DNA from: Helianthus annuus
Taxonomy: Eukaryota > Streptophyta > Magnoliopsida > Asterales > Asteraceae
Assembly (NCBI RefSeq): GCF_002127325.2
Contig: NC_035440.2
Span: forward strand, 74,712,464 to 74,776,463
Length of the DNA: 64,000 bases
Reading direction: 5' to 3'
Position numbers and translations under genes: made by a program. The notes below the pieces were generated by a model that was not told the origin of the DNA, made no database searches, and saw only the letters and a list, made by a program, of their open reading frames with translations. Positions 1-64,000 of the stretch are shown piece after piece; position 1 is the first letter of the stretch, and every line of letters starts with the position of its first letter.

Positions 1-50
1 ACACAACCAAAGTCTTGCACAAACCCGGTTTTAACAAGGAAAAGAGCCAC

Positions 51-63
51 GGCTCTGATACCA
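51..63 (-). other. E1 primer binding site
   Basis: On the minus strand this reads TGGTATCAGAGCC, the usual plant retrotransposon primer site matching the 3' end of initiator tRNA-Met. It lies two bases from the LTR edge at position 66. Confidence 0.85.
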
Positions 64-345
64 CTTGTAGGTCCCTCGGAGGTTGAGGATAAACCTATTC
101 CTTGTTATGTTCAACACTCTAGCAAGTGCGGAATCCAAGCTAGAGTGCAAACCGTAGTTTAGATGAAAGCAAAGATTACAAAGAGAAAGAGTAGACAAGC
201 AAAGTATCAAAGTTTTCTCTTGTATTTCAGTGGACACGGTTACAGCCCTTGACCAAACTGAAATGCTCTCTTACAAGACCTTGGGTTCACACACAAAAGC
301 TCTCCAAACTATCCGAATGACTTGCTGTGAAGTGAAAACCCTCAT

Positions 346-360
346 GGGATATATATACCC
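346..360 (-). promoter_or_regulatory. Putative TATA box of the E1 LTR
   Basis: GGGTATATATATCCC lies inside the LTR. It would drive leftward transcription. The call rests on composition and position only. Confidence 0.4.
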
Positions 361-371
361 ATATCAGACAA

Positions 372-563
372 CCATGCACGAAGGATCAGGTATTCTGGTC
401 GAAGGATCATCTATCGACCAGAATTACCATCGAAAGATATCGAAGGATCCAAACATACCTCGAAGGATGGTATATCCTTCGAGGTCCATAAGTATCCATC
501 GAAAGATCATCTTTCGAGGTCATCGAAGGATACAATCCATCCTTCGATGACATCCTTCGAAGC
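372..563. repeat. Iterated TCGAAGGAT motif array in the E1 LTR
   Basis: Around ten degenerate copies of ATCGAAGGAT or its complement occur in both orientations, so single-stranded RNA from the region could fold into alternative hairpins. Confidence 0.8.
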
Positions 564-746
564 ATACAAGTTTTACATACTAAGTGTTGACTGTTTGGCC
601 AAGTCAAACCAGGAGGATGGTTGACTTGGTCAAACACACATTCCAACACATAAACAACATTACAAAAGACATAAACACGACAAACAAAAGACATCGTTTT
701 ATACATTACAAAATACAGACAAAGTACAGACACAAGTGCACCAACA

Positions 747-1934
747 AATAGGTTGGGTCGTATGCTCATTGGACTTTAGTTACCAACTCGCACAAGATGA
801 TTGGGCTCGCATGAGCTCGATAGCCCAATCATCCGAGTCTCACAAGTTAGGCCCTCTTGTATAATTGACTACTAATGTGTTTCACGTGTTTGTCATGATC
901 ATTACGTGTTGTAACCTGTTAGTCTATGTGTAAAACTTATGTGCACTACTTGAACCTAGACCTAACTTGTATGTTAACCATGTTAGGACATGGTTGACCA
1001 CATATAGCTCAAGTGACCTTTTCGTGTATCTGCCGAGCTAACCTAAGGTGAGTTCACACTTTCTATAAGGCATGGGATTCCCGGTGGTTTGGGAATGGGT
1101 TAAGAAACAAAAACGGAACCTACATATTCCCCTTGGGTAGAATATGTACCTCCATCCTCCATGGGAAGGATGGCAACATCAAACCTGCGTATTCTCCTTG
1201 GGTAGATTACGTACATCCATTCCTCCGTAGGAAGTATGACTACATATAACTTACTAGACAAAACTCTATCATGAAGTCCCTCATTTTTATATCGACTTAA
1301 TCGTCGGGCCAATGGCTAGCGGGTCATTAGTTGATAGCGCTATTAGGGTTGACAAGCCTCACACCGTGCCAGGAGGACAGGCGTGTACTAATGGATCTGG
1401 ACACTTAGTCAATGATGATAGACATTGACATAGGGAACAACTTACTTCAGTCAGTTGTCGATATAGTAACGGTCTAGTGGTTTACAACATGGGGTAGCCC
1501 CCACTGGTTATGGTTTGGGAAATAAGGAAATGGCTAACACATGGTTTTCGAACAAACTTATGGTTTCTTTTGGAACAACTTTAAAATGGACAACCAACTG
1601 TGAACTCGCTCAACTTTGTTGTTGACTCGTTGTTACATGCCTTGCAGGTCGTTGGGTACACTTATGGAGCTTGTTCGAGAAGAAGGAATCGTTGTGGGAC
1701 ATGGACTGTTGAGTTCCATGTTGAACATTTGAACTTTTAAAACTTATGTTTTGGTTTTACACTTTATGCTTCCTCTGATATCTTGAACTTGGTTAATTTG
1801 TTTGGACACCAATTATATTGTGATTGGTTTTATATTTACTTTAAATACGCTATTCAATATGATTGGTGGCTTGATCCTGGTCATGTCACGCCTCCTGGGG
1901 AGATACTCCGCTTGTGGATTTTGGGGGTGTAACA
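747..1934 (+). repeat. G1 5' LTR, 3' portion only
   Basis: It matches 8342-9529 base for base apart from scattered substitutions. The left part was separated by the E1 insertion. It ends GGGGGTGTAACA, two bases before the primer-site G. Confidence 0.92.
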
Positions 1935-1937
1935 GAT

Positions 1938-1950
1938 TGGTATCAAAGCC
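1938..1950 (+). other. G1 primer binding site
   Basis: TGGTATCAAAGCC differs from the usual initiator-Met site (TGGTATCAGAGCC) by one G-to-A change. Confidence 0.85.
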
Positions 1951-2253
1951 ATTGGTTATAGTGAACTTGGTTTTAAAAAGGGAAAAGCTTTTTGACAAAA
2001 CCAGACTATAACCTGTACAGTGCTCAACGATCCACAACGACGCTTCGCTCCACGTGCAAGACTCAACGCAATAGGTGATATAGTTTGTGATTGTATTGCC
2101 TACCTGATAGTTTAAGTAGTGCATTGATCATGGTATGCTTAGTTAGTATAACAACTATTCCTTGAGCTCTGTGTGCTTACTCTCTTCTGTCACTCCACAC
2201 TTATGCACTTTCGCGACACCCTTCTTACTTGTGTTTCCTTCGATGTGAAGATC
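1951..2253 (+). other. G1 untranslated leader
   Basis: This is non-coding sequence between the primer site and the gag start. I see no strong motif in it. Confidence 0.6.
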
Positions 2254-3493
2254 ATGAGTGGACGTCTGAACTTGACTCAGGCCCAGCTGACGGCTCTTAT
2301 CAATGAACGAGTTGCTGAGGCACTCGCAGCAGCCCCTGTAGGAGGTATAACCTGCCATTTCGACCTATCCTAGGATGTTTAGATCCTACCCTCGTGAACC
2401 AACTCTCGTGCTTAACCTTGTCTTTCTTTCCCGCGCAACTGGTCAGCATGCTCAACCACCTGTATGCTCGTTTAAAACAATCATGGATTGCCGACCTAGT
2501 AGGCCTTCTTCACTGGTTCGAGAAGCTCGAATCGGTCTTTGAAATGTGTGAATGCCCTGAAGCTCGAAGGGTGAAATTTGCTACTAGAACACTTGAAGGC
2601 ATCGCACTGACTTGGTGGAATGCGCACGTTCAAATGATAGGGTTGGCAGCTGCTAATGCCACCCCATGGAACAACTTCAAGGAGCTGATTAAAGAGGATT
2701 ACTGCAATCGTGACGACATCCACATGCTAGAGGTGGAGTTTTTCAATCTGAAGATGCCGGGGTCCGAAATCGAAGCATACACGAAGAGATCAAACGAACT
2801 GGCTATCTTGTGTCCTACTATGGTAGACCCTCCCATCAAACGTATCGAGCTGTAACTCAAGGGTTTAGTGCCAGAAATTCAGAGCCATGTGACTTCAGCT
2901 AACCTTGGAACCATTCAGCAAGTTATACGACTAGCTCATCGTCTCACTGACCAGGCGGTGGAGAAAAACAGGCTACCCAAACGTATTAGTGCTACAGCTA
3001 CTTCGGATCCTCCTAGTGACAAAAAGCGAAAATGGATGGAAATCTGAGCAAACGTTCTACTTTCGTTCAGTCTCAGTCTCAGCAGCGAAGGACTGACGAC
3101 TACAAGAGCCCCGGTCAACAGTCTGTAGGGAATTAGAGACAGGGTGGATACAAGGGGAACCACCCTAAGTGCAATCGATGTAACATGCACCACAGTGGGC
3201 AGTGCAACAAAGGTCTTTGTCATCGATGTAACAAGCTTGGTCACGTAGCGAAAGAATGCAGGAGCCCATATCCTGCAAACCAGAATCATCAGCAACAACA
3301 GCAAGCACCACAGAACCAGTAGCAACAGCAGGGCAATAAAGGATGTTTTCAGTGTGGTGCTGAAGGCCACTTCAAGAGGAACTGTCCCCAGCTGAACCAG
3401 AATCAGAACAACAACGACAACAATCAGGGGAATGGAAACAATGGGGGTAACAATGGAGGCAATGGTGGCAATGGCGCCAGGGGTCGTGCGTTC
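2254..3493 (+). pseudogene. G1 gag (capsid and nucleocapsid), broken
   Basis: Gag would form the cytoplasmic virus-like particle and bind the element RNA. The ATG at 2254 opens MSGRLNLTQAQL, typical of Tekay-type Gags. The frame breaks after about 38 codons, near a stretch (about 2345-2450) that looks like an insertion or scrambled segment. The capsid region (about 2500-3040, with the motif LTWWNAHV) is open until a TAA at 2853-2855. The nucleocapsid holds CNRC...C and CHRCNKLGHVAKEC (about 3175-3260) and CFQCGAEGHFKRNC (3343-3384), followed by an Asn/Gly-rich linker. A TAG interrupts a Gln-rich stretch near 3320. The domain order is clear, but the copy cannot make a full protein. Confidence 0.88.
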
Positions 3494-3920
3494 GTGATTG
3501 GTCAGGGAGATGCGAGGAACGATCCCAACGTTGTGATGGGTAAGTTTCTACTGGATGATTTCTATGTTTCTGTTTTATTTGATCAGGGTGCCGATACTAG
3601 TTATGTGTCCCTGAAAGTTAGTCAGATGCTTAAGCGTACCCCAACACTTTTGAACACCAAGCACGTTGTAGAACAAGCGAATGGTAAAAGTCTTGAAGCC
3701 ATGCACATAGTTAAGGGTTGTAATATTGTTCTTGCTGGTTAGACTTTTTCTATCGATCTTATCCCTATCGTTCTTGGTAGCTTCGACATTGTTATTGGGA
3801 TGGATTGGTTATCTCAACATCAAGCGGAGATTCTTTGCAAGGAGAAAATCTACTGCATTCCCCATTCTGGTGAGGAACCTCTCGTTATTCATGGTGACAA
3901 GAGTGGTGATGTCGTGAGCA
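3494..3920 (+). pseudogene. G1 aspartic protease region, broken
   Basis: The retroviral-type aspartic protease would process Gag-Pol. The active-site strand reads LFDQGADTSYVS (about 3575-3610), so the usual D-T-G has become D-Q-G. The second conserved strand, GSFDIVIGMDWL, follows at about 3777-3810. A TAG at 3740-3742 replaces a codon between the two halves. The changed Thr and the stop both argue for inactivity. Confidence 0.82.
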
Positions 3921-5360
3921 TCATCTCTTTTCTTAAGGCCCGGAAGTGTTTGCGAAAGGGCCACACTGTCGTATTAGCTCTCGTTCCCGACACCTTGACG
4001 AAAGAGAAGAAGATAGAAGACATCCCTGTTGTACACGACTTTCCAGAGGTATTTGCTGAGGAATTACCTGGTCTTCCGCCTCATAGACAAGTTGAATTTC
4101 AAATCGAGCTAACTCCTGGAGCAGCGCCCATAGCTCGTGCACCTTATCCTTTAGCCCCATCAGAACTAGAGGAATTATCCTCTCAACTGCAAGAACTCTT
4201 GATAAGGGTTTCATACATCCTAGCTCTTTGCCCTGGGGAGCTTCATTCTTATTTGTGAAGAAGAAAGACGGTACTTTCCGAATGTGCATTGACTATCGCG
4301 AACTCAACAAGGTGACCGTGAAGAACCGTTATCCTCTCCCTCGTATCAATGACCTATTCGACCAGCTGCAAGGGTCAAGCTACTATTCAAAGATTGACCT
4401 AAGGTCGGGATATCACCAGCTGAGAGTCCGAGATGCGGACGTCTCCAAAACAGCGTTCAGGACTTGTTACGGCCATTACGAGTTTCTGGTCATGCCTTTC
4501 AGGTTGACGAACACACAGCCAAGTCCTTGGATCTCATGAACCGAGTGTGCAAACCTTACCTGGATAAGTTCGTTATTGTTTTCATCGACGACATCCTGGT
4601 CTATTCTAAGAGTCAGGAGGAACACGAGCATCATCTGCGACTCATTTTGGAACTCCTTCGAGCAGAACAGCTTTACGCCAAGTTTTCGAAATGCCACTTT
4701 TGGCTTCTTGAAGTCCATTTCCTAGGCCACGTGGTAAACAAGAATGGGATTCATGTTGATCCATCCAAGGTTGTCTCAATCAGGAATTGGCATGCGCCCC
4801 GTATACCAACTGAAATCCGTCAATTCTTGGGTTTGGCGGGTTACTACAGAAGGTTTATCAATGATTTCTCAAAGATTGCGCAACCTCTCACTATTCTTAC
4901 TCAGAAGGGTATCACCTACCGCTAGGGTGATGTTCAGGAATCCGCATTTCAGCAGCTGAAGTTGAAGCTTTGTAGCGCACCTATTCTCTCATTGCCTGAG
5001 GGCACAGACGATTTCATGGTATTTTGCGACGCGTCAATCCAAGGACTTGGTTGTGTGTTGATGCAACGGGATAAAGTCATTGCTTATGCATCGCGCTAAC
5101 TTAAGGTTCACGAGAAGAACTACACTACTCATGACTTGGAGTTGGGAGCACTGGTGTTTGCTCTCAAGATCTGGAGGTATTACTTGTACGGTACCAAGTG
5201 CACCATTTACACCGATCACAAGAGCCTCCAGCATATCTTCGATCAAAAGGAGTTGAACATGCGACAGCGTCGATGGGTCGAACTCCTTAACGACTACGAA
5301 TGCGCGATCAAGTATCACCCAGGCAAGGCCAATATAGTGGCTGACGCCCTCAGTCGAAAG
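3921..5360 (+). pseudogene. G1 reverse transcriptase and RNase H, broken
   Basis: RT would copy the element RNA and RNase H would remove the RNA strand. Visible RT blocks are [12 protein letters not shown] (about 4065), [18 protein letters not shown] (about 4260), [13 protein letters not shown] and [10 protein letters not shown] with the catalytic Asp pair (about 4580-4610). RNase H shows [26 protein letters not shown] and the terminal block VADALSRK (about 5335). A frameshift lies near 4200 and another near 4500. Stops sit at 4923-4925, where Trp is expected, and 5097-5099, where Gln is expected. The sequence is clearly Tekay-like and clearly dead. Confidence 0.88.
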
Positions 5361-6954
5361 GAAACAAAACCTAAGCGTGTACGTGCGTTACAGCTTACCA
5401 TTCACTCTAGCCTTCCCGCTCAAATTCGAGATGCTCAGGTTGAAGCATTGAAAGCAGAAAACATCAGGGCTGAGTCCCTGCAAGGATCGAAGAAACGGCT
5501 AGAACAAAAGAAAGACGGCGCTTATTACGTGACAGGGCGTATCTGGGTTCCACTCTATGGTAATCTACGTGAGCTTGTGATAGATGAAGCGCACAAGTCT
5601 CGTTACTCAATAGATCCTGGTTCGGATAAGATGTACCACGATCTCAAGACTACGTACTGGTGGCCCCATATGAAATCTGACATAGCGACCTATGTCAGTA
5701 AATGTTTGACCTGTGCTAGAGTCAAGGTCGAATACCAGAAACCATCAGGCCTACTTCAACAACCAGAGATCCCGACATGGAAATGGGAGCAGATTTCCAT
5801 GGACTTCGTTACTGGCCTACCTAGATCTCAGCGAGGAAACGATACTATTTGGGTGATAGTGGATCGATTGACAAAATCTGCACACTTTCTTGCTATCAAG
5901 GAAACAGATAAGTTTTCTACACTTGGAGATATCTACCTGAAGGAAGTGGTTGCTGGGCACGGGGTGCCAACCTCTATCATTTCCGATCGTGATTCACGTT
6001 TTACCTTTGAGTTGTGGCAAGCAATGCACAAGTCCTTTGGCTCGCGTTTAGACATGAGCACGGCGTATCATCCACAGACGGATGGGCAGTCTGAATGCAC
6101 CATCCAAACCCTTGAAGACATGCTTCGAGCATGTGTAATCGACTTTGGTAATGGCTAGGAAAGACACCTCCCATTAGTGGAGTTTTCGTATAACAACAGT
6201 TACCACACCAGCATCCAGGCTGCTCCATTCGAGGCCTTGTATGGACGGAAGTGCCAATCACCTCTTTGTTGGGCAGAGGTTGGCGACAGCCAAGTCACTG
6301 GCCCAGAACTCGTCGTAGACACAACGGAAAAGATTGCTCAGATACGGCAACAAATGGCGGCAACTCGTGATCGTCAGAAAAGCTACGCTGATAAGCGCAG
6401 GAAACCACTCGAGTTCCAGGTTGGGGATCGAGTACTACTTAAAGTCTCACCTTGGAAAGGTGTAGTTCGCTTTGGCAAGCGGGGCAAGCTGAATCCACGC
6501 TATGTTGGACCCTTCGAAATCATAGAGAAAAATAGGCAAAGTGGCCTACAAACTGAATCTGCCTGAAGAACTCAGCGGAGTTCACAACGTTTTCCACGTG
6601 TCTAATCTGAAGAAGTGTCTGTCAGATGAGACCCTCATAGTTCCTCTCAAGGAGCTCACTATCGACGATCAGCTGCGATTTGTCGAGGAACCAGTAGAGG
6701 TAACAGACCGAGATGTTAAGGTTCTCAAGCGCACCAGAATACCCCTTGTTCGAGTTCGTTGGAACCCCCGTCGTGGCCCAGAGTTCACCTGGGAACGAGA
6801 AGACCAAATGAAGCACAAGTATCCCCAGTGGTTCGAGAAATGTGAAACCACTACTGAGACTGAATCTACTACGGAATTTCGGGGCGAAATTCCAAACCAA
6901 CGGGGGAAGGATGTGACACCCCAGGAAAACCAGGAAACCATGCAACTTAACTAG
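5361..6954 (+). pseudogene. G1 integrase with chromodomain-like tail, broken
   Basis: Integrase would insert the cDNA, and the tail is thought in this lineage to steer insertion towards heterochromatin. The HHCC zinc region (about 5585-5725) reads [13 protein letters not shown]...CLTCARVK, so the second His is Asp here. The DDE core is visible as [18 protein letters not shown] and HPQTDGQSE. The GPY/F-type module (GPFEIIEKN) is near 6508. The chromodomain-like block IPLVRVRWNPRRGPEFTWE spans about 6740-6800. A TAG at 6156-6158 replaces Trp, and a frameshift lies near 6535. The reading frame closes at 6954. Confidence 0.87.
6874..6924 (+). other. G1 first hairpin plus PPT-like and LTR-start-like sequence
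   Basis: GAATTTCG-GGG-CGAAATTC is an 8-bp perfect stem (6874-6892). A purine run and GATGTGACACCCC follow, resembling the 5' tip of a Tekay LTR. It repeats the arrangement found about 100 bp later at the real LTR edge, so it may be a duplicate or relic of the polypurine/LTR boundary. Confidence 0.6.
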
Positions 6955-6975
6955 CTTCCTCAGTGAGTACATGCT

Positions 6976-7012
6976 AAATTTCGGGACGAAATTTCTTTAA
7001 ACTTGGGGATGA
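6976..7012 (+). other. G1 pre-LTR hairpin and polypurine tract
   Basis: AAATTTCG-GGA-CGAAATTT forms an 8-bp stem (6976-6994). The purine-rich primer CTTGGGGATGA follows, directly ahead of the 3' LTR. G2 has the same hairpin at the same place (41795-41811). Confidence 0.7.
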
Positions 7013-9529
7013 TGTGACAACTCGTATTTCAGAACCTGTCTTTGTGTTTAATGTAACGTGTATGAACTCTACGTGACTAATTTATGTGTGGTTTTAATGA
7101 ATGAATGTTATATGTTTTGGTGTATGTGTGTAATGTATGTATATGATGTAATCGCACAACATTAATCCGTTTGCACAAGCCATTGGGCTTTGGTTCCACA
7201 AAACTCTCGGCCCACTCCCCGTGAACTCGAAACCAATGGGCAGCCCATGATGAGTTCGGCCATCCACCTATTTAAACCAAGACATAACCCTTATGAGGTT
7301 TTGTTTACTCATTGTTTGCAAAGCACTCAAAACACACCAAACCCTAAATCTCTCTCACTCTCCGTCTCAAACCCGACGGCAAACATCCCCTCTCCATCGA
7401 AGATTTCCTTGATTCGGATCACCCTTTCGTTCTACCTTCTAACCGGTTAGTAATTCATGGTTATTGTTTGTTAGATGATATTGTGAAGTATGTGATGATT
7501 TACAAATGATATGTGATTGATTATGATATGAAATCGGCCCACATGTGTAATGTGTTAGTTCAACATAGGGTTGATAATCTTGTAATGAAAATAACGATCT
7601 AGAACTGAATGAAAGTAATCGGCCATATGTGTTTGGATCCGGATGGTTTGGTTGTGTTATTATTAGGATGTATGATAATAATCAAGAACCGAAACCGTGC
7701 AAATGTGTTTAATTGATTCTGGTTGTTGTATATGTTGAATGATGAATTAAGGGTCTTGATGTTAATTAGGCTAGTTGATTTGATGTAATGATGATAAGTT
7801 GTTATATGATTGATAAGGGTTCATAAGAATGTGATGTTGAAACTCTAATTGGATCGATTTTTGTATAATTGGAAACTGTTAATTTGATCAAGCGAATTAA
7901 TTGGAATTAGTAACTGACTTGGATGATTTAAGGAGATGTATTACGAGTCGCATAAGTTTGTCGGTCGCACAAGATCTGATCTGAACGTACAAGCTCTGGT
8001 CGCACAAGTGTAGTCGCACAAGCTAGGTACAACCGATAAAGCACTGTGTACAATCTAGAACTGCATGATCGCACAAGACAAGTGGATCGCACAAGGTGGT
8101 GTCGATCGCACAAGCCTTGGGCCACACACATATATTGAACCTTATTATGTTGTTAGGCCTTAAAGCCCAAAACCCAGTCGCACAAGATGCCCCCGGTCGC
8201 ACAAGGCCAAATGGACTGCACAAATTGAATCATGTTTATTTGTTTGGGCTGGGTGAATTTTGGGTTACTTATGTTATTAGGCCGGGTAGATTTTTGGATC
8301 GCACAACCCATTGTGGATCGCACAAGTTGTGTTGATCGCACAATAGGTTGGTCCGTATGCTCATTGGGCTTTAGTTACCAACTCGCACAAGATGATTGGG
8401 CACGCACAAGCTCGATAGCCCAATCATCCGAGTCGCACAAGTTTAGCCCTCTTGTATAATTGACTGCTAATATGTTACACGTGTTTGTCATGATCATTAC
8501 GTGTTGTAACCTGTTAGTCTATGTGTAAAACTTATGTGCGCTACTTGAACCTAGACCTGACTTTTATGGTAAGCATGTTAGGACGTGGTTGACCACATAT
8601 AGCTCAAGTGACCTTTTCGTGTATCTGCCGAGCTAACCTAAGGTGAGTTCACACTTTCTATAAGGCATGGGATTCCCGGTGGTTTGGGAATGGGTTAAGA
8701 AACTAAAACGGAACCTGCATATTCTCCTTGGGTAGAATATGTACCTCCATCCTCCATGGGAATGATGACAACATCAAACCTGCGTATTCTCCTTGGGTAG
8801 ATTACGTACCTCCATTCCTCCGTAGGAAGGATGATAACATATAACTTACTAGACAAAACTCTATCATGAAGTCCCTCCTTTTTATATCGACTTAATCGGC
8901 GGGCCAATGGCAAGCGGGTCATTAGTTGATAGCGCTATTAGGGTTGACAAGCCTCACACCGTGCCGGGAGGACGGGCGTGTACTAATGGATCTGGGCACT
9001 TAGTCAATGATGATAGACATTGACGTAGGGCATAACTTACTTTAGTCAGTTGTCGATATGGTAACGGTCTAGTGGTTTACAACATGGGGTAGCCCCCACT
9101 GGTTATGGTTTGGGAAACAAGGAAATGGATAACACATGGTTTTCGAACAAACTTATGGTTTCTTTTGGAACAACTTTAAAATGGACAACCAACTGTGAAC
9201 TCGCTCAACTTTGTTGTTGACTCGTTGTTACATGCCTTGCAGGTCGTTAGGTACACTTATGGAGCTTGTACGAGAAGAAGGAGTCGTTGTGGGACATGGA
9301 CTGTTGAGTTCCATGTTGAACATTTGAACTTTTAAAACTTATGTTTTGGTTTTACACTTTATGCTTCCGCTGATATCTTGAACTTGGTTAATTTGTTTGG
9401 TCACCAATTATATTGTGATTAGTTTTATATTTACTTTAAATACGTTGTTCAATATGATTGGTGGCTTGATCATGGTCATGTCACGCCTCCTGCGGAGATA
9501 CTCCGCTTGTGGATTTTGGGGGTGTGACA
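7013..9529 (+). repeat. G1 3' LTR (about 2.5 kb)
   Basis: It starts TGTGACAACTCG, although 7015 is an alternative start, and ends GGGGGTGTGACA. The A1 LTR resumes at 9530 with AAGAT, a candidate target-site duplication whose partner is outside the window. A TATA-like CTATTTAAA occurs near 7269. The small ORFs inside are not supported as genes. Confidence 0.9.
7946..8440 (+). repeat. Iterated TCGCACAAG motif array in the G1 LTR
   Basis: About sixteen copies of (G/A)TCGCACAAG or close variants occur, nearly all in the same orientation. The part of the array kept in the 5' LTR (from 747) has decayed in several copies at the CG step, as expected for methylated CpG. Confidence 0.85.
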
Positions 9530-9747
9530 AAGATGTTGTCTAGGGGTCGGGCATGCCACGTTTATTTCTTTTCTTGTATTTATGTTAAATTTGGCTGCAT
9601 ATTTGTTCCTTTTGTTCAATTAAGCTCATTTAATCCTGAAAATACAAAAAGGAAGACAAAAGCACACTTTTCCAACATTAGTACTAAAAAAGGGTTAGTT
9701 TTATGTCACATTTGATGTAATTTATATGTTGCATTTTACACACATCA
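9530..9747 (-). repeat. A1 3' LTR, partial
   Basis: It corresponds to about 58603-58819 of the 5' LTR with few changes. It begins TGATGTGTGTAAAA on the minus strand, directly after the polypurine tract. The remainder was displaced leftwards by G1. Confidence 0.9.
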
Positions 9748-9775
9748 AATACCCCCACACTTGAATCTTTGCTTG
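9748..9775 (-). other. A1 polypurine tract
   Basis: On the minus strand, AAGTGTGGGGGTATT sits directly upstream of the LTR TG. This is the classic Athila-style plus-strand primer, preceded by GAGGACAAGC. Confidence 0.85.
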
Positions 9776-11627
9776 TCCTCAAGCAAAACTCTTTATAATG
9801 TGGCTTAAAGTCCCAAACGGAATGGGTAGAAGAGAAGTTTTGGGCTTGTCTTGAGTGTCGGGAATCCAAGATCTTTATAAGGCTTTATTTTTATACTATT
9901 TACAATCCTATTCGTTATGATTTATTTAGAACGTTTCATAAGAGAAATTACTTATTTGGGCATAGCATGCCTCTTTAAAATTCCATTTATATACAAGTTC
10001 ACATACCTCACGGGAGATCACTCAACACTTGGCCGAAGATGTATTTTTGTGAAGCACTCGAGACCGGCATGGAACTTTCTTCTACCATATACTTGCCAAG
10101 CAATCAATCCTCCTCCTTTTTAACTATAAACCTTTGTAAATATCAAGAGGACTTGGGGAAGGGTTAGGCTTGGGTTAAAGGTAGGTGGTTTTTGGTTAGT
10201 GGTTAGTAGAAAGGGCTAAAAGCGTAAAAAGCGTCGGTTGTCGTAAAACTCTTTGTTTCTGTGACTTTTATTCAAACAAAACATTTTCAAACAAAGTTTC
10301 TTTGTGGAACTTGTTTATTTTATTGCTCGACTTCATTTTTTTTATAAAGAATGTCAGATGAAAACCTAGCTTTTTACTAAAATAAAGGGTTAAAAATAAA
10401 ACGGGTTTTGGTGGGTAAAGGGTGTTTGTTTTGTGGGTTTAGAAATGAAAAGGTTTAGGCTCAAAGGGGTTAACTAGGGGGATTTTGGGTAGGTGATAAA
10501 AAAATGAAAAATAATGTTGTTGCAAAGAAAAAGGGTTACTCCTAATGCCTCCATCATTTACTTACTTGGGTTTAAGTTGGCAAGGACCGGGAATGTATCA
10601 TTATGGCAAGTTCTAGAGTCGTAAGAAACCAAGAGGCTATGCACACAAGAAACGAAAAAATGAGCATTTAATTTAAAGATGTATATTTGTATGCTTAATA
10701 AAGGCTCAGTACTCACTTTTTTGTGGGAATGGGTTTATAATGTGATCAGGTATATATAATCAAATTTTAACTGATTTGTCATGCCGTTTTATAATTTTCT
10801 TATATTGGTTCTTTTTATCACGACGCTATTGGTTGTAAATTTGTAAAAATATAACCTTTCTAGAACCTGTTATTCCCAAATTAAACCAAGACAAGTAAAA
10901 AAATTAAAAGTTTTTGAAAAAATTTGGGGTGATTGGTGGTTCCAATAGAGTTCTGTGTAAGACTTGTTATTAGGACTTGCAAAATTCAAGGTTTTAGCAT
11001 CCCCCCCCCCACTTAAATTACATATTGTCCTCAGTGTGTCCCAAAAATAAGTTTTTAGGTTGATTGAATGTGTAAAAGGGTTTTAAAAACAAGGTTTTGG
11101 TGTTACTGGGTATCTGGACACAGCCCCGTGCTGGATGAGCACGGCCCCATGGTCAGACTGCCAGTAACGAAACTTACAGAAGATGGACACGTGGGCGTGC
11201 CTGGTGAACACGACCCCGTGTTAGGCAGAAATTAAACAAACAGCAGGTACTGGGCGATGGACACGGGGGTGTGTCGGCTGGACACAGCCCCGTGTTGACA
11301 ATCTGCAATCATTGAAAACAGGTTTCGGCTTTCGGTTCTACTCTCTAGGCTTTTGTAGCACTAATACTTAGTGCTTCTAAGCCTCATAGGTACCTATTTT
11401 AGTTATAAATACCACACCAAACAAAATAACCAACATCCTACTTTACCATAAGTTCACCATTCACAACATAAACTAAAACAAAAAAGAAAAAATGCAGAAA
11501 ATTAAAAGTGTTAAGAAAAGTAAATTGTTCAACAATGGCACGCAGGCCATGAAATTGTTTGTGAGAGAAAATGAATTAACCTGTTAGGACCGTCAACCAT
11601 GTTACATCACCTTCCACCGCCTCCACC
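9776..11627 (-). other. A1 3' untranslated region
   Basis: About 1.85 kb without a supported gene. It holds a second purine-rich tract (a C10 run at about 11001-11011 on the plus strand, next to a GAGGACAATATG-like stretch on the minus strand) and a group of CACGGCCCCGTG-type motifs at about 11107-11290. The small ORFs here look accidental. Confidence 0.7.
11107..11290. repeat. CACGGCCCCGTG motif cluster (A1 3' UTR)
   Basis: About six variants of the near-palindrome (G)ACACGRCCCCGTG occur here. The same motif recurs in A1 at 45475-46080, 56757-56930 and 58270-58575. Confidence 0.8.
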
Positions 11628-11773
11628 TCAATCCATGTCGTCGTCCTCGTCATCTCCTCCTTGGCCCGCCATGTACTCCTGGATGTTGTCGATGTCATCC
11701 TGAATTTCGGAGATGTTCTTCTGTTGGTGCATACATCTGTCGACTTCGTCTTGTATCGAGTCTTGTATTAGAT
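11628..11773 (-). pseudogene. A1 env-position ORF, C-terminal fragment
   Basis: The minus-strand frame is open to the edge at 11773 and ends DDIDNIQEYMAGQGGDDEDDDMD, then TGA at 11630-11628. The acidic end fits the tail of the protein whose N-terminal part lies at 44633-45403. The middle is missing, removed or split when N1 and G2 entered and the DNA between them was lost. Confidence 0.7.
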
Positions 11774-12161
11774 TGTTAGATCAGAGCACACTGTACGAGA
11801 AAATAAGTTTTAGGTGTAATTTGTAGTGATTCCGCTTGAAATGCACTTTGGCACTTTCAAGCAAAATCTGATTAAATGGTGATTCCGCTCGAGAATGTAA
11901 TTCCGCTTAAAGCAAGTTCAAGCGGAATCTCTTACCGTATATATAGTTGTTCGAGCGAAATCAGAAAATAGTTGTATTAGTTGTGATTTTGGATACCGAG
12001 GTGCTGCCGGTTTATCCCGTGGTTGTAATCAGTGTTATATCAATCTAAAAGGTGTTTAAAGTGAATTACAAGTTGTTTCTAAGTCAGTTTCTTAGTTTCC
12101 GCCTCTGAAACTGATCAAAATTCCTCTGAACGACTCGTTCGGGTCTGAAAACGATCCTACA
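11774..12161 (+). repeat. N1 5' LTR (388 bp)
   Basis: It runs TGTTAGATCA...GATCCTACA. It already contains ATTCCGCTTGAA-type motifs that continue in the leader. No 3' partner survives in the window. Confidence 0.87.
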
Positions 12162-12163
12162 AG

Positions 12164-12176
12164 TGGTATCAGAGCT
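12164..12176 (+). other. N1 primer binding site
   Basis: TGGTATCAGAGCT lies two bases after the LTR, matching initiator tRNA-Met. Confidence 0.9.
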
Positions 12177-12677
12177 CAGGAGGAGGAGTTCTTTCCGATT
12201 CAGCTTGAAAATTCTGTTTTCTACACCTTCTTTTCAAAATCAACAAGTTTTTACAGTTAAAATCAGCCAATTTTTTCACAGATTGTGTAAAAGTGTGTTT
12301 TATCAAAGCCTTGAAAGAATCAGACTAAAATTCGCATTAAAAGTGACTGAAATGGACCAGAGAATTGATTCCGCTTGAACGAACATCAGACTTATTCCGC
12401 TTGAAAGGTGTTATTTCGCTTGAGAATTTCAAGCGAAATCAAGTATTTCGCTTTAAGATTGCTATTCCGCTTGAGTTGTTTAAGCGAAATCAGTGAGTTT
12501 GTTTCAATCAGATTTCGCTTGAAAGTTTGTTGGTGATTCCGCTCCAAACCGCTTATTCCGCTTGAAACTGTTGTTTGGAGATTTCGCTTGAAAGGATAGT
12601 TTGATATTCCGCTTGAACTTAAATTGGGTTATTTCGCTTGAAAAGTTGCTGTTTTTTGAAAAATTGATTACCGAATC
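12177..12677 (+). repeat. N1 leader with iterated TTTCGCTTGAA / TTCCGCTTGAA motifs
   Basis: About fourteen copies of [AT]TTCGCTTGAAA or its ATTCCGCTTGA variant lie between primer site and gag ATG, the region where retroelements usually keep dimerisation and packaging signals. N2, N3 and N4 carry the same core in their leaders. Confidence 0.8.
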
Positions 12678-15600
12678 ATGGAAGAAGAGTTCTATAACAC
12701 GTTTGCCACATCCCCGAGTACTCCGGCTGTTATTGCTCAAAACATGAATGCAGAAAACGAAACCGGAACTTTGCAAAAACCCCCGAAACTTATGGGATTG
12801 AGGAATACCATGGATGGAAGAATCGATTTGAGAACTGGGTTCAGGCAAACCATCTGAGAGCTTGAGAAAGTATTGAAACCAAGTAAGTTAGACCACGGTC
12901 TACGTTAAATGTTGACAAAATCATCTTAGAATTTTCAGAAAAAGAGAGAGATAGTTATAAAGGAGAGAAAATGATGATTAGTCTCCTACAGCAAGCTGTC
13001 AAAGAAGACATCTTTATTTTGCTTTAGCATGATGGGAGTGTGTTTTCAATTTGGGAAGCACTTAAGAAGAAATTTGAAGGAAGCACAGAAATGCTCAAAA
13101 GTAAAGCATCATTGCTGAAAAAGGAGTTTGAATTGTTTACTAGTATGCCTGGTTAGACTACGAAGACTCTCATTGAGAGATACTGTCATCTTGTGCGAAC
13201 AATGTCTCAGTTGATAATTACTAATACTCCAGCAGAATGGGTTGAAAAGCTAGTTGACGCTTTACCGCAGAAAGAATAGGGTACATATCTCATGATCTTA
13301 AAGAATTCTGGAGAGTTTAGCGGATTGTCAATCGGACAGTTTATTGAAAAACTTGAGGCACAGGATCTTGAACAGCAGAAGATTGCAAGAATGAACAGCT
13401 CGAGCAATCAACAAGATATCAAATTATACTATAAAGGAAATGTTCAATCTGTTGAACCGAGTCCTAAGATCCAAACTGCTTTCAGTGCAGAAAATTCATC
13501 TGGATCAGTCAGTCAAAGTTCAGTCAACACTAGTGGATTTTCAAATGTTAATCCTCCAACTGTTCAAAGTGCAAATGTTGGTAATGGACATATGATTCAG
13601 TGCAATGTGGCATTGCATCTTCAAAATGGACAGAATTTTTCTGAAGAAGTTGTAAAAAATCATATGGCATTACTGGTTACTGCATTGGAATCTTACGAAG
13701 GATTGATTGCTGGAAAAATTGGGAATCCGATGCTAACCAAGGAAGATTATGACCAGATAGATGCAGAGGAATTAGAGCTCATGGACATCAAATGGTGTCT
13801 AGCTAGTGTCCTGAGAAGAGCTGAAAAGTTCAAAATGATTACAGGAAGAAATGACTTTTTGGATGCTCATGTTTCAGCTTTAGGTTTTGATAAATCTAAA
13901 GTTACTTGTTTTCGATGCAGGGAGAAAGGTCATTTCAAGAGAGAGTGCAAAAATCAAGAAGCAAATGGAGCAAAGAATCCTTTTGGTGGCCATGATTACT
14001 ACCGGAAAGCAATATATCAGCAGGTTTCTCATCAACCATATCAACAAAAGGATTCACAAACTGCACATGGAAAAATGATCGAAGATGCAAATAAGAAAGC
14101 TTATTATGGAATTATTGATCAAGATGATGAGAAAGTGGCTCCAGGTTTTAGCTGGGACAAGTACATTCCAGCTGATTCCAATGTTAAAGCTTTTATTGCT
14201 CAGATAGTTCAAAAGCCAGAGTTGATGAAAGAATGGATAGCTGTGTTAACTGATGATGAGAAAAGTCAATATGAAGAATCAGTTTCTTCTGAAAACAGTT
14301 CAAGAGAAAGCAGTGATGATGATGAAGAAATTGATCAGATAAATATTGGAAAAACTCATCTATCTTCTAACAGTTTTGAATTTTACTTTGCAGAAAAATT
14401 GAAGAAACTTAAAGAGAGAAAAGCTGCAAAAGAAATGAAAGAAGTCAAGGTGATTAAGAAGATAGTTGAAGTGGAAAAGATAATTGCAGTCGAGAAGATT
14501 GTGGAGGTCGAAAAGATTGTTGAAGTCACAAAACCATGTCTTACATGTTTGGAATCCTGCAAACAATGTGAAGAAAAAGACAATAGGTTTAGTGAATCTG
14601 AAAAGTTGAAAGAAAAGTTGCTGTTTGATGTTAAGAATGTGAAAGAGTCGTATGATGTTTTGAACACAACTGTGAATAGTTTGCAGAAAACTAACTCTGA
14701 AAGAGAAGATGCTTTGAAGATGATAAATGCAACAATGATGTCGAAGCAGAAAGAGATAAACTTTTACATCGAAGAATGTGTGAAATGGAAGCAAGAGTTG
14801 GAAACTGAGAAAGCTGAAAATGAAAGAATCAGACGTTTACTAAGAAGTTATACAAGTTCTGATTATTTAATTGATAGAATTTATCCAACTGTTGCAGGTT
14901 TTGAAGCATTTAAAGACGAACAGCCAAAGAAGAAAAATGATACTGGTAAGAAACAGAGTGTCTGTTATGATAAGTGTCCGCCTCCAATTTGGGAAGGGTA
15001 TTCGCCTAGAAAACCGAACGAGGAACAAGTGAAAAAGCCAGTCAATATAAAGTTAGAGTCCGAGTTAAGCGGTGTATTACCAGACAACATTGACATCACA
15101 TCCACAGCGTCCGACACAGATCATGAGTTCGAATTAATAAAAAGAATGGTCGATCAGGTGTTGGATAAGGATGAGGAGTCAGAGTCAAAATCCGAGTCCG
15201 AAAGTTCGTGTTTGTCAGTCGGGAGTTTGAGTTCGTCTGTCAGGAGTTCAAAATCGTCGGGAAAACGGGTTTATAGTAAAGAATTTTTGTTGTCAAAATC
15301 AAATTTGAATGACGAAACATTTGAAGTTGCATATACTTTAAATGATTCTGACAAATTATATTTTGATAAAGAGTTTCCAATAAGAGGTGTAAAAACTAAA
15401 TTCATCAAAAAGGTTTTCAAATTAACAGAAATTAATATTTCTGAAATAAAAGATTTACATCTTATTGAAAAACCTAAAAAGTACACTTCAAGAGTTCAAC
15501 AAAGATTAAACAAGAAAATGGGTTACAATTATGGTTTAGAGTTTCGAAAGAAACCAAACCATAATGGTAATTTCAAAAAGAAAGGTCTTGGTTTTATTCC

Positions 15601-16356
15601 ACCAGAAAATTATAAAGATGACAAAATTTCTAAAAATACAAAATTTGTTTCAGGTCCATCTGCGGAGAAAGAAAAGAAGAGCTCATTTTGGAGACAATCA
15701 AATCTAGAATTTCTTGCCGAAAAGAAGAAGAATGAAGTTCAGAGAAGAGAGACTAGAACCTGTTATAGGTGTCAGGAAGTTGGACACGTTGCGTGGAACT
15801 GTCCCAAAGCAACTAACACTAAACAGGGAGTTTCAGAAAAACTCAAAGAAGTAGTTGTTGATAACCACCAACTGAGAAATTTAAAGTGTTTAAAAATTCA
15901 ACATATTAAGTCGGTGAATGTTCGAAAAGGTTTTACAGGAGAAGTGTGAGGCTTGACAACCAAAAGTGGGTTGTTAAAAAATCTAAGGTAAAATCTGGCA
16001 ATGAATCTGATTCCACGAAATCAGAGGAGCCACATGTTGTTAAAAAAGGTGAAAACTCAGTTCCTCCGATGGATGATGAGAACTTTCCACCATTGAGGAC
16101 TGAAAATTTTAAACACAAGCATGGGAAGGTTGAGATCTCGAATCAATTTTATTCTGAGAAGTATGAATTTGATATTGAGAAAGCTTTTAATGGAAATGTA
16201 AAGAAAATTTTTGGGAAGAGGATCGATAGAAAGACAAAAGGGGTAAAAGACTTTTATGCCACAAAGAAAGCTACATACACCCCAACTAAAGAGGAGTTGG
16301 AAACACCCAAGGCTGGTCAAACTTGGGAGGACATTTTCTTTCATAGAAAAACCTGA
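12678..16356 (+). pseudogene. N1 giant Gag-like protein, broken at its N-terminus
   Basis: The ATG at 12678 opens MEEEFYNTFATSP. The capsid-like part (to about 13600) matches the Copia gag (UBN2-type) family but carries a frameshift near 12795 and stops near 12857, 13026, 13155 and 13278. From 13292 the frame is open for 885 codons, and a last segment runs 15946-16356. Visible parts are a CCHC knuckle CFRCREKGHFKREC (about 13910-13950), an acidic Ser-rich stretch, a long coiled coil with VEVEKIVEV repeats and CLTCLESCKQC (14537-14569), a second knuckle CYRCQEVGHVAWNC (about 15760-15800), MDDENFPPL near 16070 and the end GQTWEDIFFHRKT. A role in particle formation and RNA binding is inferred. 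No enzyme domain is present. Confidence 0.85.
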
Positions 16357-16358
16357 CT

Positions 16359-16401
16359 TGCCGGAGATCCCAAGTTTGTAATCGCGGATCAGGAATCGGC
16401 A
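16359..16401 (+). ncRNA. N1 post-gag hairpin, copy 1
   Basis: It starts two bases after the gag stop (16354-16356). The outer stem is TGCCG/CGGCA (16359-16363 with 16397-16401). The inner stem is GATCC/GGATC (16366-16370 with 16386-16390), with a 15-nt loop. Confidence 0.72.
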
Positions 16402-16468
16402 TCATTCTTAAAATTGATTTTGTAAAATGAATCTTAAAATTTTAAAATTTTACAGGATAAGTGTGACT

Positions 16469-16511
16469 TGCCGGAGCTTCCAGGTTGGTAATTGTGAAGC
16501 AGGAATCGGCA
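16469..16511 (+). ncRNA. N1 post-gag hairpin, copy 2
   Basis: The outer stem is the same, TGCCG/CGGCA. The inner stem at identical offsets is GCTTC/GAAGC (16476-16480 with 16496-16500). Relative to copy 1, two inner pairs have changed on both sides. Confidence 0.72.
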
Positions 16512-17995
16512 TCTTTGTTGGTAAAATGATTTTCTGTTGATGTGATATTCCTACATCTGGTATAGAGGTTTGATTGTGCATACTTGCATATGGTAAATCA
16601 GGGACATTAATTTGTACTTGATTTCCTACTAGTGATTGAATGAACAAGATGATGAACCCTAACTTACAAGTGGTAAAAACAAACTTATTTTCCGGAAAAA
16701 TCATTTTGATTAAAACAAACTTAAGTGTTTTGAAATCTTAATGAGAAAATAGTTTGTTGAAAGCGGGAGTTCTGATTGTTTATGCCAAGTGAATGGCGAA
16801 TTGAAGCGATTCGATATTGGTTGTCAACTTTCTGTATAGTTTGTTTTTCAAATTTTTCTTTAAATGTGTTTGCATTTTAGGGGGAGTAAAAATTTCAGAA
16901 AATCCAAAAACATAAGAAAATTTGAAAAAGTCAAAAACATGATTAAATCAAAAATGAGTTTTGTTGTGAAAAAGAGGAAATGATAGTACATCAGTGGACT
17001 ATCACACCATGCTAGAGATATGAAAAGTAAAAAATGTGATAAACAATCTCGCTGCGGATGTGCCAGTAGGTTTTTGAACAATCAGTAGATTGTGACGAGA
17101 TATAAACCTAAATTTCAAAATTGCTTATTTCGTGGGGAACATTTCTTGGATATATGGGTAACCCCCGAAATCTTGTTTGAAAGGTCCCTCTTTCTGAGAT
17201 ACTAGGTCTTTATACTCAGTGATATCTGGGATATTATTCCAGGACTTCTGCTGAATGGAAATTCTGACCTAGTCCCCGCATAATACTTTCCGCATTGCTT
17301 GAAATAAGCACCGCCCTCAGCATAAAAATGATAAAACATTGAAAAATGCTAATCATGTGTTGTTGAAGAAAAGATACTCTAAAGGGGACACACCTAAAGT
17401 CGAGCCGTCATCTCTCTGCTGAACGGAAGTTCTGACCTGAGCTCTCACGGTTTCGCATTTAACCCCTTTACAGATATCATCTGTGGTATACTCACCTGTA
17501 AGACTGAATATTGGGATCTGGATACGGGAGTATATTCAAGTGGTGGGACACGCGAATAAGTTTAAGTGCTTAAAAACATTAATATCGTATCTCGAAACAG
17601 TTGAACTTTGTGTGAGAATTTAAATGGATCAGTATACTGACAATCTAAGTGAATTGTTTAGAACTTAAAATGAAATGAAGCTTAACGGTGTTGATGATTT
17701 CTCTCATAAACTGATATGATCCTCTTACACAAACTCACAAAAAGATTGTGTGTAAATATTTCTTTACTGTATTTCCTTCAAAGTTTCAAAAATCCAAGAA
17801 GATTTTCAGTGTGTTTTAACATGAATTTTGAAAAATTTAAAAAGATTTTTGACAGCTGATATTGAAAAGCTGATTTTCAGAATTCCGAGTGCTAAACATG
17901 ATGATCATTTTGAAGGGGAGTTTGAGTTGGTGCCTATATCTTTATATTAAAATTGTGAAATTTACTTTGAGGTAGAGAATGTGCAGATAACCTGA
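16512..17995 (+). other. N1 conserved non-coding 3' region
   Basis: No long ORF is present. Blocks shared with N2-N4 are GGTAAATCAGGGACATTAA (about 16592), the region around the AGGGGGAG tract (16879-16886), a TGATAGT/ACTATCA hairpin (16981-17004), and ACTAGGTC (17201-17208) pairing with GACCTAGT (17266-17273). ACAGAT-ATC-ATCTGT follows near 17471, then a block ending in CGAGTGCTAAACATGATGA. Function is unknown. Confidence 0.8.
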
Positions 17996-18004
17996 ACATT
18001 CCGC

Positions 18005-18839
18005 TCGAGAACGGCCCAGCCGATCGGACAGGCCGTCCGATCGAGCAGGCTGTCTGATCGGAAAGCCTGGCCGATCGACCAGCCCTTTCCTCTTTTGGAG
18101 CCTATAAATAGGGTTGTCATTGTCATTCTTTCCACTTTTGGAAAGCTCTGACCGACCAACTCGTGCTCCTCTTCTTTTCTCAGATTTCTTCCGATTCCAG
18201 TAAGTTTTCACTCTAAATCTTGTACGTTTTTTATCAATACACACTCCCACACCTTTCTATCTTTCAAATCTTGATTTCTAACCGTGAAATCACCAAGATC
18301 TAAGTGTTCTTGGATGATGTCATCATGGTGTTCTTGAAGAACATCATGTTTTGGCCTCATTCCACCATGAATAGCTTGGATCTAACCGATTTCCACACAA
18401 ATAAACTAAAATCTATCATAGATCTAAACATTTCACAGTGTGAAGGATTGAAAGATGGATTTTCCGACTTTCTTTCAACTCTTTCACACTCAATGCCTTC
18501 AAACCAGTAGAAACGGAGCTTGAACCAACTCACTAATCATTCTAACAGTCATGTGGTTCAAGATTCGGATTCTAACTACGAGGTTCACCGATTTCGGGTT
18601 AAACACCAAACTGCCGTTCCGACCAACTCACTGGCCGGATTTGGGTGATTCCTATCCGAGCAGGGGAAACAAGTAAGAACGAAGGTTCCATGGTTCAACT
18701 CGTTGTCAAACTACCTCGATATAACGTCAAATAATCAAAACAGCCAAGTCTTAGACGAACAGGCCGACCAGGTCAGGAAGCTGACCGATCGGACAGGCTG
18801 TCGAATGGACAGACCTGCCGATCGAACATGCCAGCCGAT
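18005..18839 (+). repeat. G2 5' LTR, segment 1
   Basis: It matches about 42380-43213 of the 3' LTR. It contains a TATA box (18102-18111) and GATCGGACAG-type motif clusters (18005-18080 and 18750-18839). The last five bases, CCGAT, are the N2 target duplication. The apparent 68-codon frame at 18304-18510 is present in both LTRs but has no recognisable domain. Confidence 0.88.
18102..18111 (+). promoter_or_regulatory. Putative TATA box of the G2 5' LTR
   Basis: CTATAAATAG sits in GGAGCCTATAAATAGGG. The 3' LTR has the same box at 42476-42485. Confidence 0.6.
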
Positions 18840-19230
18840 TGTAGGACCGGTTTTGATGCCGTTCGATTGCGTAACGAACGTTCGACGTGCGGAATCCATG
18901 AACGTGCGTGACCGAACACACAATAACGTACTAGAAACGTGATTTTATTGAAGATATGACGTGTACAAGCAACGAGAATCACGTGGAGAGACTTTCTCTC
19001 TCTAGACTTTCTCTCTCTAGACTTGGATCTCTAAAATCTTCAAATGGAGCAAAAGTCTTAAACATTAAATCTAAGGATCCTATTTATAGGCCTTGGAATT
19101 AATGAGATTTCTCATTAATTACCAAAATGCCACCTTACTAATTCTATCTAAATATTACAGTAAGACTTGATTTCTTCGGTTTCAGCTACGAAATAGATTG
19201 ACGGAGGCGATAGACATTTATGCACTAACA
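18840..19230 (-). repeat. N2 3' LTR (391 bp)
   Basis: On the minus strand it reads TGTTAGTGCA...CGGTCCTACA. It differs from the right LTR by about seven substitutions and one extra copy of a 15-bp CTCTCTCTAGACTTT unit. It preserves the uninterrupted site where H1 sits in the other copy. Confidence 0.92.
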
Positions 19231-19247
19231 ATCTCCCCCTTGGATAT
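19231..19247 (-). other. N2 polypurine tract
   Basis: On the minus strand, ATATCCAAGGGGGAGAT directly precedes the LTR. N4 has the matching ATATCCAAGGGGGAGTC at 51998-52014. Confidence 0.88.
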
Positions 19248-20933
19248 TGCCGCAGTCAATCTCGTAGCGTCTTGACTTTCTCTTTCTCGAACAGAATCCC
19301 CGTGGATCTGTCTTCATGCTTCCGTTGCTCCCCCTTTCGGTAGTCTCTTTCTTCAGGCTCCCCCTTTCGTCAAGCTTCCGTGCTTTTAGGATCGACGCCT
19401 GACTTTCCGTAGCAACAGAATCAGAAACCTACACATCTCAAACACACAATTATAACAAACAATATTGAGATTCAAATTAATGAATCAACTAAACATTTGA
19501 GAATCTTTCACATTTAAAATTTAACAAAATTTGAAACATTCCAAATTCTGATTCAACATTTCAAACCAATTAACCAATCCAACTGTTCATCTTGTTTAGC
19601 CTTTGAGATTTTGAATATCAGCTTTTCAACATCAGTTGTCGAAAATCTTTTTGGATTTTTCATACTATGAAACATAAATGCAATGACAGAAATTAAATGC
19701 AGAAAAGAAATATGTACAAACATATTTTTGTGAGTTTGTGCAAGAGGATCATATCAGTTTTTGAGACATATCACCAACACCGTTAAGCTTTTAAACATTT
19801 CAAGTTTTAAACAATTTACCTAGATTGTCAGTATATTGGTCCACTTTAAATTTTCACACAAATTTCAATTGATTCGAGATACGATATTAATGTTTTAGAA
19901 ACTTGAACTTAAATGTGTATCACTCCACTTGAATATACTCCCGTATCCAGATCCCAATGTTCAGTCTTACAGGTGAGTATACCACAGATGATATCTGTTA
20001 AGGGGTATATTGCGAGGGCCGTGAGAGCTCAGGTCGATACTTCCGTATACGCAGAGAGATGACGGCTTCGACTTTCGGTGGGTCCCCTTTAGAGGATCTT
20101 TTGTTACAACAGCAGTGACTATCAATTTTATTGTTTTATCAACTTGCTGAGGGTTGCGCTTATATTTCAAAGCATTTTGCAGAAAGTATTATTCGGGGAC
20201 TAGGTCAGTATTTCCATACAGCAGAAGTCCCGGAATAATACCCCAGATATCACTGAGTATAAAGACCTAGTATCTCAGAAAGAGGGATCTTTCAAACAAG
20301 ATTTCGGGGGTTACACATATATCCAAGAGTAGTTACCCACGAATTAAGCAAGTTTGAATTTAGGTTTATATCTCATTTCAATTTACTAAGTGTGCAAAAA
20401 TCTACCGACACATCTGTAGTAAGATTGTTTATCACTTTTAAACATTACATATCTTTAGCGTGTTGTGATAGACCACTGATGTACTATCATTTCCTCTTTT
20501 ATGCAACAAAAACTCATTTTTTATTTTTCAATGTTTTTGACATTTTCAAATTTTCAAATTTTTTTAAAATTTTTCTCCCCCTAAAATCAAAATATGTTTC
20601 AATTTTGATTTTCTGAGAAAATTTGAAACAAACTGTACAAACTTGACAAATTGATGAGAATCACTTCAATTCTCTATCCACCTGGCGTAAACAATCATAA
20701 CTCCCCCTCACAACAAACTATTTTCCCATTATGATTTCAAAACACTTAAGTTTGTTTTAATCAAAATGGTTTTTCCGGAAAATTAGTTTTGTGTGTCATT
20801 TCATAAACTCGGGGTTTCATCACCTTGTTCTTCAAATTATCACTTGTAGGAAAGATGAATCAAATACAACTTAATGTCCTTAATTTATCTTTTGAAAGTC
20901 GAAATATCACTGAAGTGAATTTCTCAAGAAAGA
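19248..20933 (-). other. N2 conserved non-coding 3' region
   Basis: This is the counterpart of the N1 region. It includes ACTAGGTC (20199-20206) and GACCTAGT (20264-20271), the TGATAG/CTATCA hairpin (20466-20489), the CTCCCCCT tract (20575-20582) and the block near 20865 that matches GGGACATTAAGTTGTA. No supported gene. Confidence 0.8.
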
Positions 20934-20976
20934 TGCCGATTCCTACTCCCCAATTACCAACCTGGGAGTTCCAGCA
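20934..20976 (-). ncRNA. N2 post-gag hairpin
   Basis: Minus strand. The outer stem is TGCTG/CGGCA with one G-T pair. The inner stem is ACTCCC/GGGAGT, six pairs, at the same offsets as in N1. It begins 13 nt after the last gag stop base. Confidence 0.72.
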
Positions 20977-20988
20977 AGTCAGGTTTTT

Positions 20989-23025
20989 CTATTTGAATAG
21001 ATTCACCCAAGCCTGACGGTCCTTGGGTGATTTTGAATTCTTGTTCAACAATGGTGGAAAATTTGCATCATCCATTGTTAAACCTGAATTCTCAGATTTT
21101 ACCTCAACAAATGGCTCTTCTGGTTTTGACACACCAGAATCATTGCCTGCACATGGATTATCTGACTTTGACCTGTCAGATTCATTTCCTGAAGGTGGCT
21201 TGTCTGACTTTGACACGTCAGATTCGTCGCCTGAAGGTGGCTTGTCTGACTTCGACACGTCAGATTCATCGCTGACATGTGGCTCCTTTGTTTCCGAAGA
21301 AACAGATTCATTGCCACCAACTTTTACCTTCTTCTTTTCCTCTTTCGTCCTCAGATTTGTATCTGATGAATTCGTCTTGCTTGACTTTGCAGTCGAGGGA
21401 GTTGATTCATCAGAACTCTTATTCGATCTGTCCGGTGAACCCGAGGACAAAATCTTCTCCAGTTATTCTCTGGCCTTCTTTCTCTTCTTTCGCAGCTTGT
21501 CTTTTTGCCCTTGAGAAAGTTTCACTTTCTTTTCTTGAACTTTAGGTTCTTGAACCTTCTGCTCTTTGGGCTTGACCGTGACTGGTTTCTTTGCCAACTT
21601 CTGAGAATTAACCCTCAATCTTTCACTTGATTTCCTTGGGCAATCTCTGGCAATGTGACCTCTGATTTGACACTTATAGCATCTTCTCGATTCAAACCTC
21701 CAATTCTGGCAGTTAACAGCAATGTGTCCTTGATAGCCGCATCTGTAACACATTCTGTTATCGTACCAATCACCATTTTCACACCAAATGCTCAGATCAT
21801 AGCATTGTCTAGCTTTGTGGTAGTCATCATTCCTCTTGGAAGCTGGATTTGACTTTTGAGTACTGTGGTTAAACCTGCACCACTTACCAACTTTTTGTGA
21901 GTTTTGATTTTCAAATTTTTGTGGTTTTTTATAATGATTGGATGATTGAACTGATGAGCTTTTATTTTTGTTTTGAAAACGTTTAGAATTTTTAACATTT
22001 GTTTTTGTTCCACATTCTTCTTTACAGGTTTTTGCGTTGAGCATTCACCTTTTTCAGTAGAATGTAAAACAGTTTCTTGAAATTTTTCTTTTAATTTCAA
22101 AAATATTTTCTTTTTCTCATCTTCATCATCAGTTTTCTCATCACAATCTTCAATTTTGACTTTGTCAAAATTTGTGACATTGTCACTTATTGGAACTGAA
22201 TTAATCGGTTTTGGACATGGAATATTCAAATACTCTGAAGAAGTCACAAAACCTTTCAATTTCGTTTCAAGCTCGTTGATTTTCTTTCGAGCTTGCTCCT
22301 TCTTTTTCAAGTTGAATAATCTTCTGAAGATGAGAATTTATCATTTTTTGCTTTTCGATGTTGTTTTTGCTAAACACATCTCTCCCATCTTCAAGAATTT
22401 TTATTTGACTTTGAAAATCTTTTTCAATTTTTACTTTTTCATTTTCTAAATTTTTTATTTGAATTTTCAAATCATTTTCTGAATTTTTAAAATTTTTGTT
22501 TTCTAATGTCAAACTCTCTAAATCCCTCAAGAGTTTGGCATTTTCGGATTTCAGATTTTCACAATTTAAGCACTTCTCGGTCATCTTTTCAGCTTCAGCT
22601 TTCTTCTCAACCTTGATAGCTGAAATATCTTTAACCTGCTCCTCTACCTCATGAACAATTTCTTCAGATTTGACTTTTACTTCAACAGTTGCTACTTCAT
22701 GATTCTTCTCTCCTGAATCAGACTTCAATTTTCTAATCTTTTGAAATTCAAGTTCTTGAGCTTGAATCTTTTCAACGAACAAGCTCAAATTGAAACTATA
22801 AAATTCACCGTTCTTCTTCCAAGCTAACAAATACGTTCCCCACACATCAATTGGTAAAGCATTCGCCAATTTCTCAACCAACGTCTCATCCATTTTGCTA
22901 ATGTTCAAGCGCTTCATCTCTAAGTATAACTTAACATACCTTTCGATCAACTCATCAGTTGATTCTCCCTTGATACCTATAAAATTATCAAATTTGTTCA
23001 GTGCAGTATAAAACTCAGAATCCAT
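20989..23025 (-). pseudogene. N2 Gag-like protein, several frameshifts
   Basis: The likely start is the ATG at 23025 (MDSEFYTALNKFDNF). The N-terminal capsid part looks shortened against N3. Open pieces are 23025-22267, 22310-21792, 22044-21463 and 21450-20989, in shifting frames. Visible are a capsid-like block (DELIERYVKLYLEMKRL), a coiled coil with CLNC (22561-22572), two adjacent CCHC knuckles (CYRCGYQGHIAVNC and CYKCQIRGHIARDC, about 21640-21755) and a Lys-rich tail. These are followed by acidic repeats of SGDESDVSKSDKPP type (about 21145-21300), MDDANFPPL, and the end RQAWVNLFK. There is no enzyme domain, and the copy cannot make one continuous protein. Confidence 0.83.
21145..21300 (-). 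repeat. 42-bp coding repeats in N2 gag
   Basis: Four to five copies of a unit coding for a 14-residue block such as SGDESDVSKSDKPP occur here. N4 has two to three decayed copies (about 49840-49930). Confidence 0.75.
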
Positions 23026-25005
23026 GTTTCGGTAATGAAAAGATTCACAACAACAAATTTTCAAATACAAAATTTTCACACAATCAAATGACTATCAAAG
23101 ATTAGGTGACAACGGATCGAGTGGGAATTCGCTCGTGCGAGTATCCGATGCTTTGACTTTGAATCACTTTGAATCACCTCGGATTACCTGCAAACAAACA
23201 AATAAACGATCAATTCAAAACAGATTGAATATGTAACAGTGTGTTGATTAAACCAATCTAAGACTCGTGTCAAAGATTTGCCGATAAATTTTGTTTGGAT
23301 GAAATCTCTAAATGAATGGGCTTTATCAATATTCTCTGTTCAGTTCACACACATGGCCTGTCAACAACAATGTACTGAGCCCGCTGATACAAATACTTGA
23401 ACTATATTTCTGTTAAAAGTCTGGTTGGGCCTATCAATTGGGCTTTGACACACAATTAAACCTTTTTGACAAGAATCGACAAACTCTTAATACCACTAAC
23501 TCTATGATTGTGCCGTAGAATCTTCAACAAACAATTTACTTTGTATTGAGCCTTCTTTCTTAATCAACTACACATATGCAATCAATAAATGGCCAACAAT
23601 CTTTTAACGATCATCTTATCGAACCGATTATATCACTAGGTGGTTGACAAATAATGCACACCACAATTTGATTTTAAAAACACGATCTCTGACAACTTGA
23701 CATCATACAAAACATCATTGGGCCTCTCATATTAATCATGCATTGAACCGATAACAATTTATCATAATCACATGTCCACTAAGATTTTTAAAAAAATGAT
23801 TAGGCCGATTAAAAAGTGTGTTACAGATGATGATTGGGCCAATTGGGCTGCACTTCACTGTGATTGGACCATAAACTAATGAACTCACAAGAGCATGTGA
23901 TGCAGCCGACAACTCTAATGTTTCAAATAAACTGATTGGGCCTTAAATCTCAATGGGTCGGTGCACTGTTTTTTTTTAATAAATGGGCCGCTTTTATTGC
24001 ACGTAACTCTACAAACAAATCACATGACAACTGATGTTGAACTTTTGGACAATTCAATTGTTCACAACACTTTGATTTAATTGGACCAACAAACTTTAAG
24101 AGCCTATTTGACCGATTACATGCAGCCAAAATATAAAGGCTGACAGTTAGTGAGTCCGACTATGATTGGGCCATTTTTATAGTGAATTAAATGCCGACAA
24201 ACAATGTTATTCTGAATCAATAATTGGGCCGATAACTTTGTTCACATGTAAATTGAAAAGCATATGACCGACAACATATGATTGGGCTGCTATTCACACT
24301 TACTCACAGCATCAAAATCATCAACACATATGATAGGGCCGTTCAAATGACATGAGGTGACACAAATCACACATTCACCAATATACATTTAATGTTTCAC
24401 ATGCAGCTGACACCTATCTCGATCAAAAATCACATGCAAGAACCGAATGATCACCTTTAATTGAAACAACTTTCAATTTATTGCCGACAACCTTTAATGT
24501 TCACTTTTAATTGGACCGTAACCTTTATGAAATGACTATAAATCAGATACGACTTAATGACAGATAAGCGAAACTCTATTGGTTCATATAAGCGGAACTA
24601 GATGAGCGAAACCCTTTAATGTCGGATAAGCGAAACCACTTAATTGACTAAAGAGCAGAACCACTTAGTTGACTAAAGAGCGGAACTAGGATGACACAAA
24701 AGCGAAACCACAAGGTTCATACGAGCGGAACTTGAATTTTGAAGCGAAAACGAACCGAAAAACTTCGATTTCTCCTAAACGACTAGGAGTTTTGATCTGA
24801 AACTTGGTAGGGTTGTAAATCAAAGGTTTTCGCACAACATATCAAAAATTCAGCCGATTCGGACCGTAAAATTACGTTCAATTTGACGAATTTCTCTGAA
24901 AAACATGATAAATGCAAAAAAATGAAGAATTTGATGAAATTCGGATCTGAAATCGCTGAATTCTCATACGAATCAATGTGTTTGATCAAAGCAATCGAGC
25001 TCCTA
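23026..25005 (-). other. N2 leader, about 2 kb
   Basis: It is much longer than the N1 and N3 leaders. The gag-proximal 1.2 kb is scattered with TTGGGCCGAYA / TCGGCCCAAT motifs. The primer-proximal part (about 24570-24740) has AAGCGAAAC / AGCGGAAC motifs. No gene is supported. Confidence 0.75.
24570..24740 (-). repeat. AGCGAAAC / AGCGGAAC motif array in the N2 leader
   Basis: About nine copies occur in one orientation. It is the same core as the N1, N3 and N4 leader arrays. Confidence 0.78.
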
Positions 25006-25017
25006 GCTCTGATACCA
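25006..25017 (-). other. N2 primer binding site
   Basis: TGGTATCAGAGC on the minus strand, two bases from the LTR. Confidence 0.9.
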
Positions 25018-25019
25018 CT

Positions 25020-25317
25020 TGTAGGACCGGTTTTGATGTCGTTCGATTGCGTAACGAACGTTCGACGTGCGGAATCCGTGAACGTGCGTGACCGAACACA
25101 CAATAACGTACTAGAAACGTGATTTTATTGAAGATATGACGTGTACAAGCAATGAGAATCACGTGGAGAGACTTTCTCTCTCTAGACTTGGATCTCTAAA
25201 ATCTTCAAATGGAGCAAAAGTCTTAAATATTAAATCTAAGGCTCCTATTTATAGGCCTTGGAATTAATGAGATTTCTCATTAATTACCAAAATGACACCT
25301 TACTAATTCTATCTAAA
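25020..25317 (-). repeat. N2 5' LTR, part 1
   Basis: It carries the TATA-like CTATAAATAG (25245-25254 on the minus strand). It is interrupted at 25317/25318 by H1 and resumes at 26954. Confidence 0.92.
25245..25254 (-). promoter_or_regulatory. Putative TATA box of the N2 5' LTR
   Basis: CTATAAATAG on the minus strand within the LTR. The same box appears in N3 and N4. Confidence 0.6.
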
Positions 25318-25689
25318 CGAGTTGACGCTTTCCCGCGCGTTGCGGCGGGTTTTGAAATAACTAATATAAAATAGGCTCTAAAATTTTATATGTTTTTTTG
25401 TGTAACATACAATTTAACAACTAATTATATGTAGGGATGACAATGAGCTGGGTACATACCTAATTGTAAATATTGTCACATACCCGACTCATTACTGGTC
25501 AAGTATTTGTCGACGATTCACCCGTCAGGTATCAAGTGAACTCGTTAGTGTTTAAAAAAGATACCCGTTGGACTTTTTATGTATAAAATTATAAAGAAAA
25601 ATAAAAAAAAGAATAATAGTGATATGGGATATGGTTCAGGTAAATGAGTGTACAGTTTCAGGTAATCGGGTTGGGTGTAGAGGTGTATA

Positions 25690-25930
25690 AAAAAACTGGT
25701 TTTTTTTTAACCGGTTTTTTTTATAACTGAACCGGTTTTATAACCGAACCGCCAGTTTGTGACCGGTTACTATTCTTAATTTAAAAAACCGGTTTTAAAA
25801 AAAAACCGGTAAAAAACCGTTTTTTTTTTTGGCAAAAACCGGTCGCAACCGGTTACTTGAAAAACCGGTTAGTAACCGAAACTGGTTATAAAAAAAATCA
25901 GTTTTCGTTTTGGGTGAAAAAAACCGATTT
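25690..25930. repeat. AACCGGTT-rich array in H1
   Basis: About ten copies of the palindrome AACCGGTT or near variants are separated by A/T runs. The single-stranded form would fold extensively. Confidence 0.75.
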
Positions 25931-26394
25931 GTAGACCTCTATTTGGGTTTATCTAATCTCATAACTGCAAAATAGTTTTTCTTTAATCCTATACCTGATC
26001 GCATACTTGTTGGGTATCAGTCGGACATAGCTACAAAATATTTTTTCTTTAATCCTATACATGTCCCGGCTGCATTGAGTTTTGATATTTATATCAGTCG
26101 GGCTTAAATTTTTTGTCATACCTAATTATACGTATATACACATAATTTATATTTATCAGTGTTTTTAGGTTTAAGTAATACGTAATTAAAATAAAAAATC
26201 ATAGTAACATTATTTAGTCAAATAATTGTATCTTTACTTTCTTTCTTTTTTTTTTCTTCAAACCCAACAGAGTACGGTTTTGAAAACCATCAACACCACT
26301 ATTTATAATACCATCTTCTATTGTACACACACATGAACACTTAGATTTGTATCAGTGTACACAAAAAACACACATAAACACTTTAAAGAGAGAT

Positions 26395-26640
26395 CAGACA
26401 TTCAGAGAGAATTCTGAGCGGTGGCGGCGGTCGTACCATTCTGTCGGCGTTCTGGTGATGTCCGGTGGTTCTCATCGGTTGCAACAGATAGCAGTGTTCG
26501 ATGATCCGGCAGGCTACAGGTTTCAGATTGCCCAATGCACAGTCTCGATGGCGATGGTAAAGCGAACCGACTGTCCGACGAAAAGTTCCGGTCTGACGAA
26601 AGTGGCAGCGGCGTCGTTTAAAAGAAACAGAAAATATCAT
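26395..26640 (+). other. GC-rich exon-like segment in H1
   Basis: This 245-bp block is far more GC-rich than its AT-rich surroundings and stays open on the plus strand (frame 26347-26748, 133 codons; an inner ATG at 26458 gives MSGGSHRLQQIAVFDDP). I do not recognise the product. It could be a captured host-gene fragment, which Helitrons often carry, or chance. Confidence 0.35.
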
Positions 26641-26953
26641 CTCTATCTATATATGGGTGCCGTCCGTTCTTACCGAATTGGGTTGGAAATTATTTTGTTA
26701 ATGTTAATGATCGCGTCTGTTTATTCATTGAAGTTTTTTTTTATCTAAATGAAGTGGGGTGGATATTATTGTTTTGTTAATAGTCGAGATGAAACGTTTT
26801 GTGTTAGTTTTTGAACGGTGTGAACACGTCGCGGGAGGAAAAAGTAAACGGTGTGAATATGTTTTTGATGATGTTTCGTTAGTTTTTGCAACGTAAGACG
26901 CAACCCTTTAAATGTAGAACGCAACCTAAGTTAGTATTTGTATAAGGGTATAA

Positions 26954-27031
26954 TATTACAGTAAGACTTGATTTCTTCGGTTTCAGCTACGAAATAGATT
27001 GACGGAGGCGATAAACATTTATGCACTAACA
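26954..27031 (-). repeat. N2 5' LTR, part 2
   Basis: It completes the LTR after H1 and ends at the CCGAT duplication. Confidence 0.92.
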
Positions 27032-28470
27032 CCGATCGACCGGGCCAGCCGATCGGCTAGCACATGGCCCCACATCTTGACAATTTCATGAAGTATGGTA
27101 TTGAACGAAGTAATGCCCGATCGAACGACGATTGGTAAACATTACTCTTCGGATCATGAGATACTATGCTTCCACACTTAATCGATTTTCAACTCGTTCA
27201 AAAGCGTTGGAGTGCCAACCGATCGAACGTACTGTTCGACCCGGTGACACCCTGCTAAGGACTAAATACTGAGGTACCTAACCGATCGGTTGAGCTAGCC
27301 AATAGAACAACCCGTTAGATCGATCGACCTGAAAGGTAAGGATACTTCAATGTTTTCAAATACTGCAACTAAAACTTCAAAAGTTCAAACCATCATACAC
27401 AAACACATCTTACTCATAGGAAGAAACAATCCACTCGAACAGCCCATCCGATCGAGCCTTCCGGCCGATCGAAAGGACTGTCCGAACGGCTTGTCCAACC
27501 AAACGAACCAGCCGCCCGATCGAACCTACTGTTCGATCGACCAGGCTGTTCGACCCACTGTCAATTGTTTGCATTTCCACATTACTCATCGTTATATCGT
27601 CGAACTATTCAGGCTAACCCTACTCCCCAGCGCTCCCTTCAATCCATCAATCAATCGCTGTGAGTATACTCGATCCCTTTTTGCCTTTAGCACTTTTGGG
27701 TGTCACATACGTTACTTATCAAAATCACAATCGAACACACTACTCACTTATTTGAACGCTAACCGATTTGCATGTATTACGTGACTAAATGAATGCTTGT
27801 TATTATGTTTACATATGGAATGTTGTCTACCTGCCTTAACAACGTAGTACTATAGTTTGGACTCAGCACCCGTTCACACAGGGGTTGTTAAGGACAATTA
27901 CTTGCATGGATTACGGTGGTAATCATGTATTGCGAACTGTCTCGGACAGTCAACCCGCAGTCATTGGTATCGATAGATCCATGTCGATAATTAACATGCT
28001 TCGTTTTCCTCTGTGTACGTGCTGGTTATGCGTAAATTATTCGAACTCTATATGCTATTATCAAACTTGTATGCTCACCTTTACATTATATGTATTGACT
28101 TTATTTTAACGTATGTGACAGGTGTTTAAGATGTTTGCTTGCTAGGAAAGCGAGGCTAGAATAAAGCTCTGGCGGCCCCAACAAATAGTTGTCTGTCAGG
28201 AGCAAGCGTCTAGGGCATAGTTATCTGTAGATCTTGTCCGGCTGGGTCTTAGGAGCATTTGAATAATATTTATGTTTGTATTAAATCTGAGTTGTCGGAA
28301 CAGAAAACTTGATTAGATGTTATCTGTAATAACTTGTTTTATTGTTTGGGATACGGTATGGGGCGTATCTTTTAACTGAATGGTACTGATAGTAGTTGTG
28401 GAAACTTCTGAACAATCTGTTTTGCTCAGTGCCATGCCCCGATGATTCCGCCATCGGTTGGGGTGTGACA
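27032..28470 (+). repeat. G2 5' LTR, segment 2
   Basis: It matches about 43210-44632 closely and ends GGGGTGTGACA. It contains GATCGAACR-type motif clusters at about 27030-27060, 27205-27330 and 27430-27560. ORFs at 27350-27784 and 27885-28109 also occur in the 3' LTR, as expected for any LTR sequence, and show no known domain. Confidence 0.9.
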
Positions 28471-28473
28471 GAT

Positions 28474-28486
28474 TGGTATCAGAGCC
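28474..28486 (+). other. G2 primer binding site
   Basis: TGGTATCAGAGCC, initiator tRNA-Met type, three bases after the LTR. Confidence 0.9.
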
Positions 28487-29567
28487 ATAACTATAGGGAA
28501 TTAGGCTAGACACGACCTAGTCCGGGTCGCTGTCTTAGAGACCTAGACTATAGTTAGCAACCAACAGACCGAGCTTATGTGCTATATTCTGCTACTTTTC
28601 ACTATCACTGCACTCGAATTTTCAAGCGAGAGCCAAGCGATTTAGTCAGGATTAGGTGTGAAAACCGCAAACTCCCGACTAAATTGCTTGACCAACGCTG
28701 ATTTTTTTTTATTTATCAATGATTTCCTCACTATTTTCAATAACAAACGAGGAGAATTATACCAAATCAGGAGTGAAATCCATATTTTGATGAATAATCT
28801 CCTTAATTTTACTAAAACAAGAAAGAAGTTGCTAAGCCAGGGGTGAAACCCTAACCTTGACAACTTGTTCCAAACTTTATTCTATCTCACACTCCAACGA
28901 CCTGAACTCACGAGTATGGCCTAGGGAATGCGTGCGGAATGCCCACAAATCGAGGCAGAAACACGAACCCGAAGTTCAAAAAGTGACGACAAGTCTACTG
29001 TGAATAGTCGAATCGCTTTAGGAAGTCGATGTCTAGTAGCTGCAGACAATCTATCTCTCGATTTTATGTGTTTTGATTCTGAGCACCCCAACTGCTTTAC
29101 TCTGATAGTTCATTGATTTTATGCGTTTTGTGTAATTACCCGTTTACGTGTTTTAAATTGTTGGAAAAACGTTCGATTTTGCTATCACTACGATCAACAC
29201 ACTCAACCCGTAATGCTATTTCTATCTTAAGTCGATAACCAGTTGCTGCAATCTAGACGCCATTATGCTATACTATGCGATTATACTATGTCATTCGATA
29301 TAATTAATTCGTGATCGCTATACGAACGACATGCGAGCTTGGAAGGATAGGTTTCTGTATTCTGACTGCTTCTGTGCTTAATGAGTATATGTTTATGTGC
29401 TTCTGTGAATATGTGCCATACGTGCTATGTGCTTCTGTGGTTATGTGGATTTTTGTGCCTTTCGTGCCTATGTGCTTATGTGATTCGTGCTTTACTCGTG
29501 TTCCTGAGCTTTAGTAGTCTAGACGTGTGAGGTGAGATTCGATCTATTGTGTCTGAGACCTACGACG
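28487..29567 (+). other. G2 untranslated leader
   Basis: About 1.1 kb. Near 29350-29495 there is an iterated TATGTGCTTCTGTG-like motif. No gene is supported. Confidence 0.65.
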
Positions 29568-31223
29568 ATGTCTATTGCAGACCATGCCGTTATCTGGACG
29601 CAGAACCCTCTTACCCCCCAAGAAAAGAGAGACAAGCGTTTCACTGAGATCATCGCCAAGCAAGTGGCTAAGGCTGTTAGCGAGGTGTATGAAAATGTCA
29701 GCAAATCATCATCATCTGAGGAGTCGCGAACTGACGCTCCTAAGGATGCAAACAAGACTGCTTTCAGCTTCAAGCAGTTTAAGGCATGCGGACCTAAAGA
29801 GTTTACTTGAGAAAATGGCCCTACCGCCATGTTTCACTGGTTCGATTCAGTTGAAGTCACTCTGCGCCAAAGTGGCTGTCCGGAAAATCTCCGCACACTC
29901 AATGCGACCGGCGTCTTCCAGTCCCGAGCTCTAGACTGGTGGACGGCCGAACGAAACAAACGCGGGAACGATGCAGCTTATGAGCTGACTTGGGAAGAGC
30001 TAAAGGCCATTATGATGGACGAATTCTGCCCTCCCCACGAACGCCAAAAGCTGGAGGACGAGTTTTGGAATATCAAGCAGAAGGATGGAGACAACGTTGC
30101 TTTAACTGCTCGCTTCAAGCAGCTTAGCATCATCTGTCCCGATCAAGTCAAGATGCCAGATATGGCCATCAAGAAGTACATCCGAGCCTTACCTGACTGT
30201 GTTTCCGACTTTGTTCATGCCGCCAAGCCATCATCGATCGAGGAGACTTACCTGCTGGCCGCTGAGATCAATGACAAGCGGGTAAAGTCTGGTTTCTGGG
30301 ATAAGCCATCCAAGTCTCTGCATCAAGCTACCACAGCAGCAACCGCCGACACCACCACCGCTCAGCCCTCCAAATCATCACGTCGCAAGAAGAAGCACAA
30401 CAACAGCAGCTCCAGTAACAAGAATTGTGCTGTCACAACTACTGCTGCCCCTCTTCAAGCTGTACCAGCTCAGCAGCAAATGCACCACCGACCAGCTCCA
30501 GTGACCAATGCACCGCCAGCAAAGCGTGCATACACAAGTCCCCACCCGCTCTGCCCGACATGCTCATATCATCATCCGATGGGACTCGCCTGTCGTTTCT
30601 GCGCTCACTGCAACCTCTACGGTCATTTCACTGCGAACTGTCGCTATGGTCCCCGTCAAGCCCCAGTTCAAGCCACTGCTCACCAGACTCTACTCCCCGC
30701 CCCTCAAGGCCAACAAGCAGCTCAAGCACCTGCAGCCAATGCTCGAGTCTGCTTTGCATGTGGTGACCCTAACCACTTTGCAAACATGTGCCCGAACAGG
30801 GTGGTGAAACAAGAACCCCAGCAACAACAGCAGCAGCCTCAACAACAGCAGCAAGCAGCCCATGCCCGAACCTTCAACATCAATGCCCGTCAGGCCCAGG
30901 CTGACAACAACGAGGTTAATGGTACGTTCCTTGTGAATGGTATTTATGCATCATGTTTGTTTGATACTGGAGCCGATAACTGCTTTGTTTCGTTTGAATT
31001 CGAGAAGCTCCTTAGTCGTAAGCGCTCTTATCTCCCCTCATCATTCGAAGTAGAAGTCGCTACTGGAAGAACTGTCGCTGTTAACTTTGTTCTCCGTGAT
31101 TGTACCCTCGAGCTCAACAATCACATCTTCCCAATCGACCTTATTCCGATGCAACTTGGAAGCTTCGACGTCATAGTAGGCATGGACTTTCTTCGCGAAA
31201 ACAATGCTGAAGTTGTGTACTTT
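29568..31223 (+). pseudogene. G2 gag-pol, first part (capsid, knuckles, protease)
   Basis: The ATG at 29568 opens MSIADHAVIWTQNPL. One TGA at 29808-29810 interrupts a conserved FTGENG-type site where Gly is expected. The frame then stays open. The capsid region is about 29829-30290 (LDWWTAERNKRG). A Ser/Lys linker precedes knuckles CAHCNLYGHFTANC (about 30600) and CFACGDPNHFANMC (30750-30791), then a Gln run. Protease shows LFDTGADNCFVS (about 30957) and DVIVGMDFL (about 31170). The frame is cut after codon TTT at 31221-31223 by N3 and resumes in register at 38745. In the active lineage this polyprotein builds the particle and cleaves itself. Confidence 0.92.
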
Positions 31224-31656
31224 TGTAGGATCGTGTTCTGACCCGATTGAGTCGTTCAGAGGCGTTCAACTACGTTTCAGGTGCGGAATTACAAGAAATG
31301 TAGGTAGAAACAGCTGAATCTTCACTAAAAATGCTGATTGTATTAATTATCACTCGATTACATGCAGTTCTTCACACCGGCAGCACTTCGGCGTGCAATA
31401 CAAGACATTCGTTATCTATGGTTTCGCTCAAATGGACTGCTATTTGTAGGCCAGATGGTTTCGCTTATATGGACATGTCCATATAAGCAAAACTACATGT
31501 GTCACATAAGCGAAACTTACACTCTATGACCATATAAGCGAAACCTCCCTACTAAACACATACAATCTCCAGTTTTCTCGTAAAACGAGCCCTAATCTAT
31601 ACAATACAATGTAAGACTCAATCCAAGACGAAGTCGACAGATGTAGTGTACCAACA
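31224..31656 (-). repeat. N3 3' LTR (433 bp)
   Basis: On the minus strand it runs TGTTGGTACA...GATCCTACA. It carries several AAGCGAAAC motifs. Confidence 0.94.
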
Positions 31657-31675
31657 GACTCCCCCTCAGATGTTG
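31657..31675 (-). other. N3 polypurine tract
   Basis: On the minus strand, CATCTGAGGGGGAGTC abuts the LTR. Confidence 0.88.
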
Positions 31676-33631
31676 ACGGAGTCGTCCATCGAGTCACGAC
31701 AATGCTATGTCTTCACATCTTCAGTCTTGATCAATATCTGGGCTTTTCTCTCTCTATCTTCAGACTCCCCCTCTCGAATTGTTGGCATTCTTTTGTTCTT
31801 CAGCAACTTCTGATACAGGATCGTTGTCTGGCTCTTCATGTTCCAAGATAACATGGATAAACCTGCACATACTTAACCCAGAAGTAAATCTTCTAAATTT
31901 AACAATTTGTAGTGCACCAACTCCTGACATAGTCAGATAACTTCCTCTCGTAACATATTCACAAACAACTATTCTCTCTCAATTCACACAAACATGACGA
32001 ACCATTTGATGATTTTGAAAAAAAAATATTTTGACAATAAAGACATACTCCCCCTCACAATAATGTCATCATGTTTAGCACTCGGAACTTTGAAAATCAG
32101 CTTTCCAATATCAGTTTGTCGAAAATCTTTTTGACTTTTTCAAAAGTTTATGCTAAAACACACACAAAATCTTCTTTTTTTTTGGATTTTCTAAAAAATT
32201 GATACCACTTGTAAAAACTAAGACTGACACCAATTGCAGAAATAACAAGATGTAAAACTAAAATATATACAGACATATTTTTGTGAGTTCGTGTAAGAGG
32301 ATCATATCAGTTTTGAGACATGTCACTTACACCATTAAGCTTGATTTCATTTTAAGTTCTAAACAATTCACCTAGATTGTCAGTATGTTTGTCCACTTAA
32401 ATTTTCACACAAACTTCAACTGATCCGAGATACGAATTAATGTTTTAAGCACTTAAACTTATTCGAGTGTCCCACTACTTGAATATACTCCCGTATCCAG
32501 ATCCCAATATTCAGTCTTAGAGGTGAGTATACAACAGATGATATCTGTTCAGGGTTAGATTGCGAGGGTCGTGAGAGCTCAGGTCGATACTTCCGTATAC
32601 GCAGAGAGATGACGGCTTCGACTTTTAGTGTGTCCCCTTTAGAGGATCTTTTGATTACAACAGCAGCGACTATCAATTTTATTGTTTCATCAGCTTGCTG
32701 AGGGCGATGCTATGTTTCAAGCATTTGCGGAAAGCATTATCCGGGGACTAGGTCAGTATTTCCATACAGCAGAAGTCCCGGGAAAATACCCCAGATATCA
32801 CTGAGCATAAAGACCTAGTATCTCAGAATAAGGGACCTTTCAAACAAGATTTCAGGGGTTACCTATATATCCAAGCAGTTGTTAACCCACATAATAAGCA
32901 AGTTTGATTTTAGGTTTATATCTCGTTACAGTATACTAAATGTGCGAAAACCTACTGACACATCCACAATGATATTGTTTATCACATTTTGATTTTCATT
33001 TCTTTAGCATGCTCTGACAGTCTACTGATGTACTATGATTTCCTCTTTTCACAACCAAAACTCGATTTTTAATTTTATCATGTTTTTGGCTTTTTCAAAT
33101 TTTCTAATGTTTTTGGATTTTCTGAAATTTTCTACTCCCCCTAAAATTCTAACACATTAAAACAATTTGAAAACAACTAAGTTCAAGACCCACTTGAACA
33201 CAAAACAAATTGTACAAAAACTTGACAACTGACATTGAATCACATCAATTCGCCATTCACTAGTGTGTAAACAATCAGAACTCTCCCTTTCACAAACCAT
33301 TTTCTCATTTAGATTTCAAAACACTTAAGTTTCTTTTAATCAAAATGATTTTTCCGGAAAATGAGTTTGTTTTTACCACTTGTAGATTACACATGGATTA
33401 AAATCGGGGTTATGGTTCATCATCTTGTCAGTTTTATGTTAGTAAATCAAGTACAACTTAATGTCCCTGATTTACCATGTTGCATTCAAGCAATCTTTGT
33501 ACCACTCGTAAAAATAACCACTTGTAAGATCATCAATCAATACCATTTGTAGGTATGACCAACAAATACCACTTGTAGGAATGAGTCATCTACATTAACC
33601 TTTTTACCACTTGTAAAATTATCCACAAATA
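31676..33631 (-). other. N3 conserved non-coding 3' region
   Basis: It holds the same blocks as N1: ACTAGGTC (32747-32754) with GACCTAGT (32812-32819), the 24-nt hairpin at 33015-33038 (one mismatch), CTCCCCCT (33135-33142) and the AATGTCCCTGATTTACCA block near 33459. An extra CTCCCCCTCT stretch lies near 31767. No gene is supported. Confidence 0.8.
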
Positions 33632-33674
33632 TGTCGATTCCTGCTTCTCAATTACCAACCTGGAAGCTTCGGCG
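33632..33674 (-). ncRNA. N3 post-gag hairpin, distal copy
   Basis: The inner stem GCTTC/GAAGC is perfect. The outer stem is weakened to CGCCG/CGACA. It corresponds to N1 copy 2. Confidence 0.65.
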
Positions 33675-33747
33675 TAGTCCTTTCATCCTGTAAACATTCA
33701 AACAATTTTAATAACATTCAAACAAACTTTACAAGCACTAGAATGAT

Positions 33748-33789
33748 GCCGATTCCTGATCCACGATATAAACTTGGGATCTCCGGCAT
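33748..33789 (-). ncRNA. N3 post-gag hairpin, proximal copy
   Basis: The outer stem TGCCG/CGGCA and inner stem GATCC/GGATC are both perfect. The loop is one base shorter than in N1 copy 1. It starts 13 nt after the gag stop. Confidence 0.7.
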
Positions 33790-33802
33790 AATCCTAAGAC
33801 TA

Positions 33803-36800
33803 TTATGGGAAACAGACTTCCATCCAAGTCTTCTCAGACTTGATGGCTTTCAATTCTTGCGCAGTGGGGTTGTATGTTGCCTTTTTAGTTGCATAGAAAT
33901 CTTTAACCCCCTTTGCTTTCCCATTCAACATTTTCCCAAATATTTTCTTTACACTTCCATTAAATGTTTTCTCGACATCAAATTCTTTTTTCTCTTTGTA
34001 AAACTGATTCGATATTTCAATTTTACCAACTTTCTTTTTAACTTCTTCAAACTTCAGTGATGGAAATTCTTCATCATTCACTGAAATATTCACCTCACCT
34101 TGTGGATCTTCTGGCTTTGTGGAACCAGATTCATCGCCGACTTTCTCACTAACCTTTTTAGCAACCCACACTTGGTTGTTCTCAGCTTTCTGTTTGATGA
34201 CATTCTTTTTAGAACACTCACCGACCTCATAAGTTGAGTTTTCAAAAACTTTAAGTTTTTCGGTTGGTGGTTCAACATCAACAACCTTTTCTTTCAACTT
34301 CTGAGAAACTCCCTGTTTTGTTTTGGCATTTTTCTGACAGTTCCATGCAATGTGGCCAGCTTCATTGCATCTGTAACAGGTACGAGTTTCTTTTGGTTGC
34401 CACACTTCAGTTCCATTCTTTCTTTTATCAGCAAGAAACTCTTGATTTGACTGTCTCCAAAATGGTTTCTTCTGTTCATCTTCTGAACTTCCACCTGACA
34501 CAAATTCAGTTTTTGTTTTAGAATTTTTCATATTTTTATGATTTTCTGGTGGAATAAAGCCAAGTCCTTTCTTTTTGTAGATACGATTTTGGTTTGGTTT
34601 CTTTTGAGAACCCGAACCAGAATTGTAACCTTTTTTCTTGTTTAAACGTTGTTGTACTCTTGAGGTGTAAGGTTTGGGCTTTACATTACGATTTTCATCT
34701 TTTATTTCAGAAATATTAATTTCTATTAGTTTGAAAACCTTTTTTATCAATTCAGTTTTAACACCTCTTATTGAAAATTCTTTGTCATAGTATAATTTGT
34801 CTGAATCATTTAAAGTGTATGCTACCTCAAATGTTTCATCATCCAAATTTGCTTTCGATAATAAAAACTCTTTACTATAAGCCCGTTTAACCGACGACTT
34901 TGAACTGTTGACTGACGAATTTGACCCTCCAGACTCAGACTTTGACTCATCCTCATCAGTATCCAACACCTGATCGACCACCTTTTTGATTAACTCAGAC
35001 TAATGATCAGTGTCAGACGAGGTGAACGTGACATCAATATTTTTTGGTAATTCATCAGTTGTGTCGATTTTAAGCTTTATATTGACTGCTTTTTCAAGTT
35101 GCTCCTCGTTTGGTTTTCTAGGAGAGTACCCTTCCCAAACTGGAGGCGGACACTTGTTATAGCTAACAGTCAGTTTCTTACCACAGTCTTTCTTTTTCTT
35201 CGGCTTCTCATCTTGAAAAGCTTCTATTCCTGCAACAGTTGGGTAAATACGATCAATGAGATAATCAGAACTTGAATAACTTTGTAATAAACGTCTAATT
35301 CTCTCATTCTCGATCTTCTCAGTCTCCAACTCTTGCTTCCATTTAGCACTTTCTTCGATGTAGAAATTGATTTTTTTTTGCTTTGTCATCATGACTGCAT
35401 TCATCATCGTTAGTGCTTGTTCTCTTTCTGAGTTTGTCTTTTGGAGACCAGTTACTGTTTTGTTCAAGAGATCATAGGATTCTTTCACATAGTTGAGGTT
35501 GAACAGTAACTGCTCCTTCTTCTTTTCATACTCATCAATTATCTCATCTTTTGCTGCACATCCCTTGCAAGCTTCCAAACACTTCTCACAAGGCTTTATA
35601 ACTTCAACAATCTTTTCAACTTCGATTGCTTTCACTACTTCAACCACTTTTTCTGTCTCTATCACCTTCTCAGCTTCAGACAACTTTTCTTCTTCTTTCA
35701 CTTGTTCACTCTCAACATTCTTCTCAGCAACACTTTCAACACTCTCGTTCTGAATAACATTTTCAGATTTCATTTGTTGTTGTTCTTTAGCAGCTCGTTT
35801 CTCCTTCAGTTTCTCCATGCGTTCTGCAAAATAGAAATGAAAACTTTCAGGAGAAAGATGAGTTTTAGCAATATTGATATGTTTCTCTTCCTCATCATCA
35901 CTACTGCTATCAACTGGTGATTGATCAAATTGTACAGACTTTTCAGAATCAGCATCTGATAAACCAGAATCAGATGGTGTTTGATCAAATACAACTTCTT
36001 TTTCTGAGTTAACATCATTTTGTACACTCTCATATGTACTCTGTAAACTTTCATTAATACTTTCTGAACTTTCTTCAGATGTAACAGACTGTTCATCCAC
36101 ACTTTTCACCGTCTCTCCAATAGACTTCATCCAGGTGGCAAACATGTCTGGTTCTTTGACAATCTTTGCAATGAAAGCTTTGAACTCTCCCTTTTCATCA
36201 ACAAACATATCCCAGCTGAAGCCTTCAGGTAGTTGTTCATCATGTTGATCAACTAAACAGACTTTGCTATCGGGAGATATATAGTTGCTCCAATTGAAAT
36301 CCACCAAACATGCTCTTTTGGAATCCTCAATCTTCCTACCATGAGCCGTTTGTGAGTCTTGTGATTGACCAACCTGCTGATAAATGGCTTTCCGGTAGTA
36401 GTCATCTTTTCCGAACGGATTCTGAGCTCCACTAGCTTCTCTACCCTTGCACGCTCGTTTGAAATGACCTTTCTCCCTGCATCGAAAACAAGTAACTTTA
36501 GATTTATCAAAACCTAAAGTAGATACATGAGCATCAAGAAAGTCATTTCTCCCGGTAATTATTTTGAACTTTTCAGCACGTCTGAGTACACTTGCAAGAC
36601 ACCATTTGATATCCATTAATTCCATCTCTTCGGCGTCTATCTGATCGTAATCCTCCTTTTAAGCATAGGATTTCCGATCCGACCAGCTACAAGACCCTCA
36701 TAAGATAACAATACAGAACCAAGTCGAGCCATGTGGTCTTTTGTAGTTTCCTCAGAAAAACTTTGACCTTCTGGAAGATTTAAAGCTATGTTGCACTGAA

Positions 36801-37752
36801 TCACATAACCATTTCCTGTCTTTGTGCCTTGAGACTGAAAGCTTATGTTTGACTCTTTAGGATTGACACTTGGAAATGATGAAAATCCGCTGCTGCTTTT
36901 GCTTGAACCCTGATCAGCTTTTTCTGATGAATATCCAGCACTGAATGCAGTTTGAATTTTCGGACTTCTCTCATATTCAGAAACTGGAATGCTACCCTTG
37001 TAGTACATTTTTACATCCAGTTGACCACTCGGACTGTTCATACGAGCAATCTTCTGCTGTTCCAGATCTTGACTCTCGATCTTTTCTATAAACTGAGAGA
37101 TATTTAAATCATCATAAACACCCGTGTTTTTCAGAATCATCAAGTATGTTCCCCATTCTTTCTGTGGTAGTGCATCAGCAAGCTTGTCTACCCACTCTTC
37201 CCGGTCTTTTTCAATACTTAACATTGACATTGATCGCACAAGGTGGCAGTATCTCTCAATCAGCTTCTTTGTATCTTCACCCGGTAGACTGCTAAACAGA
37301 TCAAACTCTTTCTTAAGCAGCGCTTTCTTGCTCTTTATCATGTTCTCGCTTCCCTCAAATTTGACTCTAAGTGCATCCCAGATTGACTTTGCAGTTTTGT
37401 CGTGCTGTAGCAAAATGAAGATGTCTTCTTTGATCGCTTGCTGAAGCAGACTTATCATCATTTTCTCAGATTTGTACATAACCCGTTCTTGCTCCGTGAA
37501 TTCTGATAGATTTTTGGTAGTCTGCAATTCTGTTCGAGGCAACACGTATTTCTTCAAGATACATTCCCACGATCTAAGATGGTTTGCCTGAACCCAGTTC
37601 TCGAATCTGTCTTTCCACCCGTAATATTCTTCGATACTCATCAATTTCAGGGGCTTTTGGGTGGTTCTCGTCTCGTTTTCTATATTTATGGCTTGAACAA
37701 CGGCGGCTGGACCAGACGATGTTGCAAATGCGTTGTAGAACTCAGTATCCAT
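33803..37752 (-). pseudogene. N3 giant Gag-like protein (about 1,300 codons, two breaks)
   Basis: The ATG at 37752 opens MDTEFYNAFATSSG. The capsid-like domain (to about codon 300) has the Copia gag signature EYYGWKDRFENWVQ and KEDIFILLQ...IWDALRVKFEG. A one-base frameshift lies near 36655. The frame then runs from 36625 with knuckle CFRCREKGHFKRAC, an acidic Ser-rich region, and a coiled coil with EVVKAIEVEKIVEV and CEKCLEACKGC (35558-35590). A TAG (35002-35000) replaces Glu, then the frame continues to the second knuckle CYRCNEAGHIAWNC, NDEEFPSL and the end EKTWMEVCFP. It is about three times the size of a usual Copia Gag. Packaging and self-assembly are inferred. No protease, integrase, RT or RNase H motif is present. 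Confidence 0.9.
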
Positions 37753-38292
37753 GACGATTTAGCACGTTTTTCAAAAAACTGTGACAAAGAGCGAAACCTC
37801 AGATGACTTTTGAGCGGAACCTTATGTTGCACTATAAGCGAAACCCTGATGTGCACTTGGAGCGAAACTATCAAGTTCAAAAGAGCAAAACTACTATGTT
37901 AACAAGAGCGGAACTACTGATGTGTCTTAAAAGCAGAACCTCAAAGATACATTTGGAGCGAAACCTCACTTAATGTGACTCAAGATCGAAACTATTAAGT
38001 AATTTGGAGCGGAACCTCTCAATAATATGACACACAAGCGAAACTGGATGATCAAATAAGCCGAACTACCAAGTGTCCGTAAAAGCGAAACCTAGTCCGA
38101 AGCTGATTTGAACCATTTTTAATCCAAATTTTGATCCGAAACTTTCCAAGTTTGTCTATGTTCAATTGCGCACAGTCTGTGAAATTTTGAGCCAAAACCG
38201 ACCGATAAAATTTTCTGAATTGATGAAAGAAGATGTAGAAGCAAGAAATAATGATGAAATCCAGCTAATCTCTGCAGAACTCCTCCTCCTGA
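37753..38292 (-). repeat. N3 leader with AGCGAAAC / AGCGGAAC motifs
   Basis: Between about 37785 and 38095 there are about twelve motif copies on the plus strand (GTTTCGCT / GTTCCGCT in the element's own orientation), spaced about 20-30 bp. It lies directly between primer site and gag. Confidence 0.82.
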
Positions 38293-38304
38293 GCTCTGAT
38301 ACCA
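38293..38304 (-). other. N3 primer binding site
   Basis: TGGTATCAGAGC on the minus strand, two bases from the LTR. Confidence 0.92.
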
Positions 38305-38306
38305 CT

Positions 38307-38739
38307 TGTAGGATCGTGTTCTGACCCGATTGAGTCGTTCAGAGGCGTTCAACTACGTTTCAGGTGCGGAATTACAAGAAATGTAGGTAGAAACAGCTGA
38401 ATCTTCACTAAAACTGCTGATTGTATTAATTATCACTCGATTACATGCAGTTCTTCACACCGGCAGCACTTCGGCGTGGAATACAAGACATTCGTTATCT
38501 ATGGTTTCGCTCAAATGGACTGCTATTTATAGGCCAGATGGTTTTGCTTATATGGACATGTCCATATAAGCGAAACTACATGTGTCACATAAGCGAAACC
38601 TACACTCTATGACCATATAAGCGAAACCTCCCTACTAAACACATACAATCTCCAGTTTTCTCGTAAAACGAGCCCTAATCTATACAATACAATGTAAGAC
38701 TCAATCCAAGACGAAGTCAACAGATGTAGTGTACCAACA
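38307..38739 (-). repeat. N3 5' LTR (433 bp)
   Basis: It has the same length as the 3' LTR and carries a TATA box at 38523-38532 on the minus strand. The 3' LTR copy has CTACAAATAG at that place. Confidence 0.94.
38523..38532 (-). promoter_or_regulatory. Putative TATA box of the N3 5' LTR
   Basis: CTATAAATAG on the minus strand. Confidence 0.6.
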
Positions 38740-38744
38740 ACTTT

Positions 38745-41744
38745 GATAAGATGATTCGATTTTCGCTCGCGAATGGTGATATGCTATGTGTGTATGGTGA
38801 AACAGCCTCAAAGGTTCTCAAGCTCATGTCGTGTGTCCAAGCTAGCAAGTATCTCCGCAAGGAATACAAAGCTTTCATGGCTAACATTGTAGTAGCGGAG
38901 AAGGAAAAGAAAAAGAAAGCCGAAGTTAAAGACGTCCTAGTGGTTCGTGAATTTCCTCAGGTGTTCCCTGATGATCTTCCTGGACTACCGCCAAGTCGTG
39001 ATATCGACTTTCGTTTTGACCTCATTCCTGGAGCCAACCCTGTTGCCAGAGCTCCTTACCGACTCGCTCCATCCGAAATGCGGGAACTCTCAAATCAACT
39101 CCAGGAATTGCTTGAAAAAGGCTTTATTCGCCCGAGCACCTCTCCTTGGGGCGCACCAGTCCTTTTCGTCAAAAAGAAGGATGGGTCGTTCAGGATGTGC
39201 ATCGACTATCGGGAGTTGAATAGGTTAACCATCAAGAACCGATACCCTTTGCCCCGAATCGACGACTTATTTGATCAGCTGCAAGGTGCCAAGTGTTTCT
39301 CGAAGATCGATCTACGTTCAGGTTATCATCAATTGCGGATTCAAGAGGAGGACATCCCCAAAACCGCTTTTCGAACCCGCTACGGCCACTACGAGTTCGT
39401 TGTTATGCCTTTTGGTCTAACTAACGCACCCGCGGTTTTTATGGATCTGATGAATCGTGTGTGTAAGCTATTTCTAGACCGTTTCGTCATTGTGTTCATC
39501 GACGATGTCTTGATCTATTCCAAGTCGAAGGCCGAACACGCGCAGCATCTACGTTTGGTCCTCGAGCTACTCCAAGGAAATCAACTCTATGCCAAATTCT
39601 CCAAGTACGAATTCTGGTTGGAGGAGTTTCAATTTCTGGGTCACATTGTTAATAGTCAAGGCATTCATGTTGATCCCGCAAAGATTGAAGCAGTCAAGAG
39701 CTGGATTACGCCTAAGAACCCGTCCGAAGTTCGTTCTTTTCTCAGACTAGCGGCCTATTATCGACGATTTATCGAAGGATTCTCAAAGATCATTGTGCCG
39801 CTTACCGCTCTCACCCATAAAGACAAGTCTTTTGTCTGGGGAACCGCACAAGAGACTGCCTTTCAAACCCTCAAGCATATGCTTTGCAATGCTCCTGTTC
39901 TCACTTTGCCCAATGGAAACAACGACTTCATTTTCTATTGTGATGCTTCTAACCTCGGTCTTGGTTGCGTTCTCATGCAACGGGATAAGGTTATAGCTTA
40001 CGCATCTCGTCAGCTCAAAATCCACGAGAAGAACTATACAACCCATGATCTCGAGCTAGGCGCAGTTGTCTTTGCATTAAAGATTTGGCGACACTACCTG
40101 TATGGTACCAAGTGTACGATCTTCACCGATCACAGGAGTTTACAACACATCTTCAATCAGAGGGAACTTAATATGCATCAACGCCAATGGGTAGAACTTC
40201 TCAACGATTATGACTGTGAGATTCGTTATCACCCAGGCAAAGCAAATGTTGTTGCCGATGCGCTCAGCAGACAGAGTTATGTGCTCAGCATTCGCAATAC
40301 TCAAGCCCAGCATGACCTCGAAACCCTTATCCGTGAAGCCCAGTATGCTTGTTTTAACGAGCGCACTTTGAAGAAGGAGAGGATTTATCACGATGGAGCT
40401 CAGCTTGTAAGCAAAGCAGATGGGATCTTATATTATCTAGACCGAATTTGGATCCCTAAGCAGACCGATTTGCGAAAGATTCTAATGGATGAAGCCCACA
40501 AATCCCGATATTCTATTCATCCCGATGCCGATAAAATGTACCAGGATCTTCGCTACAAGTACTGGTGGCCAGGCATGAAAAGGGATATCGCCCTCTATGT
40601 TGGAAGTTGTTTGACTTGTGCAAGAGTTAAGGTTGAACACCAAAGACCTTTTGGCTTACTCGAACAACCGCCGATTCCTATATGGAAGTGGGAGAGTATA
40701 GCTATGGATTTCATAACTAAACTTCCGCCCACACCATCAGGTCACGACAGTATTTGGGTTATAGTAGATAGTCTGACCAAATCAGCCCACTTCTTGCCAA
40801 TACGGGAAGACTACAAGGTAGAAGGACTAGCCCAAATCTACACCGACGAGATCATTTGTAATCACGGTACGCCTCGCGACATCATCTCTGACCGTGATGC
40901 TCGGTTTACTTCTCGATTGTAGGAAACGTTTCAAGCAGCTCTTGGTACGTCACTTAATCTAAGTACCGCATTCCATCCTCAAACCGACGGACAGACTGAA
41001 AGAACGATCCGTACTCTTGAAGACATGCTTCGTGCGTGTGTCATAGATTTCGGTGGTAGTTGGAACAAATACCTGTCGTTAGTCGAATTCTCATACAATA
41101 ACAGTTATCATGCCAGCATCCAAATGGCACCATTCGAGGCCTTATATGGAAGAAGATGTCGTTCGCCTATTGTATGGCACGAGATCGGTCACTCGCAACT
41201 AACCGGTCCCGAGTTACTACAAGAAACGACAGACAAAATCCACCAGATTCGAGACAACTTGTCGAAAGCGGGGGATAGACAGAAAAGTTACGCCGATAGA
41301 AGACACAAGCCCCTTGAATTTGACGTTGGCGACTACGTACTCCTAAAGGCATCACCTTGGAAGGGTGTGGTCAGATTCGGCAAGAAAGGGAAACTAGCAC
41401 CTCCATATGTTGGACCTTTTAAGATTCTAGAAAGGATCGGAAAAGTCGCCTACAGACTCGAACTACCAGAGGAACTTAGCAACGTCCACCCGACTTTCCA
41501 TGTGTCAAACCTCCGAAAGTGCCTAGCTGATCATGACTTAATCGTGCCGCTCGACAATCTTCAGGTAAACGAAACACTACACTTCGTAGAAAAGCCTGTC
41601 GAAATCATGAACCGCCAAACCAAGCAACTCAGACGCTCGCGCATCCCTATCGTGAAAGTCCGATGGGAAGGCAAACGAGGCGCGGAGTTCACTTGGGAAC
41701 TCGAAAGCGATATGAAGGCCAAGTACCCACAGTTGTTTAAATAA
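38745..41744 (+). pseudogene. G2 gag-pol, second part (RT, RNase H, integrase, chromodomain-like tail)
   Basis: It resumes in register after N3 and is open to a TAG at 40920-40922, where Trp is expected, then open again to the true stop TAA (41742-41744). RT blocks are [41 protein letters not shown] and [10 protein letters not shown] with both catalytic Asp (about 39495-39525). RNase H shows [27 protein letters not shown] and VADALSRQ. Integrase has a complete HHCC ([10 protein letters not shown]...CLTCARVK, about 40495-40630) and DDE residues in [16 protein letters not shown] and HPQTDGQTE. The tail IPIVKVRWEGKRGAEFTWE fits the Tekay chromodomain-like module. All catalytic residues are kept, so inactivity here comes from N3 and two stops. 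Confidence 0.93.
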
Positions 41745-41794
41745 GATCTGAAGCGTCAAATTTGTAATCCACGGTGCTGTGCAGCTTTCAGCCT

Positions 41795-41829
41795 AATTTC
41801 GGGACGAAATTCCCTAAACAAGGGGAGGC
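41795..41829 (+). other. G2 pre-LTR hairpin and polypurine tract
   Basis: AATTTCG-GGA-CGAAATT is a 7-bp stem at 41795-41811. AAACAAGGGGAGGC then abuts the LTR TG at 41830. G1 has the same layout. Confidence 0.78.
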
Positions 41830-44632
41830 TGTAACACCCCGTGTTTTCGAATGTCAAAGTCAAAGTCAAAGGTTGACTTCTTTGACTGTAATTAGTTTAT
41901 TTTATGTTTTGTATTATGTGGAGTAAGTGTTGTCTAATCAAAGATCGAAAGTTTAATCAATGCGAACCGCTTAACGACCTTGAATAGCAGGAAGTAACAA
42001 TGCGATAAAGTTAATCAATCAATAGTCAAGCTAATCAAATCAAACTAGAAACTCGAATTATGCGAACTTTGGTATTACTATACGTGTGTGTGTGCCTTAT
42101 GTGTTACTTGTGCATGTTGACTTTACATTGTTATGTGTGGTAATCAATCAAATCAAATCGAATAAAAACTCGAAAGGCAATCGAACTCAATCACATCGAA
42201 TCGAAATCGAAGTCGGATAGTAATTATAGATGCTTATATGTTAGATATAGTGGTTGGGACTAAAAGTAATTTGAATAGGAAACCCTATCGTATTCGAATC
42301 GTCCTCAGTCGAAACCGAAATATCAAAAATCGTCGCCGAACACTTGAAACAAGCCGCTAATCGAACAGGCTTCCAGCCAGTCGAACGGCCCAGCCGATCG
42401 GACAGGCCGTCCGATCGAGCAGGCTGTCCGATCGGAAAGCCTGGCCGATTGGCCAGCCCTTTCCTCTTTTGGAGCCTATAAATAGGGCTGTCATTGTCAT
42501 TCTTTCCACTTTTGGAAAGCTCTGACCGACCAGCTCGTGCTCCTCTTCTTTTCTCAGATTTCTTTCGATTCCGGTAATTTTTCACTCTATATCTTGTACG
42601 TTTTTTATCAATACACACTCCTACACCTTTCTATCTTTCAAATCTTGATTTCTAACCGTGAAATCACCAAGATCTAAGTGTTCTTGGATGATGTCATCAT
42701 GGTGTTCTTGAAGAACATCATGTTTTGGCCTCATTCCACCATGAATAGCTTGGATCTAACCGATTTCCACACAAATAAACTAAAATATATCATAGATCTG
42801 AACATTTCACGGTGTGAAGGATTGAAAGATGGATTTTCCGACTTTCTTTCAACTCTTTCACACTCAATGCCTTCAAACCAGTAGAAACGGAGCTTGAACC
42901 AACTCACTAATGATTCTAACAGTCATGTGGTTCAAGATTCAGATTCTAACTACGAGGTTCACCGATTTCGGGTTAAACACCAAACTGCCGTTCCGACCAA
43001 CTCACCGGCCGGATTTGGGTGATTCCTATCCGAGCAGGGGAAACATGTAAGAACGAAGGTTCCATGGTTCAACTCGTTGTCAAACTACCTTGATATAACG
43101 TCAAATAATCAAAACAGCCAAGTGTTAGATGAACAGGCCGACCAGGTCAGGAAGCTGACCGATCGGACAGGCTGTCCGAATGGACAGACCTGCCGAACGG
43201 ACATGCCAGCCGATCGGCTAGCACATGGCCCCACATCTTGACAATTTCATGAAGTATGGTATTGAACGAAGTAATGCCCGATCGAATGACGATTGGTAAA
43301 CATTACTCTTCGGATCATGAGATACTATACTTCCACACTTAATCGATTTTCAACTCGTTCAAAAGCGTTGGAGTGCCAACCGATCGAACGTACTGTTCGA
43401 CCCGGTGACACCCTGCTAAGGACTAAATACTGAGGTACCTAACCGATCGGTTGAGCTAGCCGATCGAACGACCCATTCGATCGATCGACCTGAAAGGTAA
43501 GGATTCTTCAATGTTTTCAAATACTGCAACTAAAACTTCAAAAGTTCAAACCATCATACACAAACACATCTTACTCGTAGGAAGAAACAATCCACTCGAA
43601 CAGCCCATCCGATCGAGCCTTCCGGCCGATCGAACGGACTGTCCGAATGGCTTGTCTAACCAAACGAACCAGCCGCCCGATCGAACCTACTGTTTGATCG
43701 ACCAGGTTGTTCGACCCACTGTCACTTGTTTGCATTTCCACGTTACTCATCGTTATATCTTCGAACTATTCAGGCTAACCCTACTCCCCAGCGCTCCCTT
43801 CAATCCATCAATCAATCGCTGTGAGTATACTCGATCCCTTTTTGCCTTTAGCACTTTTGGGTGTCACATACGTTACTTATCAAAATCACAATCGAACACA
43901 CTACTCAATTATTTGAACGCTAACCGATTTGCATGTATTACGTGACTAAATGAATGCTTGTTATTATGTTTACACGTGGAATGTTGTCTACCTGCCTTAA
44001 CGACGTAGTACTATAGTTTGGACTCAGCACCCGTTCACACGGGGGTTGTTAAGGACAATTACTTGCATGGATTACGGTGGTAATCATGTATTGCGAACTG
44101 TCTCGGACAGTCAACCCGTAGTCATTGGTATCGATAGATCCATGTCGATAATTAACATGCTTCGTTTTCCTCTGTGTACGTGCTGGTTATGCGTAAATTA
44201 TTCGAACTCTGTATGCTATTATCAAACTTGTATGCTCACCTTTACATTATATGTATTGACTTTATTTTAACGTATGTGACAGGTGTTTAAGATGTTTGCT
44301 TGCTAGGAAAGCGAGGCTAGAATAAAGCTCTAGCGGCCCCCAACAAATAGTTGTCTGTCAGGAGCAAGCGTCTAGGGCATAGTTGTCTGTAGATCTTGTC
44401 CGGCTGGGTCTTAGGAGCATTTGAATAATATTTATGTTTGTATTAAATCTGAGTTGTCGGAACAGAAACTTTGATTAGATGTTATCTGTAATAACTTGTT
44501 TTATTGTTTGGGATACGGTATGGGACGTATCTTTTAACTGAATGGTAATGATAGTTGTTGTGGAAACTTCTGAACAATCTGTTTCGCTCAGTGCCATGCC
44601 CCGATGATGCCGCCATCGGTTGGGGTGTGACA
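41830..44632 (+). repeat. G2 3' LTR (2803 bp)
   Basis: It runs TGTAACACCCCGTG...GGGGTGTGACA and is the only complete copy. It has a TATA box at 42476-42485 and GATCGGACAG-type clusters at about 42355-42470, 43130-43220, 43380-43490 and 43585-43715. The right flank is TTTGA, and the matching left duplication was lost in the N1/G2 deletion. Confidence 0.93.
42476..42485 (+). promoter_or_regulatory. Putative TATA box of the G2 3' LTR
   Basis: CTATAAATAG, identical to the 5' LTR box. In a 3' LTR it could drive readout transcription into A1 sequence, antisense to the A1 ORF. Confidence 0.5.
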
Positions 44633-45403
44633 TTTGACAAGGTCCACTTTTCCCGACCATGGGCCCTTCTGGAAAGATCTCGGCATCCTTGGCACAAAAT
44701 GTTTGAAGAGGCGGTAGATCCACCCTCCAAAAAGGATAGGAGTCGGGGGAGTGGCAAGTTGGTTCAAGTGCATGTTGCGAAGTAGCAGGTGTGGAACATC
44801 GAGGTTGATATGGTTGTGAATGTAGTGGAGGACTATCAGATCACGCAACCCTACAACACCACCACTGTCATGTCTCTGGCAGAGGGAGTAGCTGAGGACC
44901 CTATGGATGTACCGGTAGAGAGGGTCCTGCAACTGTGTGCTCTTGGTCTTGCTCGGGTTATAGTGTCCTTCCCCAATCTGAGCCCATGCAGCTTGGCGTT
45001 GGTCTTGGGGGAGTTCACGGAGACCACCAGTGTTCTCCTCCTCTCCAGCATCCTCTTCAGCATACAACCCGATGATTTCCCCAAATTCTGCAATCGAATT
45101 TGAGTACATAACCCCTGCACAACGGAATTCCATCCCCTCATTGTCGAACGGCTCCGCTTTTGCCTTAAAAGCAAACGTGCTATAAAATTCCATGTTATAC
45201 TCATGAACGGAGTGAAGCCGAGTGCAAAGAGCTGCTTGTAGTGGACCAGTAACAAGGTTGTTGAAGCGGTCGATTTGGCCTACTGTTTCTAGAGTATCCA
45301 AGCAAACTTGTCGGGGATTTTCTTCGGGCCTTGTCTTGAGAACCTCAAACCGTGCTTGAGCAGCCCACTCATTCGGGTTGAACTTAGTAAACTTCTTGGC
45401 CAT
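44633..45403 (-). pseudogene. A1 env-position ORF, N-terminal part
   Basis: The minus-strand ATG at 45403 opens MAKKFTKFNPNEWAAQARF, and the frame is open for 257 codons to the G2 insertion. It lies downstream of integrase, the env-like position in Athila elements. It resembles the Athila ORF-1 type family (from memory, not searched). I see no signal peptide or clear membrane span in this part. The C-terminus is the fragment at 11628-11773. A strong splice acceptor lies directly before the ATG, so expression from a spliced mRNA is likely. Its function in plants is unknown. Confidence 0.75.
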
Positions 45404-45902
45404 CTGAAAGAAAACACCAAACAAATAGCACGAAACAGTAAAATTTTCGAAGAAAACTGAAAACAGTCAGCTGAACATGACCCCGTGTTTAGTGGACACA
45501 CCCCATGTTCACCAGAAATTAATTGAACACTCCCCCGTGCTCGCTGAGCACGACCCCGTGCTCAGGCGTCTGTTTCCCAAAAATCCCATTTTTCGATACG
45601 GTCCAGAAAACTTGAAAATTTTTGGTCCAGTAGGGGCGGTTTTCCGGAAAATGAAACCCCAAGTGCCGTTTTTTCCCAAAACAAACCGTTTACCCCTTCA
45701 ATTTCATCTTTTTTTGGTTCAAAAACAAGGGTCAAGTTGATTTACTTCCTATAACATGCATCTACACTAATGCTAACAGATCTAAGAAAAAATTTGAGGT
45801 TTGATTCGGTTCAAGTTGAAGAACCCTAGATTTTTCCTCAAATTTTTGATGTTAAACTACATGCAAATGATTAACTAACTAACTATGATAACAGAATCAT
45901 AC
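45404..45902 (-). other. Predicted A1 intron ahead of the env-position ORF
   Basis: Minus strand. The donor is CAAG|GTATGA (GT at 45902-45901). The acceptor is TGTTTTCTTTCAG, ending at 45404 directly before the ATG. The interval includes several CACGACCCCGTG motifs (about 45475-45560). The donor choice is less certain than the acceptor. Confidence 0.45.
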
Positions 45903-46252
45903 CTTGACATTGTTAGAAGTCGGAGGAACGTGAAAAGCTGCAGAAATTTCCAGTGGAACCAGAGAGTTCTTGGGGAAACGGGGCGTGTTGAAATAAAGAA
46001 ATGAAAGAAAAGGGGGTTTTATCCCCGTCAGTTACGCGAGCACGGCCCCGTGTCCGCTGGACACGACCCCGTGGGCGGGCAAAAATAAATTTTTTTTTAA
46101 GTGCACGTGTGAATGCCCTGTTTCCCGAAACTTGGTTTTAGAAATCTTACCGATTTAGATGCTTTCCCGACGTTCGTTACTTACAAGATATGATGTTGAT
46201 GCTCAAACCTTTGTTAAATATTCGGTCGCTTGTAGCAAGACTTCTTCCTCTT
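45903..46252 (-). other. A1 pol C-terminus and downstream spacer
   Basis: The last pol codons (EEVLLQATEYLTKV) end at TGA 46205-46203. N4 entered within these codons. The spacer then holds more CACGGCCCCGTG motifs near 46040-46080. Confidence 0.75.
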
Positions 46253-46643
46253 TGTTAATGCATTATCTGTCTATCGCCTCCGTCAATCTATTCCGTAGCA
46301 GAAACTGAAGAATTCTAAGCTTTTAGTGTTATATCTAGTTAGAAAGGCAAGGTGGCAATTTTGTAAATAATGAGATTTCTCATTATATCCCTTAGCCTAT
46401 AAATAGATCATTTAGTTGTAAAGTTTAAGACTTTTGGCTCATTTGGAGATTTAGAGATTTATCCTAGAGAGAGAAAGTCTAGAGAGAGAAAGTCTCTCTA
46501 CGTGATTCACGGCTTTGTACACGACATCATATCAATAGAATCACGTCATTAGTACGTTCTTGTGTGTTCGGTCACGCACGTTCACGGATTCCGCACGTCG
46601 AACGTTCGTTACGCAATCGAACAGTGTCAAAACCGATCCTACA
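46253..46643 (+). repeat. N4 5' LTR (391 bp)
   Basis: It runs TGTTAATGCA...GATCCTACA, with a TATA box at 46397-46406. It has two copies of the CTAGAGAGAGAAAGT unit near 46463-46495, while the 3' LTR has one. Confidence 0.94.
46397..46406 (+). promoter_or_regulatory. Putative TATA box of the N4 5' LTR
   Basis: CTATAAATAG, as in N2 and N3. Confidence 0.6.
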
Positions 46644-46645
46644 AG

Positions 46646-46658
46646 TGGTATCAGAGCT
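46646..46658 (+). other. N4 primer binding site
   Basis: TGGTATCAGAGCT, two bases after the LTR. Confidence 0.92.
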
Positions 46659-47649
46659 AGGAGCTCGATTGCGCTGATCAAACACATAGATTCGTACCTG
46701 ATTACATCGATTTCAGATCTGAATTTCATAGATTTCTTCATCTTTTTCATTCTTATCACGGTTTTCACTGAAAATAGTCAAATTGAACATGTTTTTACGG
46801 TTCAAAATTCCTAATTTTTTGACATGTTGTGCGAAAACACCTGATCTATAACCCTACCAAATTTCAGATTCAAACTCCTAGCCGTTTAGGAGAAATCGAT
46901 GTTTTTTGTTCTGAATTCACGTAATCAGCTAGGTTCGCTTATTTGGACATTCCAAACTTTGAGGTTCGCTCCAAAGGTCCGCTCATAGTGACATTATTTC
47001 GTAGTTCCGCTCATAGGTGTCACTCGTATAGGTCCGCTTATAGTGACATTAAGAGGTCCGCTCATTGTGCAATAGTTGAGGTCCACTCATAGGTGTAACA
47101 GTAGGTTCGCTCATTGAGACCATCTAGTTCCGCTCATATGGTCCAATAGGTTTTGCTTATTAGTCATCTCGGTGGTTTCACTTATAACTGTCATCGTCAT
47201 CGTATTGTCTGAACATTTAAAAGATTGTCGGCCCAATCACAAATTCAGATTTAAGTGTCGGTCATTTAATACATTTGAGATAACCAATGAATTGCATGTG
47301 ATGTTGTCGGAACTAGTGTTTGAGATTTCAGTTTGTCGGCAAAGTTGAGGTCCAATCAGATTAAAAGAAACATCGGCCCAATCATAATTTGTTTAAAATC
47401 TGAAATTGTCGGCCAGTTAAATCATTGTTTTTGTTCCATAATTGATCGGTCCAATCACACTTAATCATCATTACCACACATTTTAAAAGTGGTTAATTGT
47501 AAGGCCCAATAAATGAAGGTCCAATAATATAAAAACTGTCTCGTGAAGGGTTGTCAGGCACTAAATTCAAAAATTGCATGTGATTTAAAGTTGTGGTTCA
47601 ATAAAATTGTTGAGTGATTCTAAATTGTTTGACACGTTTAATAGAATTC
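46659..47649 (+). repeat. N4 leader with two motif arrays
   Basis: About 46930-47180 holds GTTCGCT / GTCCGCTCAT / GTTCCGCTCAT motifs, the N-family core. About 47225-47530 holds TCGGCCCAATCA / TCGGTCCAATCA motifs like those in the N2 leader. No gene is supported. Confidence 0.78.
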
Positions 47650-49977
47650 ATGTCACTTAACAAAGAAATTGGGGTCAAAATGTTTGATGAACAAGAAAAC
47701 AAGAATCTTGAAAATTTAAATAACTGGACTAAGGAATCTTGGTATGAGATGAGATATGATAAGGATGTTTATGTTAAAAGATTCGAAAATTTCTTATGTA
47801 TGAAGAATGAATCGATGGAGATGTTGAAAGAAATGTTTTATGAACTAATCATCAAGTTAGAAAAACATAAAATATATCATTCAAGAGATGAAAGAATTTC
47901 AAAATTTGTTGATGCTTTACCTTTGGAATGGGATAAATTTGTCAATGAACTGAAACGGGATTCTAGTTTATCACGCTTTGATTTAAGAAGTTTCATCAAT
48001 ACAATAACAAATCATAGGCTTTATGAAGATGCAGATAAAAGGAAATTATTGGATGAAATAAAAGAAGAATCAGAAAAGATAGATTTGAATGTAATCATTG
48101 AAATGAGAAAACGAATCAATGTGTGTCTTGCAGCAAAAAATGTTATGAAATATGATATTAAGAGGGGTTGTTATATTGATGAATATCTGAATCCTCTTGA
48201 TTTTGTTAAAATTTTCTGTACAGGAACATACAAGATGGAAACAAAGAAAGAATCTCATGATGGAAAGATGAATGAAAAATGCTCGAAATGTGAAAAATCA
48301 GAAGCAGACAATGTGAAACTCTTGAAGGAAGTGGAGAGTTTGACATTGGAAAACAAAACTTTGAAGATCGACAAGAAAGCTGATGATGAACAGATTCTGG
48401 AGTTACGCTTGAACTGTGAAAAACTGAAATCTGAGAATGATAAACTGTTAAATGATTTAAACAGTTTGACATCAGAAAACAAAATTTTGAAAGAAAATGA
48501 AAAAGATTTTTGAAAGCAAAAGAAAATCTTCAGAAGATGAAGATTTCTGGATAAAACTGGAAAACAAAAATCTGAAAGAAAATGAAACAAGATTTCAAGA
48601 ACAGTTAAAAGTTTTGGAAAATGAAAAATCTGTTCTTGAAAATCTTAAAATTGAAAATGAAAATTCAATCAAGTTCTATCTTGAAAGAATCTCTCAGCTT
48701 GAAAAAGAAGCTGAGAATTCAAGAAACAAGATTGATGAACTTGAAAAGAAATTGAAAGGTTTTGTGACTGCATCAGATAGTTTGAATTTTCCATGTCCAA
48801 AACCGATCAATTATGTTCCAATAAGTGACAATGTCACAAATTTTGACAAGGTCAAAATTGAAGATTGTGATGACAAATCTGATGATGAAAAAGAAAAAGA
48901 AGAAAAAAAACATTTTTGAAATTAAATGAAATGTTTAAAAATACTGTTTTACATTCTACTGAGAAAGGTGAATGCTTAACGCAAAAACCTATAAAGAAGA
49001 GTGTGGAACAGAAACAAAAAGATAAAAAATCGAAAAATTTTCAAAAAGAAAATAAAAGTTCATCAGATCAAGCATCCAATCACAATAAAAAATCACAAAA
49101 ATTTAAAAATCAAAACTCAAAAATAGTTGGTAACCAGTGGTGCAGGTTTGACCACAGTTCTCAAAAGCCAAATCCAGTTTACAGGAGAAGATGGGATGAA
49201 GATTCTTCAAGGACAAATCATTACAATGATAGAAAACAGAGAAATGGTGATTACCACAAGGCAACTCAATGCTATGATCTAAGTGTGTGGTATGAAAATG
49301 GTATACGATATGAAAGAGATAAGAGGTATGATAACAGAGTGTGTTACTCTTGTGGCTATCAAGGACACATTGCTGTTAACTGCCAAAGCTAGAGATTTGA
49401 AACAAGAAGATGCTATAATTGTCATATCAGAGGACATGTTGCCAGAGATTGCCCAATGAGATCAAAAGGAAGATCGAGGGATGAATTTCAGAAAATGGCA
49501 AAGAAACCAGTCAGTGTCAAGCCCAAAGGACAGAAAGTTCAAGAACCAAAAGTTCAAGAATAGAAAGTTCAAGAAAAGAAAGTAAAGCTTTCACAAGGGC
49601 AGAAAGACAAACTGAGGAAGAAAAGGAAGAAGGCGAGAGAGTATTTGGAATGGATTTTATCCTCGGATACAACAAGAAAATCAGAAAAGAGTTCTGATAA
49701 TCCAGTTTGCTCATCAAAGACTGACAAATCAAGCAAACTGAGTTCATCAGATACAAATCTGAGGACACCAGGTTAAGTAAGAAAGAAAAGTTCCTGGCAA
49801 GGAATTTGTTTCTTCGGAAACGAAGGAGCCACGTGTTGGTGATGAATCTGACTCATCAAAGTCAGACAAGCCACATTCAGGCAATGATTCTGGTTCGTCA
49901 AAACCAGAAGAGCCATTTGTTGAGGTAAAAACTGTCAAACCCAAGGCTGGTCAGGCTTGGGTGAATCTGTTTAAATG
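47650..49977 (+). pseudogene. N4 Gag-like protein, frameshifted
   Basis: The ATG at 47650 opens MSLNKEIGVKMFDEQ. The upstream in-frame ATG at 47614 is less likely. Open pieces are 47650-48513, 48497-48919 and 48916-49392, then a region with stops up to the end GQAWVNLFK and TGA at 49975-49977. Visible are a capsid-like block (LPLEWDKFVNEL), a very long coiled coil with CSKC (48280-48291), two adjacent knuckles (CYSCGYQGHIAVNC and CYNCHIRGHVARDC, with a stop between them at 49390-49392), a Lys-rich tail and acidic Ser-rich repeats. The N-terminal third is AT-rich and less like N1 and N3 than the rest. No enzyme domain is present. Confidence 0.84.
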
Positions 49978-49990
49978 AAAAACCCTGACT

Positions 49991-50033
49991 TGCCGGAGTT
50001 CCCAGGTTGGTAAGCGTGAAACATGAATCAGCA
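49991..50033 (+). ncRNA. N4 post-gag hairpin
   Basis: The outer stem is TGCCG/CAGCA and the inner stem GTTCC/GAAAC, each with one C-A mismatch, at the same offsets as N1. It starts 13 nt after the gag stop. Confidence 0.6.
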
Positions 50034-51997
50034 TATTTCTTGAGAAATTTCACTTTGGTGATTTTTCGTCTTACATGTGGTAAATCAGGGACATTAAGTT
50101 GTACTTGATTTTCTACAAGTGATGTTTGAGATCTAAAAACTGAGGTTGTAAAATCTGTCAAGTGATTAAAGAAGAACAATGTGATGAAACCCCGAATTTG
50201 TGAAAAGACAAACAAAACTAATTTTCTGGAAAAACCATTTTGATTAAAACAAACTTAAGTGTTTAGAAATCTAAATGGGAAAATAGTTTGTTGTCAGTGG
50301 GAGTTCTGATTGTTTATGCCAAGTGAATGGCGAATTGAAGTGATTCGATATTAGTTTATCACTTTATTTGTACAGTTTGGTTTCAAATTTTCCTTGAAAA
50401 TCAAAATTGAAACATATTTTGATTTTAGGGGACAGAAAAATTTAAAAAAAAATTGAAAACTTGAAAATACCAAAAACATTGAAAAAGCAAAAATGAGTTT
50501 TGTTGAGAAAAGAGGAAATGATAGTACATCAGTGGACTATCACAGCACGCTAAAGAAATGAAATGCCAAATGTGATAAACGGTCTCACTGATGATGTGTC
50601 GATAGGTTTTTGCACATTTAGTAGATTTATTCGGGATATAAACCTAAAATTTCAAACTTGTGAAATTCGTGGGGAACACTACTTGGATATATAGGTAACC
50701 CCTGAAATCTCGTTTGAAAGGTATCGTATTCTGATATACTAGGTTTTTATACTCAATGATGTCTGGGGTATTATTCCGGGACTTCTGCTGAATGGAAGTT
50801 CTGACCTAGTCCTTGGATAATACTTTCACCAAAATGCTTGAAACATAGCATAAACCCTCAGCATGCAGATGAAACAATAAAATTGGTAGTCGCTGCTGTT
50901 GTAACTAAAAGATCCTATAAAGGGGACATACTGAAAAGTCGAAACTGATATCTCTCTGCGCATACGGAAGTATCGACATGAGATCCCTCAGTCCTCGCAT
51001 TTAACCCCTAATTTATGTACAGATATCATTGTAGTATACTCACCTGTAAGACTGAATATTGAGATTCTGGATACGGGAGTATATTCAAGAGGTGGGACAC
51101 ATGAATGAGTTAAGTTCCTAAAACATCTAAATCGTATCCTGAATAGATTGAAAATTGTGTGAAAATTTAAAAGGACAACTATATCGTCAATCTATGTGAA
51201 TCGTTTAGAACTTAATATGATTAAAGCTTAACGGTGCTAGTGATTTGTCTCATGAACTGATATGATCCTCTTACACAAACTCACAAAAATATTATCTGTA
51301 TATATTTGTTTACTGCATTTCATTCAAAAACAAAAATCCAAAAAGATTTTCGGAGTGTTTTAGCATAAAATTTTTGAAAAGTCAAAAAGATTTTCGACAG
51401 CTGATATTGAAGAGCTGATATTCAAAATTCGAGTGCTAAACATGATGAACAGGATTGGGAGAATATGTTGAAAACTTTGAATGTCATATACAAATGTTTT
51501 GTAAGGTTGTATGCTTAGTTAATCAAGGTCATTCATTTGAACTTGATGTAACTATACAGATTGATGAATTAATGATTTCTACCAGTAAGTTTCTTAAATC
51601 TAACTGTTATAAATTTGTGAAACTTATGTTGAGGTAGAGGATGTGCAGGTTAACCAGGTTTCAAATCCTGAGCAGATGCAGAATAAAGCCAGGAATTGAT
51701 CCTGAACTTGTGAAACGATGAAAGCCAGACTACGATCCCGACAGCTGAGTCTAAGGGGGAGTCTGAAGACGAGCTCAACGCAAGAGGAAGCGTGGATTCA
51801 AAAAGCCAGATAAATATTTTGGAGGAGCTTGTATACGGAAATCCAGGTGTCGATCCCAAAAGCACGGAAGCTTGACGAAAGGGGGAGCCTGAAGAAAGAG
51901 TCTACCGAGAGGGGGAGCAACAGAAGCTCGAAGACAGATCCACGGGGATTCTGTTCGAGATAGAGAAAGACAAGACGCTACGAGATTGACTACGGCA
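50034..51997 (+). other. N4 conserved non-coding 3' region
   Basis: It shares blocks with N1-N3: GGTAAATCAGGGACATTAAG (about 50078), a mutated purine tract AGGGGACAG (50427-50435), a perfect TGATAGT/ACTATCA hairpin (50519-50542), and ACTAGGTT (50738-50745) with GACCTAGT (50803-50810). CGAGTGCTAAACATGATGA follows near 51429. The last 0.4 kb has several GGGGGAG runs. The frame at 51455-51637 has no recognisable domain. Confidence 0.8.
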
Positions 51998-52014
51998 ATA
52001 TCCAAGGGGGAGTC
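51998..52014 (+). other. N4 polypurine tract
   Basis: ATATCCAAGGGGGAGTC abuts the 3' LTR. Confidence 0.9.
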
Positions 52015-52390
52015 TGTTAATGCATTATCTATCTATCGCCTCCGTCAATCTATTCCGTAGCAGAAACTGAAGAATTCTAAGCTTTTAGTGTTATATCTAG
52101 TTAGAAAGGCAAGGTGGCAATTTTGTAAATAATGAGATTTCTCATTATATCCCTTAGCCTATAAATAGATCATTTAGTTGTAAAGTTTAAGACTTTTGGC
52201 TCATTTGGAGATTTAGAGATTTATCCTAGAGAGAGAAAGTCTCTCTACGTGATTCACGGCTTTGTACACGACATCATATCAATAGAATCACGTCATTAGT
52301 ACGTTCTTGTGTGTTCGGTCACGCACGTTCACGGATTCTGCACGTCGAACGTTCGTTACGCAATCGAACGGTGTCAAAACCGATCCTACA
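52015..52390 (+). repeat. N4 3' LTR (376 bp)
   Basis: It matches the 5' LTR apart from one fewer 15-bp unit and three substitutions. Confidence 0.95.
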
Positions 52391-55095
52391 CTCTTCACCC
52401 TCAATAAATCCTTGATAGAGCTTTAGCCGTTGGCCATTGACTTTGATTGAGATTCCATTTCAAGATTTAATCTCAATTGCACCGTGTGGAAAAATATGGG
52501 TGATGGAAAAAGGTCCCGACCACCTAGACTTTAATTTACCAGGAAATAATCGAAGTCGTGAATTAAATAATAGAACTTGATCTCCTACCCAAAATTCATT
52601 AGGTTTAATGTGTTTATCATGCAGATTTTTCATTCTTTCCTTATAAATTTCGGAGTTAGAGTATGCATGATTCCTTAACTCGTCTAATTCATTTAATTGA
52701 CAAAATCGATTTTTACCGGCCATTTCTAAGTCTAAGTTTACGTTTTTAATTGCCCAGTAGGCTTTGTGTGCTATCTCTACCGGCAAATGACAACTTTTTC
52801 CAAAGACAAGCTTATATGGGGTTGTACCTATTGTTGTTTTATATGCAGTTCGAAAAGCCCATAAAGCGTCGTCTAATTTATCAGCCCATTCCTTTTTATT
52901 TAATCCTACGGTTTTTTCAAGCATTCTTTTTAAACCTTGATTAGTCACTTCGGCTTGTCCGTTTGTTTGAGGGTGATATGCTGTTGAGACCTGGTGATAG
53001 ACCCCAAACCTTGTTAAAAAATTTTCAAGTTGATGGTTACAAAAATGGGTGCCTGTTTCACTTATTAATGCTTTTGGAGTTCCAAAATGAGAAAATAATC
53101 TTTTTAGGAATCTTACGACAACTCTTCCATCGTTTGTTGGAATTGCTTCGGCTTCAGCCCATTTAGAAAAGTAATCTACGGCCACAAGTATGTATTTGTT
53201 TCCTTTTGACGGTGGGAAGGGTCCCATAAAGTCGAGTCCCCACACATCAAAAATTTCACAAACAAGAATGCCATTTTGTGGCATTTCGTTTTTGGAAGAA
53301 ATATTACCTGATCTTGGGCAAGCGTCACATGTCTTGATAAGACTTTGAGCGTCTTTGTAAATGGTTGGCCAATCAAATCCTGAATCAAATACCTTTCGCG
53401 CGGTACTAGCGGCACCATGATGTCCTCCGTATGGACCTTCATGACAATGGCGGACAATTCTTCTTGCTTCACTACCATATACGCATCGACGGATGAGTTG
53501 GTCGGCACACATTTTGAAAAGATAAGGATCTTCCCAAAAATAATGCTTTACATCAGCAAAGAATTTTTTTCTTTGATGATGTGGCCATCCTTTTGCGACT
53601 ACACCGCTAGCTAAGTAGTTAGCATAGTCGGCGTACCATGGCTCTTCTCGGTATTCCACCATTTCTAGGGACTCCGTTGGGAATTTTTCATTGATTAGCT
53701 CGTCCCTAGTTGCCTCCAAAGCTGGATCTTCCAAGCGGGAAAGATGATCTGCAGCAGTGTTTTCTGCTCCTTTTTTGTCTTTTATTTCAATGTCAAATTC
53801 TTGGAGGAGTAGAATCCATCGAATTAAACGCGGTTTAGCATCATGTTTCTTAAAGAGATATCGAATGGCTGCATGGTCTATATAAACTATCGTTTTAGAG
53901 AGAACAAAACAAGAACGAAATTTATCAAAAGCAAATACTACAGCTAGTAATTCTTTTTCTGTTGTTGTGTAATTTTCTTGTGCATCATTAAGTGTTTTAC
54001 TAGCGTAATATATCGGGTGAAAATGCTTATCTTTTCGTTGTCCTAAGACGGCTCCAACTGCAAAGTCACTTGCATCACACATGATTTCGAAAGGTAATTT
54101 CCAATGAGGCGCCATCATGATAGGTGCATTGACTAACATTTCTTTTAGTGTTAGAAATGCTTGGTTGCAATCCTTGTCAAAGATGAAAGGGGCATCTTTT
54201 TCAAGAAATTTTGTTAGAGGTCTTGAGATTTTTGAAAAGTCTTCGATAAATCGTCTATAAAATCCGGCATGCCCAAGGAAACTCTTGATAGCTCTAACGG
54301 ATGATGGGGGTGGTAATCGAGAAATAGTGTCTATGTTTGCTCGATCAACCTCCATTCCTTCACTTGAGATTTTGTGACCGAGTACTATTCCCTCCGTTAC
54401 CAAGAAATGACATTTTTCCCAGTTAAGGGCGAGGTTAGTTTCCTCACGTCGGGATAGCATTCGTTCAAGGTCATCGAGGCATTGTTCGTATGAATCTCAA
54501 AAAATAGAAAAGTTGTCCATGAAGACTTCCATTATCTTTTCTATCATATCATGGAAGATGGCCACCATGCAACGTTGAAAAGTTGCGAGGGCATTACATA
54601 GACCAAAAGGCATGCGTCGAAAAGCAAAAGTTTCGTAGGGACATGTGAATGTTGTGTTGTCTTTTCTTGGTATTCGGGTGGTATCGGTATTTGAAAGTAA
54701 CCTAAAAAACCATCTAAGAAACAATAAAACTTGTGACCGGATAATCTTTCTAACATTTGATCAATAAAAGGTAAAGGAAAGTGATCTTTCCTTGTTGCCT
54801 CATTTAATCTACGATAATCTATACATACCCTCCATCCTGTGACGGTTCTTGTTGGTATTAATTCATTTCCTCGTTAGTTACCACCGTCATACCTCCTTTC
54901 TTAGGAACTACTTGGACAGGACTTACTCAAGGACTATCGGAGATTGGGTAGATGAGTCCAGCGTCAAGTAATTTGATGACTTCATTTTTAACCACTTCTT
55001 GGACGTTTGGATTTACCCTACGTTGTGGTTGTATTACCAATTTATAGTCATCATTCATTAAAATTTTGTGTGTGCACAAGAAAGGACTTATTCCT
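52391..55095 (-). pseudogene. A1 RT, RNase H and integrase, broken
   Basis: The frame is open from 54460 to 52463 and covers the end of RT ([20 protein letters not shown]), RNase H ([39 protein letters not shown]) and integrase ([10 protein letters not shown]; core [30 protein letters not shown]). This wording is characteristic of Athila-group pol. The second integrase Asp region reads ISETGTHF where D is usual (ISDxGTHF), so that catalytic residue is changed. The RT core (about 54480-55000) has several stops and frame changes. A TGA at 52462-52460 precedes the final block VNGQRLKLYQGF, which continues across N4 to 46203. Confidence 0.9.
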
Positions 55096-55720
55096 TTAAT
55101 ATCTACAAGCTTCCAAGCGATCGCGTTTTTGTGTTTTCTTCAAAAGTGTGATTAATTTTTCTTTTTCTACACTAGTTAATTTTGACAAAATAATTACAGG
55201 TAATTTACCATCTCTGTCGAGAAAAGCATATTCCAAACCCTTTGGAAGTTCTTTAAGCTCAAGGGGTGGGTCTTTAGGAGACTCCTTATTTGGTTGCTCA
55301 TTTTGATCAAGAACCAAAAAGGTTTGTTCAATGGCGACCTCTTCTTCAACAAAGTGGTCAATTTCTTCTCTTGTATCGGGTGGTTCATCTTCATCTTCAA
55401 TTAGGGGGTCATTATTGCCGAATGGATATTTCATTGAACGCTCAAGATCGACAGTTTTTTTGAATGCCCCTAATTGAATAGGTAGATTGTTGTACTTCCA
55501 ATTTTTCAAAGCTTCGTGGGTTTTTACAAAAGGTCGTCCCAACACTAGTGGAGCGTCATAAAGGATGACGAAGTCGGTTGGGATTACCATTTGATCAGTT
55601 TGGACCAACACATCCTCAACTGTCCCAATTGATTTTATTGTTTTCCGATTAGATAGAAAAATGGGTATTTGAAGTGGAGAAAACTCACCAATACTTAATT
55701 TTCGAAAATGTAGATTGGCA
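55096..55720 (-). pseudogene. A1 protease region, broken
   Basis: On the minus strand the sequence IGEFSPLQIPIF...VDVL-type, then IPTDFVILYDAPLVLGRPF (about 55510-55600), marks the Athila protease. An acidic linker and LTSVEKEKLITLLKK, leading to RT, follow. The usual spacer inside VILD...PLVLGRPF is shortened. The frame 55611-55096 is open. Upstream stops separate it from gag. Confidence 0.75.
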
Positions 55721-56687
55721 TTATATTAACACAAAGATCCTTATCAATTGTGATATTACTAATAAAGAATTTTGAAAAAAAAAACATGGAACCGGTGTAA
55801 TGTTAATTTCAAATGGATCTTCTTTTATTAGCGTAGTTTGATCATTTGTTAACTTAATGCTTACCGTTTCATCAATTTTAGTGTTAGTGTTTAACTCTTT
55901 AAAAAACTTAGCATGAGTGGGTACTAAACAATGATTTTCGAAAGAAGGTGACAAGAGATTAATTTCTTTAAAATTAGACTCTTCTTGAATTTTAACGTTG
56001 TCGGACTCACCTTTTTCGTTGTTTAACTCATGTGTCGGCTTTTCACTTACTTGTTCTTCCATTTTTACCTGTTCAACTATCTCTTCTTTATTACAAGTTA
56101 ATTCTTCCCTTGCGCGGGATTCCTCTTCCCTTGAGCGGGCTTCTTTTATATAGCGCTCTATAGTTTTAAGGTGTTCTATTATCTTATCGGCTATGGGTGT
56201 GATAGAATAAGGATCCTCAAAGCTTGAATTCGGAAGTTCGATCCTTGGCTCCTCATAGTACTCATATGAGTTATATGGTTCACACCATTGTTCCTCATTA
56301 TAAGTATATGATGGATAAGGGTCGTAACTTTGTTCTTCATAATACTCATATGAGGTGGGTTGTTCACACCATGGTTCTTCATAGTAGGTATATGAAGATT
56401 GAGGCTCATATCTTGGTTCCTTAAAGTGAGTATGAAGGCTCATACCTTGGTTCATCAAAATATGAGTATGAGGGAGAAGGTTCATACCTTGGGTCTTCAT
56501 AGGGTGTGTATGAAGTTGATGGCTCGTACCTGAGCTCCTCATAGTAGTTGAATGAAGTGGATGCTTCAAAGAGGTCACAATATTGTACCGAATGAGGGTT
56601 ACCACAAATGGTGCAATAGTCTTCCCTATAATTATCCTCCTCATAGTGGTAGTTGTAATCTCCTGAGTATTGATCTATAAGAATCAC
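55721..56687 (-). pseudogene. A1 short gag-like frame with Tyr/Glu repeats
   Basis: The ATG at 56687 opens MILIDQYSGDYNYHYEED and contains CTICGNPHSVQYC, a CCHC-like motif. Next come degenerate repeats such as YYEEPRYEPSTSYT over about 56190-56570, across a frameshift (frames 56687-56421 and 56644-55721). After that come a charged helical region and the lead-in to protease. The usual large Athila capsid domain is missing, since only 350 bp separate the primer site from this ATG. It is either an internally deleted copy or a derived short gag. Confidence 0.7.
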
Positions 56688-57040
56688 TCAGCAGACCACA
56701 ACAGAGTCTCGGGACCAGAAAATAAAAACAAAAACGGAAACAGAAACAGAGGCTGGACACGACCCGGTGTTCAGGTTCTGTATCTGGGCGTTTTAATAAA
56801 AGTGACTGGTTTTGTGCAGCACGAGGGCGTGTTCAGCGAACACAACCCCGTGTTCAGACTCTGTATCTAGGAGTTTTGTAAAAAATGTGCAGCACGGCCC
56901 CGTGTTCAATGAAAACGGCCCCGTGTTCAGTCTACTATAATGCAAAAACTAACTAAAATGCGGAAAATGTGCGCACGATTTTTAAAAAGGTTTTGAAAAA
57001 CTGATTAGGCCATCGATTTTAAGCACTCTTAATATCCTTG
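56688..57040 (-). other. A1 leader
   Basis: Short non-coding leader with CACGACCCGGTG / CACGGCCCCGTG motifs (about 56757-56930). Confidence 0.7.
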
Positions 57041-57060
57041 TGTCCCCGGCAACGGCGCCA
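57041..57060 (-). other. A1 primer binding site
   Basis: On the minus strand, TGGCGCCGTTGCCGGGGACA lies five bases from the LTR. This site is well known in Athila/Tat elements and is attributed to tRNA-Asp. Confidence 0.9.
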
Positions 57061-57458
57061 AAACTTGATGTGTGTGTAGCGTTATATATTTTTAGTTATA
57101 TTTTAAGCCCTTTTTAACACTTTAGTCAAGTTTTAAATTTATCAAACACGATATTCAACTAACACTAAACACACATATGGGCAAGTGCACCCATCGTGAG
57201 CGTAGTATAGCGTTGGTAAGATACTGAGGTCGTCCAAGGACACAAGAGCTTTTAATACCGGTTTATCCTCAACATCTAATCAAATCAAAAGTTTAGAAAA
57301 AGTTTTAAACATGAAAGTAAAAACTAAAAACGCTGAAAAATAAAATAAAATAAAAACGGATAGACAAGATGAATCACTTGGATCCGACTCGCCTTTAGTG
57401 TAACCTTTGATGATTTCCGCACTTTTGCACTTTTTAAGAGATTATCTTAGTTAGAGTA

Positions 57459-57648
57459 GTAGGCCCCTCTTTTGAAGGTGACGTTACCCTCAACCCAGTA
57501 GTTTGAGTCAGCAAGGATACAATCCTAAAGGGTTAGAATATTGAAAGAAAATTAACTAAATTATTAATGCGTAATGTGGTAGGCCCCTCTTTTGAAGGTG
57601 ACGTTACCCTCGGCTAAGTGGTTTGAGTCAGCAGGGATACATCCCAAG
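57459..57648. repeat. Tandem duplication in the A1 LTR
   Basis: Two copies, 120 bp apart, begin TAGGCCCCTCTTTTGAAGG and continue through GTTTGAGTCAGCARGGATAC. Confidence 0.85.
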
Positions 57649-58252
57649 TAGTCGGGTTAATGTATTAATAGTAGTTTACATATGAGGGGATCAAGCCATT
57701 CGCATCCCCGCCATCCAATACCAGTGGGTATTGCAAGAGGTCCTAGTAAGCTTGACCCAGGTCCTTGCAGGATCTATACACTGAACAAGGCAAGAACCTT
57801 ACCAAACCATTCCCTTAACCCCCGACCAGGTAGCCAACATATCTCTATACAGACCGTAGAGATATGAATGGTGAAAATATTTTATTTTATATAGATAGTA
57901 AAATAACGTCAAGACACCACGGACAAATGATAAGGAAGTTTCACCTTCAACATAAGAAACTAGTTATTAAAGTCATTAATACAAAACCAAATAAAAAGTG
58001 TGAAAAGATTAAAAATCAAAAGTATTACACTAAATGCTTGTCTTCACCAAGTGATGTAAGAGACTTAGGCAAACATGGCCTTTGATTGTCAAGAACTCTT
58101 ACTATCAATCTTGAATCCCGAGACTACTACACACGCTCTATGATGGATGATGGATGATGGTGGTGGATGTGGGTTGTAGTCGTGGTGGAGTGTGGGTGAA
58201 GTGGGAGAGAGGTGGTTAGCCAAGGGATGCCTTTGAAGTGAATCAAGCACCT

Positions 58253-58262
58253 CTATTTATAT
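58253..58262 (-). promoter_or_regulatory. Putative TATA box of the A1 5' LTR
   Basis: ATATAAATAG on the minus strand, just upstream (58270-58575) of the CACGGCCCCGTG cluster in LTR orientation. Confidence 0.5.
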
Positions 58263-58269
58263 GCTACAC

Positions 58270-58575
58270 AGAAGCCTAGACACGGCCCCGTGTCCATTGG
58301 GCACGGCCCCGTGTCCATCCACTTTCTCTTTCTTCATTAATTGCAATTTGTCTGCATTAGCTCCACACGCCCCCGTGTACGCTGGCCACAACCCCCTGTG
58401 CAGAAGTGTTTCTGTACTATCAAGATTTGCTTGGATTCTGCGAATTTTAGCGTTGACCACAGCCCGTGTTGAGCTGGGCATGCCCCCGTGCTGGGAATAG
58501 AAGCTTCTACAACTTTGTCTTTTCTGCAGACACTTGGCCACGCCCCCGTGTCCGCTGGGCACGGGGCCGTGGTCA
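58270..58575. repeat. CACGGCCCCGTG motif cluster in the A1 LTR
   Basis: About eight variants occur, often in facing pairs such as GACACGGCCCCGTGTCC, which are themselves inverted repeats. Confidence 0.85.
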
Positions 58576-58819
58576 GCCTTCTGTTCTCTTGTTTTTGCTT
58601 GGGAAGATGTTGTCGAGGGGCTGGGCATGCCACGTTTATTCCTTTTCTTGTATTTATGTTAGATTTGGCTGCATATTTGTTCCTTTTATTCAATTAAGCT
58701 CATTTAATCCTAAAAATACAAAAGGAAGACAAAAGCACGCTTTTTTCAACATTAGTACTAAAAAGGGTTAGTTTTATGCCTCATTTGATGTAATTTATAT
58801 GTTGCATTTACACACATCA

Positions 58820-58951
58820 GTCCTGATATTCAATTAAAGATTGAAATCTGTCCTTCCATGTCAAGTAATTTTCCACCTTCATCATCTTAGGCGGTTTGTT
58901 GGTAGTGCCAACCTCGTGCTCCATTCTCAAAAGCTCATTCAAATTAGACAT
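58820..58951 (-). pseudogene. C2 gag, N-terminal 44 codons
   Basis: The ATG at 58951 opens MSNLNELLRMEHEV, and the frame contains KPPKMMKVENYLTWKDRFQ. This is the N-terminal Copia gag signature, similar to KLMSIEEYYGWKDRFENW in N3. It is open up to the A1 boundary. The frame is too short for the ORF to be recognised otherwise. Confidence 0.78.
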
Positions 58952-59694
58952 GTTCGACATTTACCAAATTATACCGTTAGATTCGTCTCGAAATTTACGA
59001 TTCCAATGATATATAATGTCGAAAACCTTTTTTGGGATTTTCCAGAGTCTTTTTTTTGTCCTAAAAATCCAAGTAGTCCAACGGTGCAAACGGTTTGTCC
59101 AGATGAGCTATGGATAATTCTCTAAACACGAAACAGTGAAATTTTTCCTACGCTTGCCTAGAAAAATTCCACCACTTCCAATATCAGTTGAGACCACCAG
59201 TTTCGAGTCGAGAACACTTGTTTCGAGTCAAGACCTTTGTTTCCAGTCGAGAGCTTTGTTTTCGAGTCAAAATTGCACAATTCGAGACCCCAGTCGAGAC
59301 CCTGATTCGAGACCTCTGGTTTCGAGTGAAAAAATGGACAAGTCGAGACCTGACTCGCAACCTCCAATCGAGACCTAAGATTTTGAGTCGCAATCCCTGG
59401 TTCCGATTCAAAACTTCACAAGTCGATACCTGAGTAGCAACCATGCTAACAAGTCAAATCTGTTGAAATCCCGAGAAATCAGCACTTCTAAACCAGCAAT
59501 ATCTTCGAAATCAATTTGTTTTAAAACCTTCCAACAATATATCCCTAAACGGATCAAAAACATGAAATTTCGAACTGTTCTTCCTTGTTCTTGTTGTTCT
59601 TCACAAAATTTATGAATGTCACTTCGGAAATTCTTCAAGCAAATAAAAAACCAGTTTCCTGTCGATCAGTTTTGAACCACGCACAAGAGCAAAC
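58952..59694 (-). repeat. C2 leader with iterated TTCGAGTCGAGACC motif
   Basis: Between about 59196 and 59440 some ten to twelve copies of TCGAGACC or TTCGAGTC alternate. As in the N family, the array sits between primer site and gag ATG. Confidence 0.75.
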
Positions 59695-59706
59695 GCTCTG
59701 ATACCA
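59695..59706 (-). other. C2 primer binding site
   Basis: TGGTATCAGAGC on the minus strand, two bases from the LTR. Confidence 0.9.
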
Positions 59707-59708
59707 AT

Positions 59709-60197
59709 TGTAGGTCCCCTATCCCGTATGGATCGTAACAAAACTGACAATCTACCAAGGGTGCGGAATCCCCTTGATAAACCTTCGAACCAGAAACAAG
59801 TAACACGAACACAAGAACGATTTACCAACTGATCTTCTATGATTATCCAACGAAAACGTTTACAATCACCTAAGATCACAAGAACTCACAGCCAATGTTC
59901 TGTGTCTTCTCTCAAACTCGAATGCTCTATCAATTGCCTAAAAGTCTAACCCTAAAACTCTAGCTAAAGGTTGTTTATATATCACAACCATACAACTCGA
60001 ATTGGGCTCAGCCCATACGAATTTCCATAGCAATTCGAGCTAGATTACATGGACTTAAACTAGAACTCTAACATGGACTTGATTTGGGCTTCAACATACT
60101 CGAATTCCTTTTAGTCTTCATGTAAGTCTTCGCGGCCCAAACTTGTTTAATATCCAAAGACCAATTCAACATTGTTGTCACATAAAATGCACCAACA
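59709..60197 (-). repeat. C2 5' LTR (489 bp)
   Basis: It runs TGTTGGTGCATTTT...GGGACCTACA. Its start and end resemble E1. A TATATA stretch lies near 59974-59982. Confidence 0.87.
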
Positions 60198-60279
60198 AAG
60201 ATTTTTGAAGACTCAAAAGAAAATGAAGACTAGCTATGACAAAGCAAATATTGACTACAGCAATATCCAATGGGGAGTC
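60198..60279 (+). other. C3 internal 3' tip with polypurine tract
   Basis: ATTGACTACAGCAATATCC, then AATGGGGAGTC, closely matches the N4 and N2 tips (GATTGACTACGGCAATATCC, AAGGGGGAGTC), so C3 is related to the N2/N4 lineage or its autonomous partner. Confidence 0.75.
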
Positions 60280-60835
60280 TGTGAATCATTATGTCTATTG
60301 CTTCCGTCAATCATGTTTATAATTATAAATGTATCGAGTCATAGTTGATTTTATAGGATTGTAGGATAGATAAGACGAGTTTGTATTGTAAGTGCCCATT
60401 TTGTATGAATGTGCAGATTCGTACAAGATGGACTCATTTGTCCCAAGGTGTCACTTCATATGAAAGCTCCAGTCGTTCCAGATGGTTCGGACTAATGGGC
60501 ATGCCTATAAATAGAGGATTAGGTCTTGTCATTTGTATCAACTTTGGACTTGAGAGGGGAAACTCTGTCCATTTGGTTTCGTGGTTCTGTAACTTCAAAT
60601 ATTGAATAGAAACCAGTTTAATTAGCTTGTTCTTGTGCATGTCATCTTCATACTCGGATTTCGCACGAGATATGAACTCATATTAGCTGGTCGGAGCATT
60701 CGGGAGCACCGAAATGGTCCTCACATTTAATAAGTGTACTAAATCGTGTGACGTTAGAACTAACGCGTAACCAACATAACTGAAATAAGCGAGTAAAAAC
60801 GGACCGTTCTAACCTCGAAATTACGGGTTGTCACA
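60280..60835 (+). repeat. C3 3' LTR (556 bp)
   Basis: It starts TGTGAATCATT and ends GGGTTGTCACA, giving 5-bp inverted ends TGTGA/TCACA. The TATA box is at 60506-60515. The right end is inferred from the inverted ends only, since no second LTR is visible. Confidence 0.68.
60506..60515 (+). promoter_or_regulatory. Putative TATA box of the C3 LTR
   Basis: CTATAAATAG in GCCTATAAATAGAGG. Confidence 0.55.
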
Positions 60836-61312
60836 ACTAAATCCTTGTCCGTGATGTACTGACGTCACCCTGATAGTGACATCTAACATTCCTAACAGAA
60901 AAGATTCTCAGATGTTTGCAAACATCTGAGCAACCTTATCATCTATTCTAGGCTATACTAAAATACGATGGAATAAGGTACTGTTACATTGAGAAAACAC
61001 TATCTAAGCTATCCTCTGTTGCAGTTGTCCAATATCTGTTTGGCCAAACAGATGTTTGGTCTTCTTCATCAGACCTTTGCTTGATCAGGGCTTTGGTCTT
61101 CAACAGATGCTAGCCTTCAACAGATGTTGGTACTCTCGAATAGCGGTTCCAAGTCTCATCAGATGTTAGCCATGCTCTAGAACAGATGTTATGAATAGGT
61201 ATTCAAGATTCACTATCTTTGGGAGGAGATTGGTTCACCAATTGTTTATTTCTTGATCTAAGGATCATGTCTTGGCTTTTGGATGTCATTTGTTCTTCTG
61301 TAGGTCCAATAA
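60836..61312. other. Unassigned repeat-like DNA rich in ACAGATGTT
   Basis: About eight copies of (A)ACAGATGTT occur, some in facing pairs such as CAGATGTTTGCAAACATCTG. This is probably LTR or leader sequence of another element. No gene is seen. Confidence 0.6.
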
Positions 61313-62016
61313 TTTTGTAGAGTTTGGAGCATTTGTGTAGCATGAAGAAGGAAATGAAGTCTATGCGGTCTCATATTATTAAAATAGATAAACTTAACAT
61401 GTTAAATGAGAGTTTGCATTGATCAACTATATTCGATTCAACTTTATTTACCCAAATGATATATTGAATTTCGGTTAGAGTTCAAAACATTAAAATAAAG
61501 TTTTGTGTGATGATGGATTTGCTAGGGTTTAGGGCACGTGTAGAAAGAGAAAAGGAAATGGAGTATATGCAACCTAAATATCTTAAAACAAATAAATTTA
61601 ACATGTTAAATGAGAGTTTGCATTGTTCAACTACATTCGATTCGACTTTATTTGATCAAATTGTATATTGAATTTCATATTAGAGTTCAAAATATTAATA
61701 TAAAGTTTTGCGTGAGGCTGATGGATTTGGTAGTCGTTTGGGCATTTGTGTAGAAGGAAGAAGAAATGGAGTCTACGCGGGCTCAAAAATATTTAAATAG
61801 ATCAATTTAACATGTTAAATGAGAATTTGCATAGATTAGATAGATTTGATTCAACTTTATTTGACCAAATTATATATTGAATTTTTTTATTAAACTTCAA
61901 ATTATTAACATAACATTTTGTGCGAAGCCATATTTGTTAGGGTTTGTGACACTTGTGTAGTAGGAAGAAGGAAATGGAGTCTATGTAGGCTCAAAAAAAT
62001 TTAAATAAATAAATTT
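61313..62016. repeat. Tandem repeat, period about 207 bp, about 3.4 copies
   Basis: Anchors CATTTGTGTAG-like at 61330, 61535, 61743 and 61950 start each unit. AACATGTTAAATGAGA and ATATTGAATTTC recur in order. The copies differ by several percent. The array stops abruptly at about 62016. Confidence 0.85.
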
Positions 62017-62255
62017 AAGGCTAAATTGCACTTTACGTCCTTTAAGTTTGAACGAAGTTACAGGCGCTGAACTTTAAAGAGCCGCCGGAAAATCCCAACA
62101 CCACATCTTTCTAAAGAGAAAGATTCACCTAAATTCCTTAATATTGAGTCTCCCCTATTTTTATAACTTTATTTCAATGCATACTCAGTATAATTAGCTT
62201 TTATATTGGTTCAAAAAAAATTGCAGGGAATAAATACCAAATTGGGAACTAGGAA
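62017..62255. other. Non-coding, repeat-like DNA
   Basis: It begins GGCTAAATTGCACTTTACG, a style of sequence common in plant dispersed repeats. I see no gene in it. Confidence 0.4.
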
Positions 62256-62452
62256 AGTAGGGGTGTTCATCGAATCGAATATCGAATTTTAAAATTATTC
62301 GAATCGAATTAATCGAATAATTTTTTTCTCTTGAATTCGAATTCGAATAAAACACACACTATTCGATTCAAATTTGTATTCGAATAAAAAAATCAATTCG
62401 TATTCGATTAAAAATTCGAATTCGAATTGAATCCGAATCGAACTCGAATAAA
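62256..62452. repeat. ATTCGAAT-rich block
   Basis: About fifteen overlapping ATTCGAAT/ATTCGATT cores occur, many of them palindromic. It begins GGGGTGTTCATCGAATCG, a common plant repeat opening. Confidence 0.75.
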
Positions 62453-63200
62453 TTCGCTACCATAAACATTTAAAAAACTATTAAAATGAAACATGAATTT
62501 TAACGCTACCATAAACCACGATATCACATTATAAAGTTTCAAGTAACATACCATAAACACATTCAAAATAAGTCGGGTATGACATGCAAAACGATAACAT
62601 AATTCGGTAACATTAGATTCAAAACTGACTATAGTTTCTACATAACAGATCTCCACATGAACATCCAAACACATCAATATAAACACGTATGATCATTCTA
62701 AATTAAACAACGGAAACAGCTAACGAAAACAGTTTCATCTATCAGTTTCACAGATCATACACATGAAGACAAACACATATAAACAATATCTACAACTTTC
62801 AAATCTAACTGAAACAGTTAATCGCATACCTTGTGATGGTGGCTGAAAACAGTGACAGAGTAGCGTGTGAAGATTAGGAAGGGATGGATCACCGATAAGC
62901 GTGGCCGGATCGCCGATAAGCGTGGCCGAATCGCCGATAAGTGTGGCTGATGAGGGAGTAGTGTGTGAAGACCAATAAGCAGATGAGATGAGGAAGGGAG
63001 GAGGCGTCGTTTCTTTTTTATGTATTTTAGGGTTTGAATGTTTTTAAGGATTTAGGGTTATAACTTATAACTTATAAATCTTTTAATAGATTTGATATTT
63101 AGTTTCATGGGCCATATGTAATGGGCTTGGTAATAGGTTTGATAATGGGTAATTTTATATAGCCCAATTAAATTATATATGTATTAACTTATATTATATT
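62453..63200 (-). other. Possible 5'-UTR and first-intron relic of a host gene
   Basis: Read on the minus strand, an AT-rich stretch with TATA-like sequence leads to a C/T-rich leader with the 21-bp repeats. A donor-like CAAG|GTATGC follows (GT at 62829-62828), then T-rich intron-like DNA cut by the ATTCGAAT block. No coding frame can be tied to it, so this is tentative. Confidence 0.25.
62886..62948. repeat. 21-bp tandem repeat, three copies
   Basis: The unit GGATCGCCGATAAGCGTGGCC is repeated three times with few changes. On the minus strand it reads as ATLIGDP repeats, if translated. Confidence 0.85.
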
Positions 63201-63214
63201 ATATATATATATAT

Positions 63215-63442
63215 ATAAAGTATAATGTACTTCACGGCTTAACGTACATTAACGTACACGACAAAAACACAACGTGCGTGATTATGGCTGATAGCATGCG
63301 TTATTACATTTTTGATCAACTTAACGTGTGTGATTATGGCTTCCATGCGTGATTAGGGCTCCCATGCGTGATTATAAGCCTGATCTGACGGTTACCATTG
63401 TCTCCTACGTGAAGTATGATAAGCCGTGAAGTATGTTAACCG

Positions 63443-63446
<4 letters not shown>
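63215..63446. mobile_element. Small TIR element (MITE-like) in an (AT)n tract
   Basis: ACTTCACGGCTTA (63229-63241) is inverted at 63420-63432, 13 of 13 bases. Both sides run into (AT)n. Inside, GCGTGATTATGGCT-like units recur about four times. No coding capacity. Confidence 0.6.

Positions 63447-63534
<88 letters not shown>
63447..63534. repeat. (AT)n microsatellite, about 85 bp
   Basis: Uninterrupted alternating AT between the TIR element and the fold-back. Confidence 0.95.
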
Positions 63535-63538
<4 letters not shown>

Positions 63539-63546
63539 GAAGGATG

Positions 63547-63928
63547 TATAGAAAACCCACTTTAATTTAGAAAACCCGGGAAACTCAAAGCTCCCGATGT
63601 TTTTTTCTTTTGAAAAAATTTACACATGTTATATGCATGTTTTTAAGGGTTTTGGGCAAAAAAATCAAAAAAGCGCCGAGTAGATATTTTTTAAAAAAAT
63701 AAAAAAGTTTTGGTGTAACACATGTTACATTCATCTGACATATTTGTAACATGTGTTACACCAAAACTTGTTTATTTTTTAAAAAAATAACTACTCGGCG
63801 CTTTTTTGATTTTTTTTGCCCAAAACCCTTAAAAACATGTATATAACATGTGTAAATTTTTTCAAAAGAAAAAAACATCGGGAGCTTTGAGTTTCCCGGG
63901 TTTTCTAAATTAAAGTGGGTTTTCTATA
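63547..63928. mobile_element. 382-bp fold-back element (two arms of about 190 bp)
   Basis: TATAGAAAACCCACTTTAA starts one arm, and its complement ends the other at 63928. The arms match almost throughout, with the centre near 63737. It is flanked by (AT)n on both sides. No ORF. Confidence 0.85.
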
Positions 63929-63939
63929 GATACTTACAT

Positions 63940-63970
<31 letters not shown>

Positions 63971-63991
63971 GTATATATATATGTATGTATA
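63940..63991. repeat. (AT)n microsatellite with GTATATGT interruptions
   Basis: AT-alternating tract near the window end. Confidence 0.85.
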
Positions 63992-64000
63992 ATTCTTATT

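Follow-up and report, generated by a model that had tools for sequence, protein, structure and literature searches.

A covarying RNA hairpin heads the 3' module of Sirevirus-like gag-only retrotransposons in sunflower

A small hairpin lies just after the gag stop codon in four gag-only LTR elements (N1 to N4) of Helianthus annuus, all within a stretch of 64,000 nucleotides (the window) that we analysed. That the pairing of its inner stem is under selection is well supported. Its function is a more tentative matter: the reading we prefer, with a probability of roughly 40%, is that a protein reads this hairpin as a cis-acting RNA signal at the head of the 3' module of Sirevirus-like TR-GAG elements.

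All six copies claimed in the first-pass annotation are present. N1 has a proximal (16359-16401, forward strand) and a distal hairpin (16469-16511, forward), with inner stems GATCC/GGATC and GCTTC/GAAGC. The same pairing of a GATCC-type proximal with a GCTTC-type distal copy, as had been proposed for both elements, is found in N3 on the reverse strand, where the proximal copy has a loop shorter by one base and lies at 33747-33788, one base away from its original placement, while the distal copy (33632-33674) has two outer-stem mismatches. N2 carries a single hairpin with ACTCC/GGAGT (20934-20976, reverse). That of N4 (49991-50033, forward) has GTTCC/GAAAC, with a single C.A mismatch in each of the two stems; N4-type copies elsewhere in the genome have GTTCC/GGAAC. 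Most copies measure 43 nt, of which the covarying stem takes up 5 bp and the loop 15 nt. A covariance search of the window recovered all six copies (E <= 4.8e-21) and no convincing seventh, the next best hit having an E of 0.017. The window holds no Rfam match at gathering score and no tRNA, the latter having been looked for because the hairpin loop resembles a D-loop, and exact matches to the hairpin pattern were absent from the viral contigs and prokaryote genome contigs searched. Folding energies of the single window sequences are ordinary (z from -1.5 to +0.8), and two of the six, N3 distal and N4, do not adopt the two-stem form when folded singly.

The covariation claimed for the inner stem was strongly confirmed. 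Three of its five pairs changed on both sides among the six copies and 29 of 30 cells are paired, and the genome-wide rows described below settle the matter. Variable sites number 6 of 10 in the inner stem, 2 of 8 in the internal loop and 6 of 15 in the apical loop. On each of three trees, the helix score observed was attained by none of 6,000 tree-based nulls; a cruder count, at least three doubly changed pairs in one helix, was reached by 16, 21 and 13 of 6,000, respectively. Across the alignment of the four 3' regions, and with Watson-Crick pairs only, no 5-bp helix other than the inner stem has three pairs changed on both sides, a level matched by 0 of 400 column shuffles. If G.U is allowed, 10-11 of 400 shuffles attain it and a single other site, next to gaps, outscores it; in a smaller shuffle run on these regions, 2 of 30 reached the inner-stem level. 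The covariation also claimed for the outer stem did not hold, as there are zero double changes in the six copies, in 34 distinct rows, in 63 distinct contexts and in 40 distinct 43-mers. Of the 63 distinct contexts, 19 have C-A or A-A at the outermost pair (0-42, counting the first stem base as 0); with this pair so often absent, the outer stem comes to roughly 4 bp and an invariant G.U.

A pattern with all ten inner-stem letters free gave 4,889 matches in the 3.0-Gb sunflower genome, and its reversed control gave none. The search patterns set the loop and internal-loop letters, so that nothing can be concluded from their constancy among the genome matches; stem letters were read from the matches listed, not from whole-genome match counts. 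In the first 100 matches listed the stem pairs perfectly by Watson-Crick rules in 91, with one G.U in three and one mismatch in six, and it is perfect in 93 of the 100 matches of a second list; both lists come from contig C1 only and, judged by eye, have 36 places in common. For the counts of contexts, matches less than 60 bases from the locus start and contexts shorter than 160 bases were left out, and in all counts of distinct sequences identical rows were merged. Of the distinct 33-mers in the two overlapping lists, 43 of 58 are perfect, against a mean of 11.7 and a maximum of 21 in 2,000 shufflings of the arms. The GATCC, ACTCC, GCTTC and GTTCC types are each one pair away from GCTCC/GGAGC, and the G.U form GCTCC/GGAGT (two rows among the matches listed) is intermediate between GCTCC and ACTCC. 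Single-change deviants among the matches listed comprise six G.U and five sense C.A, with no strand preference. N4 has the least divergent LTRs (K2P 0.008), yet its two C.A mismatches are absent from loci L060 and L067-L069.

The elements that carry the hairpin in sunflower are gag-only LTR elements of Sirevirus-like type (TR-GAG). N2, N3 and N4 each have two LTRs, 5-bp target-site duplications (ATCGG, AAAGT and CTCTT, respectively) and gag only. The 3' LTR of N2 lies at 18840-19230 (reverse) and its 5' LTR is in two pieces, about 25020-25317 and 26952-27031, with an insertion between; the 5' and 3' LTRs are at 38307-38739 and 31224-31656 (reverse) in N3, and at 46253-46643 and 52015-52390 (forward) in N4. 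No 3' LTR was found for N1, which we take as truncated. Gag-type domains were recognised by Pfam. The gag region of N3 (33803-37752, reverse), split among several ORFs, has Retrotran_gag_2 and CCHC matches; the capsid parts of N2 and N4 have no Pfam match, and N2 is 48% alike to N3 over 95 aa. No ORF of at least 150 aa occurs between gag and 3' LTR in the window elements, and no gag relatives were found in viral contigs. TR-GAG elements, including those of sunflower, are likewise described as two LTRs around one gag coding region, in an account whose available part does not mention the RNA hairpin and shared 3' module present here (PMC9784723). A search for autonomous partners scored 150 Pol_BBD places.

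Sireviruses are characterised by a 5' LTR junction of CA/ATTGG or CA/AGTGG followed by TATCAGAGC, an AT/TG attachment site, an inverted repeat around the PPT/3' LTR junction, a AGGGGGAG tract 10 bp before the 3' LTR with more copies inside the element, a gag that is large and has both a CCHC knuckle and a coiled coil, their own reverse transcriptase clade, and large LTRs, 1.28 kb on average (PMC2829016). Our carriers show most of the marks from that source that are open to testing. CA/AGTGG/TATCAGAGC stands at the 5' LTR junction in all four elements, and the AGGGGGAG terminal tract begins 10 bp before the 3' LTR in N2, N3 and N4, with further AGGGGGAG copies in the linker between hairpin and tract (five in N2, four each in N3 and N4, one in N1, which has no 3' LTR). 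The attachment site is AT/TG in N2 and TC/TG in N3 and N4. The inverted repeat at the PPT/3' LTR junction was equalled by 0 of 500 shuffles in N2, 3 of 500 in N4 and 30 of 500 in N3. There are CCHC matches, and Helianthus relatives reach up to 1,291 aa. The LTRs, at about 0.38-0.43 kb, are not large in the Sirevirus sense, the 1.28 kb being a mean and no strict criterion.

In all four elements the hairpin closely follows the gag stop, as first described, over a range of 2-14 rather than 2-13 nt: 2 nt in N1 (TGA, 16354-16356, forward), 12 in N2 (TAG, 20989-20991, reverse), 14 in N3 (TAA, 33803-33805, reverse) and 12 in N4 (TGA, 49976-49978, forward). Among 48 contexts examined in fetched loci, 18 had no stop by the rule used, 12 of these being distal copies; in 26 of the 30 assignable ones the first base of the stop is at -13 to -17 from the hairpin. 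These stops include all three stop codons and fall in each of the three possible frames with respect to the hairpin. No frame for readthrough is therefore retained, and readthrough into a kept downstream frame was rejected. None of 4,011 candidate proteins reads through the hairpin. Some Sireviruses are reported to have a second stop 10 nt past that of gag. One is present in N1 (where the first of the two is out of the gag frame), N2 and N4; it varies across loci and was rejected as a feature. Hairpins number one, two or four in tandem, with two in N1, N3 and several other loci and four at C1:13186527-13186895, and the distal and tandem copies adjoin no stop.

The hairpin is the head of a noncoding 3' module common to elements whose gags can hardly be aligned. 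The linkers extend over 16512-17924 in N1 (forward), 19241-20933 in N2 (reverse, terminal tract from 19240), 31667-33631 in N3 (reverse, tract from 31666) and 50034-52004 in N4 (forward, tract from 52005), placing the hairpin about 1.7-2 kb from the 3' LTR in N2-N4. The alignment of the four elements runs on from hairpin to linker, and N1 and N3 have insertions in it. Identity per 200-nt bin between N1 and N3 is 0.77-0.92 in the linker versus 0.66-0.79 in gag, and between N1 and N2 0.70-0.90 versus 0.40-0.52; for N2 and N4 the linker is no more alike than gag (0.80-0.89 versus 0.79-0.88, with one 3' bin at 0.46). Such sharing of the module may stem from recombination and not from constraint. 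A linker match follows the hairpin at 26 of 30 loci and at 19 of 19 in a second set. In 47 of 49 loci no downstream open frame exceeds 131 aa; a 212-aa frame in L043 matches DUF4283, L044 has a frame of the same length, and four further frames have no Pfam match. No pol was seen 3' of the hairpin in these 49 loci by open-frame and match checks, which are not a profile search of every frame. Some linker windows fold better than shuffles (best N1 17187-17286, z -5.1), the hairpin's own ranking 15th of 68 (z -2.4); since the advantage is the same on sense and antisense, we make no strand claim.

We suggest that the unpaired letters of the hairpin would be read by a protein, most likely Gag, either the element's own or that of its partner, with the stem serving to present them. 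The hairpin would help choose element RNAs for packaging and for mobilisation by partner enzymes, and the adjacent gag stop would keep translating ribosomes off the structured module. Several points count against this reading: the ordinary stability of the hairpin and the two copies that fold otherwise, the mismatches of N4 despite its little-diverged LTRs, the lack of strand preference among deviants, the linkers of N2 and N4 being no more alike than their gags, and the packaging signals of Ty1, which lie near the 5' end. Thousands of covarying hairpin copies offer a concrete candidate signal by which RNAs of non-autonomous plant LTR elements, gag-only and others, might reach particles. Rather less probably, they would represent a putative new kind of cis RNA signal, read by a protein, that marks out non-autonomous plant LTR retrotransposons for recognition: a hairpin code of free stem and recurrent loop, amplified in tandem and heading a structured 3' RNA module mobile among very different gags, that would select RNAs for shared particles.

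Reports of a stem-loop at the Sirevirus gag/pol boundary go back to earlier work, presumably Gao et al. 2003. The first-pass annotation knew of no described element like the present hairpin, but a highly conserved inverted repeat has been published at that boundary (PMC2829016), and the available part of another account gives a 27-nt motif with a possible 11-bp stem, covariant nucleotides and a 4-nt loop (PMC5009743). It is unlikely, in our view, that the hairpin is this stem-loop, once used for recoding or internal entry for pol and idle since pol was lost. Compared by description, the two share a covariant stem at the end of gag, in several elements with Sirevirus marks. The inner part of the N2 hairpin comes near the reported geometry, with 10 of 11 positions pairable around a 3-nt loop over 25 nt; no 11-bp stem with a 4-nt loop, however, recurs at a fixed position by the end of gag in the four elements, and the N2 geometry is not found in other copies. 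The Sirevirus stem-loop precedes pol, whereas no pol was seen in the 49 loci here, which makes a pol-recoding role unlikely for the copies examined; the tandem copies are a further difference, and no readthrough frame is kept. A relic should decay, yet nearly all matches listed have perfect stems. Given that the window elements align from hairpin into linker, their differing stems arose without pol if pol was lost once. A gag-boundary stem may remain under selection without pol, which bears on the role of the Sirevirus stem-loop.

It is similarly improbable that the hairpin is a putative 3' UTR element that acts on termination, or that protects gag mRNA, whose 3' UTR is long, against nonsense-mediated decay (NMD). 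The nearness to the stop and the distance to the 3' LTR fit such a role, and in Rous sarcoma virus (RSV), an animal retrovirus whose RNA also has a long 3' UTR, an RNA stability element likewise sits directly behind the gag stop; its minimal form is 155 nt and its NMD role was tested there, whereas for our hairpin that role is putative (PMC2925335). In turnip crinkle virus a readthrough structure just past the stop confers NMD resistance, but a stable hairpin at the start of the 3' UTR abolished it (PMC6277124). The distal and tandem copies away from any stop also speak against a shield.

Correction of quasi-palindromes in DNA, by template switching in reverse transcription or repair, could keep the arms complementary without RNA function. 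The arms are short and close together, the one-sided changes among the copies listed would be repairable in this way, and the deviants lack strand preference. We nevertheless judge this very unlikely, as the inner stem stands alone among 5-bp Watson-Crick helices of the 3' alignment in having three pairs changed on both sides, the changed pairs 8 and 10 stand either side of a nearly constant pair and not in one copied block, and paired change is absent from the outer stem.

Least credible is a splicing signal beside an intron end used in element transcripts: a T-rich stretch ending ACAG or GCAG precedes many distal copies, transcripts of some sunflower LTR elements are spliced according to the available part of PMC7730604, and an annotated Helianthus anomalus protein (P0049) runs from the gag end into a peptide fitting the distal hairpin, but P0049 is a gene model only, single copies lack the T-rich context, and the covariation is in the stem, not the splice site. 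P0049 is the only one of 13 proteins in another set that reads through the hairpin.

Five of the six hairpin positions proposed for the gag-only elements N1-N4 by the first-pass annotation proved correct, the N3 proximal copy really occupying 33747-33788, and a covariance model built from the six copies found no convincing additional copy when searched over the window. Covariation had been claimed for both stems, and it is borne out in the inner stem (pairs 7-11/27-31), where three pairs are doubly changed among the six copies, with one further C.A; the outer stem (0-4/38-42) has no doubly changed pair, holds one G.U and is mismatched in three of its pairs, so that part of the claim is not confirmed. 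By our count, the six copies hold four double changes. In a tree-based substitution simulation the observed helix score was reached in 0 of 6,000 runs under each of three trees, and at least three doubly changed pairs arose in one helix in 13-21 of 6,000. When only Watson-Crick pairs are counted in the aligned 3' regions of N1-N4 (1,719 columns), no 5-bp helix but the inner stem has three doubly changed pairs, a level reached in 0 of 400 shuffles; if G.U is admitted, 10-11 of 400 shuffles equal it and one gap-side helix outscores it.

The inner stem was then followed across the sunflower genome itself (3.0 Gb). A pattern with loop and internal-loop letters fixed and all ten stem letters free gave 4,889 matches against 0 for the reversed control, and among the first 100 of these were 91 perfect stems of five types, 3 stems with one G.U and 6 with one mismatch. 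A looser pattern (at most 2 mismatches) gave 25,885 matches against 2,160; its first 100, all zero-mismatch to the pattern and sharing 36 places with the other list, comprised 93 perfect stems, 4 with G.U and 3 with a mismatch. Together the lists yield 58 distinct 33-mers (43 perfect, 6 with one G.U, 9 with one mismatch), and redealing their 3' arms left a mean of 11.7 perfect stems, with a maximum of 21 in 2,000 trials. With the partner arm slid by 1-4, pairing was no higher than 0.55, against 0.97 in register, and no more than 5 cells were doubly changed, against 36. The four other stem types are each one pair from GCTCC/GGAGC, GCTCC/GGAGT is a G.U step from it towards ACTCC/GGAGT, and the N4 window copy resembles a GTTCC/GGAAC stem that has decayed. 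The changes are of the paired kind, the independent events being few because both lists come from a single contig and many of their entries are of recent common descent. The inner stem is real and under selection in an abundant element family.

A gag stop was assigned only where at least 40 open codons precede it, which left 30 of 48 contexts; its first base lies 13-17 nt upstream of the hairpin in 26 of these, and at -5 (N1), -6, -28 and -32 in the others. The stop may be TAA, TAG or TGA and may stand in any of the three frames with respect to the hairpin, so closeness is kept and reading frame is not. A nearby stop would hold translation away from the structured region.

N2, N3 and N4 are LTR insertions. 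They have 5-bp target repeats, a primer site of tRNA-Met type, repeated AGGGGGAG tracts ahead of the 3' LTR and an LTR divergence (K2P) of 0.008-0.019; no 3' LTR of N1 was found in the window. N2 is nested in a repeat (18009-18839 and 27044-28470), an uninterrupted copy of which, 97% alike, lies at 42383-44632. CCHC knuckles occur in all four elements, and the N3 gag matches a copia-type gag family. Nearly all of its 120 protein relatives listed, among 325, bear Helianthus names, the exceptions being records P0078 and P0082; the latter, labelled Salmonella enterica (77% identity over 46% of the query; contig of 1,364 bases), is probably contamination. Where the gag end was found, 12 of 13 proteins, all except record P0049, terminate within about one residue of it.

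Between the two gag types, N1/N3 and N2/N4, the last kb of gag DNA is hardly alignable (0.35-0.54 per 200-nt bin), whereas from the hairpin onward most bins reach 0.65-0.90, except for the N3-N4 bin 0-200 (0.42) and the 3' bins of N2-N3 and N3-N4 (0.47-0.59). The linker, the noncoding module from hairpin to 3' LTR, is more alike than gag in the N1-N3 pair and not in N2-N4. It was matched downstream in 45 of 49 fetched loci (26/30 by one pattern, 19/19 by the other). L046 continues into sequence resembling the window's 38.8-41.7 kb element, which we read as gypsy-like, and L042-L044 into another insertion, with DUF4283 in L043. No pol was seen downstream of the hairpin in the 49 loci when the longest frames were inspected and five of them scanned against Pfam, a survey that short or broken pieces could escape. 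In six loci (L035, L036, L038, L051, L068, L076) the linker holds open frames of 95-131 aa, similar to one another, 3' of the hairpin; the three that were scanned had no Pfam match. In L070 (C1:5320973) and L071 (C1:5345209) a long upstream frame, unaligned to the N1-N4 gags, ends before the same hairpin, and for that reason the module may also be carried by a third gag type. Tandem hairpins occur in pairs in N1, N3 and several loci, and four stand at one site (L077, L078; sunflower C1:13186527-13186895) at 112-nt spacing, three GATCC-like and one of GCTTC type. Two N1 linker stretches, 17187-17286 (z -5.1) and 16590-16693 (z -3.6), fold better than column shuffles and are possible further RNA structures.

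We favour, at a probability of about 0.4, a putative cis signal read by a protein, most likely for packaging. That the hairpin is an idle relic is unlikely, and a role in termination or NMD is doubtful to the same degree. DNA-level correction keeping the arms complementary is improbable, and a splicing signal more so still. In Sireviruses the gag/pol boundary has a conserved inverted repeat according to one account (PMC2829016); another describes a motif of 27 nt whose 11-bp stem has covariant nucleotides (PMC5009743). By these descriptions the two stem-loops are alike in place, carrier and covariation, while their geometry agrees only roughly, and for the N2 hairpin alone. The carriers fit the Sirevirus description (PMC2829016) in target repeats, primer site and AGGGGGAG tracts, but depart from it in their short LTRs and in the attachment site of N3 and N4. 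Gag-only sunflower elements are already known as TR-GAG (PMC9784723); no description of this hairpin in such elements stood among the papers listed in literature searches, which covered few subscription papers, and this does not imply absence from print.

Elsewhere in the window, 61312-62018 holds a tandem repeat of about 206 bp with copies 78-79% alike, and 63484-63991, about 508 bp long, is an almost perfect palindrome with 92.7% identity to its own reverse complement.
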